Shown: one piece after another, positions 1-64,000 of the stretch
Layout of the letters: every line of letters begins with the position of its first letter
Numbering within the stretch: the first letter of the stretch is position 1
Origin: Antedon bifida
Lineage: Eukaryota; Echinodermata; Crinoidea; Comatulida; Antedonidae
Length of the DNA: 64,000 nt
Assembly (NCBI GenBank): GCA_963402885.1
Contig: OY727096.1
Span: 30,361,820 to 30,425,819 of the forward strand
Reading direction: 5' to 3'
Translations under genes and position numbers: made by a program
Notes under the pieces: generated by a model
Database searches by the model: none
Told to the model about the DNA's origin: nothing
Seen by the model: the letters and a program-made list of their open reading frames with translations, nothing else

Positions 1-116
1 GAAAACATATTTTTTTTTCTACTGAAGTGATTAACTTGATTAAAACTAAAATATAACATATTCCAAGTCTGATTTAATTAATCTTCATTTTTCATGTTTT
101 GAGGGACAATACATCT
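1..116. mobile_element. Right end of a TTAA MITE (cut by the window edge)
   Basis: Matches the right third of the 3632-3962 element and ends GAGGGACAATACATCT followed by TTAA at 117-120. The left end is outside the window. Bases 121-643 hold intron sequence with nothing else I can name. Confidence 0.75.
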
Positions 117-643
117 TTAATATCATATTATATTTGTTATGTGAAGTAGTTAATTAAAAACATGCTAATCTGCTTGTTGTCATCTTTCCACAATAATGAG
201 TATAGATTCGTGTATATTTGGAATATTTCACGTATCGTTTAAACCGTAACTCTATCTGAACAATTAAATATACACTTTAACTTTGATTTTTCATCATTCA
301 ACATGTTTAGGTTAGTAATTATTGTGATTCAATTTATCTATACGTTATCTGGAACAAGTAGTTGCATTATTGTTAAGGCAATTGCGTTTTTCTACATTAA
401 TTATTTGTTTTGGTTGTTTCTACATGCGATAGGGTTTCTACATTAGCAGAAGTGTGCTGAAAAAATAGTTGATTTTACTTCTCCATGTATTTCAATGAAC
501 AGAATCGTTTCAAAATATTAATGAATTGACAAAATGCAAATATGGAACATGTAATGTAAGCTGCATGTCCTACATTTATTGTGATATCCTTCAATTATTA
601 CTAACATTTAAATTAATTATGTAAACTTGTCTTGATCCAATAG

Positions 644-970
644 ATTGTGTCAAAAGTATCTATCTAAACACAAGTGATGTTATCAACATAACTTCCCCAA
701 ATTACCCTGAAAACTACGATAACTACCACAACTGTGAATGGATCTTAGAAAGTCCGCAGAATACAGGAATTCTACTCACTATATATGACCTAGATCTAGA
801 CTATTCTGACTCTTTAAATATTACTTATGTTGACGTCTTCGGCAATACAGTGACTGAATGGAATAGTAACTACCAGATTCTAGCAAAAACAAACTTGAAC
901 ATAACTTTTCAAAGTGATTCTTACGGCGTTAACAGAGGATTTGCTCTAGGGCTGAAGGTTATTGACATAG
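644..970 (+). CDS. Gene 1 exon: CUB domain (first in window)
   Basis: Acceptor CCAATAG, donor GTAGGC, 327 nt, phase 1-1. Reads SPNYPENYDNYHNCEW, then a Phe/Tyr-Asp-Leu strand and RGFALGLKVIDIG, the same type-A CUB found in gene 3. It has the first cysteine pair (DC... and HNCEW) but neither cysteine of the usual second disulfide: the site that is CCD in gene 3 is YSD here. Confidence 0.9.
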
Positions 971-3900
971 GTAGGCCTATAGTTACTTAATTATTATTAT
1001 TTTTTTAAATATTATCTTTATTTTGTTATTATTATTTATTTATTGTTATCATAATTTAAAAAAAGTAATGTCTTTTTCTTTCCAACACATAATGAATGCT
1101 TTTTTTTCAATTTTGTACAATATTATCTTCTTTGTAGAATGTTCTGGATATCTGTGCTTGACTGGTAATCGTATTGGTGTATGTCTAGATATGTCTTTAG
1201 TTTGTGACGGATTCGATGATTGTGGTGATTGGTCTGATGAATTTTTAGGTTGTACAAAGCGTGAGTTTAAGTAATGGATTAAAACAAAGGATCAAAAGAA
1301 ATATATTTGATATAATTCTCAAGAATATTGCTCTCTCAAGATTTTGGGAGTAAAAAGATGTTAATACTTATTTTAAATTAGTTCTGTTACCAGCAGTAGA
1401 GTTGCCTACAAACAAAGCCTGGGCCTGAGCGCGTCTAAATTATTAACCACAACGTGAACTATTTACATAGTACGTTGTTTTTCTCCTATCATAATTCCCA
1501 TAGAACGTACACTTAAGACAAGGAATGTCCTGGTTTAATGTTATTTAATTATTATGGTTTGTTTTTACAACCCGTCAAACATTGCAAGACAAAAGTACAG
1601 AGTTGGAGTTCATAATAAACTCCAAATTGCACTTGACGTACTTTGTCCAATTATATAAATTGATTGTTACTTGACCGATTGAAATATCATAAGTTTCCAG
1701 ACATAGTTGTGCAACCGCAACCATTCCTCTTTCAAAATTGTACTTTATACAAATAGTTAAATGCTCATTTGTGAAATTAATAAGTCATTATTCTGTAATC
1801 GTTTATGATGAAATATTTTTTTTAATAAATACCAACAAGCACCAATGCGTGCTAGCTTGGCACGTACGCACGCATTTTAAGCTAGTCCTAATTTTGCAAG
1901 TGTTAATCCCACAACGAAATCAAAGTATAATATTATGTTTAGCTGAATTATTCGGTAAATGTTTAATAGAGTTCAAAACCAATTGACAGCAGCGTAGATC
2001 TTTCCTTCACCTTCAATACGGCTTTTAACGTAATGAAACAAAATTTCTCGGTGTTATCCTAGACTCAAAGTTATCCTGGCAGTCCCATCGTAATAATATT
2101 TCAAATACAATTTCTAGAAACATTGGAATAATGAATAAACTAAAGCACTATCTCCCACAGCACATTCTTTTATCTTTATATAACACCTTAGTTTTACCCT
2201 ATATTAATTATTGTAACATATCTTGGGCTACCACAATTGATAAATTTCTTTACTTGTGTCCCTGGACGAGTCCTGAAGCAACCAATATTGACAACATCTT
2301 TAAACTACAAAAACGTGCTATCAGGATTTGTGCAGGGTCAACCAGAATAACTCACACCAAAAACTTATTTAATAAATTTAATATACTTAATGTATTTGAT
2401 TTACACAAATTACAAACTTATATTTGTATGTATCGTCTAAAAAATCACTCCTTACCAAATCATATTATTTCTTTATTTCCTAAACAACAACCTGATATTC
2501 ACAATTACAATACAAGATTTGCTAAAACAAATATTTTATCTGAAAAGCATACATTTCATTTAAGAAGAAAATCGATTTTTTATAATGGTCCAAAACTATG
2601 GAATTTATTAAGTATTTCATTAAAATATCTTTCTTGTTTCCTTTCTTCTTCGCTTAATTGAATTGAATACCTTATCATATTGTTCATCTTGTAATTGTAC
2701 TATTGTCTTAGCAATTTAAGCATTTGTATTTTTTATTGTAAGCCGGACTGCTATTGTATACCTTCATTTTTTTTAATTTTAACCCTTTTTAACTGGTGGT
2801 CACGACTTAAAGTTGTCCGCAACTTATTTTGACCTCCATCCGCACATTTTTGATGTTTTTTTTGTTTATTGTAATTTTCTTATTTGTATTTGTAATTTTT
2901 ATCTTTTATTTTAAAATGTGTGGAGAAACTAATAAAACAAACAACCAAAACGTAAACTTTGTCAGGCGTATCTTTCACTGATAAGTTACAAAGACTACCA
3001 TTCATCAATCATTATCATTTTAGGTGCATAATGTCCAGATTATTATTATTCTTTTGTCAGATAATAATGTGACTGAAACATTTCTCTGTGGTAATGAAAC
3101 CCAAATGATAACATCGCCTGGATATCCAAATCATTATGGAAACAACCAGTACATTGAATGGACATTTACTACTCACACTGGAAGCTTCCTCTCAGTAGAA
3201 TTCTACGAATTTCAACTTGAGAACAACTATGATAATGTGACTATTTACAGTGACGGAGAAATGATTGGTAGATTCAGTGATTCCAACAATACTCCACAAA
3301 AAACCATATCTAACAATAACACAATAACGGTTGTGTTCAATACAGATAGTAGTGTGGTGTATAGAGGATTTCAGGCTAAAGTGTCTGTGTACCCTGAAGC
3401 CCCAGGTAGGTACATACACTCATATTATATAGTTAGACCTAGCACATGTTTCCCTTACAATGTGACTCATTATCGGTAAGTTATTATAATAATGACATTG
3501 GTTTTTGTAATTATGCTATCGCAGATTGCGTTTGCATAATCAGGTGCAAAGGATTGGAACTTATAATAGAAATGAAGCATTTCGTACGTGCCAGTGTTTG
3601 TGGTGTGGTACGAGACTACTACTACTCTTAAAGATGTATTATCCCCTGAAAAACATTTTTTTTGTTAAATATTCAATGTTAATGTCACATAATAGTTATC
3701 CATCTTGACCAAAAATATGATCTAAACAAATATTTACCTGAAAAAAAAAATGTAATTTTTTAAAGCAAAAAATGGTCGAATTGGCTGCCAGCCAATAGAT
3801 TTTTGGTTGAATTTTACAATTTATTATGTTATAAGTGAAAACATTATTTTTGTTCTTTTTTTTCTCTGGAAGTGATTAACTTTATTAAAACTAAAAAATA

Positions 3901-6900
3901 ACCTATTCAAAATCTGATTTAATTAATCTTCATTTTTTATGTTTTCGGGGGACAATACATTTTTAACTCTACCCAACATCTAATATCTTTTCAAATCACA
4001 GATGGTTTATGTATTGATTTTAACGATGGATATTCTGGCTGGACTCATTATCATAGTTCCCACATATGGATGAGATCATCAGAAAGATATAACGTTGACG
4101 ATTTGGGAAAACGTTACTCAATATCAGGAAAACGTTACTCAATATCAGGTAAACATATTAATAATTTGTGTTAAATAGTGTGATTATTATACGATTGAAA
4201 ATAAGTACATAGACAAAAAAAAACAGAAATATATCACTAAAATTCTTATATAGGTGTTATGTATGTTTCTTTTAGATGATTACTACATTTATATTGCAAA
4301 CAACTATGGCCAAAGTGGATACAAATATAGCTACCTTAAGAGTCCATATCTACCAGACAAGTGGAATGAAGCATGTCTTATGTTTTATTACTACATGAGT
4401 GGAAGTTCATACCAATACCTTTATGTAAAGCAATACTCATATTTTGGATCATCTTCTGTGTTCATCAAACATGATGGTGATCATAACAGCCGACGGTGGA
4501 AGTTTGCACATGTAACTATCGATATGAGCAATAACAATAGTTCTTACTTGCTAATATACGGTAGAGCAGGCTATTATGATGCAGAGATAGTTGCTGTCGA
4601 CAATATTTATATTAGCGAGGGCGCATGCTCTGATTATCTAGGTATGATTTATATTTATTTAGATTCATGGAATAAAATGTGTGAAACGTTAAAATGAGAA
4701 TTAAAACACAATATTATAGGCTATTATGTACCACGCTTATTTCATATTTCAGGCATGTCCATTTGCTGTCCCTTCCGTGCCTTTTAAAATTATTTTTGTA
4801 TTATGGGTGGGGTATATTTTGGGTATTTTCATATATTGAGTATATGTACAGTATACATTTATTTTAAAAAGACATTTAAAAAGTTAACTTGTGAGCGAAG
4901 TGGGTCATTGACTCTTACATAGCAATAGCAAGATAGGGTTAAATTAATACGTTATTTATGTTAAACAATATTCTTTTGACTTACAATTGCTTTCTTTTCT
5001 ACAATTGAATTTAATCAAATTGGCCTGCCAGCTAATGCATTTTTGGCTAAATTTAACCGTTTATTTTGTCTTTTTATAGGTTAAAACATTATTTGTTTAG
5101 TGTTTAAGCCTACCTTAATTAAAACTACAAAATAACCTATTCAAAGTGTGATTTTATTAGTATTTATTTTATTTTGGGAAAGAATACAACCTGACGATGT
5201 TTGGGATTAAACTTAACTTTTAATTAATTTATATTCGATATAGATAATAATAGAAACAAACTAACTGTGGTTTATATACATTGTCTATTTTTAAAAAAAG
5301 TACCGGTAATTATTGTAATATTAATTATTATTTAAATTACAGATAAATCATCGGAATTACCAACAGAGGCTAGTATTCAGTCGACGGTAGGCAGTAAGTA
5401 CAACACAATGATAAAAAAAAATAATAATATTTTCAATGTTTTTTAACGTTGTAATTTTAGCACTATATTTATTTTATAGATTTGCTATACATATAATTAT
5501 AAAAGACAAAATATGAATATTTACTTAAAACCGAATAAGCACCAACACAGTAATAATAATTGGTTCTGTACATGCAAATGAAAAAAAAATATTCTTTTGC
5601 TCATTTTGTAATTCATTGACAACTTTCCTTGTTCCAGAAACATCATCGATAACTGAAGCGACAGAATCAACATCCAAAGATATTACATATTCATTGAAAA
5701 GCGAGAGAACCACATACCCAAGCAACGTTTTTTCAACCACCGTCAGTGATGCTTCACCGATGTCAACATCGAGTATTACTAAAATGACACATACTGACGT
5801 AACACCACTGTTATCGGATAAGAATACTGACTCAACATCGTTTGTACCTTCAGCGATAGACTTCACAACACACAAAAGCAGTACCGGACATTTGGTGAAT
5901 ATATTTACTGATACTTCTGAGAAGGCAACTTCCAACTCATTCGTTGATTCCTCAAAATATTTCGAGATCACAACGGAACCAAAAATACCGAGTAGCGATG
6001 TTGGAAATGGTGAGAAAACTACAATTCCAGAAACAGGTCAATCAACTGCTTTGGTTGATGACAATCATGATGAAAATGGTGTGACATTCGAGAAAACTAC
6101 AATACCAGAAACAAATATAAATTCTGAGGCTACAACAACTATGTCGATTGACAGATACTCGCCGAATAATGATGACGGTACAATTGAGCAAACTTTCATT
6201 CCTGAAACTGAAAGAACAACTCTAGGAACAAGAGCCAAGCCGGATGAGATAGTTTCGTGGTCGAGTAGCTATGATGGAAATATTGAAACAACTGAGCGAA
6301 CTATAATTCCAGAAACAGAAAGAACAACTCTGGAAACAAGAGCCAAGCCGGATGACATAGTCTCGTGGTCGAGTAGCTATGATGGACATTTTGAAACAAC
6401 TCAGCGAACCTCAATTCTAGAAACAGAAAGAACATCTCAGGACACAACATCTGATAACTTAGGCTCGAGTAGTTTTTATGTAGAGAGTGAAGTAACTCAA
6501 CAAACTAGTATTCCAGAAACAGAAAGAACAAAACAAGCCGCAACAGCTACTGTAGATGACATGGTCTCAATAACAAATATTGATGATAGAAACGATGAAA
6601 CAACTGAGCGAACTTCAATTCCAGAAACAGAAAGAACATCTCAGGACACAACATCTGATAACTTAGGCTCGAGTAGTTTTAATGTAGAGAGTAAAGTAAC
6701 ACAACAAACTACTATTCCAGAAACAGAAAGAACAAGACAAGCCGCAACAGCTACTTTAGCTAACATGGCCTCAATAACAAATATTAATGATGGTAAAGAT
6801 GGAACAACTGAGCAAACTTTAATTCCAGAAAAAGAAAGAACATCTCAGGACACAACATCTAATAACATAGGCACGAGTAGTGTTTATGTAGAGAGTAAAG

Positions 6901-9900
6901 TAACACAACAAACTACTATTCCAGAAACAGAAAGAACAAGACAAGCCGCAACAGCTACTTTAGCTAACATGGCCTCAATAACAAATATTAATGATGGTAA
7001 AGATGGAACAACTGAGCAAACTTTAATTCCAGAAAAAGAAAGAACAACTCTGGGAACAAGAGCCGCGTCGAATGATATAGTCTCGTGGTCGAATAGCTAT
7101 GATGGAAATGTTGAAACAACTGAGCGAACTTCAATTCTAGAAAGAGAAAGAACATCTCAGGACACAACATCTAGTGTGAATAACATAGGCTCGAGTAGTG
7201 GCGGGAGGAGCGAAGTAACTGAGAAAACTAAAATTCCAGAAACAGAAAGAACAAAACAAGCGGTAACAGCTACTTTAGATGGCATGGCGTCAAATATTGA
7301 TAATAGAAACGATGAAACAACTGAGCAAATCTCAATTCTAGAAAGAGAAAGAACCCTTGAAACAAAAGCTATGCTAGATGACATATCCTCAAGTTCAAGT
7401 AGTAATTATGGAAATATATATACTGGTCAAACTTCAGTTATTCCAGAAACATATACATCGACACAACAGATTGTTTCTGAAGAATCAAATATAGTTGACC
7501 TTATAGTAACCACAGAGACAGCTACTAAAACAGAGAATGATTCCACAACACATTTTTCCAGTAAGCACATGTTATTGAAATTTAAATATGTTTAAATTAG
7601 TCATATCAAGGAAGAGCGTACGTCTACCATAAAACCACAAAAGTGAATTATTGTTTTAACAGAAAAACATCAAAACGTTCATATCTTACAGGTGATAATT
7701 ACGAAGAAGCCGTTTTATTGATATTAAAAGGCCGACAGGTATGAGTACACTAACAAATATTGCAGGGTTTTAAACCATTATTAGTCAACGTCCATAATTT
7801 ATAGGCCTATTCACTTTTTAAAATAAATATAATGTCAACTAAAAAAAAGACGATACAAATGTAAATGTTTTATAATATAACGGTTAATAATTTACATATC
7901 GTTACAGTGGATTACCGTCAAAGAAGTATTTCGCTTCAGTGCTTCAAAAGCCATGAACACATACTGCTATTCAAGGTCTGCTCTCTGTTGTGCATGGACA
8001 GAATGCAATGAGTGAGTTTTGCTAATTTATATCGCGGTTATAAAGTGGAAATAATTACGATTATTCGTTGTCAATAATATTCCGTCAACTGAATGAACAT
8101 TTTAAGTAAATATAGCTTACCATCGCATTGATCTAAACATTTTCTCATACAGCATCACATATGTTTTGTATCAGTTGGAATAATAAGTGTTAGGTTAAGG
8201 CACAAAATACATCTATGACACTGGACATGTACATCGTAGAATTATTATTTGCAGTGTACAATGAATAAAATTAGGATACAGTACACATTTTATCATTATT
8301 GTTGCGCAATAAATATTTATTTTAAATATGCATGACTCACGCAACATCTTTTTTTTTTGTTGCATCACACATTCACAACATCCTAATATGTCTAATAATT
8401 TAACTCAACTTTTTGTTTAAACAGAAAGGATACCTTAAATGGAAATATAACAACATCCAAGAATATAAGATTGATCGAAGAAATTGAGAATATTGGCAAT
8501 ACCCAAATAAACATCATTCTGTCGGTCAAATACAACGACTATTTTAAGACATGTTATATACAACATTCTGAAAGACGTAAGAGGAGTAAAGAAAAAAGTA
8601 AAGATCATTCGCAGCTGAGACATATCATTCGCAGAAATACTAATGGTAAAATAATGGTTATACATTATTCTGAAGATATTAAATTATTATTACTATTCTA
8701 GTAAATAGTCGACAGTGCTAACAATTAAACTGTTAACATCAGATAATATGAAATAATAGAAAAATCGACCTACTGAGATGACATTACCATTGATTATTGA
8801 TATAAATTTTGCGGTACACCGCGTGTATTAGTTCTGAAAAGAACTGTTGAGTTTCTCGACGTTTCGATCAATATGCTTTGATCGTCCTCAGGAGTGAGAA
8901 TGCAGAAAGTCCAGGAAACTTGGAATATAAGTGGAAAGGGGTGGGACTGGTGTGAAAGCCAAAAACAATAGCAAGTTCACACAGTGGGAGGGATTGACTC
9001 TAGCTGTAGAAGAGCATTGTTTTTTGACAATATATTACCATTAATTACTTTTGTTTCAGAATACATTCCCTCTGAAGTTGTGAAATCTTCATTTGAAGAA
9101 CAAAAAGAAAATATCGAAACTGCTATTCAGATGGAAATCATAGAGGTTTCTCTTTATTCTAAGAGAGATGACTCTAGTGATGATAACAAATCATACACTA
9201 TATTCATCATTATTGGAGTTAGTTGCTTGGCAGTTTTATTTGTTCTTTGTGTTTTTCGAGTATACAAACAGTACGTATAATGTGAATGTTTAATTACCAT
9301 GTTTAAAATGTAATGTTTAATTGTAAACAAAATGTTGTTTACTTTACTACCTGTGCTGGGTATCTCTTCCCTTCTATTACAAAGTACAAGAGTATTTGTT
9401 TTCGTAAGCCAGTAAACATCTGTTTCGCCTGGCAATAACATTTTAAGGGCGTCGTCCAAAATATGTCTGCGGTAAATTTGAACGAAGTGTAGGCCTAGAC
9501 ACGTGTTGATTAGTTGTCTAGGACTTTAAAACTGCTATTTAAATTACTTTCATTAAATTATCTATGAAATTTATAATTATTCTTGATTCAATGCAAAATA
9601 GATCAAACATTATTCATTTTTTATCCTACTAATTTGACTCAAAGGTTTAACAAATGTGTGACGTATCCGTTTTCGTTATCGTATTCGTAGCGTTAGGAAA
9701 CCTCCCTTATATATATATTTACAATAAAAATGAGTGAGTGGTTGGAATATTGGTCAATGTGGCATGTATGTCAAAATATACTAGGATTTATAATTTTAAA
9801 AAAAAGTTTTTAGAATTTATTAGAATCTATGTTATTGTGAAGAAATAACTAACATTCTCATGTGTTTTTTAAAAATTAAAACAAGGCATCATCAAACTGG

Positions 9901-10246
9901 CAAAACAAAACATTACAAGAAAAATGTCGTTTCTACAAGTGTATCAGCTGGTGTTAGTGGAGTAAAATCTCACGAACTTTCATCAGGTAGGTCTATTGTA
10001 ACAGTAATTAGTTCTCATTGGTGTATCAAAATGTAATGCAAATAAATAACACCATAACACCATTGGAAATAATGACATCAACATACTGTAAGAATTAGAC
10101 GGAGCTGTTGTTAGGTATCTGATTACTGCTTTATCACATTTATAATATTTGTTTTTTCTTCTACACTCTACACAGGCTCATTGAATCGTTTGTTCATCGC
10201 CCCCAGCTTGAAAGAAACACCGGCTTCATTGAATGCATGGGAATAA
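644..10246 (+). CDS. Gene 1: CUB-LDLa-CUB-MAM-mucin-like type I membrane protein (5' partial, multi-exon)
   Basis: Exons read as 644-970, 1138-1260, 3061-3405, 4002-4148, 4276-4641, 5343-5393, 5638-7560, 7692-7738, 7908-8011, 8425-8645, 9060-9270, 9886-9986 and 10176-10246 (stop TAA). All junctions are GT-AG and the sum keeps one frame for 1344 residues. Order: CUB, LDL-receptor class A, CUB, MAM, 17-residue linker, 641-residue Ser/Thr stalk, unrecognised juxtamembrane module, one TM helix, tail of about 58 residues ending LNAWE. The signal peptide must lie before the window. Domain content is that of a cell-surface adhesion or recognition receptor; ligand and signalling are unknown. No kinase, TIR, death or GPCR domain follows the TM. 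Introns up to the mucin exon are phase 1; C-terminal introns are mixed phase (0, 2, 1, 2, 1), so the C-terminal block behaves as one ancestral unit. Its 3' half is duplicated in gene 2. Confidence 0.85.
1138..1260 (+). CDS. Gene 1 exon: LDL-receptor class A domain
   Basis: Acceptor CTTTGTAG, donor GTGAGT, 123 nt, phase 1-1. Six cysteines in LDLa spacing, with the calcium-binding acidic end FDDCGDWSDEF and a final Cys. A complete, apparently functional LDLa repeat, expected to fold around one calcium ion. Confidence 0.92.
1261..3060 (+). other. Gene 1 intron carrying a LINE fragment
   Basis: 1.8-kb intron. 1261-2030 is AT-rich with no exon I can support; 2039-2950 is a 5'-truncated non-LTR retrotransposon listed separately. 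Confidence 0.7.
2039..2950 (+). mobile_element. 5'-truncated non-LTR retrotransposon (CR1/Jockey-like), 3' end
   Basis: From about 2039 the frame reads KFLGVILDSKLSW and continues without a stop to 2661 through IMNKLKHYLP, LVLPYINYC and LQKRAIRI. This is the region just after the RT catalytic core in CR1/Jockey-group elements. The 3' UTR runs to about 2950 and ends in AATAAAAC-like short repeats. The RT core with its FADD box is missing, so the copy is dead. It lies in the sense direction in an intron. Confidence 0.85.
3061..3405 (+). CDS. Gene 1 exon: second CUB domain, cysteine-poor
   Basis: Acceptor TTTTGTCAG, donor GTAGGT, 345 nt, phase 1-1. CUB landmarks: ITSPGYPNHYGNN, the strand after EW, FYEFQLENNYDNVTIYSDG, and VVYRGFQAKVSVYP. 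Only one cysteine (FLCGNE) remains; the usual second Cys is Ile (QYIEW) and the second pair is absent. It is more divergent than the other CUBs here. An upstream AG at 3023 could give an alternative acceptor but fits the phase less well. Confidence 0.85.
3632..3962. mobile_element. TTAA-flanked MITE, same family as 37731-38077
   Basis: Flanked by TTAA at 3628-3631 and 3963-3966. Left end AGATGTATTATCCCC, right end GGGGGACAATACATTT, matching the terminal inverted repeats of the better-preserved copy at 37731-38077. No coding capacity. Lies in the intron between the second CUB and MAM exons. Confidence 0.8.
4002..4148 (+). CDS. Gene 1 exon: MAM domain, N-terminal part
   Basis: Acceptor AAATCACAG, donor GTAAAC, 147 nt, phase 1-1. 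Reads LCIDFNDGYSGWTHYHSS, the opening Cys-x-Asp-Phe and Gly-Trp of MAM. The last 42 coding bases are two perfect copies of a 21-base unit (4106-4126, 4127-4147), giving GKRYSIS twice and an insertion of 7 residues. Confidence 0.85.
4276..4641 (+). CDS. Gene 1 exon: MAM domain, C-terminal part
   Basis: Acceptor TTTCTTTTAG, donor GTATGA, 366 nt, phase 1-1. MAM pattern: YYIYIANNYGQSG, then SPYLPDKWNEACLMFYYYMSG, RWKFAHVTIDM, and VAVDNIYISEGAC. Cysteines at EAC and GAC and the strand order fit MAM, a known adhesion and homophilic-contact module. Confidence 0.92.
4642..5637 (+). other. Gene 1 introns around the small linker exon
   Basis: AT-rich. 4960-5180 resembles a decayed TTAA-MITE (Asn-Trp style internal words shared with 3780-3960) without recognisable ends. 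The only exon is 5343-5393. Confidence 0.55.
5343..5393 (+). CDS. Gene 1 exon: 17-residue linker
   Basis: Acceptor AAATTACAG, donor GTAAGT, 51 nt, phase 1-1. Reads KSSELPTEASIQSTVG. Same length, phase and style as the ten 51-nt linker exons of gene 3 (for example TELQTGTTNSTMV), so probably homologous. Confidence 0.8.
5638..7560 (+). CDS. Gene 1 exon: Ser/Thr-rich mucin-like stalk
   Basis: Acceptor CCTTGTTCCAG, donor GTAAGC, 1923 nt with no stop, phase 1-1, 641 residues. From about 6000 it is built of degenerate repeats of about 35-40 residues around (T)TIPETERTT, then [17 protein letters not shown]. Thr, Ser and Glu dominate and cysteine is absent, as expected for a heavily O-glycosylated, extended membrane stalk. 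Neighbouring repeats are very similar in DNA (6640-6830 against 6840-7030), showing recent internal expansion. Confidence 0.9.
7692..7738 (+). CDS. Gene 1 exon: start of juxtamembrane module
   Basis: Acceptor ATCTTACAG, donor GTATGA, 47 nt, in phase 1, out phase 0. Reads [16 protein letters not shown]. Same length and phases in genes 2 and 3. Confidence 0.85.
7908..8011 (+). CDS. Gene 1 exon: cysteine-containing part of juxtamembrane module
   Basis: Acceptor CGTTACAG, donor GTGAGT, 104 nt, phase 0-2. Reads [20 protein letters not shown], then ALCCAWTEC. The YC and CC cysteines and the FRF and NTYC/NTFC motifs are kept in gene 3. The fold is not recognised; a SEA-like fold before a TM helix is possible. 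Confidence 0.85.
8425..8645 (+). CDS. Gene 1 exon: juxtamembrane module, basic segment
   Basis: Acceptor GTTTAAACAG, donor GTAAAA (8646), 221 nt, phase 2-1. Reads [36 protein letters not shown], then a basic stretch with RRKRS that could be a furin-type cleavage site. The donor is chosen because reading on reaches a stop at 8700 and because the next exon fits only this phase. Confidence 0.8.
8811..8905. repeat. Single arm of a dispersed palindromic repeat
   Basis: TTTTGCGGTACACCGCG through CGACGTTTCGATCAATATGC to CAGGAGTGAGAATG. Same as one arm of the palindrome at 35587-35773; a second copy lies at 24676-24770 in the duplicated gene 2 segment. Intronic. Confidence 0.75.
9060..9270 (+). CDS. 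Gene 1 exon: membrane-proximal helix and transmembrane segment
   Basis: Acceptor TTTGTTTCAG, donor GTACGT, 211 nt, phase 1-2. Reads [19 protein letters not shown], then acidic [11 protein letters not shown], then the hydrophobic span [20 protein letters not shown] followed by FRVYK. Cys-containing TM helix with a basic stop-transfer end: type I topology. Confidence 0.9.
9886..9986 (+). CDS. Gene 1 exon: cytoplasmic tail, part 1
   Basis: Acceptor AAAACAAG, donor GTAGGT, 101 nt, phase 2-1. Reads [15 protein letters not shown], then [18 protein letters not shown]. Basic then Ser-rich. I see no ITAM, ITIM, NPxY or PDZ-ligand motif. Confidence 0.8.
10176..10246 (+). CDS. Gene 1 last exon: cytoplasmic tail end and stop
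   Basis: Acceptor CTCTACACAG. Reads [23 protein letters not shown], stop TAA at 10244-10246. Gene 2 has the same end with four extra residues ([13 protein letters not shown]), an in-frame indel. Confidence 0.85.
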
Positions 10247-12914
10247 GTTTCTGTTAATATTAAAAACACAACTTCTAAATTTGGTGGAGGGATTATGCAT
10301 ACTTATTATATACTGTACTTTACCATTACGACATGAATAACACGTCAATTTTGACATAGTTGCCGAATTATTTTTTTTTTTACAGTTTATGTGTATACAA
10401 TGACCTGTAGGCCTACAAATTTAAGTTGTATGCATATTAATTAGACATTTTATTTATATTTGTATTAGTTTAAAAACTTGACTACAGTTTCAATTTGAAG
10501 TTTTTGGAGGGTTTATACAACGTGTAATGATATGCTGTTATTCATTAATACATAGGGCTTAATAAGTTAAAACACGTCAAACTTTAACATGTAATAGTAT
10601 AATTATTAAGAATCAACTTAAACTGTTTCGGTAATAGTATTTTTACCGAATATTCCAATGTTTCGTTGCCTGCATTTTAATTTAATAGTTTACAGTAAAA
10701 CAATACTCAGAAGTTTACGCGTGTAACTAAAATTAGTTTCTTGGTGTACATTATTGTATTTTTGATTTTTCGTTTGGTGGAGGGTTTAAATATTTAAAAG
10801 TAACTATAATTGCATGTGAACAACAATATTGTTGTTTTCAAACTTGAAAGTTTAAACTGATGGAGGGTTGTATCATATTGTTACTTTAATGTATAGTATT
10901 AATAAATATAAAACTTTTCAGAAAATTGTCACGTCACTATTTGAGGGTCGATACAACATGCTACATATACTGGAGAGTGATGGTGTAATGATAATATCGG
11001 ACTAGCATGTGATAGGAGGCATGGGTTCGAGGTTATCTGTACCATACTGATTGCATCATTAGGCAAGATGCTTTACTCTCATTGTCTTACCTGAGGGTCC
11101 CAAATGATCAGCAAGTGCTGGATGGGTCACCCTCATTAAATAGGGTAAAAAAAACCGCTTGTTAACACAATATTAAATCAATTCAACTTCTAAATAATCT
11201 AAATTTAACGCTCCAAATCCTCTAAAAATCGGCCGTAAATATTAAGGTAAAAAAAGGCCCGATCGTCGTTCGTACGTGTGGTCTCGAACTGTTAATATTC
11301 CACTCAAAAAAAAAAGAAGCTGATTTGGCCCAGTTAAAAATCGAATAAGCAAGACTATCTAGAGTAGTAGGCCCGAATTGATACTTACCAGTTAGTTATA
11401 AAGCCTAAATAAATCATCCTATAAATGTATATTATATTACAAATGGAAGTGAATTGAAGTACACTAATCAACGATCGACCACGTGGCTGTTCTTTTACTT
11501 GAAAATTGGGCCTAACCTTTTGACTCGCCTTTCTAAACGGTAATGGTGCCGTTTGCACGGTTTCAGCCTTTATATTTTTGAATGACGACCTTTGGAAATT
11601 CCACATTTGATAGCCTATTGACCCAGAGGTATTTTTTAAAAATATTTAATAATTCATAATTCCGTAGGCCTAAATATCTAGTTTACGAACTTCTCATATA
11701 GATTATGACCATCTCCGTAGCAAAATGGATGTTGGATGTAAAATTCAGACGGATCGAAAGTTTCACGGCGGCGTGTATTAGAGGACAAACTTTTTGTGTT
11801 TTCCTTTTATATATATATATAGAAAGATATATTTGAATAGTCATTTTAAACTCGGAATCCCCCTTTGAAAGAAAGTGACCGTTGCTAGGAGACGCCAACG
11901 CACAATATACTTTCATATTATTATTGGAAACAATGGTACAGAACTGAAACACGTTTAGTCGTAGAGGCGGCTACTACAAGTTACAATTTGTACGTATACG
12001 TATTTGTAACGTATAATATTGAGTATTTTACCTACCCTCTGATTAATAATGGAAGTTTTATAGTTCTATTCTGGAACTAGAAAACATAGATGTTGATATC
12101 TGAGTGTTATAGATATAGAAACCTGAGATATATCTCATATCTGAGTTTTCAAGATCTGCGTTTTCAGACACCGTCAAGGCTAAATTTTAGTACAAACTGT
12201 ATTATGAATAAATAAATTATGTAGGCTAAGTTCATTTTCGCATTAATAGAGGTCTATCAAATATGAAAGGCGACCAAACACACGATACGAAATTGTTGAA
12301 TGGATTGATCACACAATACATTCACAATAATAGCTTCTTCAATCTATAAATTTAGTATCGTTTTGAAATTAAAAATAGTTATTTTTTTTGTGTTTTTTTT
12401 CTTTTTTTTGGTAAAACAAATCTACAATAAACATCGGTAGCATTTAAGTGACTGTCAATGTTAAATCATTGGACATAGGGCCTACTGTAATAATCCATGG
12501 AGTAAGTAATAATGCATCATAGGCATACATAAAATCATCGCGTTGGTAAACTATTATGTAATGATTTGGCCCGACTTGAATAATAGGTGCACATCAATAT
12601 AAATCGAACGATTGTAGAATACAAGACATTGACAAAAAAAGTAACATAAAATAAGGATAAGGATTCACCCCTGATGAAGCTACCTTGATAGCTTAAATTC
12701 TTTTTTCTTTCGGACAGAAATCCGAAATTCACATAATCGAATGTCATTCTTATTCGGAGTCTGAGGCTCGTAAATCGCACAAATGTAATTCCCAACGGCC
12801 ACACACGGCACCACCTTTGACATCGGAATTTCTAACAGTTCTAATAACATAACTAAACCAGGAACTAAACACTTTGTAATTGTTAAAGTGTTTCAAATGT
12901 AACAACACACAGCA
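10247..12914 (+). other. 3' UTR of gene 1 and intergenic DNA
   Basis: 10247 to about 10920 is the probable 3' UTR, with AATAAA at 10901-10906 kept in the duplicate at 26777-26782. A motif like GGTGGAGGGTTTA recurs near 10281, 10506, 10776 and 10862. The duplicated block runs to about 11955 and includes a promoter-like motif (11879-11893). 11956-12914 holds nothing I can identify beyond a Ser/Thr-free AT-rich spacer and short hairpin DNA near 12100-12175 related to 18393-18456. Confidence 0.6.
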
Positions 12915-12991
12915 ATGATGAATGTGTTACCTGTAGGCATATTTCTTCTTTGTTTTATTAATGTTATTGTTTCTGACCCCAGACCAGGACG
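12915..12991 (+). CDS. Gene 2 exon 1: signal peptide
   Basis: ATG ATG start in AGCAATGATG. Reads [20 protein letters not shown] then DPRPG: short N-region, hydrophobic core, small residue before a likely cleavage after VIVS. Donor GTAAGT, phase 2, which matches the next exon's acceptor. Confidence 0.8.
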
Positions 12992-15900
12992 GTAAGTTCA
13001 ATAATTTGATATGTGTAATTACTATTTCAATTGTACATGGGTTTATCTACCACCACGATAATTCTACGGAAGACATCCTGGATCCAGTTTTATAAACGTT
13101 TCTATGGCGTTTTGGTTTTGTTTTTAAAGGTCCGAGAACACGTTTTAAAGACTATGGTTCTTATATACTGTTTTCTAAACGTTTCCATAAAATATTTTGA
13201 TTTGGTTTTTAAAAGGCTGTGATTTTGTCTAATAATAAATGTTTATAAACGTTGATAAAACCTTTTAAAAGACAATGTTTTAAGACGTATAAAATGCTTT
13301 TACTGACGTTTTTTAATAAGTCCAAATCTTAATCTTTAAAAAACGTTTTACAAACGTTAAATAAACGTTTTAAAACCTTTTTTTATTAATGTTTTTCTTG
13401 TTTTTACAACGGTTTACATACGTTTATAAAACTTAAAAGGTTTTTTGGAACAAAGTTTCCAAAACGTTTCCATAAAACCTTATTTTTTTTAAATTGTTAA
13501 AGGTCCATGACTATGTCTTTTACAAACGTTAATTAGACGCTTTATGACCATTCTATACGTTCCAACATTTTGAAACGTGTTTCAAACTAGAAAACAAAAA
13601 CGTACAAGGCAAGAAAACCGAAAGCCGCCGTCTTGCGTTATGAACGTTCAGAAACCTAAGTCTAACGTGTTCTGCAAACGAATAAAGCATCATAAAAGTT
13701 TGGTTTGCTTTTTAAAGATTCGTAGTTCTTCATCTGTATAGGTTCATAAAACAATATAAGATATACCATGATTTAAACATGACGTTTAAGTGTTTTCGGT
13801 GGTTCGAGTGATATACAATACAATTGGAGACATGCCGCAGCTGTTGATATATGACCTCATGAATTTTAACTGTTATGTTTGCGCCAAAACTTAAGAAGCA
13901 TTTATTAAGAAGAAGCTCCATCATAAACATCGTTCTACTCATTGCAATGTAAATAATAACATTGAAATGTGTTTACTACATATTTTGTATGATCATGTAA
14001 GTTCAATAGTTTTATTTATTGTTATATCAATTGACAAAATTATTAGGTTGCCTGCTTGCACATAAGCGTCAGGCAACCTACAGACGACCTATCATGAAGT
14101 AAATTGACCTACTAATTTTCATGTGTTTGCGGTTACCATATTTTGACAAATGTATACTCTTTTATTAGAGCACATGTTTGCAGCAGAGACGTATCGGTGT
14201 GGGTGACACGTCGAGTGTCGTACCAAATCTCCCGACAGACCTCGGGTACAACACGTTGCGGATTATTTAATTGGTTGTGGTGTACAACGTACAGGTAAAT
14301 AATGTCTATTTCTAATAAAGAATGTAAGCTAGTTATCGACGCGAAGGATGACATCCTGAACTGTCGCATTTGATTTGACTCACTTGCGTTGCTTCCAAGT
14401 GGGAACCAAACTTTAGTCCTGTTCATTGACTGTTTATATTATTGTTTTGGGCGTGGTACATAGCGTGATATTACGAGAGAGGCGCAGGATGGTTGTTTAT
14501 TATTTGCCTTTGCTTTTTCTTGTATGCCGACTATAGGAAACCTGTATCCCAGTAATTTGAGTCCAAAATAAAGTCTCTAAAGACATTTAAGTCGCATTAT
14601 GTATACAAACATTGATAAATGGGGTCGAAGGTCAAATGTTGTATTTCCGGTCATTTTGTCGTAAAATGTTTCAATTTAGAGCAAATATTAATACGTACAT
14701 TCTGAACACATTTTTGAAAAAATCACCTCTCTAACCTTAGTGTTTTCGATATATATGAACCTGTAATTGCATCCCTTAATTTGCATACTTCATGTAACTT
14801 TTGAGGTGAGTGATACACTGGTGTGATTTTGAGATTTACTAAACAGTCCTATGTTGGCTATTAGAAACCTGTATCTGAGTCATTTGAGGGCAGAACAAAG
14901 TCTCTACAGACATTTTAGTTTCATTATAATTATATGCAATATTGAGAAGTGGGGTTGAGGGTCAAATGTCGTACTTCCGGTCATTTTTTTTGTAAAATGT
15001 TTTATTGGAGCAAATGGAAATATGTACATTCTGAATACGGCTGTGAAAAAAATCAACTCTCTAGCATTAGTGGTTTTTTAGATATAGGACAACTGTAAAT
15101 TTACCCCCTTATTTGTATATTTTTTTTAACTTGTACTGCTAATTTGCATACTTTCAATGTGTGTGACAAAGGTGTGATTTTGGGGATTACTAATTGCTAT
15201 TAGGAACCTATATCTTGGTCATTTGAGAGAAAACAAAGTCTCTACAGACATTTTAGTCACATTATGTATGCAAACACTGAGAAATGGGGTCGAGGTAAAA
15301 GTCAACTATTGAAAAAATTAACTCTCCCAGACTGGTAGTTTTTGAGATGGTAACCCTGTAATTTCACCCTAATTTGCATATTTAAGCTAATTTGCATATC
15401 ACCGGGATGAGTGACAGAGTTGTAATGCTCAAATTTTGATCTCCTCATCAGATGTGACCATTTCACAAAGAAAAATCTCTGTTTGCAGTTTGTTTCACTT
15501 TGGGCTGTTTTTTTAGATAGATTGCCTAGCCTACTGCTTTAGACCAATACTGCGCCTTAGTGGATAATTCTCATACAATTTAGTAACATTTGATATTACA
15601 CGTAAATATATTACTCTTAATCCTTTGATATGTTTTTGTTGTGTAATTAAATAAACAGATTTAATGTTGTCGTTTGTACGGATCACTTAATTCTTCTATT
15701 AAGATATGGATAGTTAACTCACTATTAGGCATACAATTAATTTGTACTTACCTTATATTTTGTTGGTATTTGTTTTCACCATACTTTGACTAATTAATGT
15801 GCATTTGTTTAAAGTCGTCGGTACAGTCGAGAGTACCGCACTGAAAGATACTTGGACACCTTAACAAACTACTTTTGCTGTGATGGATGGGCTGAAGACA

Positions 15901-18900
15901 GACTAAGAGGCTGTACAATTCGTGAGTAGTCATGTGTGCAATTATGACATTCGTAAAAATAATAATTAATAATAATGTAATTTGAAAATACCATGATATA
16001 TATGTTCTGCTGTTGATTGTTATACTGTCCTTGAAACACATAATTATTATACTTATAGGCCTACTCCTAATGCCTAAATAAAATATGAAAAATGGGTCGA
16101 CTTAAGAACTTTGTCAGATAACTTTAAAGTTCAGCTCCATTCATGATTTTCAGATATAACATCTGTGTTAAATGTTATGTTAAATATGTGTAACAGAAAT
16201 CAGAATTAAGATATTTTTCAGTAGTTACAATAGTTTATCCGATGTTACCTTATATATAAGACAAAAATCCAAATAGATTGGAATCGACCGTGATTTTCCT
16301 TTGTGTTGGAGTTAAGAGCAGGTACGTGTTATAAAAACGGCACTCATCTTTTTTTTTTCTAAAAGCAATATGCTCACGATTCTGTGGTGTTGGTGGAACA
16401 TGTGAGTCTCCAAATACTTGTCAATGCTCGTCCGGATTTGGTGGACCACGGTGCACTGGTGAGTTAATACATATTGTGAACAATATTTAGAAATTTCAGT
16501 ACAGTATCTGCATTTCAGTTCGAAATTGTATGTAAACCATACACTCTTATTTGGATGCTGAAATGTGGACCATTTAATTGAGTGAATCTCTAATTGATCC
16601 ATTATGCTCTCGGGTAATATATTATTCTAACATGTACAGGATTCACATGCGAACGTGAAAAAAGGGTGATTCGACAGCCCTTAAGCCATAAACTGTAGGC
16701 ATAGTAATACGGTATCATACAGTGCGGTATTCGAAGTTGTGTTGTGTTATTGTTGAAGAAAGATTCGTATAATTGTGGCTATGGTAACTAATTTTAAATT
16801 AACATTTTCGAACTTTAAATCAGTGGTAGGCCTAATCTTTTTAGAAACTTTCAAAACAAGGAACTATTTTTTAAATGATTTTTAAAAAGCACATATTATG
16901 TAGGCCTAATACTGTATGATAAACACGACATTTAGCGCGACCTAAGTAACAACGCGATCGATATCAAACGCAACCGATATGATTAAAACAGCGTACTAGC
17001 TACTACTACTACTGTTAATGCTGCTGCTACTGTTAATGCTGCTGCTACTGTTAATGCTGCTGCTACTGTTAATGCTGCTGCTGCTGTTGCTTCTATTACT
17101 ATTGTTTACGATGGGGATATTATTATATTAATTTTGCCTCTACCGATAGTACTGTCATTTGCACTACAGTAACCGTTTTAATTTATGCTAACTACCGTAT
17201 GTGGTTATATTTTCAAAGATATCAATGAATGCAGTGCCACCAATGGTGGCTGTCATCATATCTGTATCAACACTGTCGGAAGTTATTATTGCCGATGTCG
17301 TACCGGTTATGTAGAGAATGATGATAGACAATGCGAAGGTAGGCATTTGTATTAGTACAGACCAAAAATCGTCACATCTACCACTATCATTAATTGAGAC
17401 ATTGTTGTATTTAAACTTCAAAGATCGCATGTAGTAAAAATAATAAGAGCGCTTCATAAAGGTTTAAATACCATACCGAAATGAAATCGTGGTCGACTTT
17501 GCGATGGAGCTAGCTGTCTGTCTGTTGCTGCTGGTTGTGTTTTGCTGTTGCGGTATATTTATGTTGCTTCTATTTATGTTGCTCTTGCTATTGCAGTCCT
17601 TGTTGCTATTGCTGCTGGTGGTGCTTTTGCTGCTGCTACTGTTAATGCTGCTGCTACTGTTAATGCTGCTGCTACTGTTAATGCTGCTGCTACTGTTAAT
17701 GCTGCTGCTACTGTTAATGCTGCTGCTACTGTTAATGCTGCTGCTACTGTTAATGCTGCTTCTATTACTATTGTTTACGATGGGGATATTATTATATTAA
17801 TTTTGCCTCTACCGATAGTACTGTCATTTGCACTACAGTAACCGTTTTAATTTATGCTAACTACCGTATGTGGTTATATTATTTTCAAAGATATCAATGA
17901 ATGCAGTGCCACCAATGGTGGCTGTCATCATATCTGTATCAACACTGTCGGAAGTTATTATTGCCGATGTCGTACTGGTTATGTAGAGAATGATGATAGA
18001 CAATGCGAAGGTAGGCATTTGTATTAGTACAGACCACAAATCGTCACATCTACCACTATCATTAATTGAGACATTGTTGTATTTAAACTTAAACTAAAAA
18101 GATCGCATGTAGTAAAAATAATAAGAGCAAGTTGTGTTTAAATAAACTACTAAAAACAAGAAAACTTATGCTCATCCAAATGTTATTGTAAAAAAATGAA
18201 TAGGCCTACAGTTTTTTAAATTGTTATGTTGTTATTACTTTTATTTCTATTGCATAAATAAATGTTATCAATCCGAACCAAACAGTGTGGAAAGGGGTAC
18301 TGTAATGTAATATACAAGTTCTTGTATAGCGCCGACTCCAACGAATTGATACATTGTTCATTACGCTACGGATCATGTCCTCTGTCAGGGGTGTCTAGAA
18401 AACTCAGATCTAGAAAACTCAGATCTCAGATATATCTGAGTTTTCTAGACACCCCCTCTGTCAGTGCATCAACTTAAGGCGCTCTCTCATCAAGGTAAAG
18501 ATAGTAAATGATTTACAATGATAAATTGTGATTGTTTTACTATATAGCTGTGTGTGATCCACCATGTGTTCACGGAACGTGCACGGCTCAAGATTATTGT
18601 GAATGTCAAGAGAATTATGTAGGAGACGCATGCGATGATTGTAAGTAGACTTAAACAGCAGTTAATATACCCAGTGCGCATATTTTTACTTTTATAACAG
18701 TGTACAGATCAATACACTACGTCACTGAAACATGTTGTAAGCTAGTAAGCAGGAAGGCTTCTAAATACAAGTTCATCATAGGTTGTAGGTTGGTGTCAGA
18801 AGAATATGTAGGTCTCAATGCATGCTACATGTTGTCGCTAGGTATGATGAGGTATAAGTAGAATTTTACTCTTCCCTGATACGATCATGTTTCGGGTGAT

Positions 18901-21900
18901 TAGCGAATGTTTGCAGCTTAAATCTTGTCGCTTCGTCCACACATTCTTCGCCTAATTGTCAGTTTCACGAATGTTATTATTGGTCATTACAACTAGAAAT
19001 GTTATGCGATTTTTTAGAACCTATTAGCCATTTCATACAATCAATTCTTCTATAACGGATAGAAAGGAATTCAAATTGTTTTTTTCATTTTTCACTAGTA
19101 AATGAGTGTTGGACAAATAATGGTGGATGTGCCCAAGTTTGTACCAACACATTTGGAGGATTTCAGTGCGACTGTTGGCCAGGATATGAATTATCAATGC
19201 TTACGGATTGTTTACGTACGTTGGCTAAAGATTTGTATAATAAGTATCAATTACACTTATTTAAAATGTAAAAGCTGTAATTATAGAAAACGACACGACT
19301 TATCCGCTCTGACCACGAATCAGATTGAAAAATAAAATGTATTTACTTGTAAAAAAATATGGTGTAATTCAAATAAAAAATGGTCTAATTGTCTGCTAAA
19401 CAATGAGTTTTGTTTTGAATTTAACCATTTATTTTGTCATTTTAATTATATCGTTTTCTTTTTTTCTACGGAAGTTTTTAACTTTATTGCAACTTCAAAA
19501 TAACCTTCTCAAAATCTGATTTATTTAATCTGTTTGTAGCCATCTGCGATCCACCATGTGAGAACAACGGTAACTGTGTAGGACCTAACAATTGTGAATG
19601 TCCCGATACCTATGAAGGTCATAGATGTGAAATTGGTAAATATCTAACTATATTTTGCGATTTTCAGTATTTTCTTTATTTAAATATTATAGAAATAGAA
19701 TCAATTGATAAAATGTATTGACACATTATTTATCCATCAGATATTATTATTCAACCAATGACTGTTTATGAGTTAAAAGCAGTGTCACATAGCGTGACAC
19801 AAATAAGAAATACAAAACTGGCATTTCCTTTGAATGAAAGACACTGAAAATGCCTTGCGATTGAAAGTGATTCGAAACCAATCAATCAATGCCAATTATA
19901 TTTTCTTTCTTATATATTTTCCAGTAGCCGTAAATTTACCGTAAATAGAAACCGGTGAAATAGATATATCAAGCTCTCAAGCTTTGCAGCTTATGACGAT
20001 TTTATTTTACTTTTAATAATAGATGTCAATGAATGCTTATTAAACAATGGCAACTGCGAACACTTTTGTGAAAACCTTCTTGGCACATTTAGATGCTCCT
20101 GCGACGATGGATATTCTGGCACTAATACCTGCACAGGTAGGCCTATGTAATGTTATCATAAAACACAGCCGTTTTATGACTTCAGACGGGTCTAGGACAA
20201 CTACCCCCTGGACAACTACCACCCGGACAATAACCCCCTGAACAATCACCCTCCTAGGACACTTACCCCCCGGACAACTACCCTCTTAGAACAACTACCC
20301 CCTGGGACAATTACTCCTAGGACGACTACCCTCTAGGATAACAACCCCCTAGGACAATTATCCCCTAAGAAAACTACCCTCTAGCTGCCCACTAGGAAAA
20401 TTACAATTGGCCCATAGGACAACTACAGCTTTGGTCAACTACGATTGGTAACCAAATTAATAAGCTGCTTCTTTTGGTGCCAATTGTATTGTAAAATCAA
20501 ATTGTGTGTGAAGAGGGGACTAGGAGGGCGTTGTACCACACTATACATTTAACAATATTTGACGTGAAATTATTAAAATATCGACGTATGTACCTAAGAT
20601 TTGTAGTCTATTTTGTAATAACTGTAGCGATATTTATTTTTTTTAAACTTCTATGACAAACTATGAAAAACAATTTCCTCAATTGGCGCAGTTATCTATG
20701 TTTTCAAAATAGGAAGACTAAGAAATGTATGAACCTGTCAAACGGGGGAGAGAGAGAGATTGATTTTCAAATCATCTAATGTAATCAATTGATTAATAGT
20801 GTAGGTTTTTTTTAAATCTAAAGTAAAATTAAGAGCTTCTTTGCTGTAGAATACGAATTAGAATAAAATGAAATAAGTAGAAATGTTTAAGTCATAAACA
20901 CATCATAGATATAATTATTCTTTGGGATCTAAAAACGTTTATTGTCCTATTTTCTCAGGAGTGGGGAGAAAACGTAAAACACAAATCAATTAAAGTTCTT
21001 CTATGAAGTAGTAACAGCCAAACCAATATTCCATTAATACTGAACTTGTAGTAGTAAACGTATAATGCCATTAAACAGCATAAAATAAGCTCTTACGGTA
21101 AACATTTGTTTTGAAAAAGAAAACAGAGAACAAAATCGGGTCAAGTCCCACTATCTTACAACTACCCTCTAGTCCAACTGCTATGCCCTAGGACAACTAC
21201 CCCTCTAACAACAACACTCTCTGAACAACCACACCTATACCTTAGGAAATGAAAGACTGGTTGATTGACTGGTGCAGCTAGGTAAACTGTATGTTCCTAG
21301 ATTTATATACGGCATCTTTATGTCACACAAGAATTTTTCTTTTCGTCTAAATTATGTTATTTTTTCGTCATAGTCAACGGAATTTTCTACATACTTTTAA
21401 AGAGATAACAATAATAAGAAAGTGTGTTTGCACAAATGTGACTTTTGACTAGTACTGTTCCGCCGTACTACGCTGAGAGTGTTAAAGAGTAGTTATTTAA
21501 TCGGATTTGAATAATACACTGAAAGCCCAGTGGTCTAATGGTTAGGACATCTGTATATCAGAATCTTCCGGGTTCGAATCTCGGTTGGGAATCTCTCACA
21601 GATTCCCTCATCTTATCGTTTCAAATAAAAATATAATGATAAAATAATACATAAAATGTCAGTATATCACCGGTTTAGTTTTCATCTTCTGTGCCTTTTG
21701 TGCGAATATGACTTCATGGTATTGTTCAAATTCGATTGGATAACGACTTTTTAACACTCTCAGTGTGGTAAGGGGGAACAGCACTAGTCCCTCAATTGTA
21801 CACCCGCACACCAGAAATCAAATTGAAGATGATAAATCAATTAATTGAAACGATAACTATAAAAACCCTTGGTGTGACTATTACTAATTTTCCACTATTA

Positions 21901-24900
21901 AACAAATGAAAAAATACATAAAATAATCACATTAACTTTTTAATTTTATCAGATATTGACGAATGTTTTGTTGGAATAGACGAATGTGCGCAACGATGTT
22001 CCAACTCAATTGGTAGCTTCAGTTGTGATTGCCATGAAGGATGGACACTTGATAATGATAAGAAAGGCTGCAAAGGTACGGCTATAGTTTACTGCATACA
22101 AATGCGTGATTTGAAAAATGAAGATTAATAAAATAAAATGTTGAATTTTAATAAGTTAATGACTTTCGTTTAAATAATGTTTTCACTTATAAAAAGACAA
22201 AAAAATAACGGTTAAAATCAACCAAAAATCCATTGGCTCTCAGTTCGACTATTGTTTTACTTTAGATTACAGATTTTTCAGGTAATTATTATTTTCTATT
22301 TCGATCCAACTTTTTGTCAAAGTGAATAACTATTATGTGATATTAAAATGGCATTATTCAACAACAGCAAAATATTTTTTTCCAATGGGCCATAGGCCTA
22401 ATATTCTTCTTTAGTTGTTTTTTGCCTTTTCAGTGTTGTGCAGACTGTATGATTCCTTAGTCGTCTCCATATTGATGTAGGCCTATAACTGTAATAGTTG
22501 GTCTGCAACAAAAATGTAACAGAAAAGGTTGACACTTGTCACAGAAAACATTTGCGATCAATTTTGGGCATTATAAATTTAAAATTATACAAATATGTAA
22601 ATTTTTTCAAATCTATGAAAGAATAGCGCGATTATGATGGTCGATGTTTGGACACGTACTGTACTAAGAATGGGACATTTCTCATTAGTTTTCGCGCGTG
22701 TTTTTTTTCAAACGACTTTAAAGGATGTGTTGGTAGACCACCATGGTAGACATCAACTTAATGTACTATTTAATATTAGAAACATCTCGTGGTCGAGTAG
22801 CTATGATGGAAATTTTGAAACAACTGAGCGAACTTCAATTCTAGAAAAAGAAATTACATCTCAGGACACAACATCTAGTGTGAATAACATAGGCTCGAGT
22901 AGTGGCGGGAGGAGCGAAGTAGCTGAGAAAACCACAATTCCAGAAACAGAAAGAACTAAACAAGCGGCAACAGGTACTTTAGATGACATGGCCTCAAATA
23001 TTGATGATAGAAACGATGAAACAACTGAGCAAATCTCAATTCTAGAAACAGAAAGAACATCTCTGGACACAGCATCTGATAACTTAGGCTCGAGTAGTTT
23101 TAATGTAGAGAGTAAAGTAACACAACAAACTACTATTCCAGAAACAGAAAGAACAAGACAAGCCCCAACAGCTACTTTAGATGACATGGCCTCAAATATT
23201 GATAATAGAAACGATGAAACAACTGAACAAATCTCAATTCTAGAAAGAGAAAGAACCCTTGAAACAAAAGCTATGCTAGATGACATATCCTCAAGTTCAA
23301 GTAGTAATTATGGAAATATATATACTGGTCAAACTTCAGTTATTCCAGAAACATATACATCGACACAACAGATTGTTTCTGAAGAATCAAATATGCTTGA
23401 CCTTATAGTAACCACAGAGACAGCTACTAAAACAGAGAATGATTCAACAACACATTTTTCCAGTATGCACATGTTATTGAAATTTAAATATGTTTAAATT
23501 AGTCATGTCAAGAAAGAGCGTACGTCTACCATAAAACCACAAAAGTGAATTATTGTTTTAACAGAAAAACATCAAACGTTCATATCTTACAGGTGATAAT
23601 TACGAAGAAGCCGTTTTATTGATATTAAAAGGCCGACAGGTATGATTACACTAACAATTATTGCAGGGTTTTAAACCATTATTAGCCAACGTCCATAATT
23701 TATATTCACTTTTTAAATAAAATGTAGTGTTAACTATATAAATGATGATACAAATAATAATTAATAATTTACATATCGTTACAGTGGATTACCGTCAAAG
23801 AAGTATTTCGCTTCAGTGCTTCGAAAGCCATGAACACATACTGCTATTCAAGGTCTGCTCTCTGTTGTACATGGACAGAATGCAATGAGTGAGTTTAGAG
23901 ATTTTTATATCGCGGTTATAAAGTGGAAATAATTACGATTATTCGTTGTCAATAATGTTCCGTCAACTGAATAATCATTTTATTAAAAAAAAATTACCGT
24001 CGCATTAATCTAAAAACTAAGTATTTAGTACACAGCATCGTTTAATGTTTCATATACCGTAGGCCGTAAATTTATAAAAATTATCCGTCCTTAACACACA
24101 ATACATCTATGACACTGGACATGTATAGCGCAGAATTATTATTTGTAGTGTACAATGAATAAAATTAGGATACAGTACACATTTGATCATTATTGTTGCG
24201 CAATAAATATTTATTTTAAATATGCATGACTCACGCAACATCTTTTTCACACATTCACAATATTCTATGTCTAATAATTTAACTTGACTTTTTGTTTATA
24301 AACAGAAAGGATACCTTAAATGGAAATATTACAACATCCAAGAATATAAGATTGATCGAAGTAATTGAGAATATTGGCAATACCCAAATAAACATCATTG
24401 TGTCGGTCAAATACAACGACTATTTTAAGACATGTTATACACAACAGAGGAGTTCTACGAAAAGTAAAGGTCATTCGCAGCTGAGACATATGATTCGCAG
24501 AAATACTAATGGTAAAATAATGGTTACACATTATTCTGAAGATATTAAATTATTATTACTATTCTAGTAAATAGTCGACAGTGCTAACAATTAAACTATT
24601 AACATGAAATAATATGAAATAATAGAAAAATCGACATACTGAGATGACATTACCATTGGTTATTGATATAAATTTTGCGGTACACCGCGTGTATTAGTTC
24701 TGAAAAGAACTGTTGAGTTTCTCGACGTTTCGATCAATATGCTTTGATCGTCCTCAGGAGTGAGAATGCAGAAAGTCCAGGAAACTTGGAATATAAGTGG
24801 AAAGGGGTGAGACTGGTGTGAAAGCCAAAAACAATAGCAACTTCACACAGTGGTAGTAAATGGAAACTAGCTGTAGTTAGAAGAGCATTGTTTTTTGACA

Positions 24901-26113
24901 ATATATTACCATTAATTACTTTTGTTTCAGAATACATTCCCTCTGAAGTTGTGAAATCTTCATTTGAAGAACAAAAAAAAAATATTGAAACTGCTATTCA
25001 GATGGAAATCATAGAGGTTTCTCTTTATTCTAAGAGAGATGACTCTAGTGATGATAAAAAATCATACACTATATTCATCAATATTGGAGTTAGTTGCTTG
25101 GCAGTTTTATTTGTTCTTTGTGTTTTTCGAGTATACAAACGGTACGTATAATGTTAATGTTTAATTACCATGTTTAAAATGTAATGTTTATTTGTAAACA
25201 AAATGTTGTTTACTTTACTACCTGTTCTGGGTATCTCTTCCCTTCTATTACAAAGTACAAGAGTATTCGTTTTCGTAAGCCAGTAAAAATCTGTTTCGCC
25301 TGGCAATAACATTTTGAGGGCGTCGTCCAAAATATGTCTGCGGTAAATTTAAACGAAGTGTAGGCCTAGATACGTGTTGATTAGTTGTCTAGGACTTTAA
25401 AACTGCTATTTAAATAACTTTCATTAAATTATCTATGAAATTTATAATTATTCTTGATTCAATGCAAAATAGATCAAACACTATTCATTTTTTATCCTAC
25501 TAATTTGACTCAAAGGTTTAACAAATGTGTGACGTATCCGTTTTCGTTATCGTATTCGTAGCGTTGGGAAACCTCCCTTATATATATATTTACAATAAAA
25601 ATGAGTGAGTGGTTGGAATATTGGTCAATGTGGCATGTATGTCAAAATATACTAGGATTTATAATTTTAAAAAAAAGTTTTTAGAATGTATTAGAATCTA
25701 TGTTATTGTAAAGAAATAACTAACATTCTCATGTGTTTTTTTAAATCAAAACAAGGTATCATCAGACAAAACATTACAAGAAAAATGTCGTTTCTATAAC
25801 CAGTGTATCCGCTGGTGTTAGTGGAGTAAAATCTCACGAACTTTCATCAGGTAGGTCTATTGTAACAGTAATCAGTTCTCATTGGTGTATCAAAATGTAA
25901 TGCAAATAAATAACACCATAGGAAATAATGACATCAACATACTTAAGAATAAGATGGAAATGTTGTTAGATATCTGATTACTGCTTTATCACATTTATAA
26001 TATTTGTTTTTTCTTCTACACTCTACACAGGCTCATTGAATCGTTTGTTCATTGCCCCCAGCTTGAAAGAAACTCGATCAGAAATACCAGCTCCGATGAA
26101 TGCATGGGAATAA
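12915..26113 (+). CDS. Gene 2: EMI/EGF-array mucin-like type I membrane protein (multi-exon, probably complete)
   Basis: Exons: 12915-12991, 15815-15921, 16366-16458, 17219-17338, 17891-18010, 18548-18640, 19099-19215, 19540-19635, 20023-20136, 21953-22075, about 22689-23462, 23593-23639, 23785-23888, 24306-24511, 24931-25141, 25756-25850, 26031-26113. With the 22689 acceptor the sum is 2580 nt, one frame, 859 residues. Order: signal peptide, EMI-like CCxGW segment, EGF, two identical cbEGF, EGF, cbEGF, EGF, two cbEGF, Ser/Thr stalk, juxtamembrane module, TM, tail. The ectodomain resembles Draper/MEGF-type or fibrillin-type EGF receptors; the C-terminus is nearly that of gene 1. The weak point is the junction between the last cbEGF and the stalk (22076-22785), where a decayed EGF-like exon sits and the acceptor is uncertain, so a transcript is needed to show that the two halves are joined. 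Confidence 0.75.
13060..13610. repeat. Cluster of AACGTTT words
   Basis: About 550 bp in which AAACGTTT, ACGTTTT and relatives occur every 20-40 bases on both strands (for example near 13094, 13139, 13180, 13249, 13350, 13360, 13371, 13465, 13525). Degenerate, no fixed period. Confidence 0.6.
14045..14082. repeat. Short perfect hairpin
   Basis: AGGTTGCCTG, a 13-15-base loop, then CAGGCAACCT. Ten-base perfect stem; isolated, role unknown. Confidence 0.6.
14529..15440. repeat. Degenerate tandem repeat of about 330 bp, three copies
   Basis: AAACCTGTATC recurs at 14538 and 14864 and as GAACCTATATC at 15203. Each is followed by AAAGTCTCTA-AGACATTT, a GGGGT-GAGGTCAA block, CTTCCGGTCATTTT (first two copies), TCTCTA-CTTAGTG and AATTTGCATA. 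Periods about 326 and 339; the third copy is shorter. Divergence is high, so it is old. Confidence 0.75.
15815..15921 (+). CDS. Gene 2 exon 2: EMI-like segment
   Basis: Acceptor GTTTAAAG, donor GTGAGT, 107 nt, phase 2-1. Reads [18 protein letters not shown], then [13 protein letters not shown]. The CCxGW box followed by a Cys is typical of the C-terminal half of EMI domains in Draper/MEGF-like proteins. The N-terminal half is missing, so the call is EMI-like. Confidence 0.65.
16366..16458 (+). CDS. Gene 2 exon 3: EGF domain
   Basis: Acceptor TTCTAAAAG, donor GTGAGT, 93 nt, phase 1-1. Six Cys in EGF order: [20 protein letters not shown], then GFGGPRC. No calcium-binding DxNE lead. Confidence 0.9.
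16459..17218 (+). other. Gene 2 intron with 18-bp minisatellite
   Basis: The only structure seen is the first minisatellite array (17001-17090), at the left edge of the 0.45-kb tandem duplication that copied the next exon. Confidence 0.7.
17001..17090. repeat. 18-bp minisatellite, copy 1 (about 4 units)
   Basis: Unit GCTGCTGCTACTGTTAAT; four GTTAAT cores. The paralogous array at 17625-17762 has about seven. Confidence 0.9.
17219..17338 (+). CDS. Gene 2 exon 4: calcium-binding EGF domain
   Basis: Acceptor TTTTCAAAG, donor GTAGGC, 120 nt, phase 1-1. Starts [12 protein letters not shown] and has [10 protein letters not shown], the cbEGF calcium and hydroxylation consensus. Its translation is identical to exon 5. 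Confidence 0.93.
17625..17762. repeat. 18-bp minisatellite, copy 2 (about 7 units)
   Basis: Same GCTGCTGCTACTGTTAAT unit. Creates a long poly-Leu open frame that is not a gene. Confidence 0.9.
17891..18010 (+). CDS. Gene 2 exon 5: calcium-binding EGF domain (duplicate of exon 4)
   Basis: Acceptor TTTTCAAAG, donor GTAGGC, 120 nt, phase 1-1. Differs from 17219-17338 by one silent base (ACC to ACT). Flanking intron matches for about 110 bp on each side: a recent tandem exon duplication (offset 672 bp). Confidence 0.93.
18393..18456. repeat. Foldback hairpin
   Basis: GTGTCTAGAAAACTCAGATC... pairs with ...ATCTGAGTTTTCTAGACACC, with CTAGAAAACTCAGAT repeated directly on the left. Related words near 12135-12175. 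Intronic, MITE-like. Confidence 0.75.
18548..18640 (+). CDS. Gene 2 exon 6: EGF domain
   Basis: Acceptor CTATATAG, donor GTAAGT, 93 nt, phase 1-1. Reads [20 protein letters not shown], then ENYVGDAC: full six-Cys EGF. Confidence 0.92.
18641..19098 (+). other. Gene 2 intron, nothing identified
   Basis: 458 bp of unremarkable AT-rich intron. Confidence 0.6.
19099..19215 (+). CDS. Gene 2 exon 7: calcium-binding EGF domain
   Basis: Acceptor TTTCACTAG, donor GTACGT, 117 nt, phase 1-1. Reads [20 protein letters not shown], then [12 protein letters not shown]. The donor GTACGT is the same type as in the TM exon. Confidence 0.9.
19216..19539 (+). other. Gene 2 intron with decayed TTAA-MITE
   Basis: 19360-19530 shares internal words of the TTAA MITE family (AAAAATGGTC, AACCATTTATTTTGTCATTTT, AACTTTATT, AAAATCTGATTTA), ends lost. 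Confidence 0.6.
19540..19635 (+). CDS. Gene 2 exon 8: EGF domain
   Basis: Acceptor CTGTTTGTAG, donor GTAAAT, 96 nt, phase 1-1. Reads [20 protein letters not shown], then PDTYEGHRC. Confidence 0.92.
19636..20022 (+). other. Gene 2 intron, nothing identified
   Basis: 387 bp AT-rich, with a short inverted pair AGTGTCACATAGCGTGACAC near 19780-19801. Confidence 0.55.
20023..20136 (+). CDS. Gene 2 exon 9: calcium-binding EGF domain
   Basis: Acceptor TTAATAATAG, donor GTAGGC, 114 nt, phase 1-1. Reads [20 protein letters not shown], then [16 protein letters not shown]. Confidence 0.92.
20191..20440. repeat. Degenerate minisatellite, unit about 13-16 bp
   Basis: Around 15 diverged copies of GGACAACTACCCCCT; a second small cluster of the same words at 21150-21235. 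In a 1.8-kb intron. Confidence 0.8.
21432..21850. mobile_element. Foldback element with tRNA-like sequence (SINE family of 27577-28341)
   Basis: Left arm 21440-21530 (TACTGTTCCGCCGTACTACG, GTGTTAAAGAG) pairs with right arm 21715-21815 (TTTTTAACACTCTCAGTGTG, GAACAGCACTAG). Between them is a tRNA-like block 21529-21595 with box A TGGTCTAATGG and box B GGTTCGAATCTC, then a SINE tail ending near TATCACCGG. Confidence 0.75.
21953..22075 (+). CDS. Gene 2 exon 10: calcium-binding EGF domain
   Basis: Acceptor TTTTATCAG, donor GTACGG, 123 nt, phase 1-1. Reads [20 protein letters not shown], then [19 protein letters not shown]. Confidence 0.92.
22175..22350. mobile_element. Decayed TTAA-MITE, reverse orientation
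   Basis: Shares AATCAACCAAAAATCCATTG, TTTTTCAGGTAAT and TCAAAGTGAATAACTAT with the middle of the element at 37731-38077; no clear ends. Confidence 0.6.
22640..22745 (+). pseudogene. Possible decayed EGF exon
   Basis: One frame reads [12 protein letters not shown], then [13 protein letters not shown]. It has the spacing of this gene's plain EGF exons, but two expected cysteines are Phe (TGT to TTT type changes) and no in-phase acceptor precedes it. Probably an EGF exon lost when the gene was rearranged. Confidence 0.4.
22689..23462 (+). CDS. Gene 2 exon: Ser/Thr-rich stalk, 5' boundary uncertain
   Basis: Homology to gene 1's mucin exon starts at 22785 (SWSSSYDGN) and ends at donor GTATGC (23463). 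About 226 homologous residues. Upstream the frame stays open to 22634. Phase 1 acceptors in frame are CTCATTAG (exon from 22689, chosen) and GTTGGTAG (from 22737); the AG before AAACATCTCG (22780) is phase 2 and would not fit the phase 1 donor at 22075. Relative to gene 1 most of the stalk is absent, but one extra repeat unit of about 220 bp is present. Confidence 0.65.
23593..23639 (+). CDS. Gene 2 exon: start of juxtamembrane module
   Basis: Acceptor ATCTTACAG, donor GTATGA, 47 nt. Protein identical to gene 1 ([16 protein letters not shown]). Confidence 0.85.
23785..23888 (+). CDS. Gene 2 exon: cysteine part of juxtamembrane module
   Basis: Acceptor CGTTACAG, donor GTGAGT, 104 nt, phase 0-2. 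One residue differs from gene 1 (CCTWTEC against CCAWTEC). Confidence 0.85.
24306..24511 (+). CDS. Gene 2 exon: juxtamembrane module, basic segment
   Basis: Acceptor TTATAAACAG, donor GTAAAA, 206 nt, phase 2-1. Fifteen bases shorter than gene 1 in frame: the RRKRS stretch is replaced by RSSTKS, so the possible furin-type site of gene 1 is lost here. Confidence 0.82.
24676..24770. repeat. Single arm of dispersed palindromic repeat (duplicate copy)
   Basis: Same as 8811-8905; inherited through the segmental duplication. Confidence 0.75.
24931..25141 (+). CDS. Gene 2 exon: transmembrane segment
   Basis: Acceptor TTTGTTTCAG, donor GTACGT, 211 nt, phase 1-2. TM span [20 protein letters not shown]; one Asn replaces Ile of gene 1 inside the helix. 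Confidence 0.9.
25756..25850 (+). CDS. Gene 2 exon: cytoplasmic tail, part 1
   Basis: Acceptor AAAACAAG, donor GTAGGT, 95 nt, phase 2-1. [20 protein letters not shown]; two codons shorter than gene 1. Confidence 0.8.
26031..26113 (+). CDS. Gene 2 last exon and stop
   Basis: Acceptor CTCTACACAG. Reads [20 protein letters not shown], then APMNAWE, stop TAA 26111-26113. Confidence 0.85.
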
Positions 26114-27695
26114 GTTTCTGTTAATATTAAAAACACAACTTCTAAATTTGGTGGAGGGATTATGCATACTTATTATATACTGTACTTTACCATTACGACA
26201 TGAATAACACGTCAATTTTGACATAGTTGCCGAATTATTTTTTTTACAGTTTATGTGTATACAATGACCTGTAGGCCTACAAATTTAAGTTGTATGCATA
26301 TTAATTAGACATTTTATTTATATTTGTATTAGTTTATAAAACTTGACTACAGTTTCAATTTGAAGTTTTTGGAGAGTTTATACAACGTGTAATGATATGC
26401 TGTTATTCATTAATACATAGGGCCTAATAAGTTAAAACACGTCAAACTTTAACATGTAATAGTATAATTATTAAGAATCAACTTAAACTGTTTCGGTAAT
26501 AGAATTTTTACCGAATATTCCAATGTTTCGTTGCCTGCATTTTAATTTAAAAGTTTACAGTAAAACAATACTCAGAAGTTTAAGCTTGTAACTAAAACTA
26601 GTTTCTTGTAGTTTTTTGTATTTATTGTATTTTTTATTTTTCGTTTGGTGGAGGGTTTAAATATTTAAAAGTAACTATAATTGCATGTGAACAACAATAT
26701 TGTTGTTTTCAAACTTGAAAGTTTAATCTGATGGAGGGTTGTTAAGTATCATATTGTTACTTTAATGTACAGTATTAATAAATATAAAACTTTTCAGAAG
26801 ATTGTCACGTCACTACAACATGCTGCATATACTGGAGAGTGATGGTGTAATGATAATATCGGACTAGCATGTGATAGTCATGGATTCGAGGTTATCTGTA
26901 CCATACTAATTGCATCATTAGGCAAGATACTTTACTCTCATTGCCTTTCCTGAGGGTTCCAAATGATCAGCAAGTGCTGGATGGGTCACCCTCATTAAAT
27001 AAGGTAAAAAAAACCGCTTGTTAACACAATATTAAATATTAAATCAATTCAATCTAAATCTAAAAATCGGCCGTAAATATTGAGGTAAAAAAGGCCCGAT
27101 CGTCGTTCGTACGTGTGGTCTCGATCTTCGTCAACCGTTAATATTCCACTTCAAAAAAAGAAGCTGATTTGGCCCAGTTAAAAATCGAATAAGCAAGACT
27201 ATCTAGAGTAGTAGGCCCGAATTGATACTTACCAGTTAGTTATAAAGCCTAAATAAATCATCCTATAAATGTATATTATATTACAAATGGAAGTGAATTG
27301 AAGTACACTAATGAACGATCGACCACGTGGCTGTTCTTTTACTTGAAAATTGGGCCTAACCTTTTGACTCGCCTTTCTAAACGGTAATGGTGCTGTTTGC
27401 ACGGTTTCAGCCTTTATATTTTTGAATGACGCCCTTTGGAAATTCCACATTTGATAGTCTATTGACCCAGAGGTATTTTAAAAAAATATTTAATAATTCA
27501 TAATTTCGTAAATATGTAGTTTACGAACTTCTCATATAGACTATGACCATCTCCGTAGCAAATATATATATATATATATATATAAACACAGTAGGCAAAG
27601 AACATTAATTCTAAACCGCCCGGTGATATACTGAAATTTAATTAATTAATTTGAAACGATAAAGATGAGGAAATCTGTGAGAATGAGAAAAAGTC

Positions 27696-27766
27696 GCCCC
27701 AACCGAGACTCGAACTCGGACCGTCTGCTTGATATGCAGTTGCCCTAACCATTAGACCACTGGGGC
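27696..27766 (-). other. tRNA-like block inside SINE copy 1 (not a functional tRNA call)
   Basis: Minus strand: acceptor arms GCCCCAG and TTGGGGC pair, D arm GTGGTCTAATGGTTAGG is tRNA-Glu-like, box B GAGTTCGAGTC, anticodon loop ATATCAA. Lies in a repeat unit; an identical block is at 28060-28130. Confidence 0.7.
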
Positions 27767-28059
27767 TTTCATGGTATTGTTCAAACTCGATTGGATAGCG
27801 ACTCTTTAACATTCTCGGCGTGGTACGGCGGAACAGCACTAGTCCTCAGTTGTACGCACGCGCAACAGAGATCAAATTGATACGCCCTCATCTTTCAGTA
27901 TTTTTATTCACGAGGCGGGATCTCCGAAGAGACACTTTTATATATATAAACACAGTAGGCAAAGAACATTAATTCTAAACCGCCCGGTGATATACTGAAA
28001 TTTAATTAATTAATTTGAAACGATAAAGATGAGGAAATCTGTGTGAATGAGAAAAAGTC

Positions 28060-28130
28060 GCCCCAACCGAGACTCGAACTCGGACCGTCTGCTTGATATG
28101 CAGTTGCCCTAACCATTAGACCACTGGGGC
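28060..28130 (-). other. tRNA-like block inside SINE copy 2
   Basis: Identical to 27696-27766, 364 bp downstream. Confidence 0.7.
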
Positions 28131-28401
28131 TTTCATGGTATTGTTCAAACTCGATTGGATAGCGACTCTTTAACATTCTCGGCGTGGTACGGCGGAACAG
28201 CACTAGTCCTCAGTTGTACGCACGCGCAACAGAGATCAAATTGATACGCCCTCATCTTTCAGTATTTTTATTCACGAGGCGGGATCTCCGAAGAGACACT
28301 TTTATATATATAAACACAGTAGGCAAAGAACATTAATTCTAATATAAAGATATATTTGAATAGTCATTTTAAACTCGGAATTCCCCTTTGAAAGAAGGTG
28401 A

Positions 28402-28416
28402 CCGTTGCTAGGAGAC
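28402..28416 (+). promoter_or_regulatory. Shared promoter-proximal motif (X-box-like half-site)
   Basis: CCGTTGCTAGGAGAC, 145 bp before the ATG of the exon at 28547. Same motif, two changes, at 31726-31740 (113 bp before gene 3's ATG) and unchanged at 11879-11893. GTTGCT/GTTGCC resembles an RFX X-box half-site, but the second half-site is imperfect. Confidence 0.4.
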
Positions 28417-28546
28417 GCCAACACACAATATACTTTCATATTATTATTGGAAACAATGGTACAGAACTGAAACACGTTAATATGTTACGTTACAGATTTA
28501 TAATGAAATAGCATGCAGTTGGTTGTTGTTGTTGGTTGGTCGCACA

Positions 28547-28607
28547 ATGAATTTAATTCAATTTTTTAAGTTGACTTGGATTTTATCAACAACTGTATAT
28601 GCAAACG
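28547..28607 (+). CDS. Orphan signal-peptide exon upstream of gene 3
   Basis: MNLIQFFKLTWILSTTVYAN then G by splice, donor GTAGGC, 61 nt, phase 1. It parallels gene 3's exon 1 (31839-31899), which ends VYANG in the same phase. No downstream exon of its own is found before 31839. It could be an alternative first exon and promoter for gene 3 or the relic of a lost neighbour gene. Confidence 0.6.
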
Positions 28608-29230
28608 GTAGGCCTACTGTTATTCGTTTTTGTTTATAATGTTTCATATCATTGTCCTGAATATCTTAAGATAATTTTTTAGCTCGGTTATTATTTTTTT
28701 AAATTTTTTAAATAGTATTTTTATGTTATGAATTAGCATATAGTAAATGAATCACTGTCCTATCAAATAGGTCGTAACAACCCTCTCCCCTGAACAGGGG
28801 TTATTTTGTGAACCAGTTCACCATGGTAACCCCCCTACTCGTCTCGAATAATGAACTGGGTCCTTTAGTGTACACTGGACCTACGGTTTATAGTCCTTAT
28901 CCGAGACGACTTGTTCCACCACCAAAACTAGGTGCGAGTCGGCCCCGACCCATGCCATTCCCCGTAAATGGCGCCCCTGCCTTAACTGATCGGTCATTAA
29001 CAATTGATTAACTTAGCAGCAAATCAATTCGTTTTACTGCAAATTTACAAAAAATACTTCTCTTATTTTTAGATGACCCATTTCACAGACTAGGCCATGC
29101 CTACGTAACGACTTGAGTCGATTGAAAACTATTATTTGGATTGGTAAATAATAGATCATGTCAATCAATGAATAATTCTACAACAAATAGAAATATATTG
29201 TAATACAATATTGTGGTAATAATAATGCAT

Positions 29231-29363
29231 GTGGCGGGGGGTTTATTCGAGGAAATAAAGGCCCCGAGGCGTTTATTCGAGGGGGAGTTTATTCAAAATG
29301 ATGTTCTATGGGGGAAGTTTATTCGAAGGAGGCGTTTATTCAAAGCGGGGGCGTTTATTCGAT
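29231..29363. repeat. GCGTTTATTCGAGG tandem repeat
   Basis: About six degenerate copies of (G)GCGTTTATTCGAGGG with variable spacing, G-rich on the plus strand. Confidence 0.8.
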
Positions 29364-30221
29364 TAATTTTTTAAAATCATATCTCAATACAATCCCGATA
29401 TAAAATTCACTACACGTAAACTTCAGGCAAGGGCCAGCGTTATTTGCACAAAAAAGACGTACATGTGGACGTAAGGCAAAATTTGTTTGAATTGGTCTTT
29501 TAATATCATTTTTTTTTTTAATCTGTGTAAATATATATGCCTATTTAATTTTAAAGATATTAAAGATCCCCAGAATGAACGGTGACCCTCATAAAAAAAT
29601 ATATTTTAATTTTATTTTCAAATTATTGTAGACGACAATGTTGCGTTACCGTGGATGTCCTACGATGTGTGCTTAGTTATGTTGATTTATGAATGGAAAG
29701 AAGGTAGTAAAGTAAATTACAAGATTACCTGTACTTCGTCAAAATGATGATTTCAAATCTAGTTAATATATGTCTTTCTCTGTAGATTGTTACGTAGACC
29801 TTAAAATCAATGCGTTTCCTATAATAACAAATGCACTGGCCATAATAAGCTTTTCAGCGTGATCATACACCGTGACGTCATCAAGGTGTCATTTTCTTAT
29901 TCATCCATTCTATCAATCCTATATGCATAACCGTTTATATTATCAGATATCAATCAATCAAATTTACAACACATAAACTACAAGTCAAGTGTCAACGCTT
30001 ATTACACAAAATATACGTGTACGCAGAAGAAATTTATTCGCGTAATTACCCGTCAAGATGTCAGCATGCTCAAATCATTTTCGAATCAAATTAGAACAAA
30101 ATTCTTTTCTTTTATTATGCACTTTTGGAAGGTGGCACCAATGGCTTTTTAGATATATCATATATGATACTATTTATAACTTATAATAATTATTATTTTT
30201 ATTAAATATCCAATATTATCT

Positions 30222-30285
30222 CCAATTCGTCAAAGCAGGGAAGAGTGAAATTACACTCTTCACCTGATCAAAGTGACGAATTAAA
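30222..30285. repeat. Nested inverted repeat
   Basis: AATTCGTCA... ...TGACGAATT encloses GAAGAGTGAAATTACACTCTTC. Related words (GGGAAGAGTGACATTTCAC) at 34979. Confidence 0.7.
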
Positions 30286-30424
30286 ATTAAATGTAAAATG
30301 AACGTGAAGTCTCGTTTGGATAACACCAATGTCTGGCTTTCACATCAAGTGATCTCAATCAATCTTTATTTTCTATTATAAAAAACAACATACAATACGA
30401 ATTAATGATTTAATACAAAATCTA

Positions 30425-30775
30425 ATAATAATGTGCTACCACACGCAACAAATATTGATCATTTTCTTCTCAATTTGCATTACATGAATAGTGTTGTGCT
30501 CAAAGCAGATATCAAAGGATTTAGGTAACATTGTTAATATTTGAATACAAACCTACCTTCCTTCCTGTAGGTCTACAAATCGAAAACATATTACATTAAG
30601 TCTAATAAATGTGCTACCACACGCGACAATCGATCATTTTATTCTCAATTTGCATTAATACATGAATAATGTTGTGTTCAGAGCAGATATAAAAGGATTT
30701 AGGTAACATTGGTAATATTTGAATATCAACCTACCTTCCTTTCTGTAGGCCTACAAATCGAAAACATTAGACCTA
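30425..30775. repeat. Direct tandem duplication of about 175 bp
   Basis: ATGTGCTACCACACGC recurs at about 30430 and 30606, and both units end CTGTAGG-CTACAAATCGAAAAC. Confidence 0.85.
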
Positions 30776-31224
30776 TAAAGTTTTGTATCCCATATATAAT
30801 ACTAGGTTTATTAGTAATTTGCTTGATCTTAACAAGTAAAGGAATTAATGATACAACTAGTCATGACATCCTTTTGTCTTTGCTCTTAATTTCTTTAGGA
30901 GCAAATAAAAGCAAACATGAATATATTGAACCTTGACTTTTCTTACCCTTTTCTGAATAAACTGTGATGAGTTACTTTAAATGTTTGTTTTTAATGGTTT
31001 GACTATTATTGTTTTAACCATTTTTTTATGAACCAGCTCACTTTTTTTGGGGCATAACAAAGTGTATTACTAATTATTACTCAAAGCTCCCTATGCTTTA
31101 CGTTTAACTATAGTTATCAATATTACAATCTGAATAGATATAATAATGCGTCTCATATAGAACTGGTCTAATAGTAATTACAAAGCATCGACGGTAGACC
31201 GAGTTCGATTCCATGTTTTTAGTC

Positions 31225-31280
31225 GCTTAGTCGCGTGTAACGCGACTCTGCAGCTCACTATGTCGGTCGGTTGGTTGGTA
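31225..31280. mobile_element. Short dispersed repeat with ACGCGACT hairpin
   Basis: AGTCGCGTGTAACGCGACTC followed by TATGTCGGTCGGTTGGTTGG. Reverse complement of part of the insertion at 43091-43211. Confidence 0.75.
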
Positions 31281-31725
31281 AACACTAACTCAAATTTGAG
31301 CACGCGACTGCAGCCATGTACATAATAATGGCCTTGTTATGTACTTATGTCCATAATACCTTGTATAACATTCAACACGCTAGTGGAGAATGCGTATTTA
31401 CAGCTGCACAGAAATGCATTTGGCTCTTTATAATAGGCATGTTATTTCCTGTTGACTGGATATAATTTAAGTGAAGAGCATATACTATATTGATTAGTGT
31501 ATACATATATAATTGATTGTACAGTTATTTAAAAAGACGCAATGTATCGTTATTTTCATTCGTTCATTGATAACTAACTCTTTGTGCGATTTCTATGAAA
31601 CTACCATTCATTCATAGCTAGCCTAGCATAAAACCAACAATTGATCTAAATTGTCAAATTAGTCGAGCGTCAACTTCTAGAATACAGTTTTACTGATATA
31701 ACTCGGCTGGCTTTTAAGAAGAATA

Positions 31726-31740
31726 CCGTTGCCAAGAGAC
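31726..31740 (+). promoter_or_regulatory. Promoter-proximal motif of gene 3
   Basis: CCGTTGCCAAGAGAC, 113 bp before the start codon; see 28402-28416. Confidence 0.4.
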
Positions 31741-31838
31741 ATGAAATACTGTCAATCGTGAACTATATGGTAGCTGTTAATTGCTGCTAGTAATCCGTTG
31801 CGTTATGCTTTGATCAGACACAGGTAGCAGGTCACAAA

Positions 31839-31899
31839 ATGAATGCAATTCACTTGTTGAAGTTTATTTGGAATTTGACATTTATAGTATATGCAAACG
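31839..31899 (+). CDS. Gene 3 exon 1: signal peptide
   Basis: ATG in CACAAAATGAAT. Reads MNAIHLLKFIWNLTFIVYAN, then G across the splice; donor GTACGG, phase 1. Typical signal peptide with likely cleavage after VYA. Confidence 0.82.
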
Positions 31900-34800
31900 G
31901 TACGGCAGTTTTTTCTTTAGCTTTTGCTTTCATTTATAATATTTAATCATTGCTTTAGTGTTTAGTATTTAAGCCTACGTACATAATAATTTACCTGCTG
32001 GCTAAGTAGGATTTACCAGCAAAATTACTGTTACTGAAACTGGTCTGAAAATAACGTTACTGTTATAATTTAACTGTTAAAAAAAGTAGGCCCTAACAGA
32101 TATTCAAATGTGGAAGGCAAGACTATTTCATTCTATGTTTTAGAGTAAGTATTGTAAGAATCATAGATGTGCTTATCTGGCAGAGACAGCGAGACGATTT
32201 CCAATTTTTATGAATTATAACTGTTTCCTTTCATTTTTTATTCAAATAAATTACAATTGGCAATGGCGACGACTGAATTACATGTGAGGTAACTTAAAAT
32301 GTGGATTAAGCAACTTTAAATGTTTAATAAAATAAGTTTGAAAGAATAGGTCGAAATTGTTTAATAAGCATAAAATCGAAAATAAACACAAGAATATGTG
32401 TTTAAATAAATCGTTATGTTTGCAAAAATGTTAGAAAAGATAGAAAATGAAATAAATACAGCATTATGTTAATAATGTTAGGAAACTGTTACGAAAAATA
32501 GGATCAAGCTTGTACCTTGTTGAAGCTGCTGATCTTACTTACTGCAAACAGAATGTTAAAGTCTAATTGCTCTCAATGCCTCCAATAGGATATTAAGATC
32601 CAACACTCTCATTAGAACACCTAAGTTTCTCCATAAAAAGATATAGAAATTCTCCAGTTGTAACTATGGTTAAATTACCAAATGATGAGCATGATGGGCA
32701 TTAAATGTTTTTTAAATAATAGTAGAAAATTATATTTTTTTAATCAATAAATATTTTAATTGCTAAATTTTAATTATTTAAAATCCATATTATAATTCGA
32801 GTTCGAGTTCGAGTTTCGTAATATTTATTCAACCAAAAAACATATTATTTAACATAAATATTAAACATTTTAACATAATATTTCTACTTATTTTTTTTTT
32901 TTTTGGCTGTCTTATAAATAAGTGAGCAGTAAATAAATCCAAATTACTGGGAAAATGGCTAGATTAAAAAACGTTAAAGTAAAACAGCCAGAACAATTTG
33001 CAGAGCTTTCAGGCAACACTATTTCTTCATCGGTTCAAGTGAGAGTACGGATAGAGAATGAAAAAACAAACAAGCAGAAATAAAGAATAAAGAATACTTT
33101 TCCCCCCTGAATTTATTAATAAGTTTTAGCAATTAAATAATAGATAATATATAAAATTCAACTTTGTAATATTTTATATTTTTAATTTCAAGGAAACAAT
33201 CATAATCAATATTAATTTATCTTGAATTCATTCTGTATGTCCAATATTATTACTTCATTTGTAAATATTTATATGCTCTATTTTTATATTTGCACTAGTA
33301 TTTTAGCTTTGCTATCGCTTTGTATTCTCTTTTTATATAAATAAATTCAGAATAAATAATAACAGTTTGTCGGGAAATCAATATGGCGTATAACAGAACA
33401 GAAAAAGAGATAAAGTTACAAAACATATAATTATAATCTGAATTACTGTATATCTTTCATTATTGCTGTTCATATTAAAATTTGTTTAACTTTTCATTAA
33501 TTTAACATTTCCTGCTTTTATTTTTAATGTAAAGCGCATTGAGAGCTTGCTTATATGCGCTATATAAGAACAGACTATTATTATAATTATTAAATGTTCT
33601 TTGATCGTTGGACTACATTATAATAATAATAATTTAATATAGCGCCTCTATAACGTTAAATAATCAACAGAAAATGTTATAAAAGAACAAAGATTATTGA
33701 TTAAAGCGCAAATTAAAATGGTGGGATTTGAGGAGTTGTTTGAATGTGTTGAGCGTAATGGTAGAGAACATCAGCTGACCAGGAAAAGCCGTGTTGTTCA
33801 TAATATTTTATTCATATTTTTCAATGTAAATTAATGTATTTATGTTTCAAATTGTGTTTCCTATTACATTTGCGATATTCCTGTAGCAACAACTCTTTAA
33901 TATAAGAGGTACAATATTATTTATAATTAGTAAATGTGTAAACATAATATTCAATATTAGGCCTATAGGCATTTTGATTGATAGCTAGTACCAGAGATAA
34001 TTATTATAGTGAACTATATTATCTATATGCCCTTAAGCATCTGAAACAAGAAGCGCTTTCCGATATTGCTACACTTTGCCTATAAAATATTGTATTTAAA
34101 AATCCAAATTAAGCTTTAGACAACCTCTAATCAATAAGCATGATTATCATTATTGATCGTCTTTTCCTTCCTTATTAATACCGCCGTTATATCTGATTCA
34201 TCATATATAATATCAAATTTCCGGTAAATGTCCACTTTGTTTGTTCTTCTGATTAATATTTCAGTCCTCGTTGTATTACTTTAATTCAACTTATAACAAA
34301 GTAATATAAAAAGAAATATATGTATATTATATATTATATAATTAATTTTCAGAATATCACCAGGCCGGGCGTTTAAAAAATTAATGTTTGGCCTCTGTGG
34401 TGTTAAGTAGGCCAATACTGTAAAAACAAAATAAGAGAAACAAGAACTGAGACAAGACATGATTGATTACAAAGACATTTATTTATTCAAAATAGGGCCT
34501 AAGTATGTAACAAAAATATGAAATAAAGGTGAGTGAATCTCACAAAAGAGAAAAAACTCAACCCTGTGTGTGCATGAGTTAAAGTTGAGATGAGTTAAGA
34601 AACTTAAATCTAACTGTCAATGGAATAATTTAACCGATCTGTGAGTATGTTCTTAAAGTCCAAAAGATTTTGTGGTTTTCTTTTTTTCGCTTTATTTGGC
34701 ACTGTTGTCTGAATTGCAATAAATCTGAAACTTGCAATCGTGTGACCAGCTTAAAAATGTTAGAAAAAGTAAAACATCAAATACAACACAACAGTACAAT

Positions 34801-37800
34801 CGGAACATACTTATTTAAAAATACTTTTAATTAAACTGAACATGGAACATACTATAAATAAAATTTAACGTGATTCAGTCTGATAAAAAAAGTTTAATAA
34901 TAATCATAAATAAACAACTATGACATAGGCATGTTGTTACTTGGGTTTTGTTTTCGTTGCTATGTTGTATTTACGATCAGGGAAGAGTGACATTTCACAA
35001 ATATTACAGTATATGAGAAAAATGAAGTTTTTGGTTAATAAATTAATTGTCTAATAGACAATTAATTGATTGTCTTATATTTATTTATTTATTAAACCAA
35101 TTCTGTATTATTAGGCTATACAGATGCAAACATAGAATTCCAGACAGATAATAATATTCCAACGATAGTACATGGTAAGTACAAATACAATATATATAAG
35201 AAATTAAATAAACAAGTATATCTCTATAATTGTCTTTAAACCATTTGCGTCTTTCTAAATGTTAAATAAGCATTTATCAATGGTTTTTTTGTTTGTAAGT
35301 AATAACAGAGATATGAAGTAATTAACTGTAAAATGGCCTATTCAAAGTGTAATTTTATTAATGCTCATATTTTCATAGTATGTATAAGTTGATATGAAAA
35401 GAGGAAAAAGATAAACTCGGTATTAAGTAATAATACATTTTCAATTCTGGCTCTCGGATTCTAATTATAGTTACAGTAGTAACTCAATAGATAAGGTAAA
35501 CAAACGAACCTATGATGAACTGTTTAAAAATAACCATTATCAAATCAATAATGTTACAAAAGCTGATTCATAATGATAATGTCTTTAAAGTTTGCGGTAT
35601 ACTACGTATATTAGTTCTTAAAATAACTGTTGAGTTTCTTGACGTTTCGATCAATATGCTTTGATCATACTCAGATTCTCACTCCTGAAGACGATCAAAG
35701 CATATTGATCGAAACGTCAAGAAACTCAACAGTTCTTTTTAGAACTAATATACGTAGTGTACCGCAAACTTTATATCAACGATAATGTCTTTACTATCAT
35801 TCATTAAAATAATACGAAATACGTTTTAACAATTGATTTATATTTCGCATTAATTGAATCCTGATTTAATTAGGCGGTATCAAATAAGATGTAATTATTC
35901 ACATGATGAATTTTGAAAGGTAGATTTAGGTTTTGAGGTTTTGTCATTGCATTCACCTTGAAATACCAAATTAATGTTTGTATTAACTCAACAGATTGTG
36001 TCGGACATATTTATTTAAACAAAAACGATGTTATCAACATTACTTCTCCAAATTACCCTGACAACTACGATAACAACCACAACTGCGAATGGATCGTGGA
36101 AAGTCCGCAGAATACAGGAATTCTACTCACGTTTTATGACTTAGAGCTAGAAAGCTATTGTGACTTTTTGATCATAACTTATGTTGATGTCAGTGGTGAT
36201 ACTTTCCTGACAGAATGGAATAGTAACAACTCTATTCTAGTTGCAACACACTTGAATATAACTTTTCAAACTGACTTTTCAGTTGTTAAAAGAGGGTTTG
36301 CTCTAGGATTGAAGGTTATTGACTTAGGTATGCTAACATTTTAAGTATTTTACATAATGTTTTTACAGAACGCTTAAGTTTTTTTATGTTAAAATAAAAT
36401 GCAAGACAATATTTATTTCAAACAAGCTATAAATAATTAATATTTAAAATTACAAATATTTGTGAGATCTTAAGAACAAGCTCGATACTAGAATTATTTA
36501 ATATTTCATGAATATCATAAATGTAATTGTAGATGCAGCAACAGAATTACAAACAGGGACTACTAACTCAACGATGGTAAATGGTAAGTACAATCATACA
36601 GCATTTGCATATTTTATAAATTAATCACATTAGTGTAATGGTTTTCATTTCAACTTTCTATACCATTAAGTAAACATTTTAGAAGTTAACAAGCGATTTA
36701 CCGAAATGTGTCCTTTATATACTGATACGTTTCTATTTGAAGGTAGCTGTGTAGGCAAATGTGGTAGATGGGACAAAAACTGTTATTGCGATAACGCCTG
36801 TGAAGAACTTAACGACTGTTGTCCGGACTATTTATTGCTGTGTCAAAGTAGGTTTAAAATTATTTACACAATTTTCTAGTTTTAAATTACCGTTTATATT
36901 TAAAATATATTTATTATTTATATATGGGTATATAGGCCTAATGTAATATGTAAATTATTTAATTACATTTTAAACCGCCCGGTGACATAGTGAATATTAA
37001 TTAATTATTCAATTTGAAACGATGAGAAAATCTTGAAAATAAAAAAAGAAGTCGCTAGACCAAGATTCGAACTTGGAACCATCTGCGTGGAATGCAGACG
37101 TGCTAATTGTAACTACATTTGTAATATATTAACGTCCTTTGCTAAAAACTGGATATTATATAGACAACTCATTATTAATTAAGGTATTATATTATGTTAG
37201 ATTAGATGAATACAAACTATGAAACCAACTTACATTATGTTTAATCGATCGTCTTATTAAATATAAGTAAATTGTTTAAATAATTGGTTATCCGCACTTG
37301 GTGGAGAGGGCACACTAACATTTTTTTAATGGCATAATCGTTTTTCTGTGCGCAATATTCTAACGTATGACGTGCACGTGGCGCTTGCGCTGCGGATAAC
37401 CTAAATCGTCCATAGTGACGAGTTCAAATCTAGTTACTATTCTAATTTTCTAATGGAATTATAAACATACCATAATAATCGACTACGATAGGTGGTAAGT
37501 CAACTTAAAGTCACATCCATGTTTTTAAATACTGAAACCTTTTGAAGTATAATAGGTTGGTTTAATGTTATTCTTAATCAAATCATGAAGATTAGTAGTT
37601 GTTTTTTCCTGTAGATTATTTTGCTTATTAAATTTGTTGTTTATCACCTTTTTTTACTTTAGATATTTCTTTGGGCACAGAAATAGTTACTGAATGGGTT
37701 ACCATAACCGGTAAGTTTAATTGTCTTTAAAGATGTATTGTCCCCCAAAAACATGAAAAATGAAAATTAATTAAATCAGACTTTGAATAGGTTATTTTGT

Positions 37801-40800
37801 AGTTTTAATAAAGTCAATCACGTCCAATGGAAAAAAAACGAAAAAAAATAATGTTTTCAGTTATAAAATGACAAAATAAATGGTTAAATTCAACCAAAAA
37901 TCCATTGGCTGGCAGCCAATTTGACCATTTTTTGCTTTAAATCACATTTTTTTCAGGTAAATACATTTTTTTTCGATCCAATTTTTGGTCAAAGTGGATA
38001 ACTATTGTGTTACATTAATCCGGAATATTAAAAAAAAAAATTGTTAAGAATTATTTTTTCAGGGGGACAATACATCTTTAACGTCATATCAAAATAATAG
38101 TATTTATGCATATATCAACAAACTTTTGAAGATTAGGCCTATGTTTAAGAGTATTGTTACATTTTGTATTGTCTCTTGTAAAATTGATATGATTTTTGCT
38201 ACGGTAGACTTACAGTAAAATAAGCTTTCATCACTCACATGAATATTATACATTTAATTGTAGATGCAACTTCAGACTTTCAAAGAGAGAGGAGTAACTC
38301 AACGGTAGTACATGGTAGGTACAATACACACAGCATGACATTTTAAACATTTCTTTAAAAATGTATTATAATTAATAAAGTATCTATATATTAGTGCTAA
38401 TAAATTGGTCGCTGAATGGTACGTGCTGGCATTTGGCACACTAATGTTTCTTGATGAGCCGCACAGGATACGCTATATGACTTTCCTGAATTTTAAGAAT
38501 AAACACTAAAAATTGCAAAAAAATAACAGAGGCCATGTTTCGCGAGTTTTTACGTTACGTATCAACTACGCAACCTCGTCTGCTGTGTACCGAAATGGCC
38601 GGATTTACAAATACCGTGCCTTCAAATTAAAACAGTGTTTAGTCTCGACAGCCGACCAACCGTATCGACTGATCGCATCGTTGGAATTACACGTATCTCT
38701 CTATATATGTCTAAACGTAAATTATAGTATTACTTCTTAAAATTGTGAACATCAATAAGTATTTCTAAAAAATAGAAACGTAAATGATTCTCTAAATCAA
38801 GGTATTAACGATTAGTTTATTTCTAACATAAGTTTTACTCGATTCAACAGATTGTTTTGAAAACATTTATTTAACCACAAGCGAGGTTGTAAACATAACT
38901 TCTCCAAATTATCCTTTGAACCACGATGACAACCACAACTGCAAATGGATTGTGTATAGTCCGGAAAATACAGGAATTCTACTCACGTTTTATGACATAG
39001 ACCTAGAGAGATGCTGTGACTTTTTGACGATCACTTATGTTGACGTCATCGATAACATCGAAGAGACGGAAATTTTCACTGGAAGAAGTATTAACACAAC
39101 TATTCTAGCTAAAGAAAACGTAAACATAAGATTTTATACAGATTATTCAATTGTGAATAGAGGGTTTGCTCTAGGACTTGAAGTCATTGAACTATTAGGT
39201 TAGTATTCTATACTTTTTTGTTAAGTTATTGTTTTTTTGTAGACGAAAATAAGGAAATAATCAAAAAGAGTATATTATTAAAAGCCAGATATAATGGTAA
39301 TACTATGCTTTAAATAAGTTAAAGAAGAAAGTAAACTTATTGTGATTACATTACTAGAAATGCGATTATTTAGGAATATACTCTAATAATTTAATAAATC
39401 GGCTTCATTTCACAGCATATAAATGCACCAAATTAGATACTAGAATTATTTATTATTTCATGAATATCATAAATGTAATTGTAGATGCAACAACAGAATT
39501 ACAAACAGGGACTACTAACTCAACGATGGTAAATGGTAAGTACAATCATACAGCATTTGCATATTTTATAAATTAATCACATTAGTGTAATGGTTTTCAT
39601 TTCGTTACCAAACGTATGTATCAACTTTCTATACCATTAAGTAAACATTTTAGAAGTTAACAAGCGATTTACCGAAATGTGTACTTTATATATTGATACG
39701 TTTCTATTTGAAGGGAGCTGTTTAGGCAAATGTGGTAGATGGGACAAAAACTGTTATTGTGATAACGTCTGTGAAGAACTCAACGACTGTTGTCCGGACT
39801 ATTTAATGCTGTGTCAAAGTAGGTTTAAAATTATTTAAACAATTTTCTAGTTTTAAATTACCGTTTATATCTAAAATATATTTATTATTTATATATGGGT
39901 ATATAGGCCTAATGTAATATGTAAATTATTTAATTAAATTTTAAACCGCCTGGTGACATAGTGAATATTAATTAATTATTCAATTTGAAACGATGAGAAA
40001 ATCTTGAAAATAAAAAAAGAAGTCGCCAGACCAAGATTCGAACTTGGAACCATCTGCTTAGAATGCAGACGTGCTAATTGTAACTACATTTGTAATATAT
40101 TAACGTCCTTTGCTAAAAACTGGGTATTATATAGACAACTCATTATTAATTAAGGTATTATATTATGTTAGATTAGATGAATACAAACTATGAAATCAAC
40201 TTACATTTGTTTAATCGATCGTCTTATTAAATATAAGTAAATTGTTTAAATAATTGGTTATCCGCACTTGGTGGAGAGAGCACACTAACATTTTTTTAAT
40301 GGCATAATCGTTTTTCTGTGCGCAATATTCTAACGTATGACGTGCACGTGGCGCTTGCGCTGCGGATAACCTAAATCGTCCATAGTGATGAGTTCAAATC
40401 TAGTTACTATTCTAATTTTCTAATGGAATTATAAACATACCATAATAATCGACTACGATAGGTGGTAAGTCAGCTTAAAGTCACATCCATGTTTTTAAAT
40501 ACTGAAACCTTTTGAAGTATAATAGGTTGGTTTAATGTTATTCTTAATCTAACCATGAAGATTAGTAGTTGTTTTTTCCTGTAGATTATCTTGCGTCTTA
40601 CATTTGTTGTTTATCACCTTTTTTTACTTTAGATATTTCTTTGGGCACAGAAATAGTTACTGAATGGGTTACCATAACCGGTAAGTTTAATTGTCTTTAA
40701 CGTCATATCAAAATGATAGTATTTATGCATATATCAACACACTTTTGAAGATTAGGCCTATGTTTAAGAATATTGTTACATTTTGTATTGTCTCTTGTAA

Positions 40801-43800
40801 AATTGATATGATTTTTGCTACGGTAGACTTACAGTAAAATAAGCTTTCATTACTCACATGAATATCATACATTTAATTGTAGATGCAACTTCAGACTTTC
40901 AAGGAGAGAGGAGTAACTCAACGGTGGTAAATGGTAGGTACAATACACACAGCATGACATTTTAAACATTTCTTTAAAAATGTATTATATTTAATAAAGT
41001 ATCTATATATTAATGCTAATAAATTGGTCGCTGAATGGTACGTGCTGACATTTGGCACACTAATGTTTCTTGAGTCGCACAGGATAGGCTATATGACTTT
41101 CCTGAATTTTAAGAATAAACACTAAAAATTGCAAAAAAATAACAGAGGCCATGTTTCGCGAGTTTTTACGTTACGTATCAACTACGCAACCTCGTCTGCT
41201 GTGTACCGAAATGGCCGGATTTACAAATACCGTGCCTCCAAATTAAAACAGTGTTTAGTCTCGACAGCCGACCAACCGTATCGACTGATCGCATCGTTGG
41301 AATTACACGTATCTCTCTATATATTTCTAAACGTAAATTATAGTATTACTTCTTAAAATTGTGAACATCAATAAGTATTTCTAAAAAATAGAAACGTAAA
41401 TGATTCTCTAAATCAAGGTATTAACGATTAGTTTATTTCTAACATAAGTTTTACTCGATTCAACAGATTGTTTTGAAAACATTTATTTAACCACAAGCGA
41501 GGTTGTAAACATAACTTCTCCAAATTATCCTTTGAATCACGGTGATAACCACAACTGCGAATGGATTGTGGACAGTCCACAGAATACAGGAATTCTCCTC
41601 ACGTTTTATGACATAGACCTAGAGAGATGCTGTGACTTTTTGACAATCACGTATGTTGATGTAATCGATAACATCGAAGTGACGGAAATGTTCACTGGAA
41701 GAAGTATTAACACAACTATTCGAGCTAAAGAAAACGTGAACATAAGATTTCATACAGATTATTCAATTGTGAATAGAGGGTTTTCTCTAGGACTTGAAGT
41801 CATTGAACTATTAGGTTAGTATTCTAAACTTTTTTTGCACAGTTTTATTTATGTTAAAATAAAATTAAAGACAATATTTATTTCAAACAAGCTATAAATA
41901 ATGAATATTTAAAATTACACATATTTGTGAGATCTTAAATGAGGAACAAGCTCGATACTAGAATTATTTAATTCCATGAATATCATAAATTTAATTGTAG
42001 ATGCAACAGTAGAATTACAATTAGGGACTACTAACTCAACGATGGTAAATGGTAAGTACAATCATACAGCATTTGCATATTTCATAAATTAATCACATTA
42101 GTGTAATGGTTTTCACCATGTGTTAAAATCATTACCAAACGTATATATCAACTTTCTATACCATTAAGTAAACATTCTAGAAGTTAACAAGCGATTTACC
42201 GAAATGTGTCTTTTATATATTGATACGTTTCTATTTGAAGGTAGCTGTGTAGGCAAATGTGGTAGGTGGGACAAAAACTGTTATTGCGATAACGCCTGTG
42301 AAGAACTTACCGACTGTTGTCCGGACTATTTAATGCTGTGTCAAAGTAAGATTGAAAATTGTTTAAACATTTTTCTAGTTTTAAATTACTTGTAATTGCA
42401 CGGTACCGTACCGTCTAAAATATATTTATTATTTATATATCGGTATATAATGTAATATATATATATTGTTTTATTAAATTTTAAATCGCCCGGTGACATA
42501 GTGAATATTAATTAATTATTCAATTTGAAACGATGAGAAAATCTTTGAGAACCTTAATAATATATCGACTACGATAGGTGGTAAGTCACATTCATGTTTT
42601 TTAAATACTGAAACCTTTTGAAGTACAGTATAATAGGTTGGTTTAATGCAGCCTGTTCTTAATCTAATCATGAAGATTAGTAGTTGTTTTTTCCTGTAGA
42701 TTATCTTGCCTCTTACATTTGTTGTTTATCACCTTCTTTTACTTTAGATATTTCTTTGGGCACAGAAATAGTTACTGAATGGGTTACCATAACCGGTAAG
42801 TTTAATTGTCTTTAACGTCATATCAAAATGCTAATATTTAAGTATATCCACAAACTTTTGAAGATTAGGCCTGTGTTTAGGAATATTGTTACATTTTGTA
42901 TTCTCTCTTGTAAGATTGATATGATTTTAGCTACGGTAGACCTACAGTAAAAATAAGCTTTCATCACTCACATGAATATCACACATTTAATTGTAGATGC
43001 GACAGCAGACGTTCAAAGAGAGAGTAGTAACTCAACGATGGTAAATGGTAGGTACAATACACACAGCATGACATTTTAAACATTTCTTTAACAAGGCCAA
43101 CAGCCATTAAGTCGCGTGCTACAATGCATAGTGATACTGGACCGACAGACAGACAGACCGACCAACCAACCGACCGACATAGTGAACTATAGAGTCGCGT
43201 CCACGCGACTAAAAATGTATTATATTTAATAAAGTATCTATACATTAATGCTAATAAATTGGTCGCTGAATGGTACGTGCTGACATTTGGCACACTAATG
43301 TTTCTTGATGGGCCGCACAGGATAGGCTATATCACTTTCCTGAATTTTAAGGATAAACACTAAAAATTGCAAAAAAATAACAGAGACCATGTTTCGCGAG
43401 TTTTTACGTTACGTATCAACTACGCAACCTCGTCTGCTGTGTACCGAAATGGCCGGATTTACAATACCGTGCCTTCAAATTAAAACAGTGTTTAGTCTCG
43501 ACAGCCGACCAACCGTATCGACTGATCGCATCGTTGGAATTACACGTATCTCTCTATATATAATTTGTAAGATTATTGAGAAATTGCTTTGCTATCGCTT
43601 AAGGGAATATCTAGAATATAATAATATCCTTTCAGAAAATCAGTTTGGGTTTAGACAAATGTATAGTACTGAACTTTTACTTTCAAAGGTTTTTCATTCA
43701 TGGGCACAGAGCTTAGAACTTAAAGGTTGTAAAAATATTGATATTATTTTTCTTGATTTTTCGTCTGCATTTGATAAGGTGTCTCATAAAAGATTAATTA

Positions 43801-44950
43801 AGAAACTTAATAACTGTGGCATTGGTGGAAACACTAATGCATGGATTACAGATTTTCTTACAAATAGACGCCAAAGGGTTATTTACAGAGGAGAAAAGTC
43901 AGAGTGGGTAAATGTTACTTCAGGGGTACCACAAGGGTCAGTTTTGGGCCCTCTTTTATTTTTGATTTATGTAAGTGATATTGTAAATAATATTTCTTCT
44001 TCACTTTTTCAATTTGCTGATGATCACACATTATCACGTCCTATTTATAACAATAATGATTGTAAATTGCTTCAAAAGGATTTAGATTTAATTGCTAAAT
44101 GGGCAAATGTAAACAAACTTCCCTTAAATCCGGTCAAATGCGCCGTAATGCATGTTACAAGATGTAAAGAGATAGTTAACTGGGATTATACCATAGAATC
44201 AGACAATATTCCTAAAGTTACAGAATTCAAATTTCTAGGTGTTTATGTAAATAGTTCGTTGTCTTGTCATACACAAGTTAATTATATATGTTGTAAAGCA
44301 AGCAGATTGCTTGGTTTCATTTCAAAATGTAGTAAAAATATGTCCTGGTTAGCTATGTTGAACTTATACAAAGCTCTATTACTTCCAGTGGTTACCTACT
44401 GTTGTTCAATGTGGGCACCATTTGAGAAATCATATATTAATAGAATAGAAAGTATACAAAGGAAAGCAACAAGGATAATAATGTTTAGAAAGGAAGGTTC
44501 CTGGGACACATCTTATTTTCATAGGTTGAAAGTGCTTGAATTATTATCTATTGATGACTTGTTTAAATTACATAGACTTTCATTAGGATTTAAGGTGTTG
44601 AAAGGTTACTGTCCCCATTCTTTCAATGAGTATATTAAAACTAGTGAAAGATGTCCGGGTAGGCTTTTACGTTGGAATTCGAAAGGCAATACTTTTCACA
44701 ATTCTGTATTTGTTTCCTTTCCTAGACTATGGGAGCAAATACCAAATGACATAAAAGATTCACAAACAATTTCAATATTTAAGGCGGCTCTAACAAAACA
44801 CTATATTTCATGTTATGTATAATTTATTTGTATTTTTCTTGTATATGGTTTTATCTTTAACTGATTGTATTGTATGGAGTGAGTGCAGAATCTGTTTGGG
44901 CTTTAGCCTATTCTCATTCCTGGTTATTTTTACATTGATGACCGAATAAA

Positions 44951-44982
<32 letters not shown>

Positions 44983-47900
44983 TTCTAAACGTAAATTATA
45001 GTATTACTTCTTAAAATTGTGAACATCAATAAGTATTTCCAAAAAATAGAAACGTAAATGATTCTATAAATCAAGATATTAACTATTAGCTTATTTCTAA
45101 CATAAGTTTTTCTCGATTCAACAGGTTGTTTTGAAAACATTTATTTAACCACAAGCGAGGTTGTAAACATAACTTCTCCAAATTATCCTTTGAATCACGG
45201 TGATAACCACAACTGCGAATGGATTGTGGACAGTCCACAGAATACAGGAATTCTCCTCACGTTTTATGACATAGACCTAGAGAGATGCTGTGACTTTTTG
45301 ACAATCACGTATGTTGATGTAATCGATAACATCGAAGTGACGGAAATGTTCACTGGAAGAAGTATTAACACAACTATTCGAGCTAAAGAAAACGTGAACA
45401 TAAGATTTCATACAGATTATTCAATTGTGAATAGAGGGTTTGCTCTAGGACTTGAAGTCATTGAACTATTAGGTTAGTATTCTAAACTTTTTTTGCACAG
45501 TTTTATTTATGTTAAAATAAAATTAAAGACAATATTTATTTCAAACAAGCTATAAATAATGAATATTTAAAATTACACATATTTGTGAGATCTTAAATGA
45601 GGAACAAGCTCGATACTAGAATTATTTAATTCCATGAATATCATAAATTTAATTGTAGATGCAACAGTAGAATTACAATTAGGGACTACTAACTCAACGA
45701 TGGTAAATGGTAAGTACAATCATACAGCATTTGCATATTTCATAAATTAATCACATTAGTGTAATGGTTTTCACCATGTGTTAAAATCATTACCAAACGT
45801 ATATATCAACTTTCTATACCATTAAGTAAACATTCTAGAAGTTAACAAGCGATTTACCGAAATGTGTCTTTTATATATTGATACGTTTCTATTTGAAGGT
45901 AGCTGTGTAGGCAAATGTGGTAGGTGGGACAAAAACTGTTATTGCGATAACGCCTGTGAAGAACTTACCGACTGTTGTCCGGACTATTTAATGCTGTGTC
46001 AAAGTAAGATTGAAAATTGTTTAAAAATGTTTCTAGTTTTAAATTACTTGTAATTGCACGGTACCGTACCGTCTAAAATATATTTATTATTTATATATCG
46101 GTATATAATGTAATATATATATATTGTTTTATTAAATTTTAAATCGCCCGGTGACATAGTGAATATTAATTAATTATTCAATTTGAAACGATGAGAAAAT
46201 CTTTGAGAACCTTAATAATATATCGACTACGATAGGTGGTAAGTCACATTCATGTTTTTTAAATACTGAAACCTTTTGAAGTACAGTATAATAGGTTGGT
46301 TTAATGCAGCCTGTTCTTAATCTAATCATGAAGATTAGTAGTTGTTTTTTCCTGTAGATTATCTTGCCTCTTACATTTGTTGTTTATCACCTTCTTTTAC
46401 TTTAGATATTTCTTTGGGCACAGAAATAGTTACTGAATGGGTTACCATAACCGGTAAGTTTAATTGTCTTTAACGTCATATCAAAATGCTAATATTTAAG
46501 TATATCCACAAACTTTTGAAGATTAGGCCTGTGTTTAGGAATATTGTTACATTTTGTATTCTCTCTTGTAAGATTGATATGATTTTAGCTACGGTAGACC
46601 TACAGTAAAAATAAGCTTTCATCACTCACATGAATATCACACATTTAATTGTAGATGCGACAGCAGACGTTCAAAGAGAGAGTAGTAACTCAACGATGGT
46701 AAATGGTAGGTACAATACACACAGCATGACATTTTAAATATTTCTTTTAAAATCTATTATATTTAATAAAGTATTTGTAGGAAGAAGAAGGACGTGAAGT
46801 TATTGTTATTATATTAAAAATGGAACGGATTATTTTAGGAATATACTATAACAATTTAATCAGTCAACTGTTAAAAACAGCATAGACATGCACCATCTTT
46901 AACGTATAATTTTAAATTTTTAAGTGAAATTTTTATTTTTGATTCCGATCTTCTTTCGAATTGTGAAAATGCTTTATTGTTTTTATTATGTACAACAATT
47001 TCTTGTTAATTCTGGAAGATTTGATTGATGTTTCTGTTAGTTTTTTGTTTTAAAATGTTGTATTTGTTATTCTGAGTCGCCTTGAAGCTAAGGTGGTTCC
47101 ACCTTGTAAGGCGCTTCTGTGTAATATACTGAATAAAAAAAATATAAAAAAACAGTTATAAAAAGCATTTTTATCTAGCCTAAGACTACTACCATCAATT
47201 AGCAATATCCAAATACACTTACAGCTATACATTTCGTTTCTTGTGTCTTTCATTTATTGCTTAATCAGTAACAAATCGTGTCTTCTTACCTCACCAGATT
47301 GTGTTGAAAACATATATTTAACCAATAATGATGTTATCAACATAACTTCTCCAAATTACCCTGACAACTACGATAACAACCACAACTGCGAATGGATCTT
47401 AGAAAGTCCACAAAATACTGGAATTCTACTCATGTTTTATGACATAGACCTAGAGAGATGCTGTGACTTTTTGACAATCACTTATGTTGACGTCATCGAT
47501 AACATCGAAGTGACGGAAATTTTCACTGGAAGAAGTATTAACACAACTATTCGAGCTAAAGAAAACGTGAACATAAGATTTCATACAGATTTTTCAATTA
47601 TGAATGGAGGGTTTTCTCTAGGACTTGAAGTCATTGAACTATTAGGTTAGTATTATAAACTTTTTTTGCACAGTGTAATAATTTGAAGTTATTGTTTTTT
47701 GTGTAGACCAAAATAAGGGAACAATCAAAGACAGTATATTATTTTTTTAAAAACCAGATATAATGGTAATACTATGCTTTAAATAAGTTAAAAAAGGTAC
47801 ACTTATTGTGATTACATTACTAGAAATGTGATTATTTTAGGAATATACTCTAACAATTTAATTAGTCGACTGTTAAAAAGAGTTTCATTTCACAACATAG

Positions 47901-50900
47901 AGATGCAACAAAAGTTATAAAAACAGGTGTAACTAGTCTATAATACTACTATTACCATTAATTAGCAATATCCAGATAAACTTACAACTACATATTTTAT
48001 GTCGTTAAATTGTTGCTTAATCAGTAACAAATCTTGTCTTCTTATCACCAGATTGTGTTGAAAACATTTATCTAAATCGTAATGATTTTATCAACATAAC
48101 TTCTCCAAATTACCCTGACAACTACGACAACAACCACAAATGTGAATGGATCGTAGAAAGTCCACAAAATACAGGAATTCTACTCACGTTTTATGATATA
48201 GAGCTAGAAAACTGTTGTGACCTTTTGATTATAACTTATGTTGATGTCAGTGGTGATACTTTACTGACAGAATGGACTAGTAACAACTCTATTCTGGTTA
48301 CAACACACTTGAATATAACTTTTCAAACTGACTTGTCAGTTGTTAACAGAGGGTTTGCTCTAGGACTGAAAGTTATTGACATAGGTATGCTAACATTTTA
48401 AGTATTTTACATAATGTTTTTACAGAACGCTAGTAGTAAGTTTTATTTATGTTAAAATAAAATTAAAGACAATATTTATTTCAAACAAGCTATACATAAT
48501 TAATATTTGAGATTACAAATATTTGTGAGATCTTAAGAACAAGCTCGATACTAGAATTATTTATTGTTTCATGAATATCATAAATGTAATTGTAGATGCA
48601 ACAACAGAATTACAAACAGGGACTACTAACTCAACGATGGTAAATGGTAAGTACAATCATACAGCATTTGCATATTTTATAAATTAATCACATTAGTGTA
48701 ATGGTTTTCATTTCGTTACCAAACGTATGTATCAACTTTCTATACCATTAAGTAAACATTTTAGAAGTTAACAAGCGATTTACCGAAATGTGTCCTTTAT
48801 ATATTGATACGTTTCTATTTGAAGGTAGCTGTGTAGGCAAATGTGGTAGGTGGGACAAAAACTGTTATTGCGATAACGTCTGTGAAGAACTCAACGACTG
48901 TTGTCCGGACTATTTAATGCTGTGTCAAAGTAAGATTGAAAATTGTTTAAACAATTTTCTAGTTTTAAATTACTTGTAATTGCCGGTACCGTACCGTTTA
49001 TATCTAAAATATATTTATTATTTATATATCGGTATATAATGTAATATGTCAATTATTTTATTAAATTTTAAACCGCCCGGTGACATAGTGAATAATTAAT
49101 TATTCAATTTGAAACGATGACAAAACTTTCGAGAACCTTAATAATATAGCGACTACGATAGGTGGTGGTAAGTCAACTTTAAGTCACATCCATGTTTTTA
49201 ATGAAGATTGTTTTTTCCTGTAGATTATCTTGCTTACTAAATTTTTTATCACCTATTTTTACTTTAGATACATCTTTAGGCACAGAAATAGTTACTGAAT
49301 GGGTTACCATAACCGGTAAGTTTAATTGTCTTTAAGGTCATATCAAAATACTAGTATTTAAGCATAGGTCTATATCCACAAACTTTATGAAGATTAGGCC
49401 TATGTTTAAGAATATTTCTACATTTTACTTACTTACAGTAAAATAAGCTTTCATCACTCACATGAATATCACACATTTAATTGTAGATGCGACAGCAGAC
49501 GTTCAAAGAGAGAGTAGTAACTCAACGATGGTAAATGGTAGGTACAATACACACAGCATGACTTTTTAAACATTTCTTTAAAAATGTATTATATTTAATA
49601 AAGTATCTATATATTAATGCTAATAAATTGGTCGCTGAATGGTACGTGCTGACATTTGGCACACTAATGTTTCTTGATGGGCCGCACAGGATAGGCTATA
49701 TCACTTTCCTGAATTTTAAGAATAAACACTAAAAATTGCAAAAAAATAACAGAGGCCATGTTTCGCGAGTTTTTACGTTACGTATCAACTACGCAACCTC
49801 GTCTGCTGTGTACCGAAATGGCCGGATTTACAATACCGTGCCTCCAAATTAAAACAGTGTTTAGTCTCGACAGCCGACCAACCGTATCGACTGATCGCAT
49901 CGTTGGAATTACACGTATCTCTCTATATATTTCTAAACGTAAATTATAGTATTACTTCTTAAAATTGTGAACATCAATAAGTATTTCTAAAAAATAGAAA
50001 CGTAAATGATTCTCTAAATCAAGGTATTAACGATTAGTTTATTTCTAACATAAGTTTTACTCGATTCAACAGATTGTTTTGAAAACATTTATTTAACCAC
50101 AAGCGAGGTTGTAAACATAACTTCTCCAAATTATCCTTTGAACCACGGTGATAACCACAACTGCGAATGGATTGTGGATAGTCCACAGAATACAGGAATT
50201 CTACTCACGTTTTATGACATAGACCTAGAGAGATGCTGTGACTTTTTGACAATCACGTATGTTGATGTAATCGATAACATCGAAGTGACGGAAATGTTCA
50301 CTGGAAGAAGTATTAACACGACGATTCTGGCTAAAGAAAACTTGAATATAAGATTTTATACAGATTTTTCAATTGTGAATAGAGGGTTTGCTCTAGGACT
50401 TGAAGTCATTAAACTATTAGGTTAGTACTCTATACTTTTTTTGCACAGTGTAACTATTAAAGTTATTGTTTTTTTGTAGACGAAAATAGGGGAACAATCA
50501 AAGAGAATATATTATTGAAAACCAGATATAATGGTAATACTATAATCTAAATAAGTTAAAGAAGAAAGTAAACGTATTGTGATTACATTACTAGGAATGC
50601 GACTGATTATACTATAATAATTTAATCAATCGACTGTTAAAAACAGCTTCATTTCACAAAATAGAGATGCACCGAAAAGTTATACAAAAAAACAGGTGTA
50701 ACTAGCCTAATACTACTACTTATACCAATAATTAGCAATATCCACATAAACTTACAACTATATATTTTTAATTACTGCTTAATCAGTAACAAATCTCGTC
50801 TTCTTATCACCAGATTGTGTTGAAAACATTTATCTAAACAGTAATGATGCTATCAACATAACTTCTCCAAATTACCCTGACAACTACGATAACAACCACA

Positions 50901-53900
50901 ACTGCGAATGGATCGTAGAAAGTCCGCCAAATACTGGAATTCTACTCACGTTTTATGATATAGAGCTAGAAATCTGTTGTGACTTTTTGATTATAACTTA
51001 TGTTGATGTCAGTGGTGATACTTTATTGACAGAATGGAATAGTAACAACTCTATTCTGGTTACAACACACTTGAATGTAACTTTTCAAACTGACTTTTCA
51101 GTTGTTAACAGAGGGTTTGCTTTAGGACTGAAGGTTATTGACATAGGTATGTTAACATTTTAAGTATTTTGCATATTGTGTTTACAGAACGTTAGGAATA
51201 AGTTTTAATTATGTTAAAATAAATTCAAGCTCGTTTTTTTTTAAATTTCTAAACGTAAATATCCTAAACCGGGACATACAATTATAGTGTTACTTCTTAA
51301 AAAGCGTGAACATCAATACATATTTCCAATAAATAGAAACGTAAATGATTCTATAAATCAAGATTTTAACTATTAGCTTATTTCTAACATAAGTTTTCTC
51401 GATTCAACAGGTTGTTTTGAAAGCATGTATTTAACCACAAGCGAGGTTGTAAACATAACTTCTCCAAATTATCCTTTGAATTACGGTGACAACCACAACT
51501 GCGAATGGATTGTGGATAGTCCGCAAAATACAGCAATTCTCCTCACGTTTTATGACATAGACCTAGAGAGATGCTGTGACTTTTTGACAATTACTTATGT
51601 TGATGTCATCGACAACATCGAAGTCACGGAAATGTTCACTGGAAGAAGTATTAACACAACTATTCTAGCTAAAGCAAACTTGAACATAATATTTCATACA
51701 GATTTTTCAATTGTGAATAGAGGGTTTGCTCTAGGACTTGAAGTCATTGAACTATTAGGTTAGAATTCTATAATTTTTTCTGACATTTTAATAATTTACA
51801 GCTATTTTTTGTACACGAAAAAGAGGGAACAATAAGAGAGGCTATATTATTGAAAAGCCGCTAAAATGCTAATACTATTATCTCAAAAGTAAAAGAAGGA
51901 CGTGAAGTTATTGTTATTACATTAGAAACGGAATTGATAATTTTAGGAATATACTATAATAATATATAACCAGTCGAGTGCTAAAAGCGGCTTTATTTCA
52001 CAGCATTGACATGCACCAAACAGTTATAAAAAGCATGTGTATCTACCCTACCAAGACTACTACCATCAATTACCAATATCCAAATACACTTACAACTATA
52101 TATTTCAGTTACTGCTTAATTAATAACAAATATTCTCTTCTTACCTCATCAGATTGTGTTGAAAACATTTATCTAAACAGTAATGATGCTATCAACATAA
52201 CTTCTCCAAATTACCCTGACAACTACGACAACAACCACAACTGTGAATGGATCGTAGAAAGTCCGCCAAATACTGGAATTCTACTCACGTTTTATGATAT
52301 AGAGCTAGAAATCTGTTGTGACTTTTTGATTATAACTTATGTTGATGTCAGTGGTGATACTTTATTGACAGAATGGAATAGTAACAACTCTATTCTGGTT
52401 ACAACACACTTGAATGTAACTTTTCAAACTGACTTTTCAGTTGTTAACAGAGGGTTTGCTTTAGGACTGAAGGTTATTGACATAGGTATGTTAACATTTT
52501 AAGTATTTTGCATAATGTGTTGACAGAACGTTAGGAATAAGTTTTAATTATGTTAAAATAAATTCATGACAATATTTATTTCAAACAAGCTACATATACG
52601 GAAATTAATATTTAAAATATTTGTGAGAAAAGAAAGGCAGTTAATGATCTTAAATAAAGAACAAGCTCGTTTTTTTTTTAATTTCTAAACGTAAATATCC
52701 TAAACCGGGACATACAATTATAGTGTTACTTCTTAAAAAGCGTGAACATCAATACATATTTCCAATAAATAGAAACGTAAATGATTCTATAAATCAAGAT
52801 TTTAACTATTAGCTTATTTCTAACATAAGTTTTTCTCGATTCAACAGGTTGTTTTGAAAGCATGTATTTAACCACAAGCGAGGTTGTAAACATAACTTCT
52901 CCAAATTATCCTTTGAACCACGGTGACAACCACAACTGCGAGTGGATTGTGGATAGTCCGCAAAATACAGCAATTCTACTCACGTTTTATGACATAGACC
53001 TAGAGAGATGCTGTGACTTTTTGACAATTACTTATGTTGATGTCATCGACAACATCGAAGTCACGGAAATTTTCACTGGAAGAAGTATTAACACAACTAT
53101 TCTAGCTAAAGCAAACTTGAACATAAGATTTCATACAGATTTTTCAATTGTGAATAGAGGGTTTGCTTTAGGACTTGAAGTCATTGAACTATTAGGTTAG
53201 AATTCTATAATTTTTCCTGACATTTTAATAATTTACACTATTTTTTGTACACGAAAAAGAGGGAACAATAAGAGAGGCTATATTATTGAAAAGCCGCTAA
53301 AATGCTAATACTATTATCTCAAAAGTAAAAGAAGGACGTGAAGTTATTGTTATTACATTAGAAATGGAACGGATTATTTTAGGAATATACTATTATACAG
53401 ATATTGCCTGCTTAGAGGTGAAATATAAGATTTGACATCCCCGAGGAAATGATATTATGTTCGAGGGAATATATATATCCCGAAGCGGCAGCTGAGGGAT
53501 ATATAATTCCCCGAGAACATAATATCATCCCGAGGGGATGTTAAATCTTATATTTCACCGATATAAAAGGCGATATCTGTTATATTATATAGCCAAGAAC
53601 AAGTCTGCTGGGTTGGGTGAAGCTAGGCTAGGCCTCCTATTCTATAGTATTTGTATTGTATGTAAACAAGCCTCCTGCCTAGACACCTTACCTTGCGAAG
53701 AATAATATACAGATAATTACTAATTAATGATTCCTTGGCAATAAAATATTCACTTAGGCCTAGGTCGTTTAAATTAACAGAAGAATTTCCATCAATAAGC
53801 CTATTAATAATAATATTATAATCAGGTAGGCCGAATAAACAATTCATCGTCTTCTCTTCGAGAAGCCGAATCACCGGATGTTCAGCGCGTACTAGTTACT

Positions 53901-56900
53901 AGGTTACTACCGTGAGTATTGACCAATCACAAACGGTGTTTCATCACATTTAGGGAGGACTAATAACAAATGAGGGCGCTATGTATGCATAGTTTAAATA
54001 GTTTAGATGAATAATTTCTTGAAGCAACTTCCGTGGCGCAGCGGCGGAAGCGTTGTCTTGCGATGGAGTGACAATTCCACCCGAGTTCAAATCCAGTAGA
54101 TGACTTTTGTTTATTTATCGGCGAACGCGAGTGTTGCCACACGAAAATTACACAGTCAATATCATCGAACTCGAGAATGTATATGATTAATGACAGGGGA
54201 CACGATAATTACGCGAAAATTACTCAGTCAATATCATCGTTCTCGAGGATATATACGATTTACGATCCTCGAAGCGACAGTCATGTGATGCAGTTTCAAC
54301 CAATCACGTTCACGTATTTACATAGGCTATGTAATATAATAATATATAACCAGTCGAGTGCTAAAAGCGGCTTTATTTCACAGCATAGACATGCACCAAA
54401 CAGTTACAAAAAGCATGTGTATCTACCCTACCAAGACTACTACCATCAATTACCAATATCCAAATACACTTACAACTATATATTTCAATTATTGCTTAAT
54501 TAATAACAAATATTGTCTTCTTACTTCATCAGATTGTGTTGAAAACATTTATCTAAACAGTAATGATGTTATCAACATAACTTCTCCAAATTACCCTGAC
54601 AACTACGATAACAACCACAACTGTGAATGGATCGTAGAAAGTCCGCCAAATACTGGAATTCTACTCACGTTTTATGATATAGAGCTAGAAATCTGTTGTG
54701 ACTTTTTGATTATAACTTATGTTGATGTCAGTGGTGATACTTTATTGACAGAATGGAATAGTAACAACTCTATTCTGGTTACAACACACTTGAATGTAAC
54801 TTTTCAAACCGACTTGTCAGTTGTTAACAGAGGGTTTGCTCTAGGACTTAAGGTTATTGACATAGGTATGTTAACATTTTAAGTATTTTGCATAATGTGT
54901 TTACAGAACATTAGGAATAACTTTTAATTATGTTAAAATAAATTCAAGACAATATTTATTTCAAACAAGCTACATATACGGAAATTAATATTCAAAATAT
55001 TTGTGAGAAAAGAAAGGCAGTTAATGATCTTAAATAAAGAACAAGCTGGTTTTTTTTTAATTTCTAAACGTAAATATCCTAAACCGGGACATACAATTAT
55101 AGTGTTACTTCTTAAAAAGCGTGAACATCAATACATATTTCCAATAAATAGAAACGTAAATGATTCTATAAATCAAGATATTAACTATTAGCTTATTTCT
55201 AACATAAGTTTTTCTCGATTCAACAGGTTGTTTTGAAAGCATTTATTTAACCACAAGCGAGGTTGTAAACATAACTTCTCCAAATTATCCTTTGAACCAC
55301 GGTGATAACCACAACTGCGAATGGATTGTGGATAGTCCGCAAAATACAGCAATTCTACTCACGTTTTATGACATAGACCTAGAGAGATGCTGTGACTTTT
55401 TGACAATCACGTATGTTGATGTCATCGATAACATCGAAGTGACGGAAATGTTCACTGGAAGAAGTATTAACACAACTATTCTAGCTAAAGCAAACTTGAA
55501 TATAAGATTTTATACAGATTTTTCAATTGTGAATAGAGGGTTTGCTCTAGGACTTGAAGTCATTAAAATATTAGGTTAGTACTCTATACTTTTTTTGCAC
55601 AGTGTAACTATTAAAGTTATTGTTTTTTTGTAGACGAAAATAGGGGAACAATCAAAAAGAATATATTATTGAAAACCAGATATAATGGTAATACTATAAT
55701 CTAAATAAGTTAAAGAAGAAAGTAAACGTATTGTGATTACATTACTAGAAATGCGACTGATTATACTATAATAATTTAATCAATCGACTGTTAAAAACAG
55801 CTTCATTTCACAAAATTGAGATGCACCGAAAAGTTATACAAAAAAACAGGTGTAACTAGCCTAATACTACTACTTATACCAATAATTAGCAATATCCACA
55901 TAAACTTACAACTATATATTTTTAATTATTGCTTAATCAGTAACAAATCTCGTCTTCTTATCACCAGATTGTGTTGAAAACATTTATCTAAACAGTAATG
56001 ATGCTATCAACATTACTTCTCCAAATTACCCTGACAACTACGATAACAACCACAACTGCGAATGGATCGTAGAAAGTCCGCCAAATACTGGAATTCTACT
56101 CACGTTTTATGATATAGAGCTAGAAAGCTGTTGTGACTTTTTGATTATAACTTATGTTGATGTCAGTGGTGATACTTTATTGACAGAATGGAATAGTAGC
56201 AACTCTATTCTGGTTACAACACACTTGAATGTAACTTTTCAAACTGACTTTTCAGTTGTTAACAGAGGGTTTGCTTTAGGACTGAAGGTTATTGACATAG
56301 GTATGTTAACATTTTAAATATTTTGCACAATGTGTTTCCAGAACGTTAGGAATAAGTTTTAATTATGTTAAAATAAATTCAAGACAATATTTATTTCAAA
56401 CAAGCTACATATACGGAAATTAATATTTAAAATATTTATGAGAAAAGAAAGGCAGTTAATGATCTTAAATAAAGAACAAGCTCGTTTTTTTTTAATTTCT
56501 AATGGTAAATATCCTAAACCGGGACATACAATTATAGTGTTACTTTTTAAAAAGCGTGAACATCAATACATATTTCCAATAAATAAAAAAGGTAAATGAT
56601 TCTATAAATCAAGATATTAACTATTAGCTTACTTCTAACATAAGTTTTTCTCGATTCAACAGGTTGTTTTGAAAGCATTTATTTAACCACAAGCGAGGTT
56701 GTAAACATAACTTCTCCAAATTATCCTTTGAACCACGGTGATAACCACAACTGCGAATGGATTGTGGATAGTCCTCAGAATACAGGAATTCTAATCACGT
56801 TTTATGACATAGACCTAGAGAGATGCTGTGACTTTTTGACAATTACTTATGTTGATGTCATCGACAACATCGAAGTCACGGAAATGTTCACTGGAAGAAG

Positions 56901-59900
56901 TATTAACACAACTATTCTAGCTAAAGCAAACTTGAACATAAGATTTCATACAGATTTTTCAATTGTGAATAGAGGGTTTGCTTTAGGACTTGAAGTTATT
57001 GAACTATTAGGTTAGAATTCTATAATTTTTTCTGACATTTTAATAATTTACAGCTATTTTTTGTACAGGAAAAAGAGGGAACAATAAGAGAGGCAATATT
57101 ATTGAAAAGCCGCTAAAATGCTAATACTATTATCTCAAAAGTAAAAGAAGGACGTGAAGTTATTGTTATTACATTAGAAATGGAACGGATTATTTTAGGA
57201 ATATACTATAATAATATATAACCAGTCGAGTGCTAAAAGCGGCTTTATTTCACAGCATAGACATGCACCAAACAGTTATAAAAAGCATGTGTATCTACCC
57301 TACCAAGACTACTACCATCAATTACCAATATCCAAATACACTTACAACTATATATTTCAATTATTGCTTAATTAATAACAAATATTGTCTTCTTACCTTA
57401 TCAGATTGTGTTGAAAACATTTATCTAAACAGTAATGATGTTATCAACATAACTTCTCCAAATTACCCTAACAACTACGATAACAACCACAACTGCGAAT
57501 GGATCGTAGAAAGTCCGCCAAATACTGGAATTCTACTCACGTTTTATGATATAGAGCTAGAAAGCTGTTGTGACTTTTTGATTATAACTTATGTTGATGT
57601 CAGTGGTGATACTTTTTTGACAGAATGGAATAGTAACAACTCTGTTCTGGTTACAACACACTTGAATGTAACATTTCAAACTGACTTGTCAGTTGTTAAC
57701 AGAGGGTTTGCTCTAGGACTTAAGGTTATTGACATAGGTATGTTAACATTTTAAGTATTTTGCATAATGTGTTTACAGAACGTTAGGAATAAGTTTTAAT
57801 TATGTTAAAATAAATTCAAGACAATATTTATTTCTAACAAGCTACATATACGGACATTAATATTCAAAATATTTGTGAGAAAAGAAAGGCAGTTAATGAT
57901 CTTAAATAAAGAACAAGCTCGTTTTTTTTTATTTCTAAACGTAAATATCCTAAACCGGGACATACAATTATAGTGTTACTTCTTAAAAAGCGTGAACATC
58001 AATACATATTTCCAATAGATAGAAACGTAAATGATTCTAAAAATCAAGATATTAACTATCAGCTTATTTCTAACATAAGTTTTTCTCGATTCAACAGGTT
58101 GTTTTGAAAGCATTTATTTAACCACAAGCGAGGTTGTAAACATAACTTCTCCAAATTATCCTTTGAACCACGGTGATAACCACAACTGCGAATGGATTGT
58201 GGATAGTCCACAGAATACAGGAATTCTACTCACGTTTTATGACATAGACCTAGAGAGATGCTGTGACTTTTTGACAATCACCTATGTTGATGTAATCGAT
58301 AACATCGAAGTGACGGAAATGTTCACTGGAAGAAGTATTAACACAACTATTCTAGCTAAAGCAAACTTGAACATAAGATTTTATACAGATTTTTCAATTG
58401 TGAATAGAGGGTTTGCTCTAGGACTTGAAGTCATTGAACTATTAGGTTAGAATTCTATAATTTTTTTGCACAGTGTAACAATTAAAGTTTTGTAGACGAA
58501 AATAGGGGAACAATCAAAGAGAATATATTATTGAAAACCAGATATAATGGTAATACTATAATCTAAATTAGTTAAAGAAGAAAGTAAACGTATTGTGATT
58601 ACATTACTAGAAATGCGACTGATTATACTATAATAATTTAATCAATCGACTGCTAAAAACAGCTTCATTTCACAACATAGAGATGCACCGAAAAGTTATA
58701 CAAAAAAACAGGTGTAACTAGCCTAATACTACTACTTATACCAATAATTAGCAATATCCACATAAACTTACAACTATATATTTTTAATTATTGCTTAATC
58801 AGTAACAAATCTTGTCTTCTTATCACCAGATTGTGTTGAAAACATTTATCTAAACAGTAATGATGCTATCAACATTACTTCTCCAAATTACCCTGACAAC
58901 TACGATAACAACCACAACTGCGAATGGATCGTAGAAAGTCCGCCAAATACTGGAATTCTACTCACGTTTTATGATATAGAGCTAGAAAACTGTTGTGACT
59001 TTTTGATTATAACTTATGTTGATGTCAGTGGTGATACTTTATTGACAGAATGGAATAGTAACAACTCTATTCTGGTTACAACACACTTGAATGTAACTTT
59101 TCAAACCGACTTGTCAGTTGTTAACAGAGGGTTTGCTCTAGGACTTAAGGTTATTGACATAGGTATGTTGACATTTTAAGTATTTTGCATAATGTGTTTA
59201 CAGAACGTTAGGAATAACTTTTAATTATGTTAAAATAAATTCAAGACAATATTTATTTCAAACAAACTACATATATACGGAAATTAATATTTAAAATATT
59301 TGTGAGAAAAGAAAGGCAGGTAATGATTTTAAATAAAGAACAAGCTCGTTTTTTTTTAAATTTCTAAACGTAAATATCCTAAACCGGGACATACAATTAT
59401 AGTGTTACTTCTTAAAAATCGTGAACATTAATACATATTTCCAATAAATAGAAACGTAAATGATTCTATAAATCAAGATATTAACTATTAGCTTATTTCT
59501 AACATAAGTTTTTCTCGATTCAACAGGTTGTTTTGAAAGCATTTATTTAACCACAAGCGAGGTTGTAAACATAACTTCTCCAAATTATCCCTTGAACCAC
59601 GGTGATAACCACAACTGCGAATGGATTGTGGATAGTCCACAGAATACAGGAATTCTACTTACGTTTTATGACATAGACCTAGAGAGATGCTGTGACTTTT
59701 TGACAATCACTTATGTTGATGTCATCGATAACATCGAAGTGACGGAAATGTTCACTGGAAGAAGTATTAACACGACGATTCTAGCTAAAGAAAACTTGAA
59801 TATAAGATTTTATACAGATTTTTCAATTGTGCATAGAGGGTTTGCTCTAGGACTTAAAGTCATTAAACTATTAGGTTAGTACTCTATACTTTTTTTGCAC

Positions 59901-62900
59901 AGTGTAACAATTAAAGTTATTGTTTTTTTGTAGACGAAAATAGGGGAACAATCAAAGAGAATATATTATTGAAAATCAGATATAATGGTAATACGATAAT
60001 CTAAATAAGTTAAAGAGGAAAGTAAACATATTGTGATTACATTGCTAGAAATGCGACTGAATATTTTAGGAATATACTATAACAATTTAATCAGTCGACT
60101 GTCAATTCATTTCACAACATATAGATGCACCGAGAAGAAGAAAACCAGGTATAACTAGCCTAATACTACTACCATTAATAAGCAATATCCAAATAAACTT
60201 ACAACTATATATTATTTTGTGTCGTTCAATTATTATTTAATCAGTAAAAAATCTTGTCTTCTTACCTCACCAGATTGTGTTGAAAACATTTATCTAAACA
60301 GTAATGATGTTATCAACATAACTTCTCCAAATTACCCCGATAACTACGATAACAACCACAACTGTGAATGGATTGTGGAAAGTCCGCAAAATACTGGAAT
60401 TCTACTCACGTTTTATGACTTAGAGCTGGAAAACTGTTGCGACTTTTTGATTATAACTTATGTTGACGTCAATGGCGATACATTACTTATAGAGTGGACT
60501 AGTAACAACTCTATTCTGGTTACAACACACGTGAATATAACTTTTCAAACTGATTTTTCAGTTGTTAACAGAGGATTTGCTCTGGGACTGAATGTTATTG
60601 ACATAGGTATGTTAACTCCTCCAATGAGGAGGTTGTATTTAATGTTTTCAAGGTAAATAAAAAAAAAGACAATAATTATTGTATTTAAAACAAATTATAG
60701 GTATATATTTTTTATTTAAAGTCTTTACAAGTTGTAGTTTTTTTTTTTATAGAAAACTGTATGTCTAATTATTCCATTATATTACACATCAAGCAATTTA
60801 ATATTTCAGAAGCCGAAACAAAAACTTGGGAAATAACATCTGTGCTAAATGAGATAGTCTCGTGGTCAAGAAGTTATGATGCAAAAAGTGTAACAACCAA
60901 TCAAATTACAATGCTAGAAACAGAAATAACAACTCAGAAAGCAACCACAATTTTTGATGACATATTATTGAGCAGTTCGGATGACAATTTTGATGTAATT
61001 GGGAAAACTACAACTCCAGAAACAGAAAGAATAACGCTGGAAACAACATATATGTCAGATGATCCAACATTGTCATCGAGTAGTAATGATATAATACATG
61101 TAACAACTGAGCAAAGTTCAATTCAAGAAACAGAAATATCAACTTTATTGGATGACATTGCCTCATGGCCGAGTAATGACGACGAGAAATATAAAACAAC
61201 TACAATTCCAGAAACAGAAGGAACAACTGAAGTCTCAACTAACAAGTTAGATAAAACAATCGAGCAAACTATAATACCAAAAACAGAAACAACTTTGGAA
61301 ACAACATACATATCTGATGACCTAACGTCGTGGTCGAGTAGTTATGATATAACCTATTTAACAACCGAGAAAACTACAATTCCAGAAACAGAATTAAGAT
61401 CTCATGAAACAACAGTCATGCTTGATGAAATAGACTTGAGTAGCGTTGATGGAAAAACAGAAAGTATTACAAATCTAGATACAACAGGAACTAAACAAGC
61501 TGCTACAACAGCCATATTGGATGAAACAGCTTCAATTTCAGAAACAAACGACATAACTATAGCCACAACGGTTATGTTGAATGACATATACTCGGGTAGT
61601 GATGACGGAATATATACAACAACTGGGCTGCCTACAACTCCAGAAAAAGAAACAACAACTTTGTTGGATGACATAGTCTCGCAGTCGAATAGTGTTGATA
61701 TACAAAGTATAACGACCGACCAAATACTAGAAACAGTAAGACAAAGTCAGGAACCAACCACTGTTTCGGATGACATGGCATCGAGCAGTTCTTATGAACA
61801 AAATGAAGAAACTGTAACTCAAGAGACAACAACCATGATGGATGAGATAGACACAAGTAGCGTTGATGAAATAAGTGAAGGAACTCGACAAACTACAATT
61901 TCAGGAACAAATGAAACTATAAGTATAGCTACAACGAATATGATGGATGACATATACTCGAGAAGTGATGAAGGAAATGATAAAATAACTGGGATAGTTA
62001 CAATTCCAGAAACAGAAAGATCAACAATTTTGGACGACATAGCCTCGCCCTCGAGTACTAATGATCTACCAAGTGTAACGATTAAGCAAATTATAATACT
62101 AGAAACAGAAAGGACAACTCTGGAAGCAACTACTGTTTTAGATGAAATATCATCGAGCAGTTCTTATGAAAACATTGAGCAAACTACAATAATTTCAGAA
62201 AAAGAAAGAACAACCAAAACGTCAACGGCTAACTTGGATGGAACTACAGAGCAAACTATAATACCAAAATCAGAAAAAACAACTTCGGAAACAACATTAA
62301 CGTCGGATGACCTCACATCGTTGTCGAGTAGTTATGATATAAACTATTTAACAACTGAGCGAACTACAATTCCAGAAACAGAAGAAACAACTATAGCTAC
62401 AACGGCTACAATTCTTGAAAGAGCGAGAACAAGTCAAGCTACAACAGTTTTTCAGGATGAAACAGATGTGATGTCGAGTAGTTATGATTGGAATAGTCTA
62501 ACAAATGAGCAAACAATAACAACAGAACGGTCAACTCGGGAAACAACAAATACGAGGTCGAGTATTTATACTAATAAAGGTCTAACAACTGAAACATTTG
62601 GTGACGACTTGGTGACCACAACAAGTCAACGTGATGATGGATTTACATTAGAACATACTGTAAATGGTCGGACTACGTTTAAATCAACACAGCAGACAGA
62701 CATTAGTTCCGAAGAGTCAAATACCAATGAACCTAGTGCAGCCACGAAAAAAGCTACTAAAACAGAGCTGGAGTCAACCACTTTTGCTAGTAAGCTAACA
62801 ATTTTTATTAAAATAATTATAAATGGGTCCATTATTTAAAGCAAAACAATGAAAATGCTGTGGATATAAGTAGCTGGATCTCGAAACAACAACGAGCATT

Positions 62901-64000
62901 AGGAATTAAAATATTATTCTTTTCCATTCATATCTTACAGGTGATAATTACATAGAAGCCGTTTCATTGGTTTTGAATGGTCAGCAGGTATGAAAAAAAC
63001 ATACAATTAGATATCGTAGATTCCTTTTAGCAGCTACACAAAGTAACTTAGCTAGATATCTTATCAATTTATTAGTTACATTCTTGACCTACTGATTATA
63101 TATCTAACGATTCTATACAGTAAATATAATTACAAAATACAGTGAACAATTTTTATTATTAAAATGTATTTGCAATATTATAGGAACAGTGGACCACCGC
63201 CAAAGAAATATTTCGCTTCATTACTTCGAATGCCGTAAATACCTTCTGTTATTTAAATGCTGCCCTTTGCTGTGTATGGACAGAATCTTATGCGTGAGTT
63301 ATTTACATCCTATCGATCGTGGGTAAATAAAATATAAATGCATATTGGGCAAGTGTCTCTAATAATAATACCACATAAACTTGATATATTAATACATCAC
63401 TATTACAAGACAAAACAGTGAATCAGATAAGTTAAATAATTCATTAAAAATAGATATATAAAAATTAATAATGAATGCGAACATAAAAATCTAAATCTAA
63501 TTATTAAATTTATATTTCGTTTGTTCTCTAATGAATATTATTCCATATTGTCTTCATCGTTAAAAATGTCTTTAATATGAAAAGCATTTTAAATTAATTA
63601 TGACACCTCATAATGCTTTAAAAAATAAGTAGTAAGTAAAATATAAGATCACTTATTGTTATTTTATTATAATAATTATTATGTACGGACAAGAATATAC
63701 ACAGGTGTGTTATATAATTAAGAACATAAAAACATGTTATGCCACAAAAACGAAAAAAGATCGCACGATGGGTGGAATGACGTAATTATGAATCTTCATC
63801 TGATTTTAATATTAGGTAAGAAAATGTATTGTATAGGTATGAGAAGAGAAAAGTTACTTATAACATTCATCTAAAAATAGAACCATTATTTAACATATAA
63901 CTTACGTTTTTTTCTAATTAGAGAGAATATATTAATTGGAAATATTACAACGCAAGAGAATATAAAACTGATTGAGGATACCAATAATAACCAGATTAAC
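31839..64000 (+). CDS. Gene 3: giant CUB/somatomedin B array, mucin-like membrane protein (3' partial)
   Basis: Signal-peptide exon 31839-31899, linker 35115-35174, then five blocks with SMB domains (35995-49537), then fourteen further CUB exons alternating B and A (50073-60606), Ser/Thr stalk 60810-62789 and juxtamembrane exons 62941-62987, 63190-63293 and 63922 onward. Inside the window 20 CUB and 5 SMB domains code for about 3477 residues without a frame break. All ectodomain introns are phase 1, so each exon or block can be gained or lost in frame. CUB modules bind proteins and glycans, often via calcium; SMB modules bind proteins such as integrin or protease-inhibitor partners in known families. 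By analogy with genes 1 and 2 the missing end should encode a TM helix and a short tail. Assembly collapse or expansion errors are possible in so repetitive a locus. Confidence 0.85.
31900..35114 (+). other. Gene 3 intron 1, 3.2 kb
   Basis: AT-rich. 33531-33585 carries the widespread GCGCTATATAAGAA-type 3' end of a retroposon followed by TTATTATAATTATT, and 33621-33660 a similar end in reverse. No exon supported. Confidence 0.55.
35115..35174 (+). CDS. Gene 3 exon 2: linker
   Basis: Acceptor GTATTATTAG, donor GTAAGT, 60 nt, phase 1-1. Reads GYTDANIEFQTDNNIPTIVH. Same style as the 51-nt linker exons. Confidence 0.75.
35587..35773. repeat. Large palindrome (foldback MITE)
   Basis: Left arm AAAGTTTGCGGTATACTACG to CGATCAATATGCTTTGATC; right arm GATCAAAGCATATTGATCG to TACCGCAAACTTTA. 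Arms about 75 bp, nearly perfect, around a short TCAGATTCTCACTCCTGA centre. Single arms occur at 8811 and 24676. Confidence 0.88.
35995..36327 (+). CDS. Gene 3 CUB 1 (type A)
   Basis: 333 nt, phase 1-1, acceptor ACTCAACAG, donor GTATGC. ESYCDFL has a single Cys where later copies have CC. Starts DCVGHIYLNKNDV. Confidence 0.92.
36533..38314 (+). CDS. Gene 3 unit 1 linker-SMB-linkers (exons 36533-36583, 36743-36847, 37663-37710, 38264-38314)
   Basis: 51, 105, 48 and 51 nt, all phase 1. The 105-nt exon is a somatomedin B domain with eight cysteines: GSCVGKCGRWDKNCYC, then ACEELNDCCPDYLLLC. Linkers read ATTELQTGTTNSTMV-like, NISLGTEIVTEWVTIT and DATSDFQRERSNSTVV. The intron before the last linker carries the TTAA MITE, and the intron after SMB carries a SINE fragment. 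Confidence 0.88.
36972..37121 (-). mobile_element. SINE fragment (tRNA-derived), unit 1
   Basis: AAACCGCCCGGTGACATAGT tail, ATTTGAAACGATGAG, then minus-strand tRNA-like block with box B AGTTCGAATCT and anticodon loop ATTCCAC. Truncated inside the D arm. Copy in unit 2 at 39944-40091; only the tail survives in units 3-5 (near 42480, 46140, 49069). Confidence 0.78.
37731..38077. mobile_element. TTAA MITE, best-preserved copy, with paralogous empty site
   Basis: 347 bp; ends AGATGTATTGTCCCCC and GGGGGACAATACATCT are perfect inverted repeats; flanked by TTAA at 37727-37730 and 38078-38081. Units 2-5 have the uninterrupted GTCTTTAACGTCAT or GTCTTTAAGGTCAT instead (for example near 40693). TTAA target and precise footprint point to piggyBac-type mobilisation. 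Confidence 0.9.
38399..38745. repeat. Intron block conserved in units 1, 2, 3 and 5
   Basis: About 345 bp, GC-richer than its surroundings (TTTCGCGAGTTTTTACG, CGACAGCCGACCAACCG). Copies at 41020-41360, 43258-43560 and 49630-49945. Its frames give short open reading frames but differ by indels between copies, so it is not coding. Confidence 0.7.
38851..39198 (+). CDS. Gene 3 CUB 2 (type B)
   Basis: 348 nt, phase 1-1, acceptor GATTCAACAG, donor GTTAGT. HNCKW, ERCCDFLTIT, ETEIFTGRSINTT, RGFALGLEVIELLG. Confidence 0.92.
39485..40933 (+). CDS. Gene 3 unit 2 linker-SMB-linkers (39485-39535, 39714-39818, 40633-40680, 40883-40933)
   Basis: 51, 105, 48 and 51 nt, phase 1. SMB reads GSCLGKCGRWDKNCYCDNVC, then NDCCPDYLMLC, eight Cys. 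First SMB codon is GGG rather than GGT. No TTAA MITE in this unit. Confidence 0.88.
41467..41814 (+). CDS. Gene 3 CUB 3 (type B)
   Basis: 348 nt, phase 1-1. Distinct residues: TTIRAKENVNIRFHTDYS and RGFSLG. Almost identical to CUB 4. Confidence 0.92.
42001..43047 (+). CDS. Gene 3 unit 3 linker-SMB-linkers (42001-42051, 42241-42345, 42748-42795, 42997-43047)
   Basis: 51, 105, 48 and 51 nt, phase 1. SMB with NACEELTDCCPDYLMLC. SINE tRNA part and about 0.4 kb of intron are deleted relative to units 1 and 2. Confidence 0.88.
43091..43211. mobile_element. Short insertion related to 31225-31280
   Basis: Absent from units 2 and 5 at the same place (TTTCTTTAAAAATGTATTAT). Contains GACAGACAGACCGACCAACC and the hairpin AGTCGCGTCCACGCGACT. 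Confidence 0.75.
43561..44980 (+). mobile_element. 5'-truncated non-LTR retrotransposon with intact RT-half ORF
   Basis: Inserted at TCTCTATATA/TTTCTAAACG in the conserved intron block; units 2 and 5 have the empty site. Open from the junction to TAA at 44820-44822. RT landmarks: LSENQFGFRQMYST, IIFLDFSSAFDKVSH, TSGVPQGSVLGPLLFLIY, FADDHTL (catalytic F-A-D-D in place of YADD), LGVYVNSSLS. C-terminal LYKALLLPVVTYCCSMW resembles the fragment at 2131. Ends in a TTA microsatellite (44951-44980). CR1/Jockey-like. The endonuclease is missing, so it is not autonomous; the open frame indicates youth. Confidence 0.9.
45125..45472 (+). CDS. Gene 3 CUB 4 (type B)
   Basis: 348 nt, phase 1-1. Protein as CUB 3 except RGFALG and first residue Gly (acceptor CAACAG/GTTGT). 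Its upstream intron matches the later dimers, not unit 3. Confidence 0.92.
45659..46705 (+). CDS. Gene 3 unit 4 linker-SMB-linkers (45659-45709, 45899-46003, 46406-46453, 46655-46705)
   Basis: 51, 105, 48 and 51 nt, phase 1. Exons and introns nearly identical to unit 3: a very recent duplication or conversion. Confidence 0.88.
46706..47297 (+). other. Gene 3 intron, nothing coding
   Basis: Contains about 190 bp (46925-47120) absent from other units, with GAGTCGCCTTGAAGCTAAGG and a GGCGCTTCTGTGTAATATAC end typical of retroposon 3' ends. Confidence 0.5.
47298..47645 (+). CDS. Gene 3 CUB 5 (A/B hybrid)
   Basis: 348 nt, phase 1-1. First half follows type A (DCVENIYLTNNDVINITS, NYDNNHNCEWILESP), second half type B (DLERCCDFLTIT, TGRSINTTIRAKENV, GLEVIELLG). 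Switch near 47440. Acceptor is the type A intron end, donor the type B GTTAGT. Confidence 0.92.
48052..48384 (+). CDS. Gene 3 CUB 6 (type A)
   Basis: 333 nt, phase 1-1. NRNDFINITS, HKCEW, ENCCDLLIIT, TEWTSNN. Confidence 0.92.
48596..49537 (+). CDS. Gene 3 unit 5 linker-SMB-linkers (48596-48646, 48825-48929, 49268-49315, 49487-49537)
   Basis: 51, 105, 48 and 51 nt, phase 1. SMB with NVCEELNDCCPDYLMLC, the last SMB of the array. The 48-nt linker starts NTSLGTEI instead of NISLGTEI. Confidence 0.88.
50073..50420 (+). CDS. Gene 3 CUB 7 (type B)
   Basis: 348 nt. TTILAKENLNIRFYTDFS, ends EVIKLLG. Confidence 0.92.
50814..51146 (+). CDS. Gene 3 CUB 8 (type A)
   Basis: 333 nt. NSNDAINITS, ESPPNTG, EICCDFLIIT. 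Protein identical to CUB 10. Confidence 0.92.
51411..51758 (+). CDS. Gene 3 CUB 9 (type B)
   Basis: 348 nt. LNYGDNHNCEW, TAILLTF, NIIFHTDFS. Confidence 0.92.
52153..52485 (+). CDS. Gene 3 CUB 10 (type A)
   Basis: 333 nt. Same protein as CUB 8; two silent changes only in the regions compared. Confidence 0.92.
52848..53195 (+). CDS. Gene 3 CUB 11 (type B)
   Basis: 348 nt. NHGDNHNCEW, TAILLTF, VTEIFTGRS, NIRFHTDFS. Confidence 0.92.
53397..54338. mobile_element. Insertion of about 0.94 kb: foldback element plus tRNA-SINE-like block
   Basis: Other dimers read straight from AGGAATATACTATAATAATA to TATAACCAGTCGAG; here the two are split. 53397-53580 is a near-complete inverted repeat (ACAGATATTGCCT... 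...AGGCGATATCTGT) with TTATA on both sides. 54028-54106 has tRNA box A TGGCGCAGCGG and box B GAGTTCAAATCC. About 50 bp around GAAAATTAC-CAGTCAATATC is duplicated (54142-54190, 54212-54260). Confidence 0.8.
54533..54865 (+). CDS. Gene 3 CUB 12 (type A)
   Basis: 333 nt. NSNDVINITS, EICCDFLIIT, FQTDLSVV. Confidence 0.92.
55227..55574 (+). CDS. Gene 3 CUB 13 (type B)
   Basis: 348 nt. TAILLTF, NIRFYTDFS, ends EVIKILG. Confidence 0.92.
55968..56300 (+). CDS. Gene 3 CUB 14 (type A)
   Basis: 333 nt. NSNDAINITS, ESCCDFLIIT, EWNSSNS. Confidence 0.92.
56663..57010 (+). CDS. Gene 3 CUB 15 (type B)
   Basis: 348 nt. TGILITF, NIRFHTDFS, EVIELLG. Confidence 0.92.
57405..57737 (+). CDS. Gene 3 CUB 16 (type A)
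   Basis: 333 nt. NYPNNYDNNHNCEW, ESCCDF, DTFLTEWNSNNSVLV. Confidence 0.92.
58098..58445 (+). CDS. Gene 3 CUB 17 (type B)
   Basis: 348 nt. TGILLTF, TILAKANLNIRFYTDFS. Confidence 0.92.
58830..59162 (+). CDS. Gene 3 CUB 18 (type A)
   Basis: 333 nt. NSNDAINITS, ENCCDF, FQTDLSVV. Confidence 0.92.
59527..59874 (+). CDS. Gene 3 CUB 19 (type B)
   Basis: 348 nt. KENLNIRFYTDFSIVHRG, ends LKVIKLLG. Confidence 0.92.
60274..60606 (+). CDS. Gene 3 CUB 20 (type A)
   Basis: 333 nt. ENCCDF, VNGDTLLIEWTSNN, RGFALGLNVIDIG. Last CUB, joined by a 203-bp intron to the stalk exon. Confidence 0.92.
60810..62789 (+). CDS. Gene 3 exon: Ser/Thr-rich mucin-like stalk
   Basis: Acceptor AATATTTCAG, donor GTAAGC, 1980 nt open, 660 residues, phase 1-1. 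Repeats of the same kind as gene 1 (TTIPETE-TT, LDDIxSxSSSYD) but more diverged from each other, suggesting an older, less homogenised array. No cysteine. The frame is open back to 60761, so an earlier acceptor is not excluded. Confidence 0.9.
62941..62987 (+). CDS. Gene 3 exon: start of juxtamembrane module
   Basis: Acceptor ATCTTACAG, donor GTATGA, 47 nt, phase 1-0. GDNYIEAVSLVLNGQQ, clearly homologous to genes 1 and 2. Confidence 0.85.
63190..63293 (+). CDS. Gene 3 exon: cysteine part of juxtamembrane module
   Basis: Acceptor GAACAG, donor GTGAGT, 104 nt, phase 0-2. WTTAKEIFRFITSNAVNTFC, then ALCCVWTES. FRF, NTFC and CC are kept; the last Cys of genes 1 and 2 (TEC) is Ser. A second in-frame acceptor, ATTATAG at 63183, would add Glu-Gln. 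Confidence 0.82.
63294..63921 (+). other. Gene 3 intron, nothing identified
   Basis: 628 bp of AT-rich sequence. Confidence 0.6.
63922..64000 (+). CDS. Gene 3 exon: juxtamembrane module continues beyond window
   Basis: Acceptor TTCTAATTAG, phase 2. Reads ENILIGNITTQENIKLIEDT, then NNNQIN, matching [20 protein letters not shown] of gene 1 (8425 onward). Cut by the window end. Confidence 0.85.

Follow-up and report, generated by a model that had tools for sequence, protein, structure and literature searches.

The locus described here raises the question of whether genes with very different outer parts belong to a single family held together by one membrane-proximal end, and which role such a family might undertake. 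The window, i.e., the whole analyzed stretch of 64,000 nucleotides from the Antedon bifida assembly (C9:30361820-30425819), had originally been predicted to harbor three receptor genes with a common C-terminus. The shared module was indeed found in genes 1, 2, and 3 of the window, but its copies extend beyond them, amounting to six full and two partial copies within 165 kb of one chromosome (C9:30.266-30.432 Mb). Full copies belong to genes A, C, and D, located upstream of the window, and to the three window genes, and the partial ones to genes B and G4. The ectodomains preceding these copies comprise D8C/VWD/EGF (three genes), D8C only, CUB/LDLa/MAM, EMI/EGF, CUB/Somatomedin-B (SMB), and SRCR kinds, and the arrays and modules follow one another in series, all on the same strand. 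Regarding the three ectodomain types first proposed for the window, Pfam reported CUB, LDLa, MAM, EGF_CA, and Somatomedin_B, whereas EMI was seen by eye and not reported by Pfam. To delineate these genes, 250 kb around the window were tiled and exons were predicted with a custom gene finder trained on the open reading frames of the region. All gene models are thus predictions from sequence, in which internal ectodomain exons agree between repeats and first exons are untrustworthy; the predicted first exons of the cluster genes yielded no confident signal-peptide exon. The early claim that every ectodomain intron is in phase 1 stood for 56 of 58 predicted exon starts in gene 1 and 37 of 39 in gene 3, the non-phase-1 ectodomain exons of both genes being doubtful first exons of the gene finder. 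A search of the open-access literature returned no description of this cluster. The mitochondrial contig of the assembly (15,844 bases) encodes a COI that, judged against conserved residues, reads best with AAA=Asn, AGR=Ser, and ATA=Ile, and 11 contigs are longer than 19 Mb; both features suggest an echinoderm, probably a crinoid, and an initial guess of a tunicate was dropped. The COI piece has 28% GC, and a crinoid mitochondrial genome is reported to contain 72.73% AT (PMC8820819).

The most pronounced feature of the family is its C-terminal module, which had been read as four exons and turned out to consist of six (b to g), two conserved cytoplasmic exons (f and g) lying beyond the transmembrane (TM) exon. 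In gene 1, on the forward strand, it comprises exon b (7692-7738, 47 nt), exon c (7908-8011, 104 nt), exon d (8425-8645, 221 nt, with the furin-like site RRKR), exon e (9060-9270), which carries the TM segment and ends at the donor GTACGT, and the newly found exons f (9886-9986, cytoplasmic tail) and g (10176-10246, tail end and stop codon). The apparent C-terminus KQYV* (Tyr-Val-stop) was rejected, as it corresponds to this splice donor and is followed by exons f and g. Exons b, c, d, and e were located in six genes by tblastn with the first-read exons, and exons f and g by comparing the 4 kb behind each module copy, with matching phases in the six genes. The occurrence of exons b, c, and d with conserved phases in all three window genes was confirmed. 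The exon lengths given for them fared unequally: exon c has 104 nt in all six full copies, and exon b has 47 nt only in genes 1-3, measuring 53, 56, and 41 nt in the three genes upstream of the window.

When the six spliced modules were aligned, 58 of 271 columns were invariant at an overall identity between genes of only 50-59% (genes 1 and 2, with 93%, being the exception), which excludes a chance resemblance. Both the module and its conservation can be read directly from this alignment. Four cysteines are conserved, and the juxtamembrane domain, split over four exons, exhibits a basic RxKR or RRRR furin-like site in five of the six copies, gene 2 being the one that lacks it. A hydrophobic segment and then a tail are encoded by exons e-g in the six genes; the TM stretch was judged by eye, and from it we infer the topology. 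The tail ends in NAW followed by D, E, N, or Q in five of the six copies, and in NEVVP in gene A. With the gene 1/gene 2 pair set aside, the module dN/dS ranged from 0.25 to 0.53 in the remaining 14 pairs.

We then asked where else this module occurs. The genome search proposed along with the original prediction was run with the C-terminal module over 315.6 Mb, and the copies were confined to one locus of this genome among the matches listed. Exon e gave nine listed matches, eight of them at this locus, and the whole module of gene A placed 24 of its 25 listed matches at C9:30.266-30.432 Mb, the sole off-locus match being a weak one on C15 (E 0.067); the search scored the best candidates, and distant module copies might escape it. 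Pfam offered no convincing family for the module, with none at cut-off for the first member scanned. TMEM132_C was the sole Pfam family matching more than one of the six members (four members, along the TM stretch, with E 0.015 at best), and the best single value was that of PCRF (E 0.00061, one member). No SEA entry appeared in the Pfam lists of the six members, which extended to E 10, and a profile search against PDB produced just two matches to the TM stretch (E 2 and 2.2). As far as Pfam and PDB show, the anchor and its tail would comprise an unnamed domain family.

Gene 1 is considerably longer than first described, since its CUB/LDLa/MAM chain begins near C9:30327253, about 35 kb upstream of the window, and no module copy intervenes. 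Its predicted exons include 12 CUB and six LDLa; the CUB, LDLa, and MAM domains of the upstream units were identified by Pfam, and the last MAM-like exons in the window derive from exon models. The last ectodomain exons in the window (644-4641, forward strand) are, by these models, CUB (644-970), LDLa (1138-1260), CUB (3061-3405), and MAM-like (4002-4148 and 4276-4641), followed by a Ser/Thr-rich stalk exon at 5638-7560 on the same strand with internal repeats of ~100-204 nt. A LINE-like reverse transcriptase open reading frame (ORF) of 210 residues lies at 2029-2661.

Gene 3, also on the forward strand, presents an ectodomain at 35995-60606 whose exons comprise 20 CUB and a number of small linkers, in addition to five Somatomedin-B ORFs, of which the gene finder took two; both CUB and Somatomedin-B (E 2.8e-7) were reported by Pfam. 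Its Ser/Thr-rich stalk exon (60753-62789) and module (62941-64000, with b at 62941-62987, c at 63190-63293, and d from 63922 to past the window end) follow on that strand, and exons e-g, encoding the TM segment and tail, lie outside the window at C9:30426549-30427689. The first exon given by the gene finder (35675-35753) was rejected, as it falls inside a dispersed repeat with an open frame. This repeat occurs before gene 3 (35627-35785, forward strand) and within gene 1 and gene 2 introns (8794-8976 and 24660-24842, reverse strand). Within gene 3, the segments 41320-43089 and 44978-46747 are 99.4% identical, one copy being otherwise interrupted by a LINE-like reverse transcriptase ORF of 492 residues at 43210-44978. 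Genes 1 and 3 both contain recurrent small linker exons (type ATTELQTE...), and similar exons are present in G4 and before gene D.

Outside the window, full b-g modules were found in genes A (from C9:30266426 on), C (C9:30297893), and D (C9:30320450). Gene B (C9:30278308) carries exon e, lacks b-d, and has exon f out of frame, and G4 (C9:30431605) carries half of exon e, without b-d and without a recognizable g. In gene D, VWD exceeded the Pfam cut-off (E 5.7e-11) and EGF-like stretches were detected by subthreshold models only; genes A and C were assigned the same D8C/VWD/EGF ectodomain by sequence similarity to D. D8C_UMOD remained below the Pfam cut-off in B and C (24.1 and 20.7 vs. 27 bits) and was not reported for D, and G4 carries an SRCR domain by Pfam (E 3.1e-29). 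Before gene D, LDLR class-B (YWTD) exons were detected at 30306034-30308318 (E 1.4e-26), which may be part of gene D or constitute a separate gene; within C9:30306034-30309162, these propeller exons are followed by a linker exon of the family type.

The least secure of the window genes is gene 2, whose reading as a single receptor gene is doubtful, making it the weakest of the three examples. Its EMI-like exon and EGF/cbEGF exons (15827-22075, forward strand), the latter including calcium-binding EGFs by Pfam, are colinear with arrays at C10:22.20-22.25 Mb, and its stalk (22785-23461, forward strand) is homologous to that of gene 1 from mid-exon, with a tentative 5' splice junction. On the same strand, the module spans 23593-26113 (b 23593-23639, c 23785-23888, d 24306-24511, e 24931-25141, f 25756-25850, and g 26031-26113). 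Gene 2 is a copy of gene 1 from mid-stalk to 1.5 kb beyond the gene: a segmental duplication of half the stalk, the module, and the 3' flank is directly evident on the forward strand (7099-11724 vs. 23004-27562, 91.8% identical). The homology breaks in successive steps, with similarity unique to C10 extending to near 22150, a dispersed repeat to 22377, and similarity to gene 1 from 22785. The stalk acceptor chosen by the gene finder is in phase 2 and the preceding EGF exons end in phase 1, so that no in-frame junction was seen, although all six module exons are open. A "decayed EGF exon" at 22629-22727 was considered as the link and rejected, being in phase 0 with a stop just upstream. Two further repeats lie nearby, a tandemly duplicated EGF exon with TGC-rich intron repeats (17003-18128, 95.7% identical) and a 364-nt tandem repeat in two copies (27575-28342, 99.75% identical).

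Gene 2 may therefore represent either a newly formed chimera or a dead chimera. There is an even chance that it is the latter, with a duplicate of the EMI/EGF array of C10 set beside a copy of the 3' half of gene 1, and not an expressed receptor. The homology breaks and the phase mismatch at the acceptor favor a dead chimera, as does the loss of the furin-like site through an exon d that is 15 nt shorter. In addition, identity to gene 1 is 93-100% in exons and 86-98% in introns; as the exons are conserved no better than the introns, constraint since the duplication is not evident. Conversely, an open frame persists throughout the six module exons and what is left of the stalk, and the module dN/dS against gene 1 is 0.41 (18.5 and 11.5 changes), both of which argue against a dead chimera.

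Three of the ectodomain types have relatives without the module elsewhere in the genome, and these illuminate the history of the cluster. CUBs of the gene 3 type were found outside the locus with 56-68% identity on C11 (six), C16 (ten), and at C9:29.70 Mb (five). On C11, CUB is followed by an LDLa exon of the kind seen at the locus and then by a trypsin domain (E 2.8e-71); in C11:21612001-21619000, more CUB and LDLa exons lie behind this domain. The EMI/EGF exons of gene 2 have counterparts in three arrays at C10:22.20-22.25 Mb, of which the nearest is 76-93% identical exon by exon, and sushi domains follow the EMI/EGF array there. The VWD/EGF portion of genes A, C, and D produced 10 matches at C12:8.95-8.98 Mb, and the D8C exons produced 16 outside the locus (C7, C8, C9:29.68-29.83, and C12) and 11 within. 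At C9:29.68-29.83 Mb, D8C-like and gene-3-type CUB exons occur together on the other strand, with no listed module match. The genome searches listed no module match at any of the loci bearing ectodomain relatives, those on C10 and C11 having been read in part, which indicates that the cassettes are common to several loci and the module is not. As these relatives sit on other C-termini, the outer parts have been exchanged during evolution.

The original notion of swapped modules in front of a constant anchor is thereby supported in that one conserved anchor follows varied ectodomains, but the sequence of the anchor is not constant, its identity of 50-59% being lower than that of some ectodomain exons of A, C, and D (83-93%). 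Between C and D, the ectodomain dS varied from 0.00 to 1.38 over 10 exons, and between A and C from 0.12 to 0.82 over nine exons (the first D8C exon of gene A, whose model is cut short, being omitted), in comparison with 0.81-1.14 for the whole modules of these pairs. This spread indicates that ectodomain exons and module differ in history. Gene conversion has presumably homogenized the ectodomain exons, and part of the dS mosaic could reflect the noise inherent in short exons.

Selection was examined next. In the CUB repeats, mean dN/dS was 0.20 (nine copies), 0.25 (11 copies), and 0.33 (six copies), with dN exceeding dS in none of 36, one of 55, and none of 15 pairs, respectively; CUB copies of unequal length were omitted, and no value was obtained for the gene 1 copies of 345-354 nt. 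For MAM, dN exceeded dS in one of 15 pairs of the 333-nt exon and in 14 of 21 pairs of copies of the 126-nt first exon (within C9:30327253-30365967). Repeats inside one gene may be homogenized, which makes dN/dS a weak test; even so, these values speak against strong diversifying selection as the rule, the 126-nt MAM exon being a small exception. With dN/dS below 1 in both CUB and module, an arms race is not favored, and a role in allorecognition or immunity finds no support in these values.

Together, these observations are probably best explained by a family of type I membrane glycoproteins confined to this locus, adhesive or ligand-binding and cut by furin, in which one six-exon anchor follows varied ectodomains. 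Each complete gene would end with a folded membrane-proximal domain bearing a furin-like site, one TM helix, and a tail of ~55-75 residues, preceded by one ectodomain array and a stalk that is rich in Ser/Thr and presumably O-glycosylated. The family would have expanded by tandem and segmental duplication, arrays of phase-1 exons would have come to precede the module copies, and gene conversion would have kept homogenizing the ectodomain exons of similar genes as the modules diverged. During export, furin would cut the juxtamembrane domain, the two chains remaining associated; the mucin-like stalk would project an adhesive or ligand-binding ectodomain away from the surface, this ectodomain could be shed, and the conserved tail may couple the membrane part to trafficking, the cytoskeleton, or signaling. 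Such an architecture would be consistent with a family acting in surface adhesion or in the innate binding of ligands.

A more ordinary alternative, in which a tandem family of mucin-like or matrix-anchoring transmembrane glycoproteins coats the surface or forms an adhesive layer and serves no recognition function, is quite possible, if less than probable. The domain shuffling would then be no more than the background usual in animals. The long Ser/Thr stalks, the near-identical CUB repeat arrays of genes 1 and 3, the conservation of these repeats in place of diversification, and the presence of the same cassettes on other proteins all point that way, whereas the conserved tail exons suggest more than a passive anchor and many ectodomain kinds share one anchor at one locus. 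The first reading of the window envisaged an allorecognition or pathogen-recognition locus with ectodomain sets varying by individual. Clustered genes with recent duplications (such as the pair at 41320-43089 and 44978-46747), mosaic ectodomain exons, an SRCR domain in one partial member, and the excess of dN in the 126-nt MAM exon are in keeping with it; nevertheless, the low dN/dS of CUB repeats (0.20-0.33), the single pair with dN above dS in the 333-nt MAM exon, and a cluster in which neither Ig nor other domains known from allorecognition receptors were seen make such a locus, and an allorecognition role in particular, unlikely.

It is highly improbable that ectodomain clusters are spliced to shared downstream constant exons in the manner of protocadherins. 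Arrays and modules do lie in series on one strand, and onward splicing would be possible where the gene 2 stalk lacks a clear phase-1 acceptor and gene B lacks b-d, but a full module lies immediately behind each of six arrays, and sharing is thus not needed. Returning to the locus-confined glycoprotein family, a bolder extension of it seems rather unlikely: the furin-cut anchor, not described before, would act with its own tail as a recombination hub that repeatedly captured VWDE-like, CUB/LDLa/MAM, CUB/SMB, EMI/EGF, and SRCR cassettes by segmental duplication, with exons still converting and individuals differing in the recognition sets placed on one signaling output. Domain shuffling in animals has mostly been reconstructed from old events, and a single genome holding a recent chimera (gene 2) and older exchanges on the same anchor could make the steps of ectodomain capture readable. 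Should haplotypes differ in ectodomain content, the cluster would become a candidate locus for recognition, a kind of system about which little is known in this phylum; otherwise, it would represent a clear case of nonimmune cassette shuffling.

Among known systems, the Hydractinia Alr complex and Botryllus FuHC/fester resemble the cluster in being clustered membrane proteins with varied ectodomains; theirs are Ig-like or of other kinds and highly polymorphic. Clustered protocadherins likewise place a variable ectodomain before a constant C-terminus, their constant exons being single and shared by splicing, whereas each gene here has its own diverged module, in six full sets. SRCR together with CUB, EGF, and LDLa is described for echinoderm genes in PMC10855680; compared with sea urchin-type SRCR expansions, G4 is alike in having one SRCR domain, and the cluster is unlike them in that SRCR is present in this single partial member only. 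The module also recalls SEA-domain proteins (Notch, GPR126, and MUC1), which undergo cleavage by furin or autocleavage and combine a membrane-proximal domain bearing a basic RxKR site with a stalk and a TM segment, and a beta-alpha-beta-beta-alpha-beta order can be discerned by eye, with no profile support. According to PMC6954182, GPR126 joins CUB to a furin-cut SEA domain, and in GPR126 and Notch2 the furin site lies within SEA and the halves stay associated. SEA cleavage in these proteins is placed between strands 2 and 3, whereas the basic site of the module, by eye, follows the third strand, and the module has its four conserved cysteines. Finally, genes A, C, and D may resemble VWDE, uromodulin, and GP2 in their D8C-like exons, VWD, and putative EGF, and differ from them in that the D8C matches of the cluster are below cut-off and a Ser/Thr stalk, module, and TM segment follow. 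Human VWDE is not known to carry this anchor. In PMC8930769, the D10C domain of VWDE is aligned with UMOD and GP2, and the D8C/D10C of uromodulin and GP2 are presented as decoys for bacterial FimH, which makes a defense role of genes A-D conceivable by analogy.
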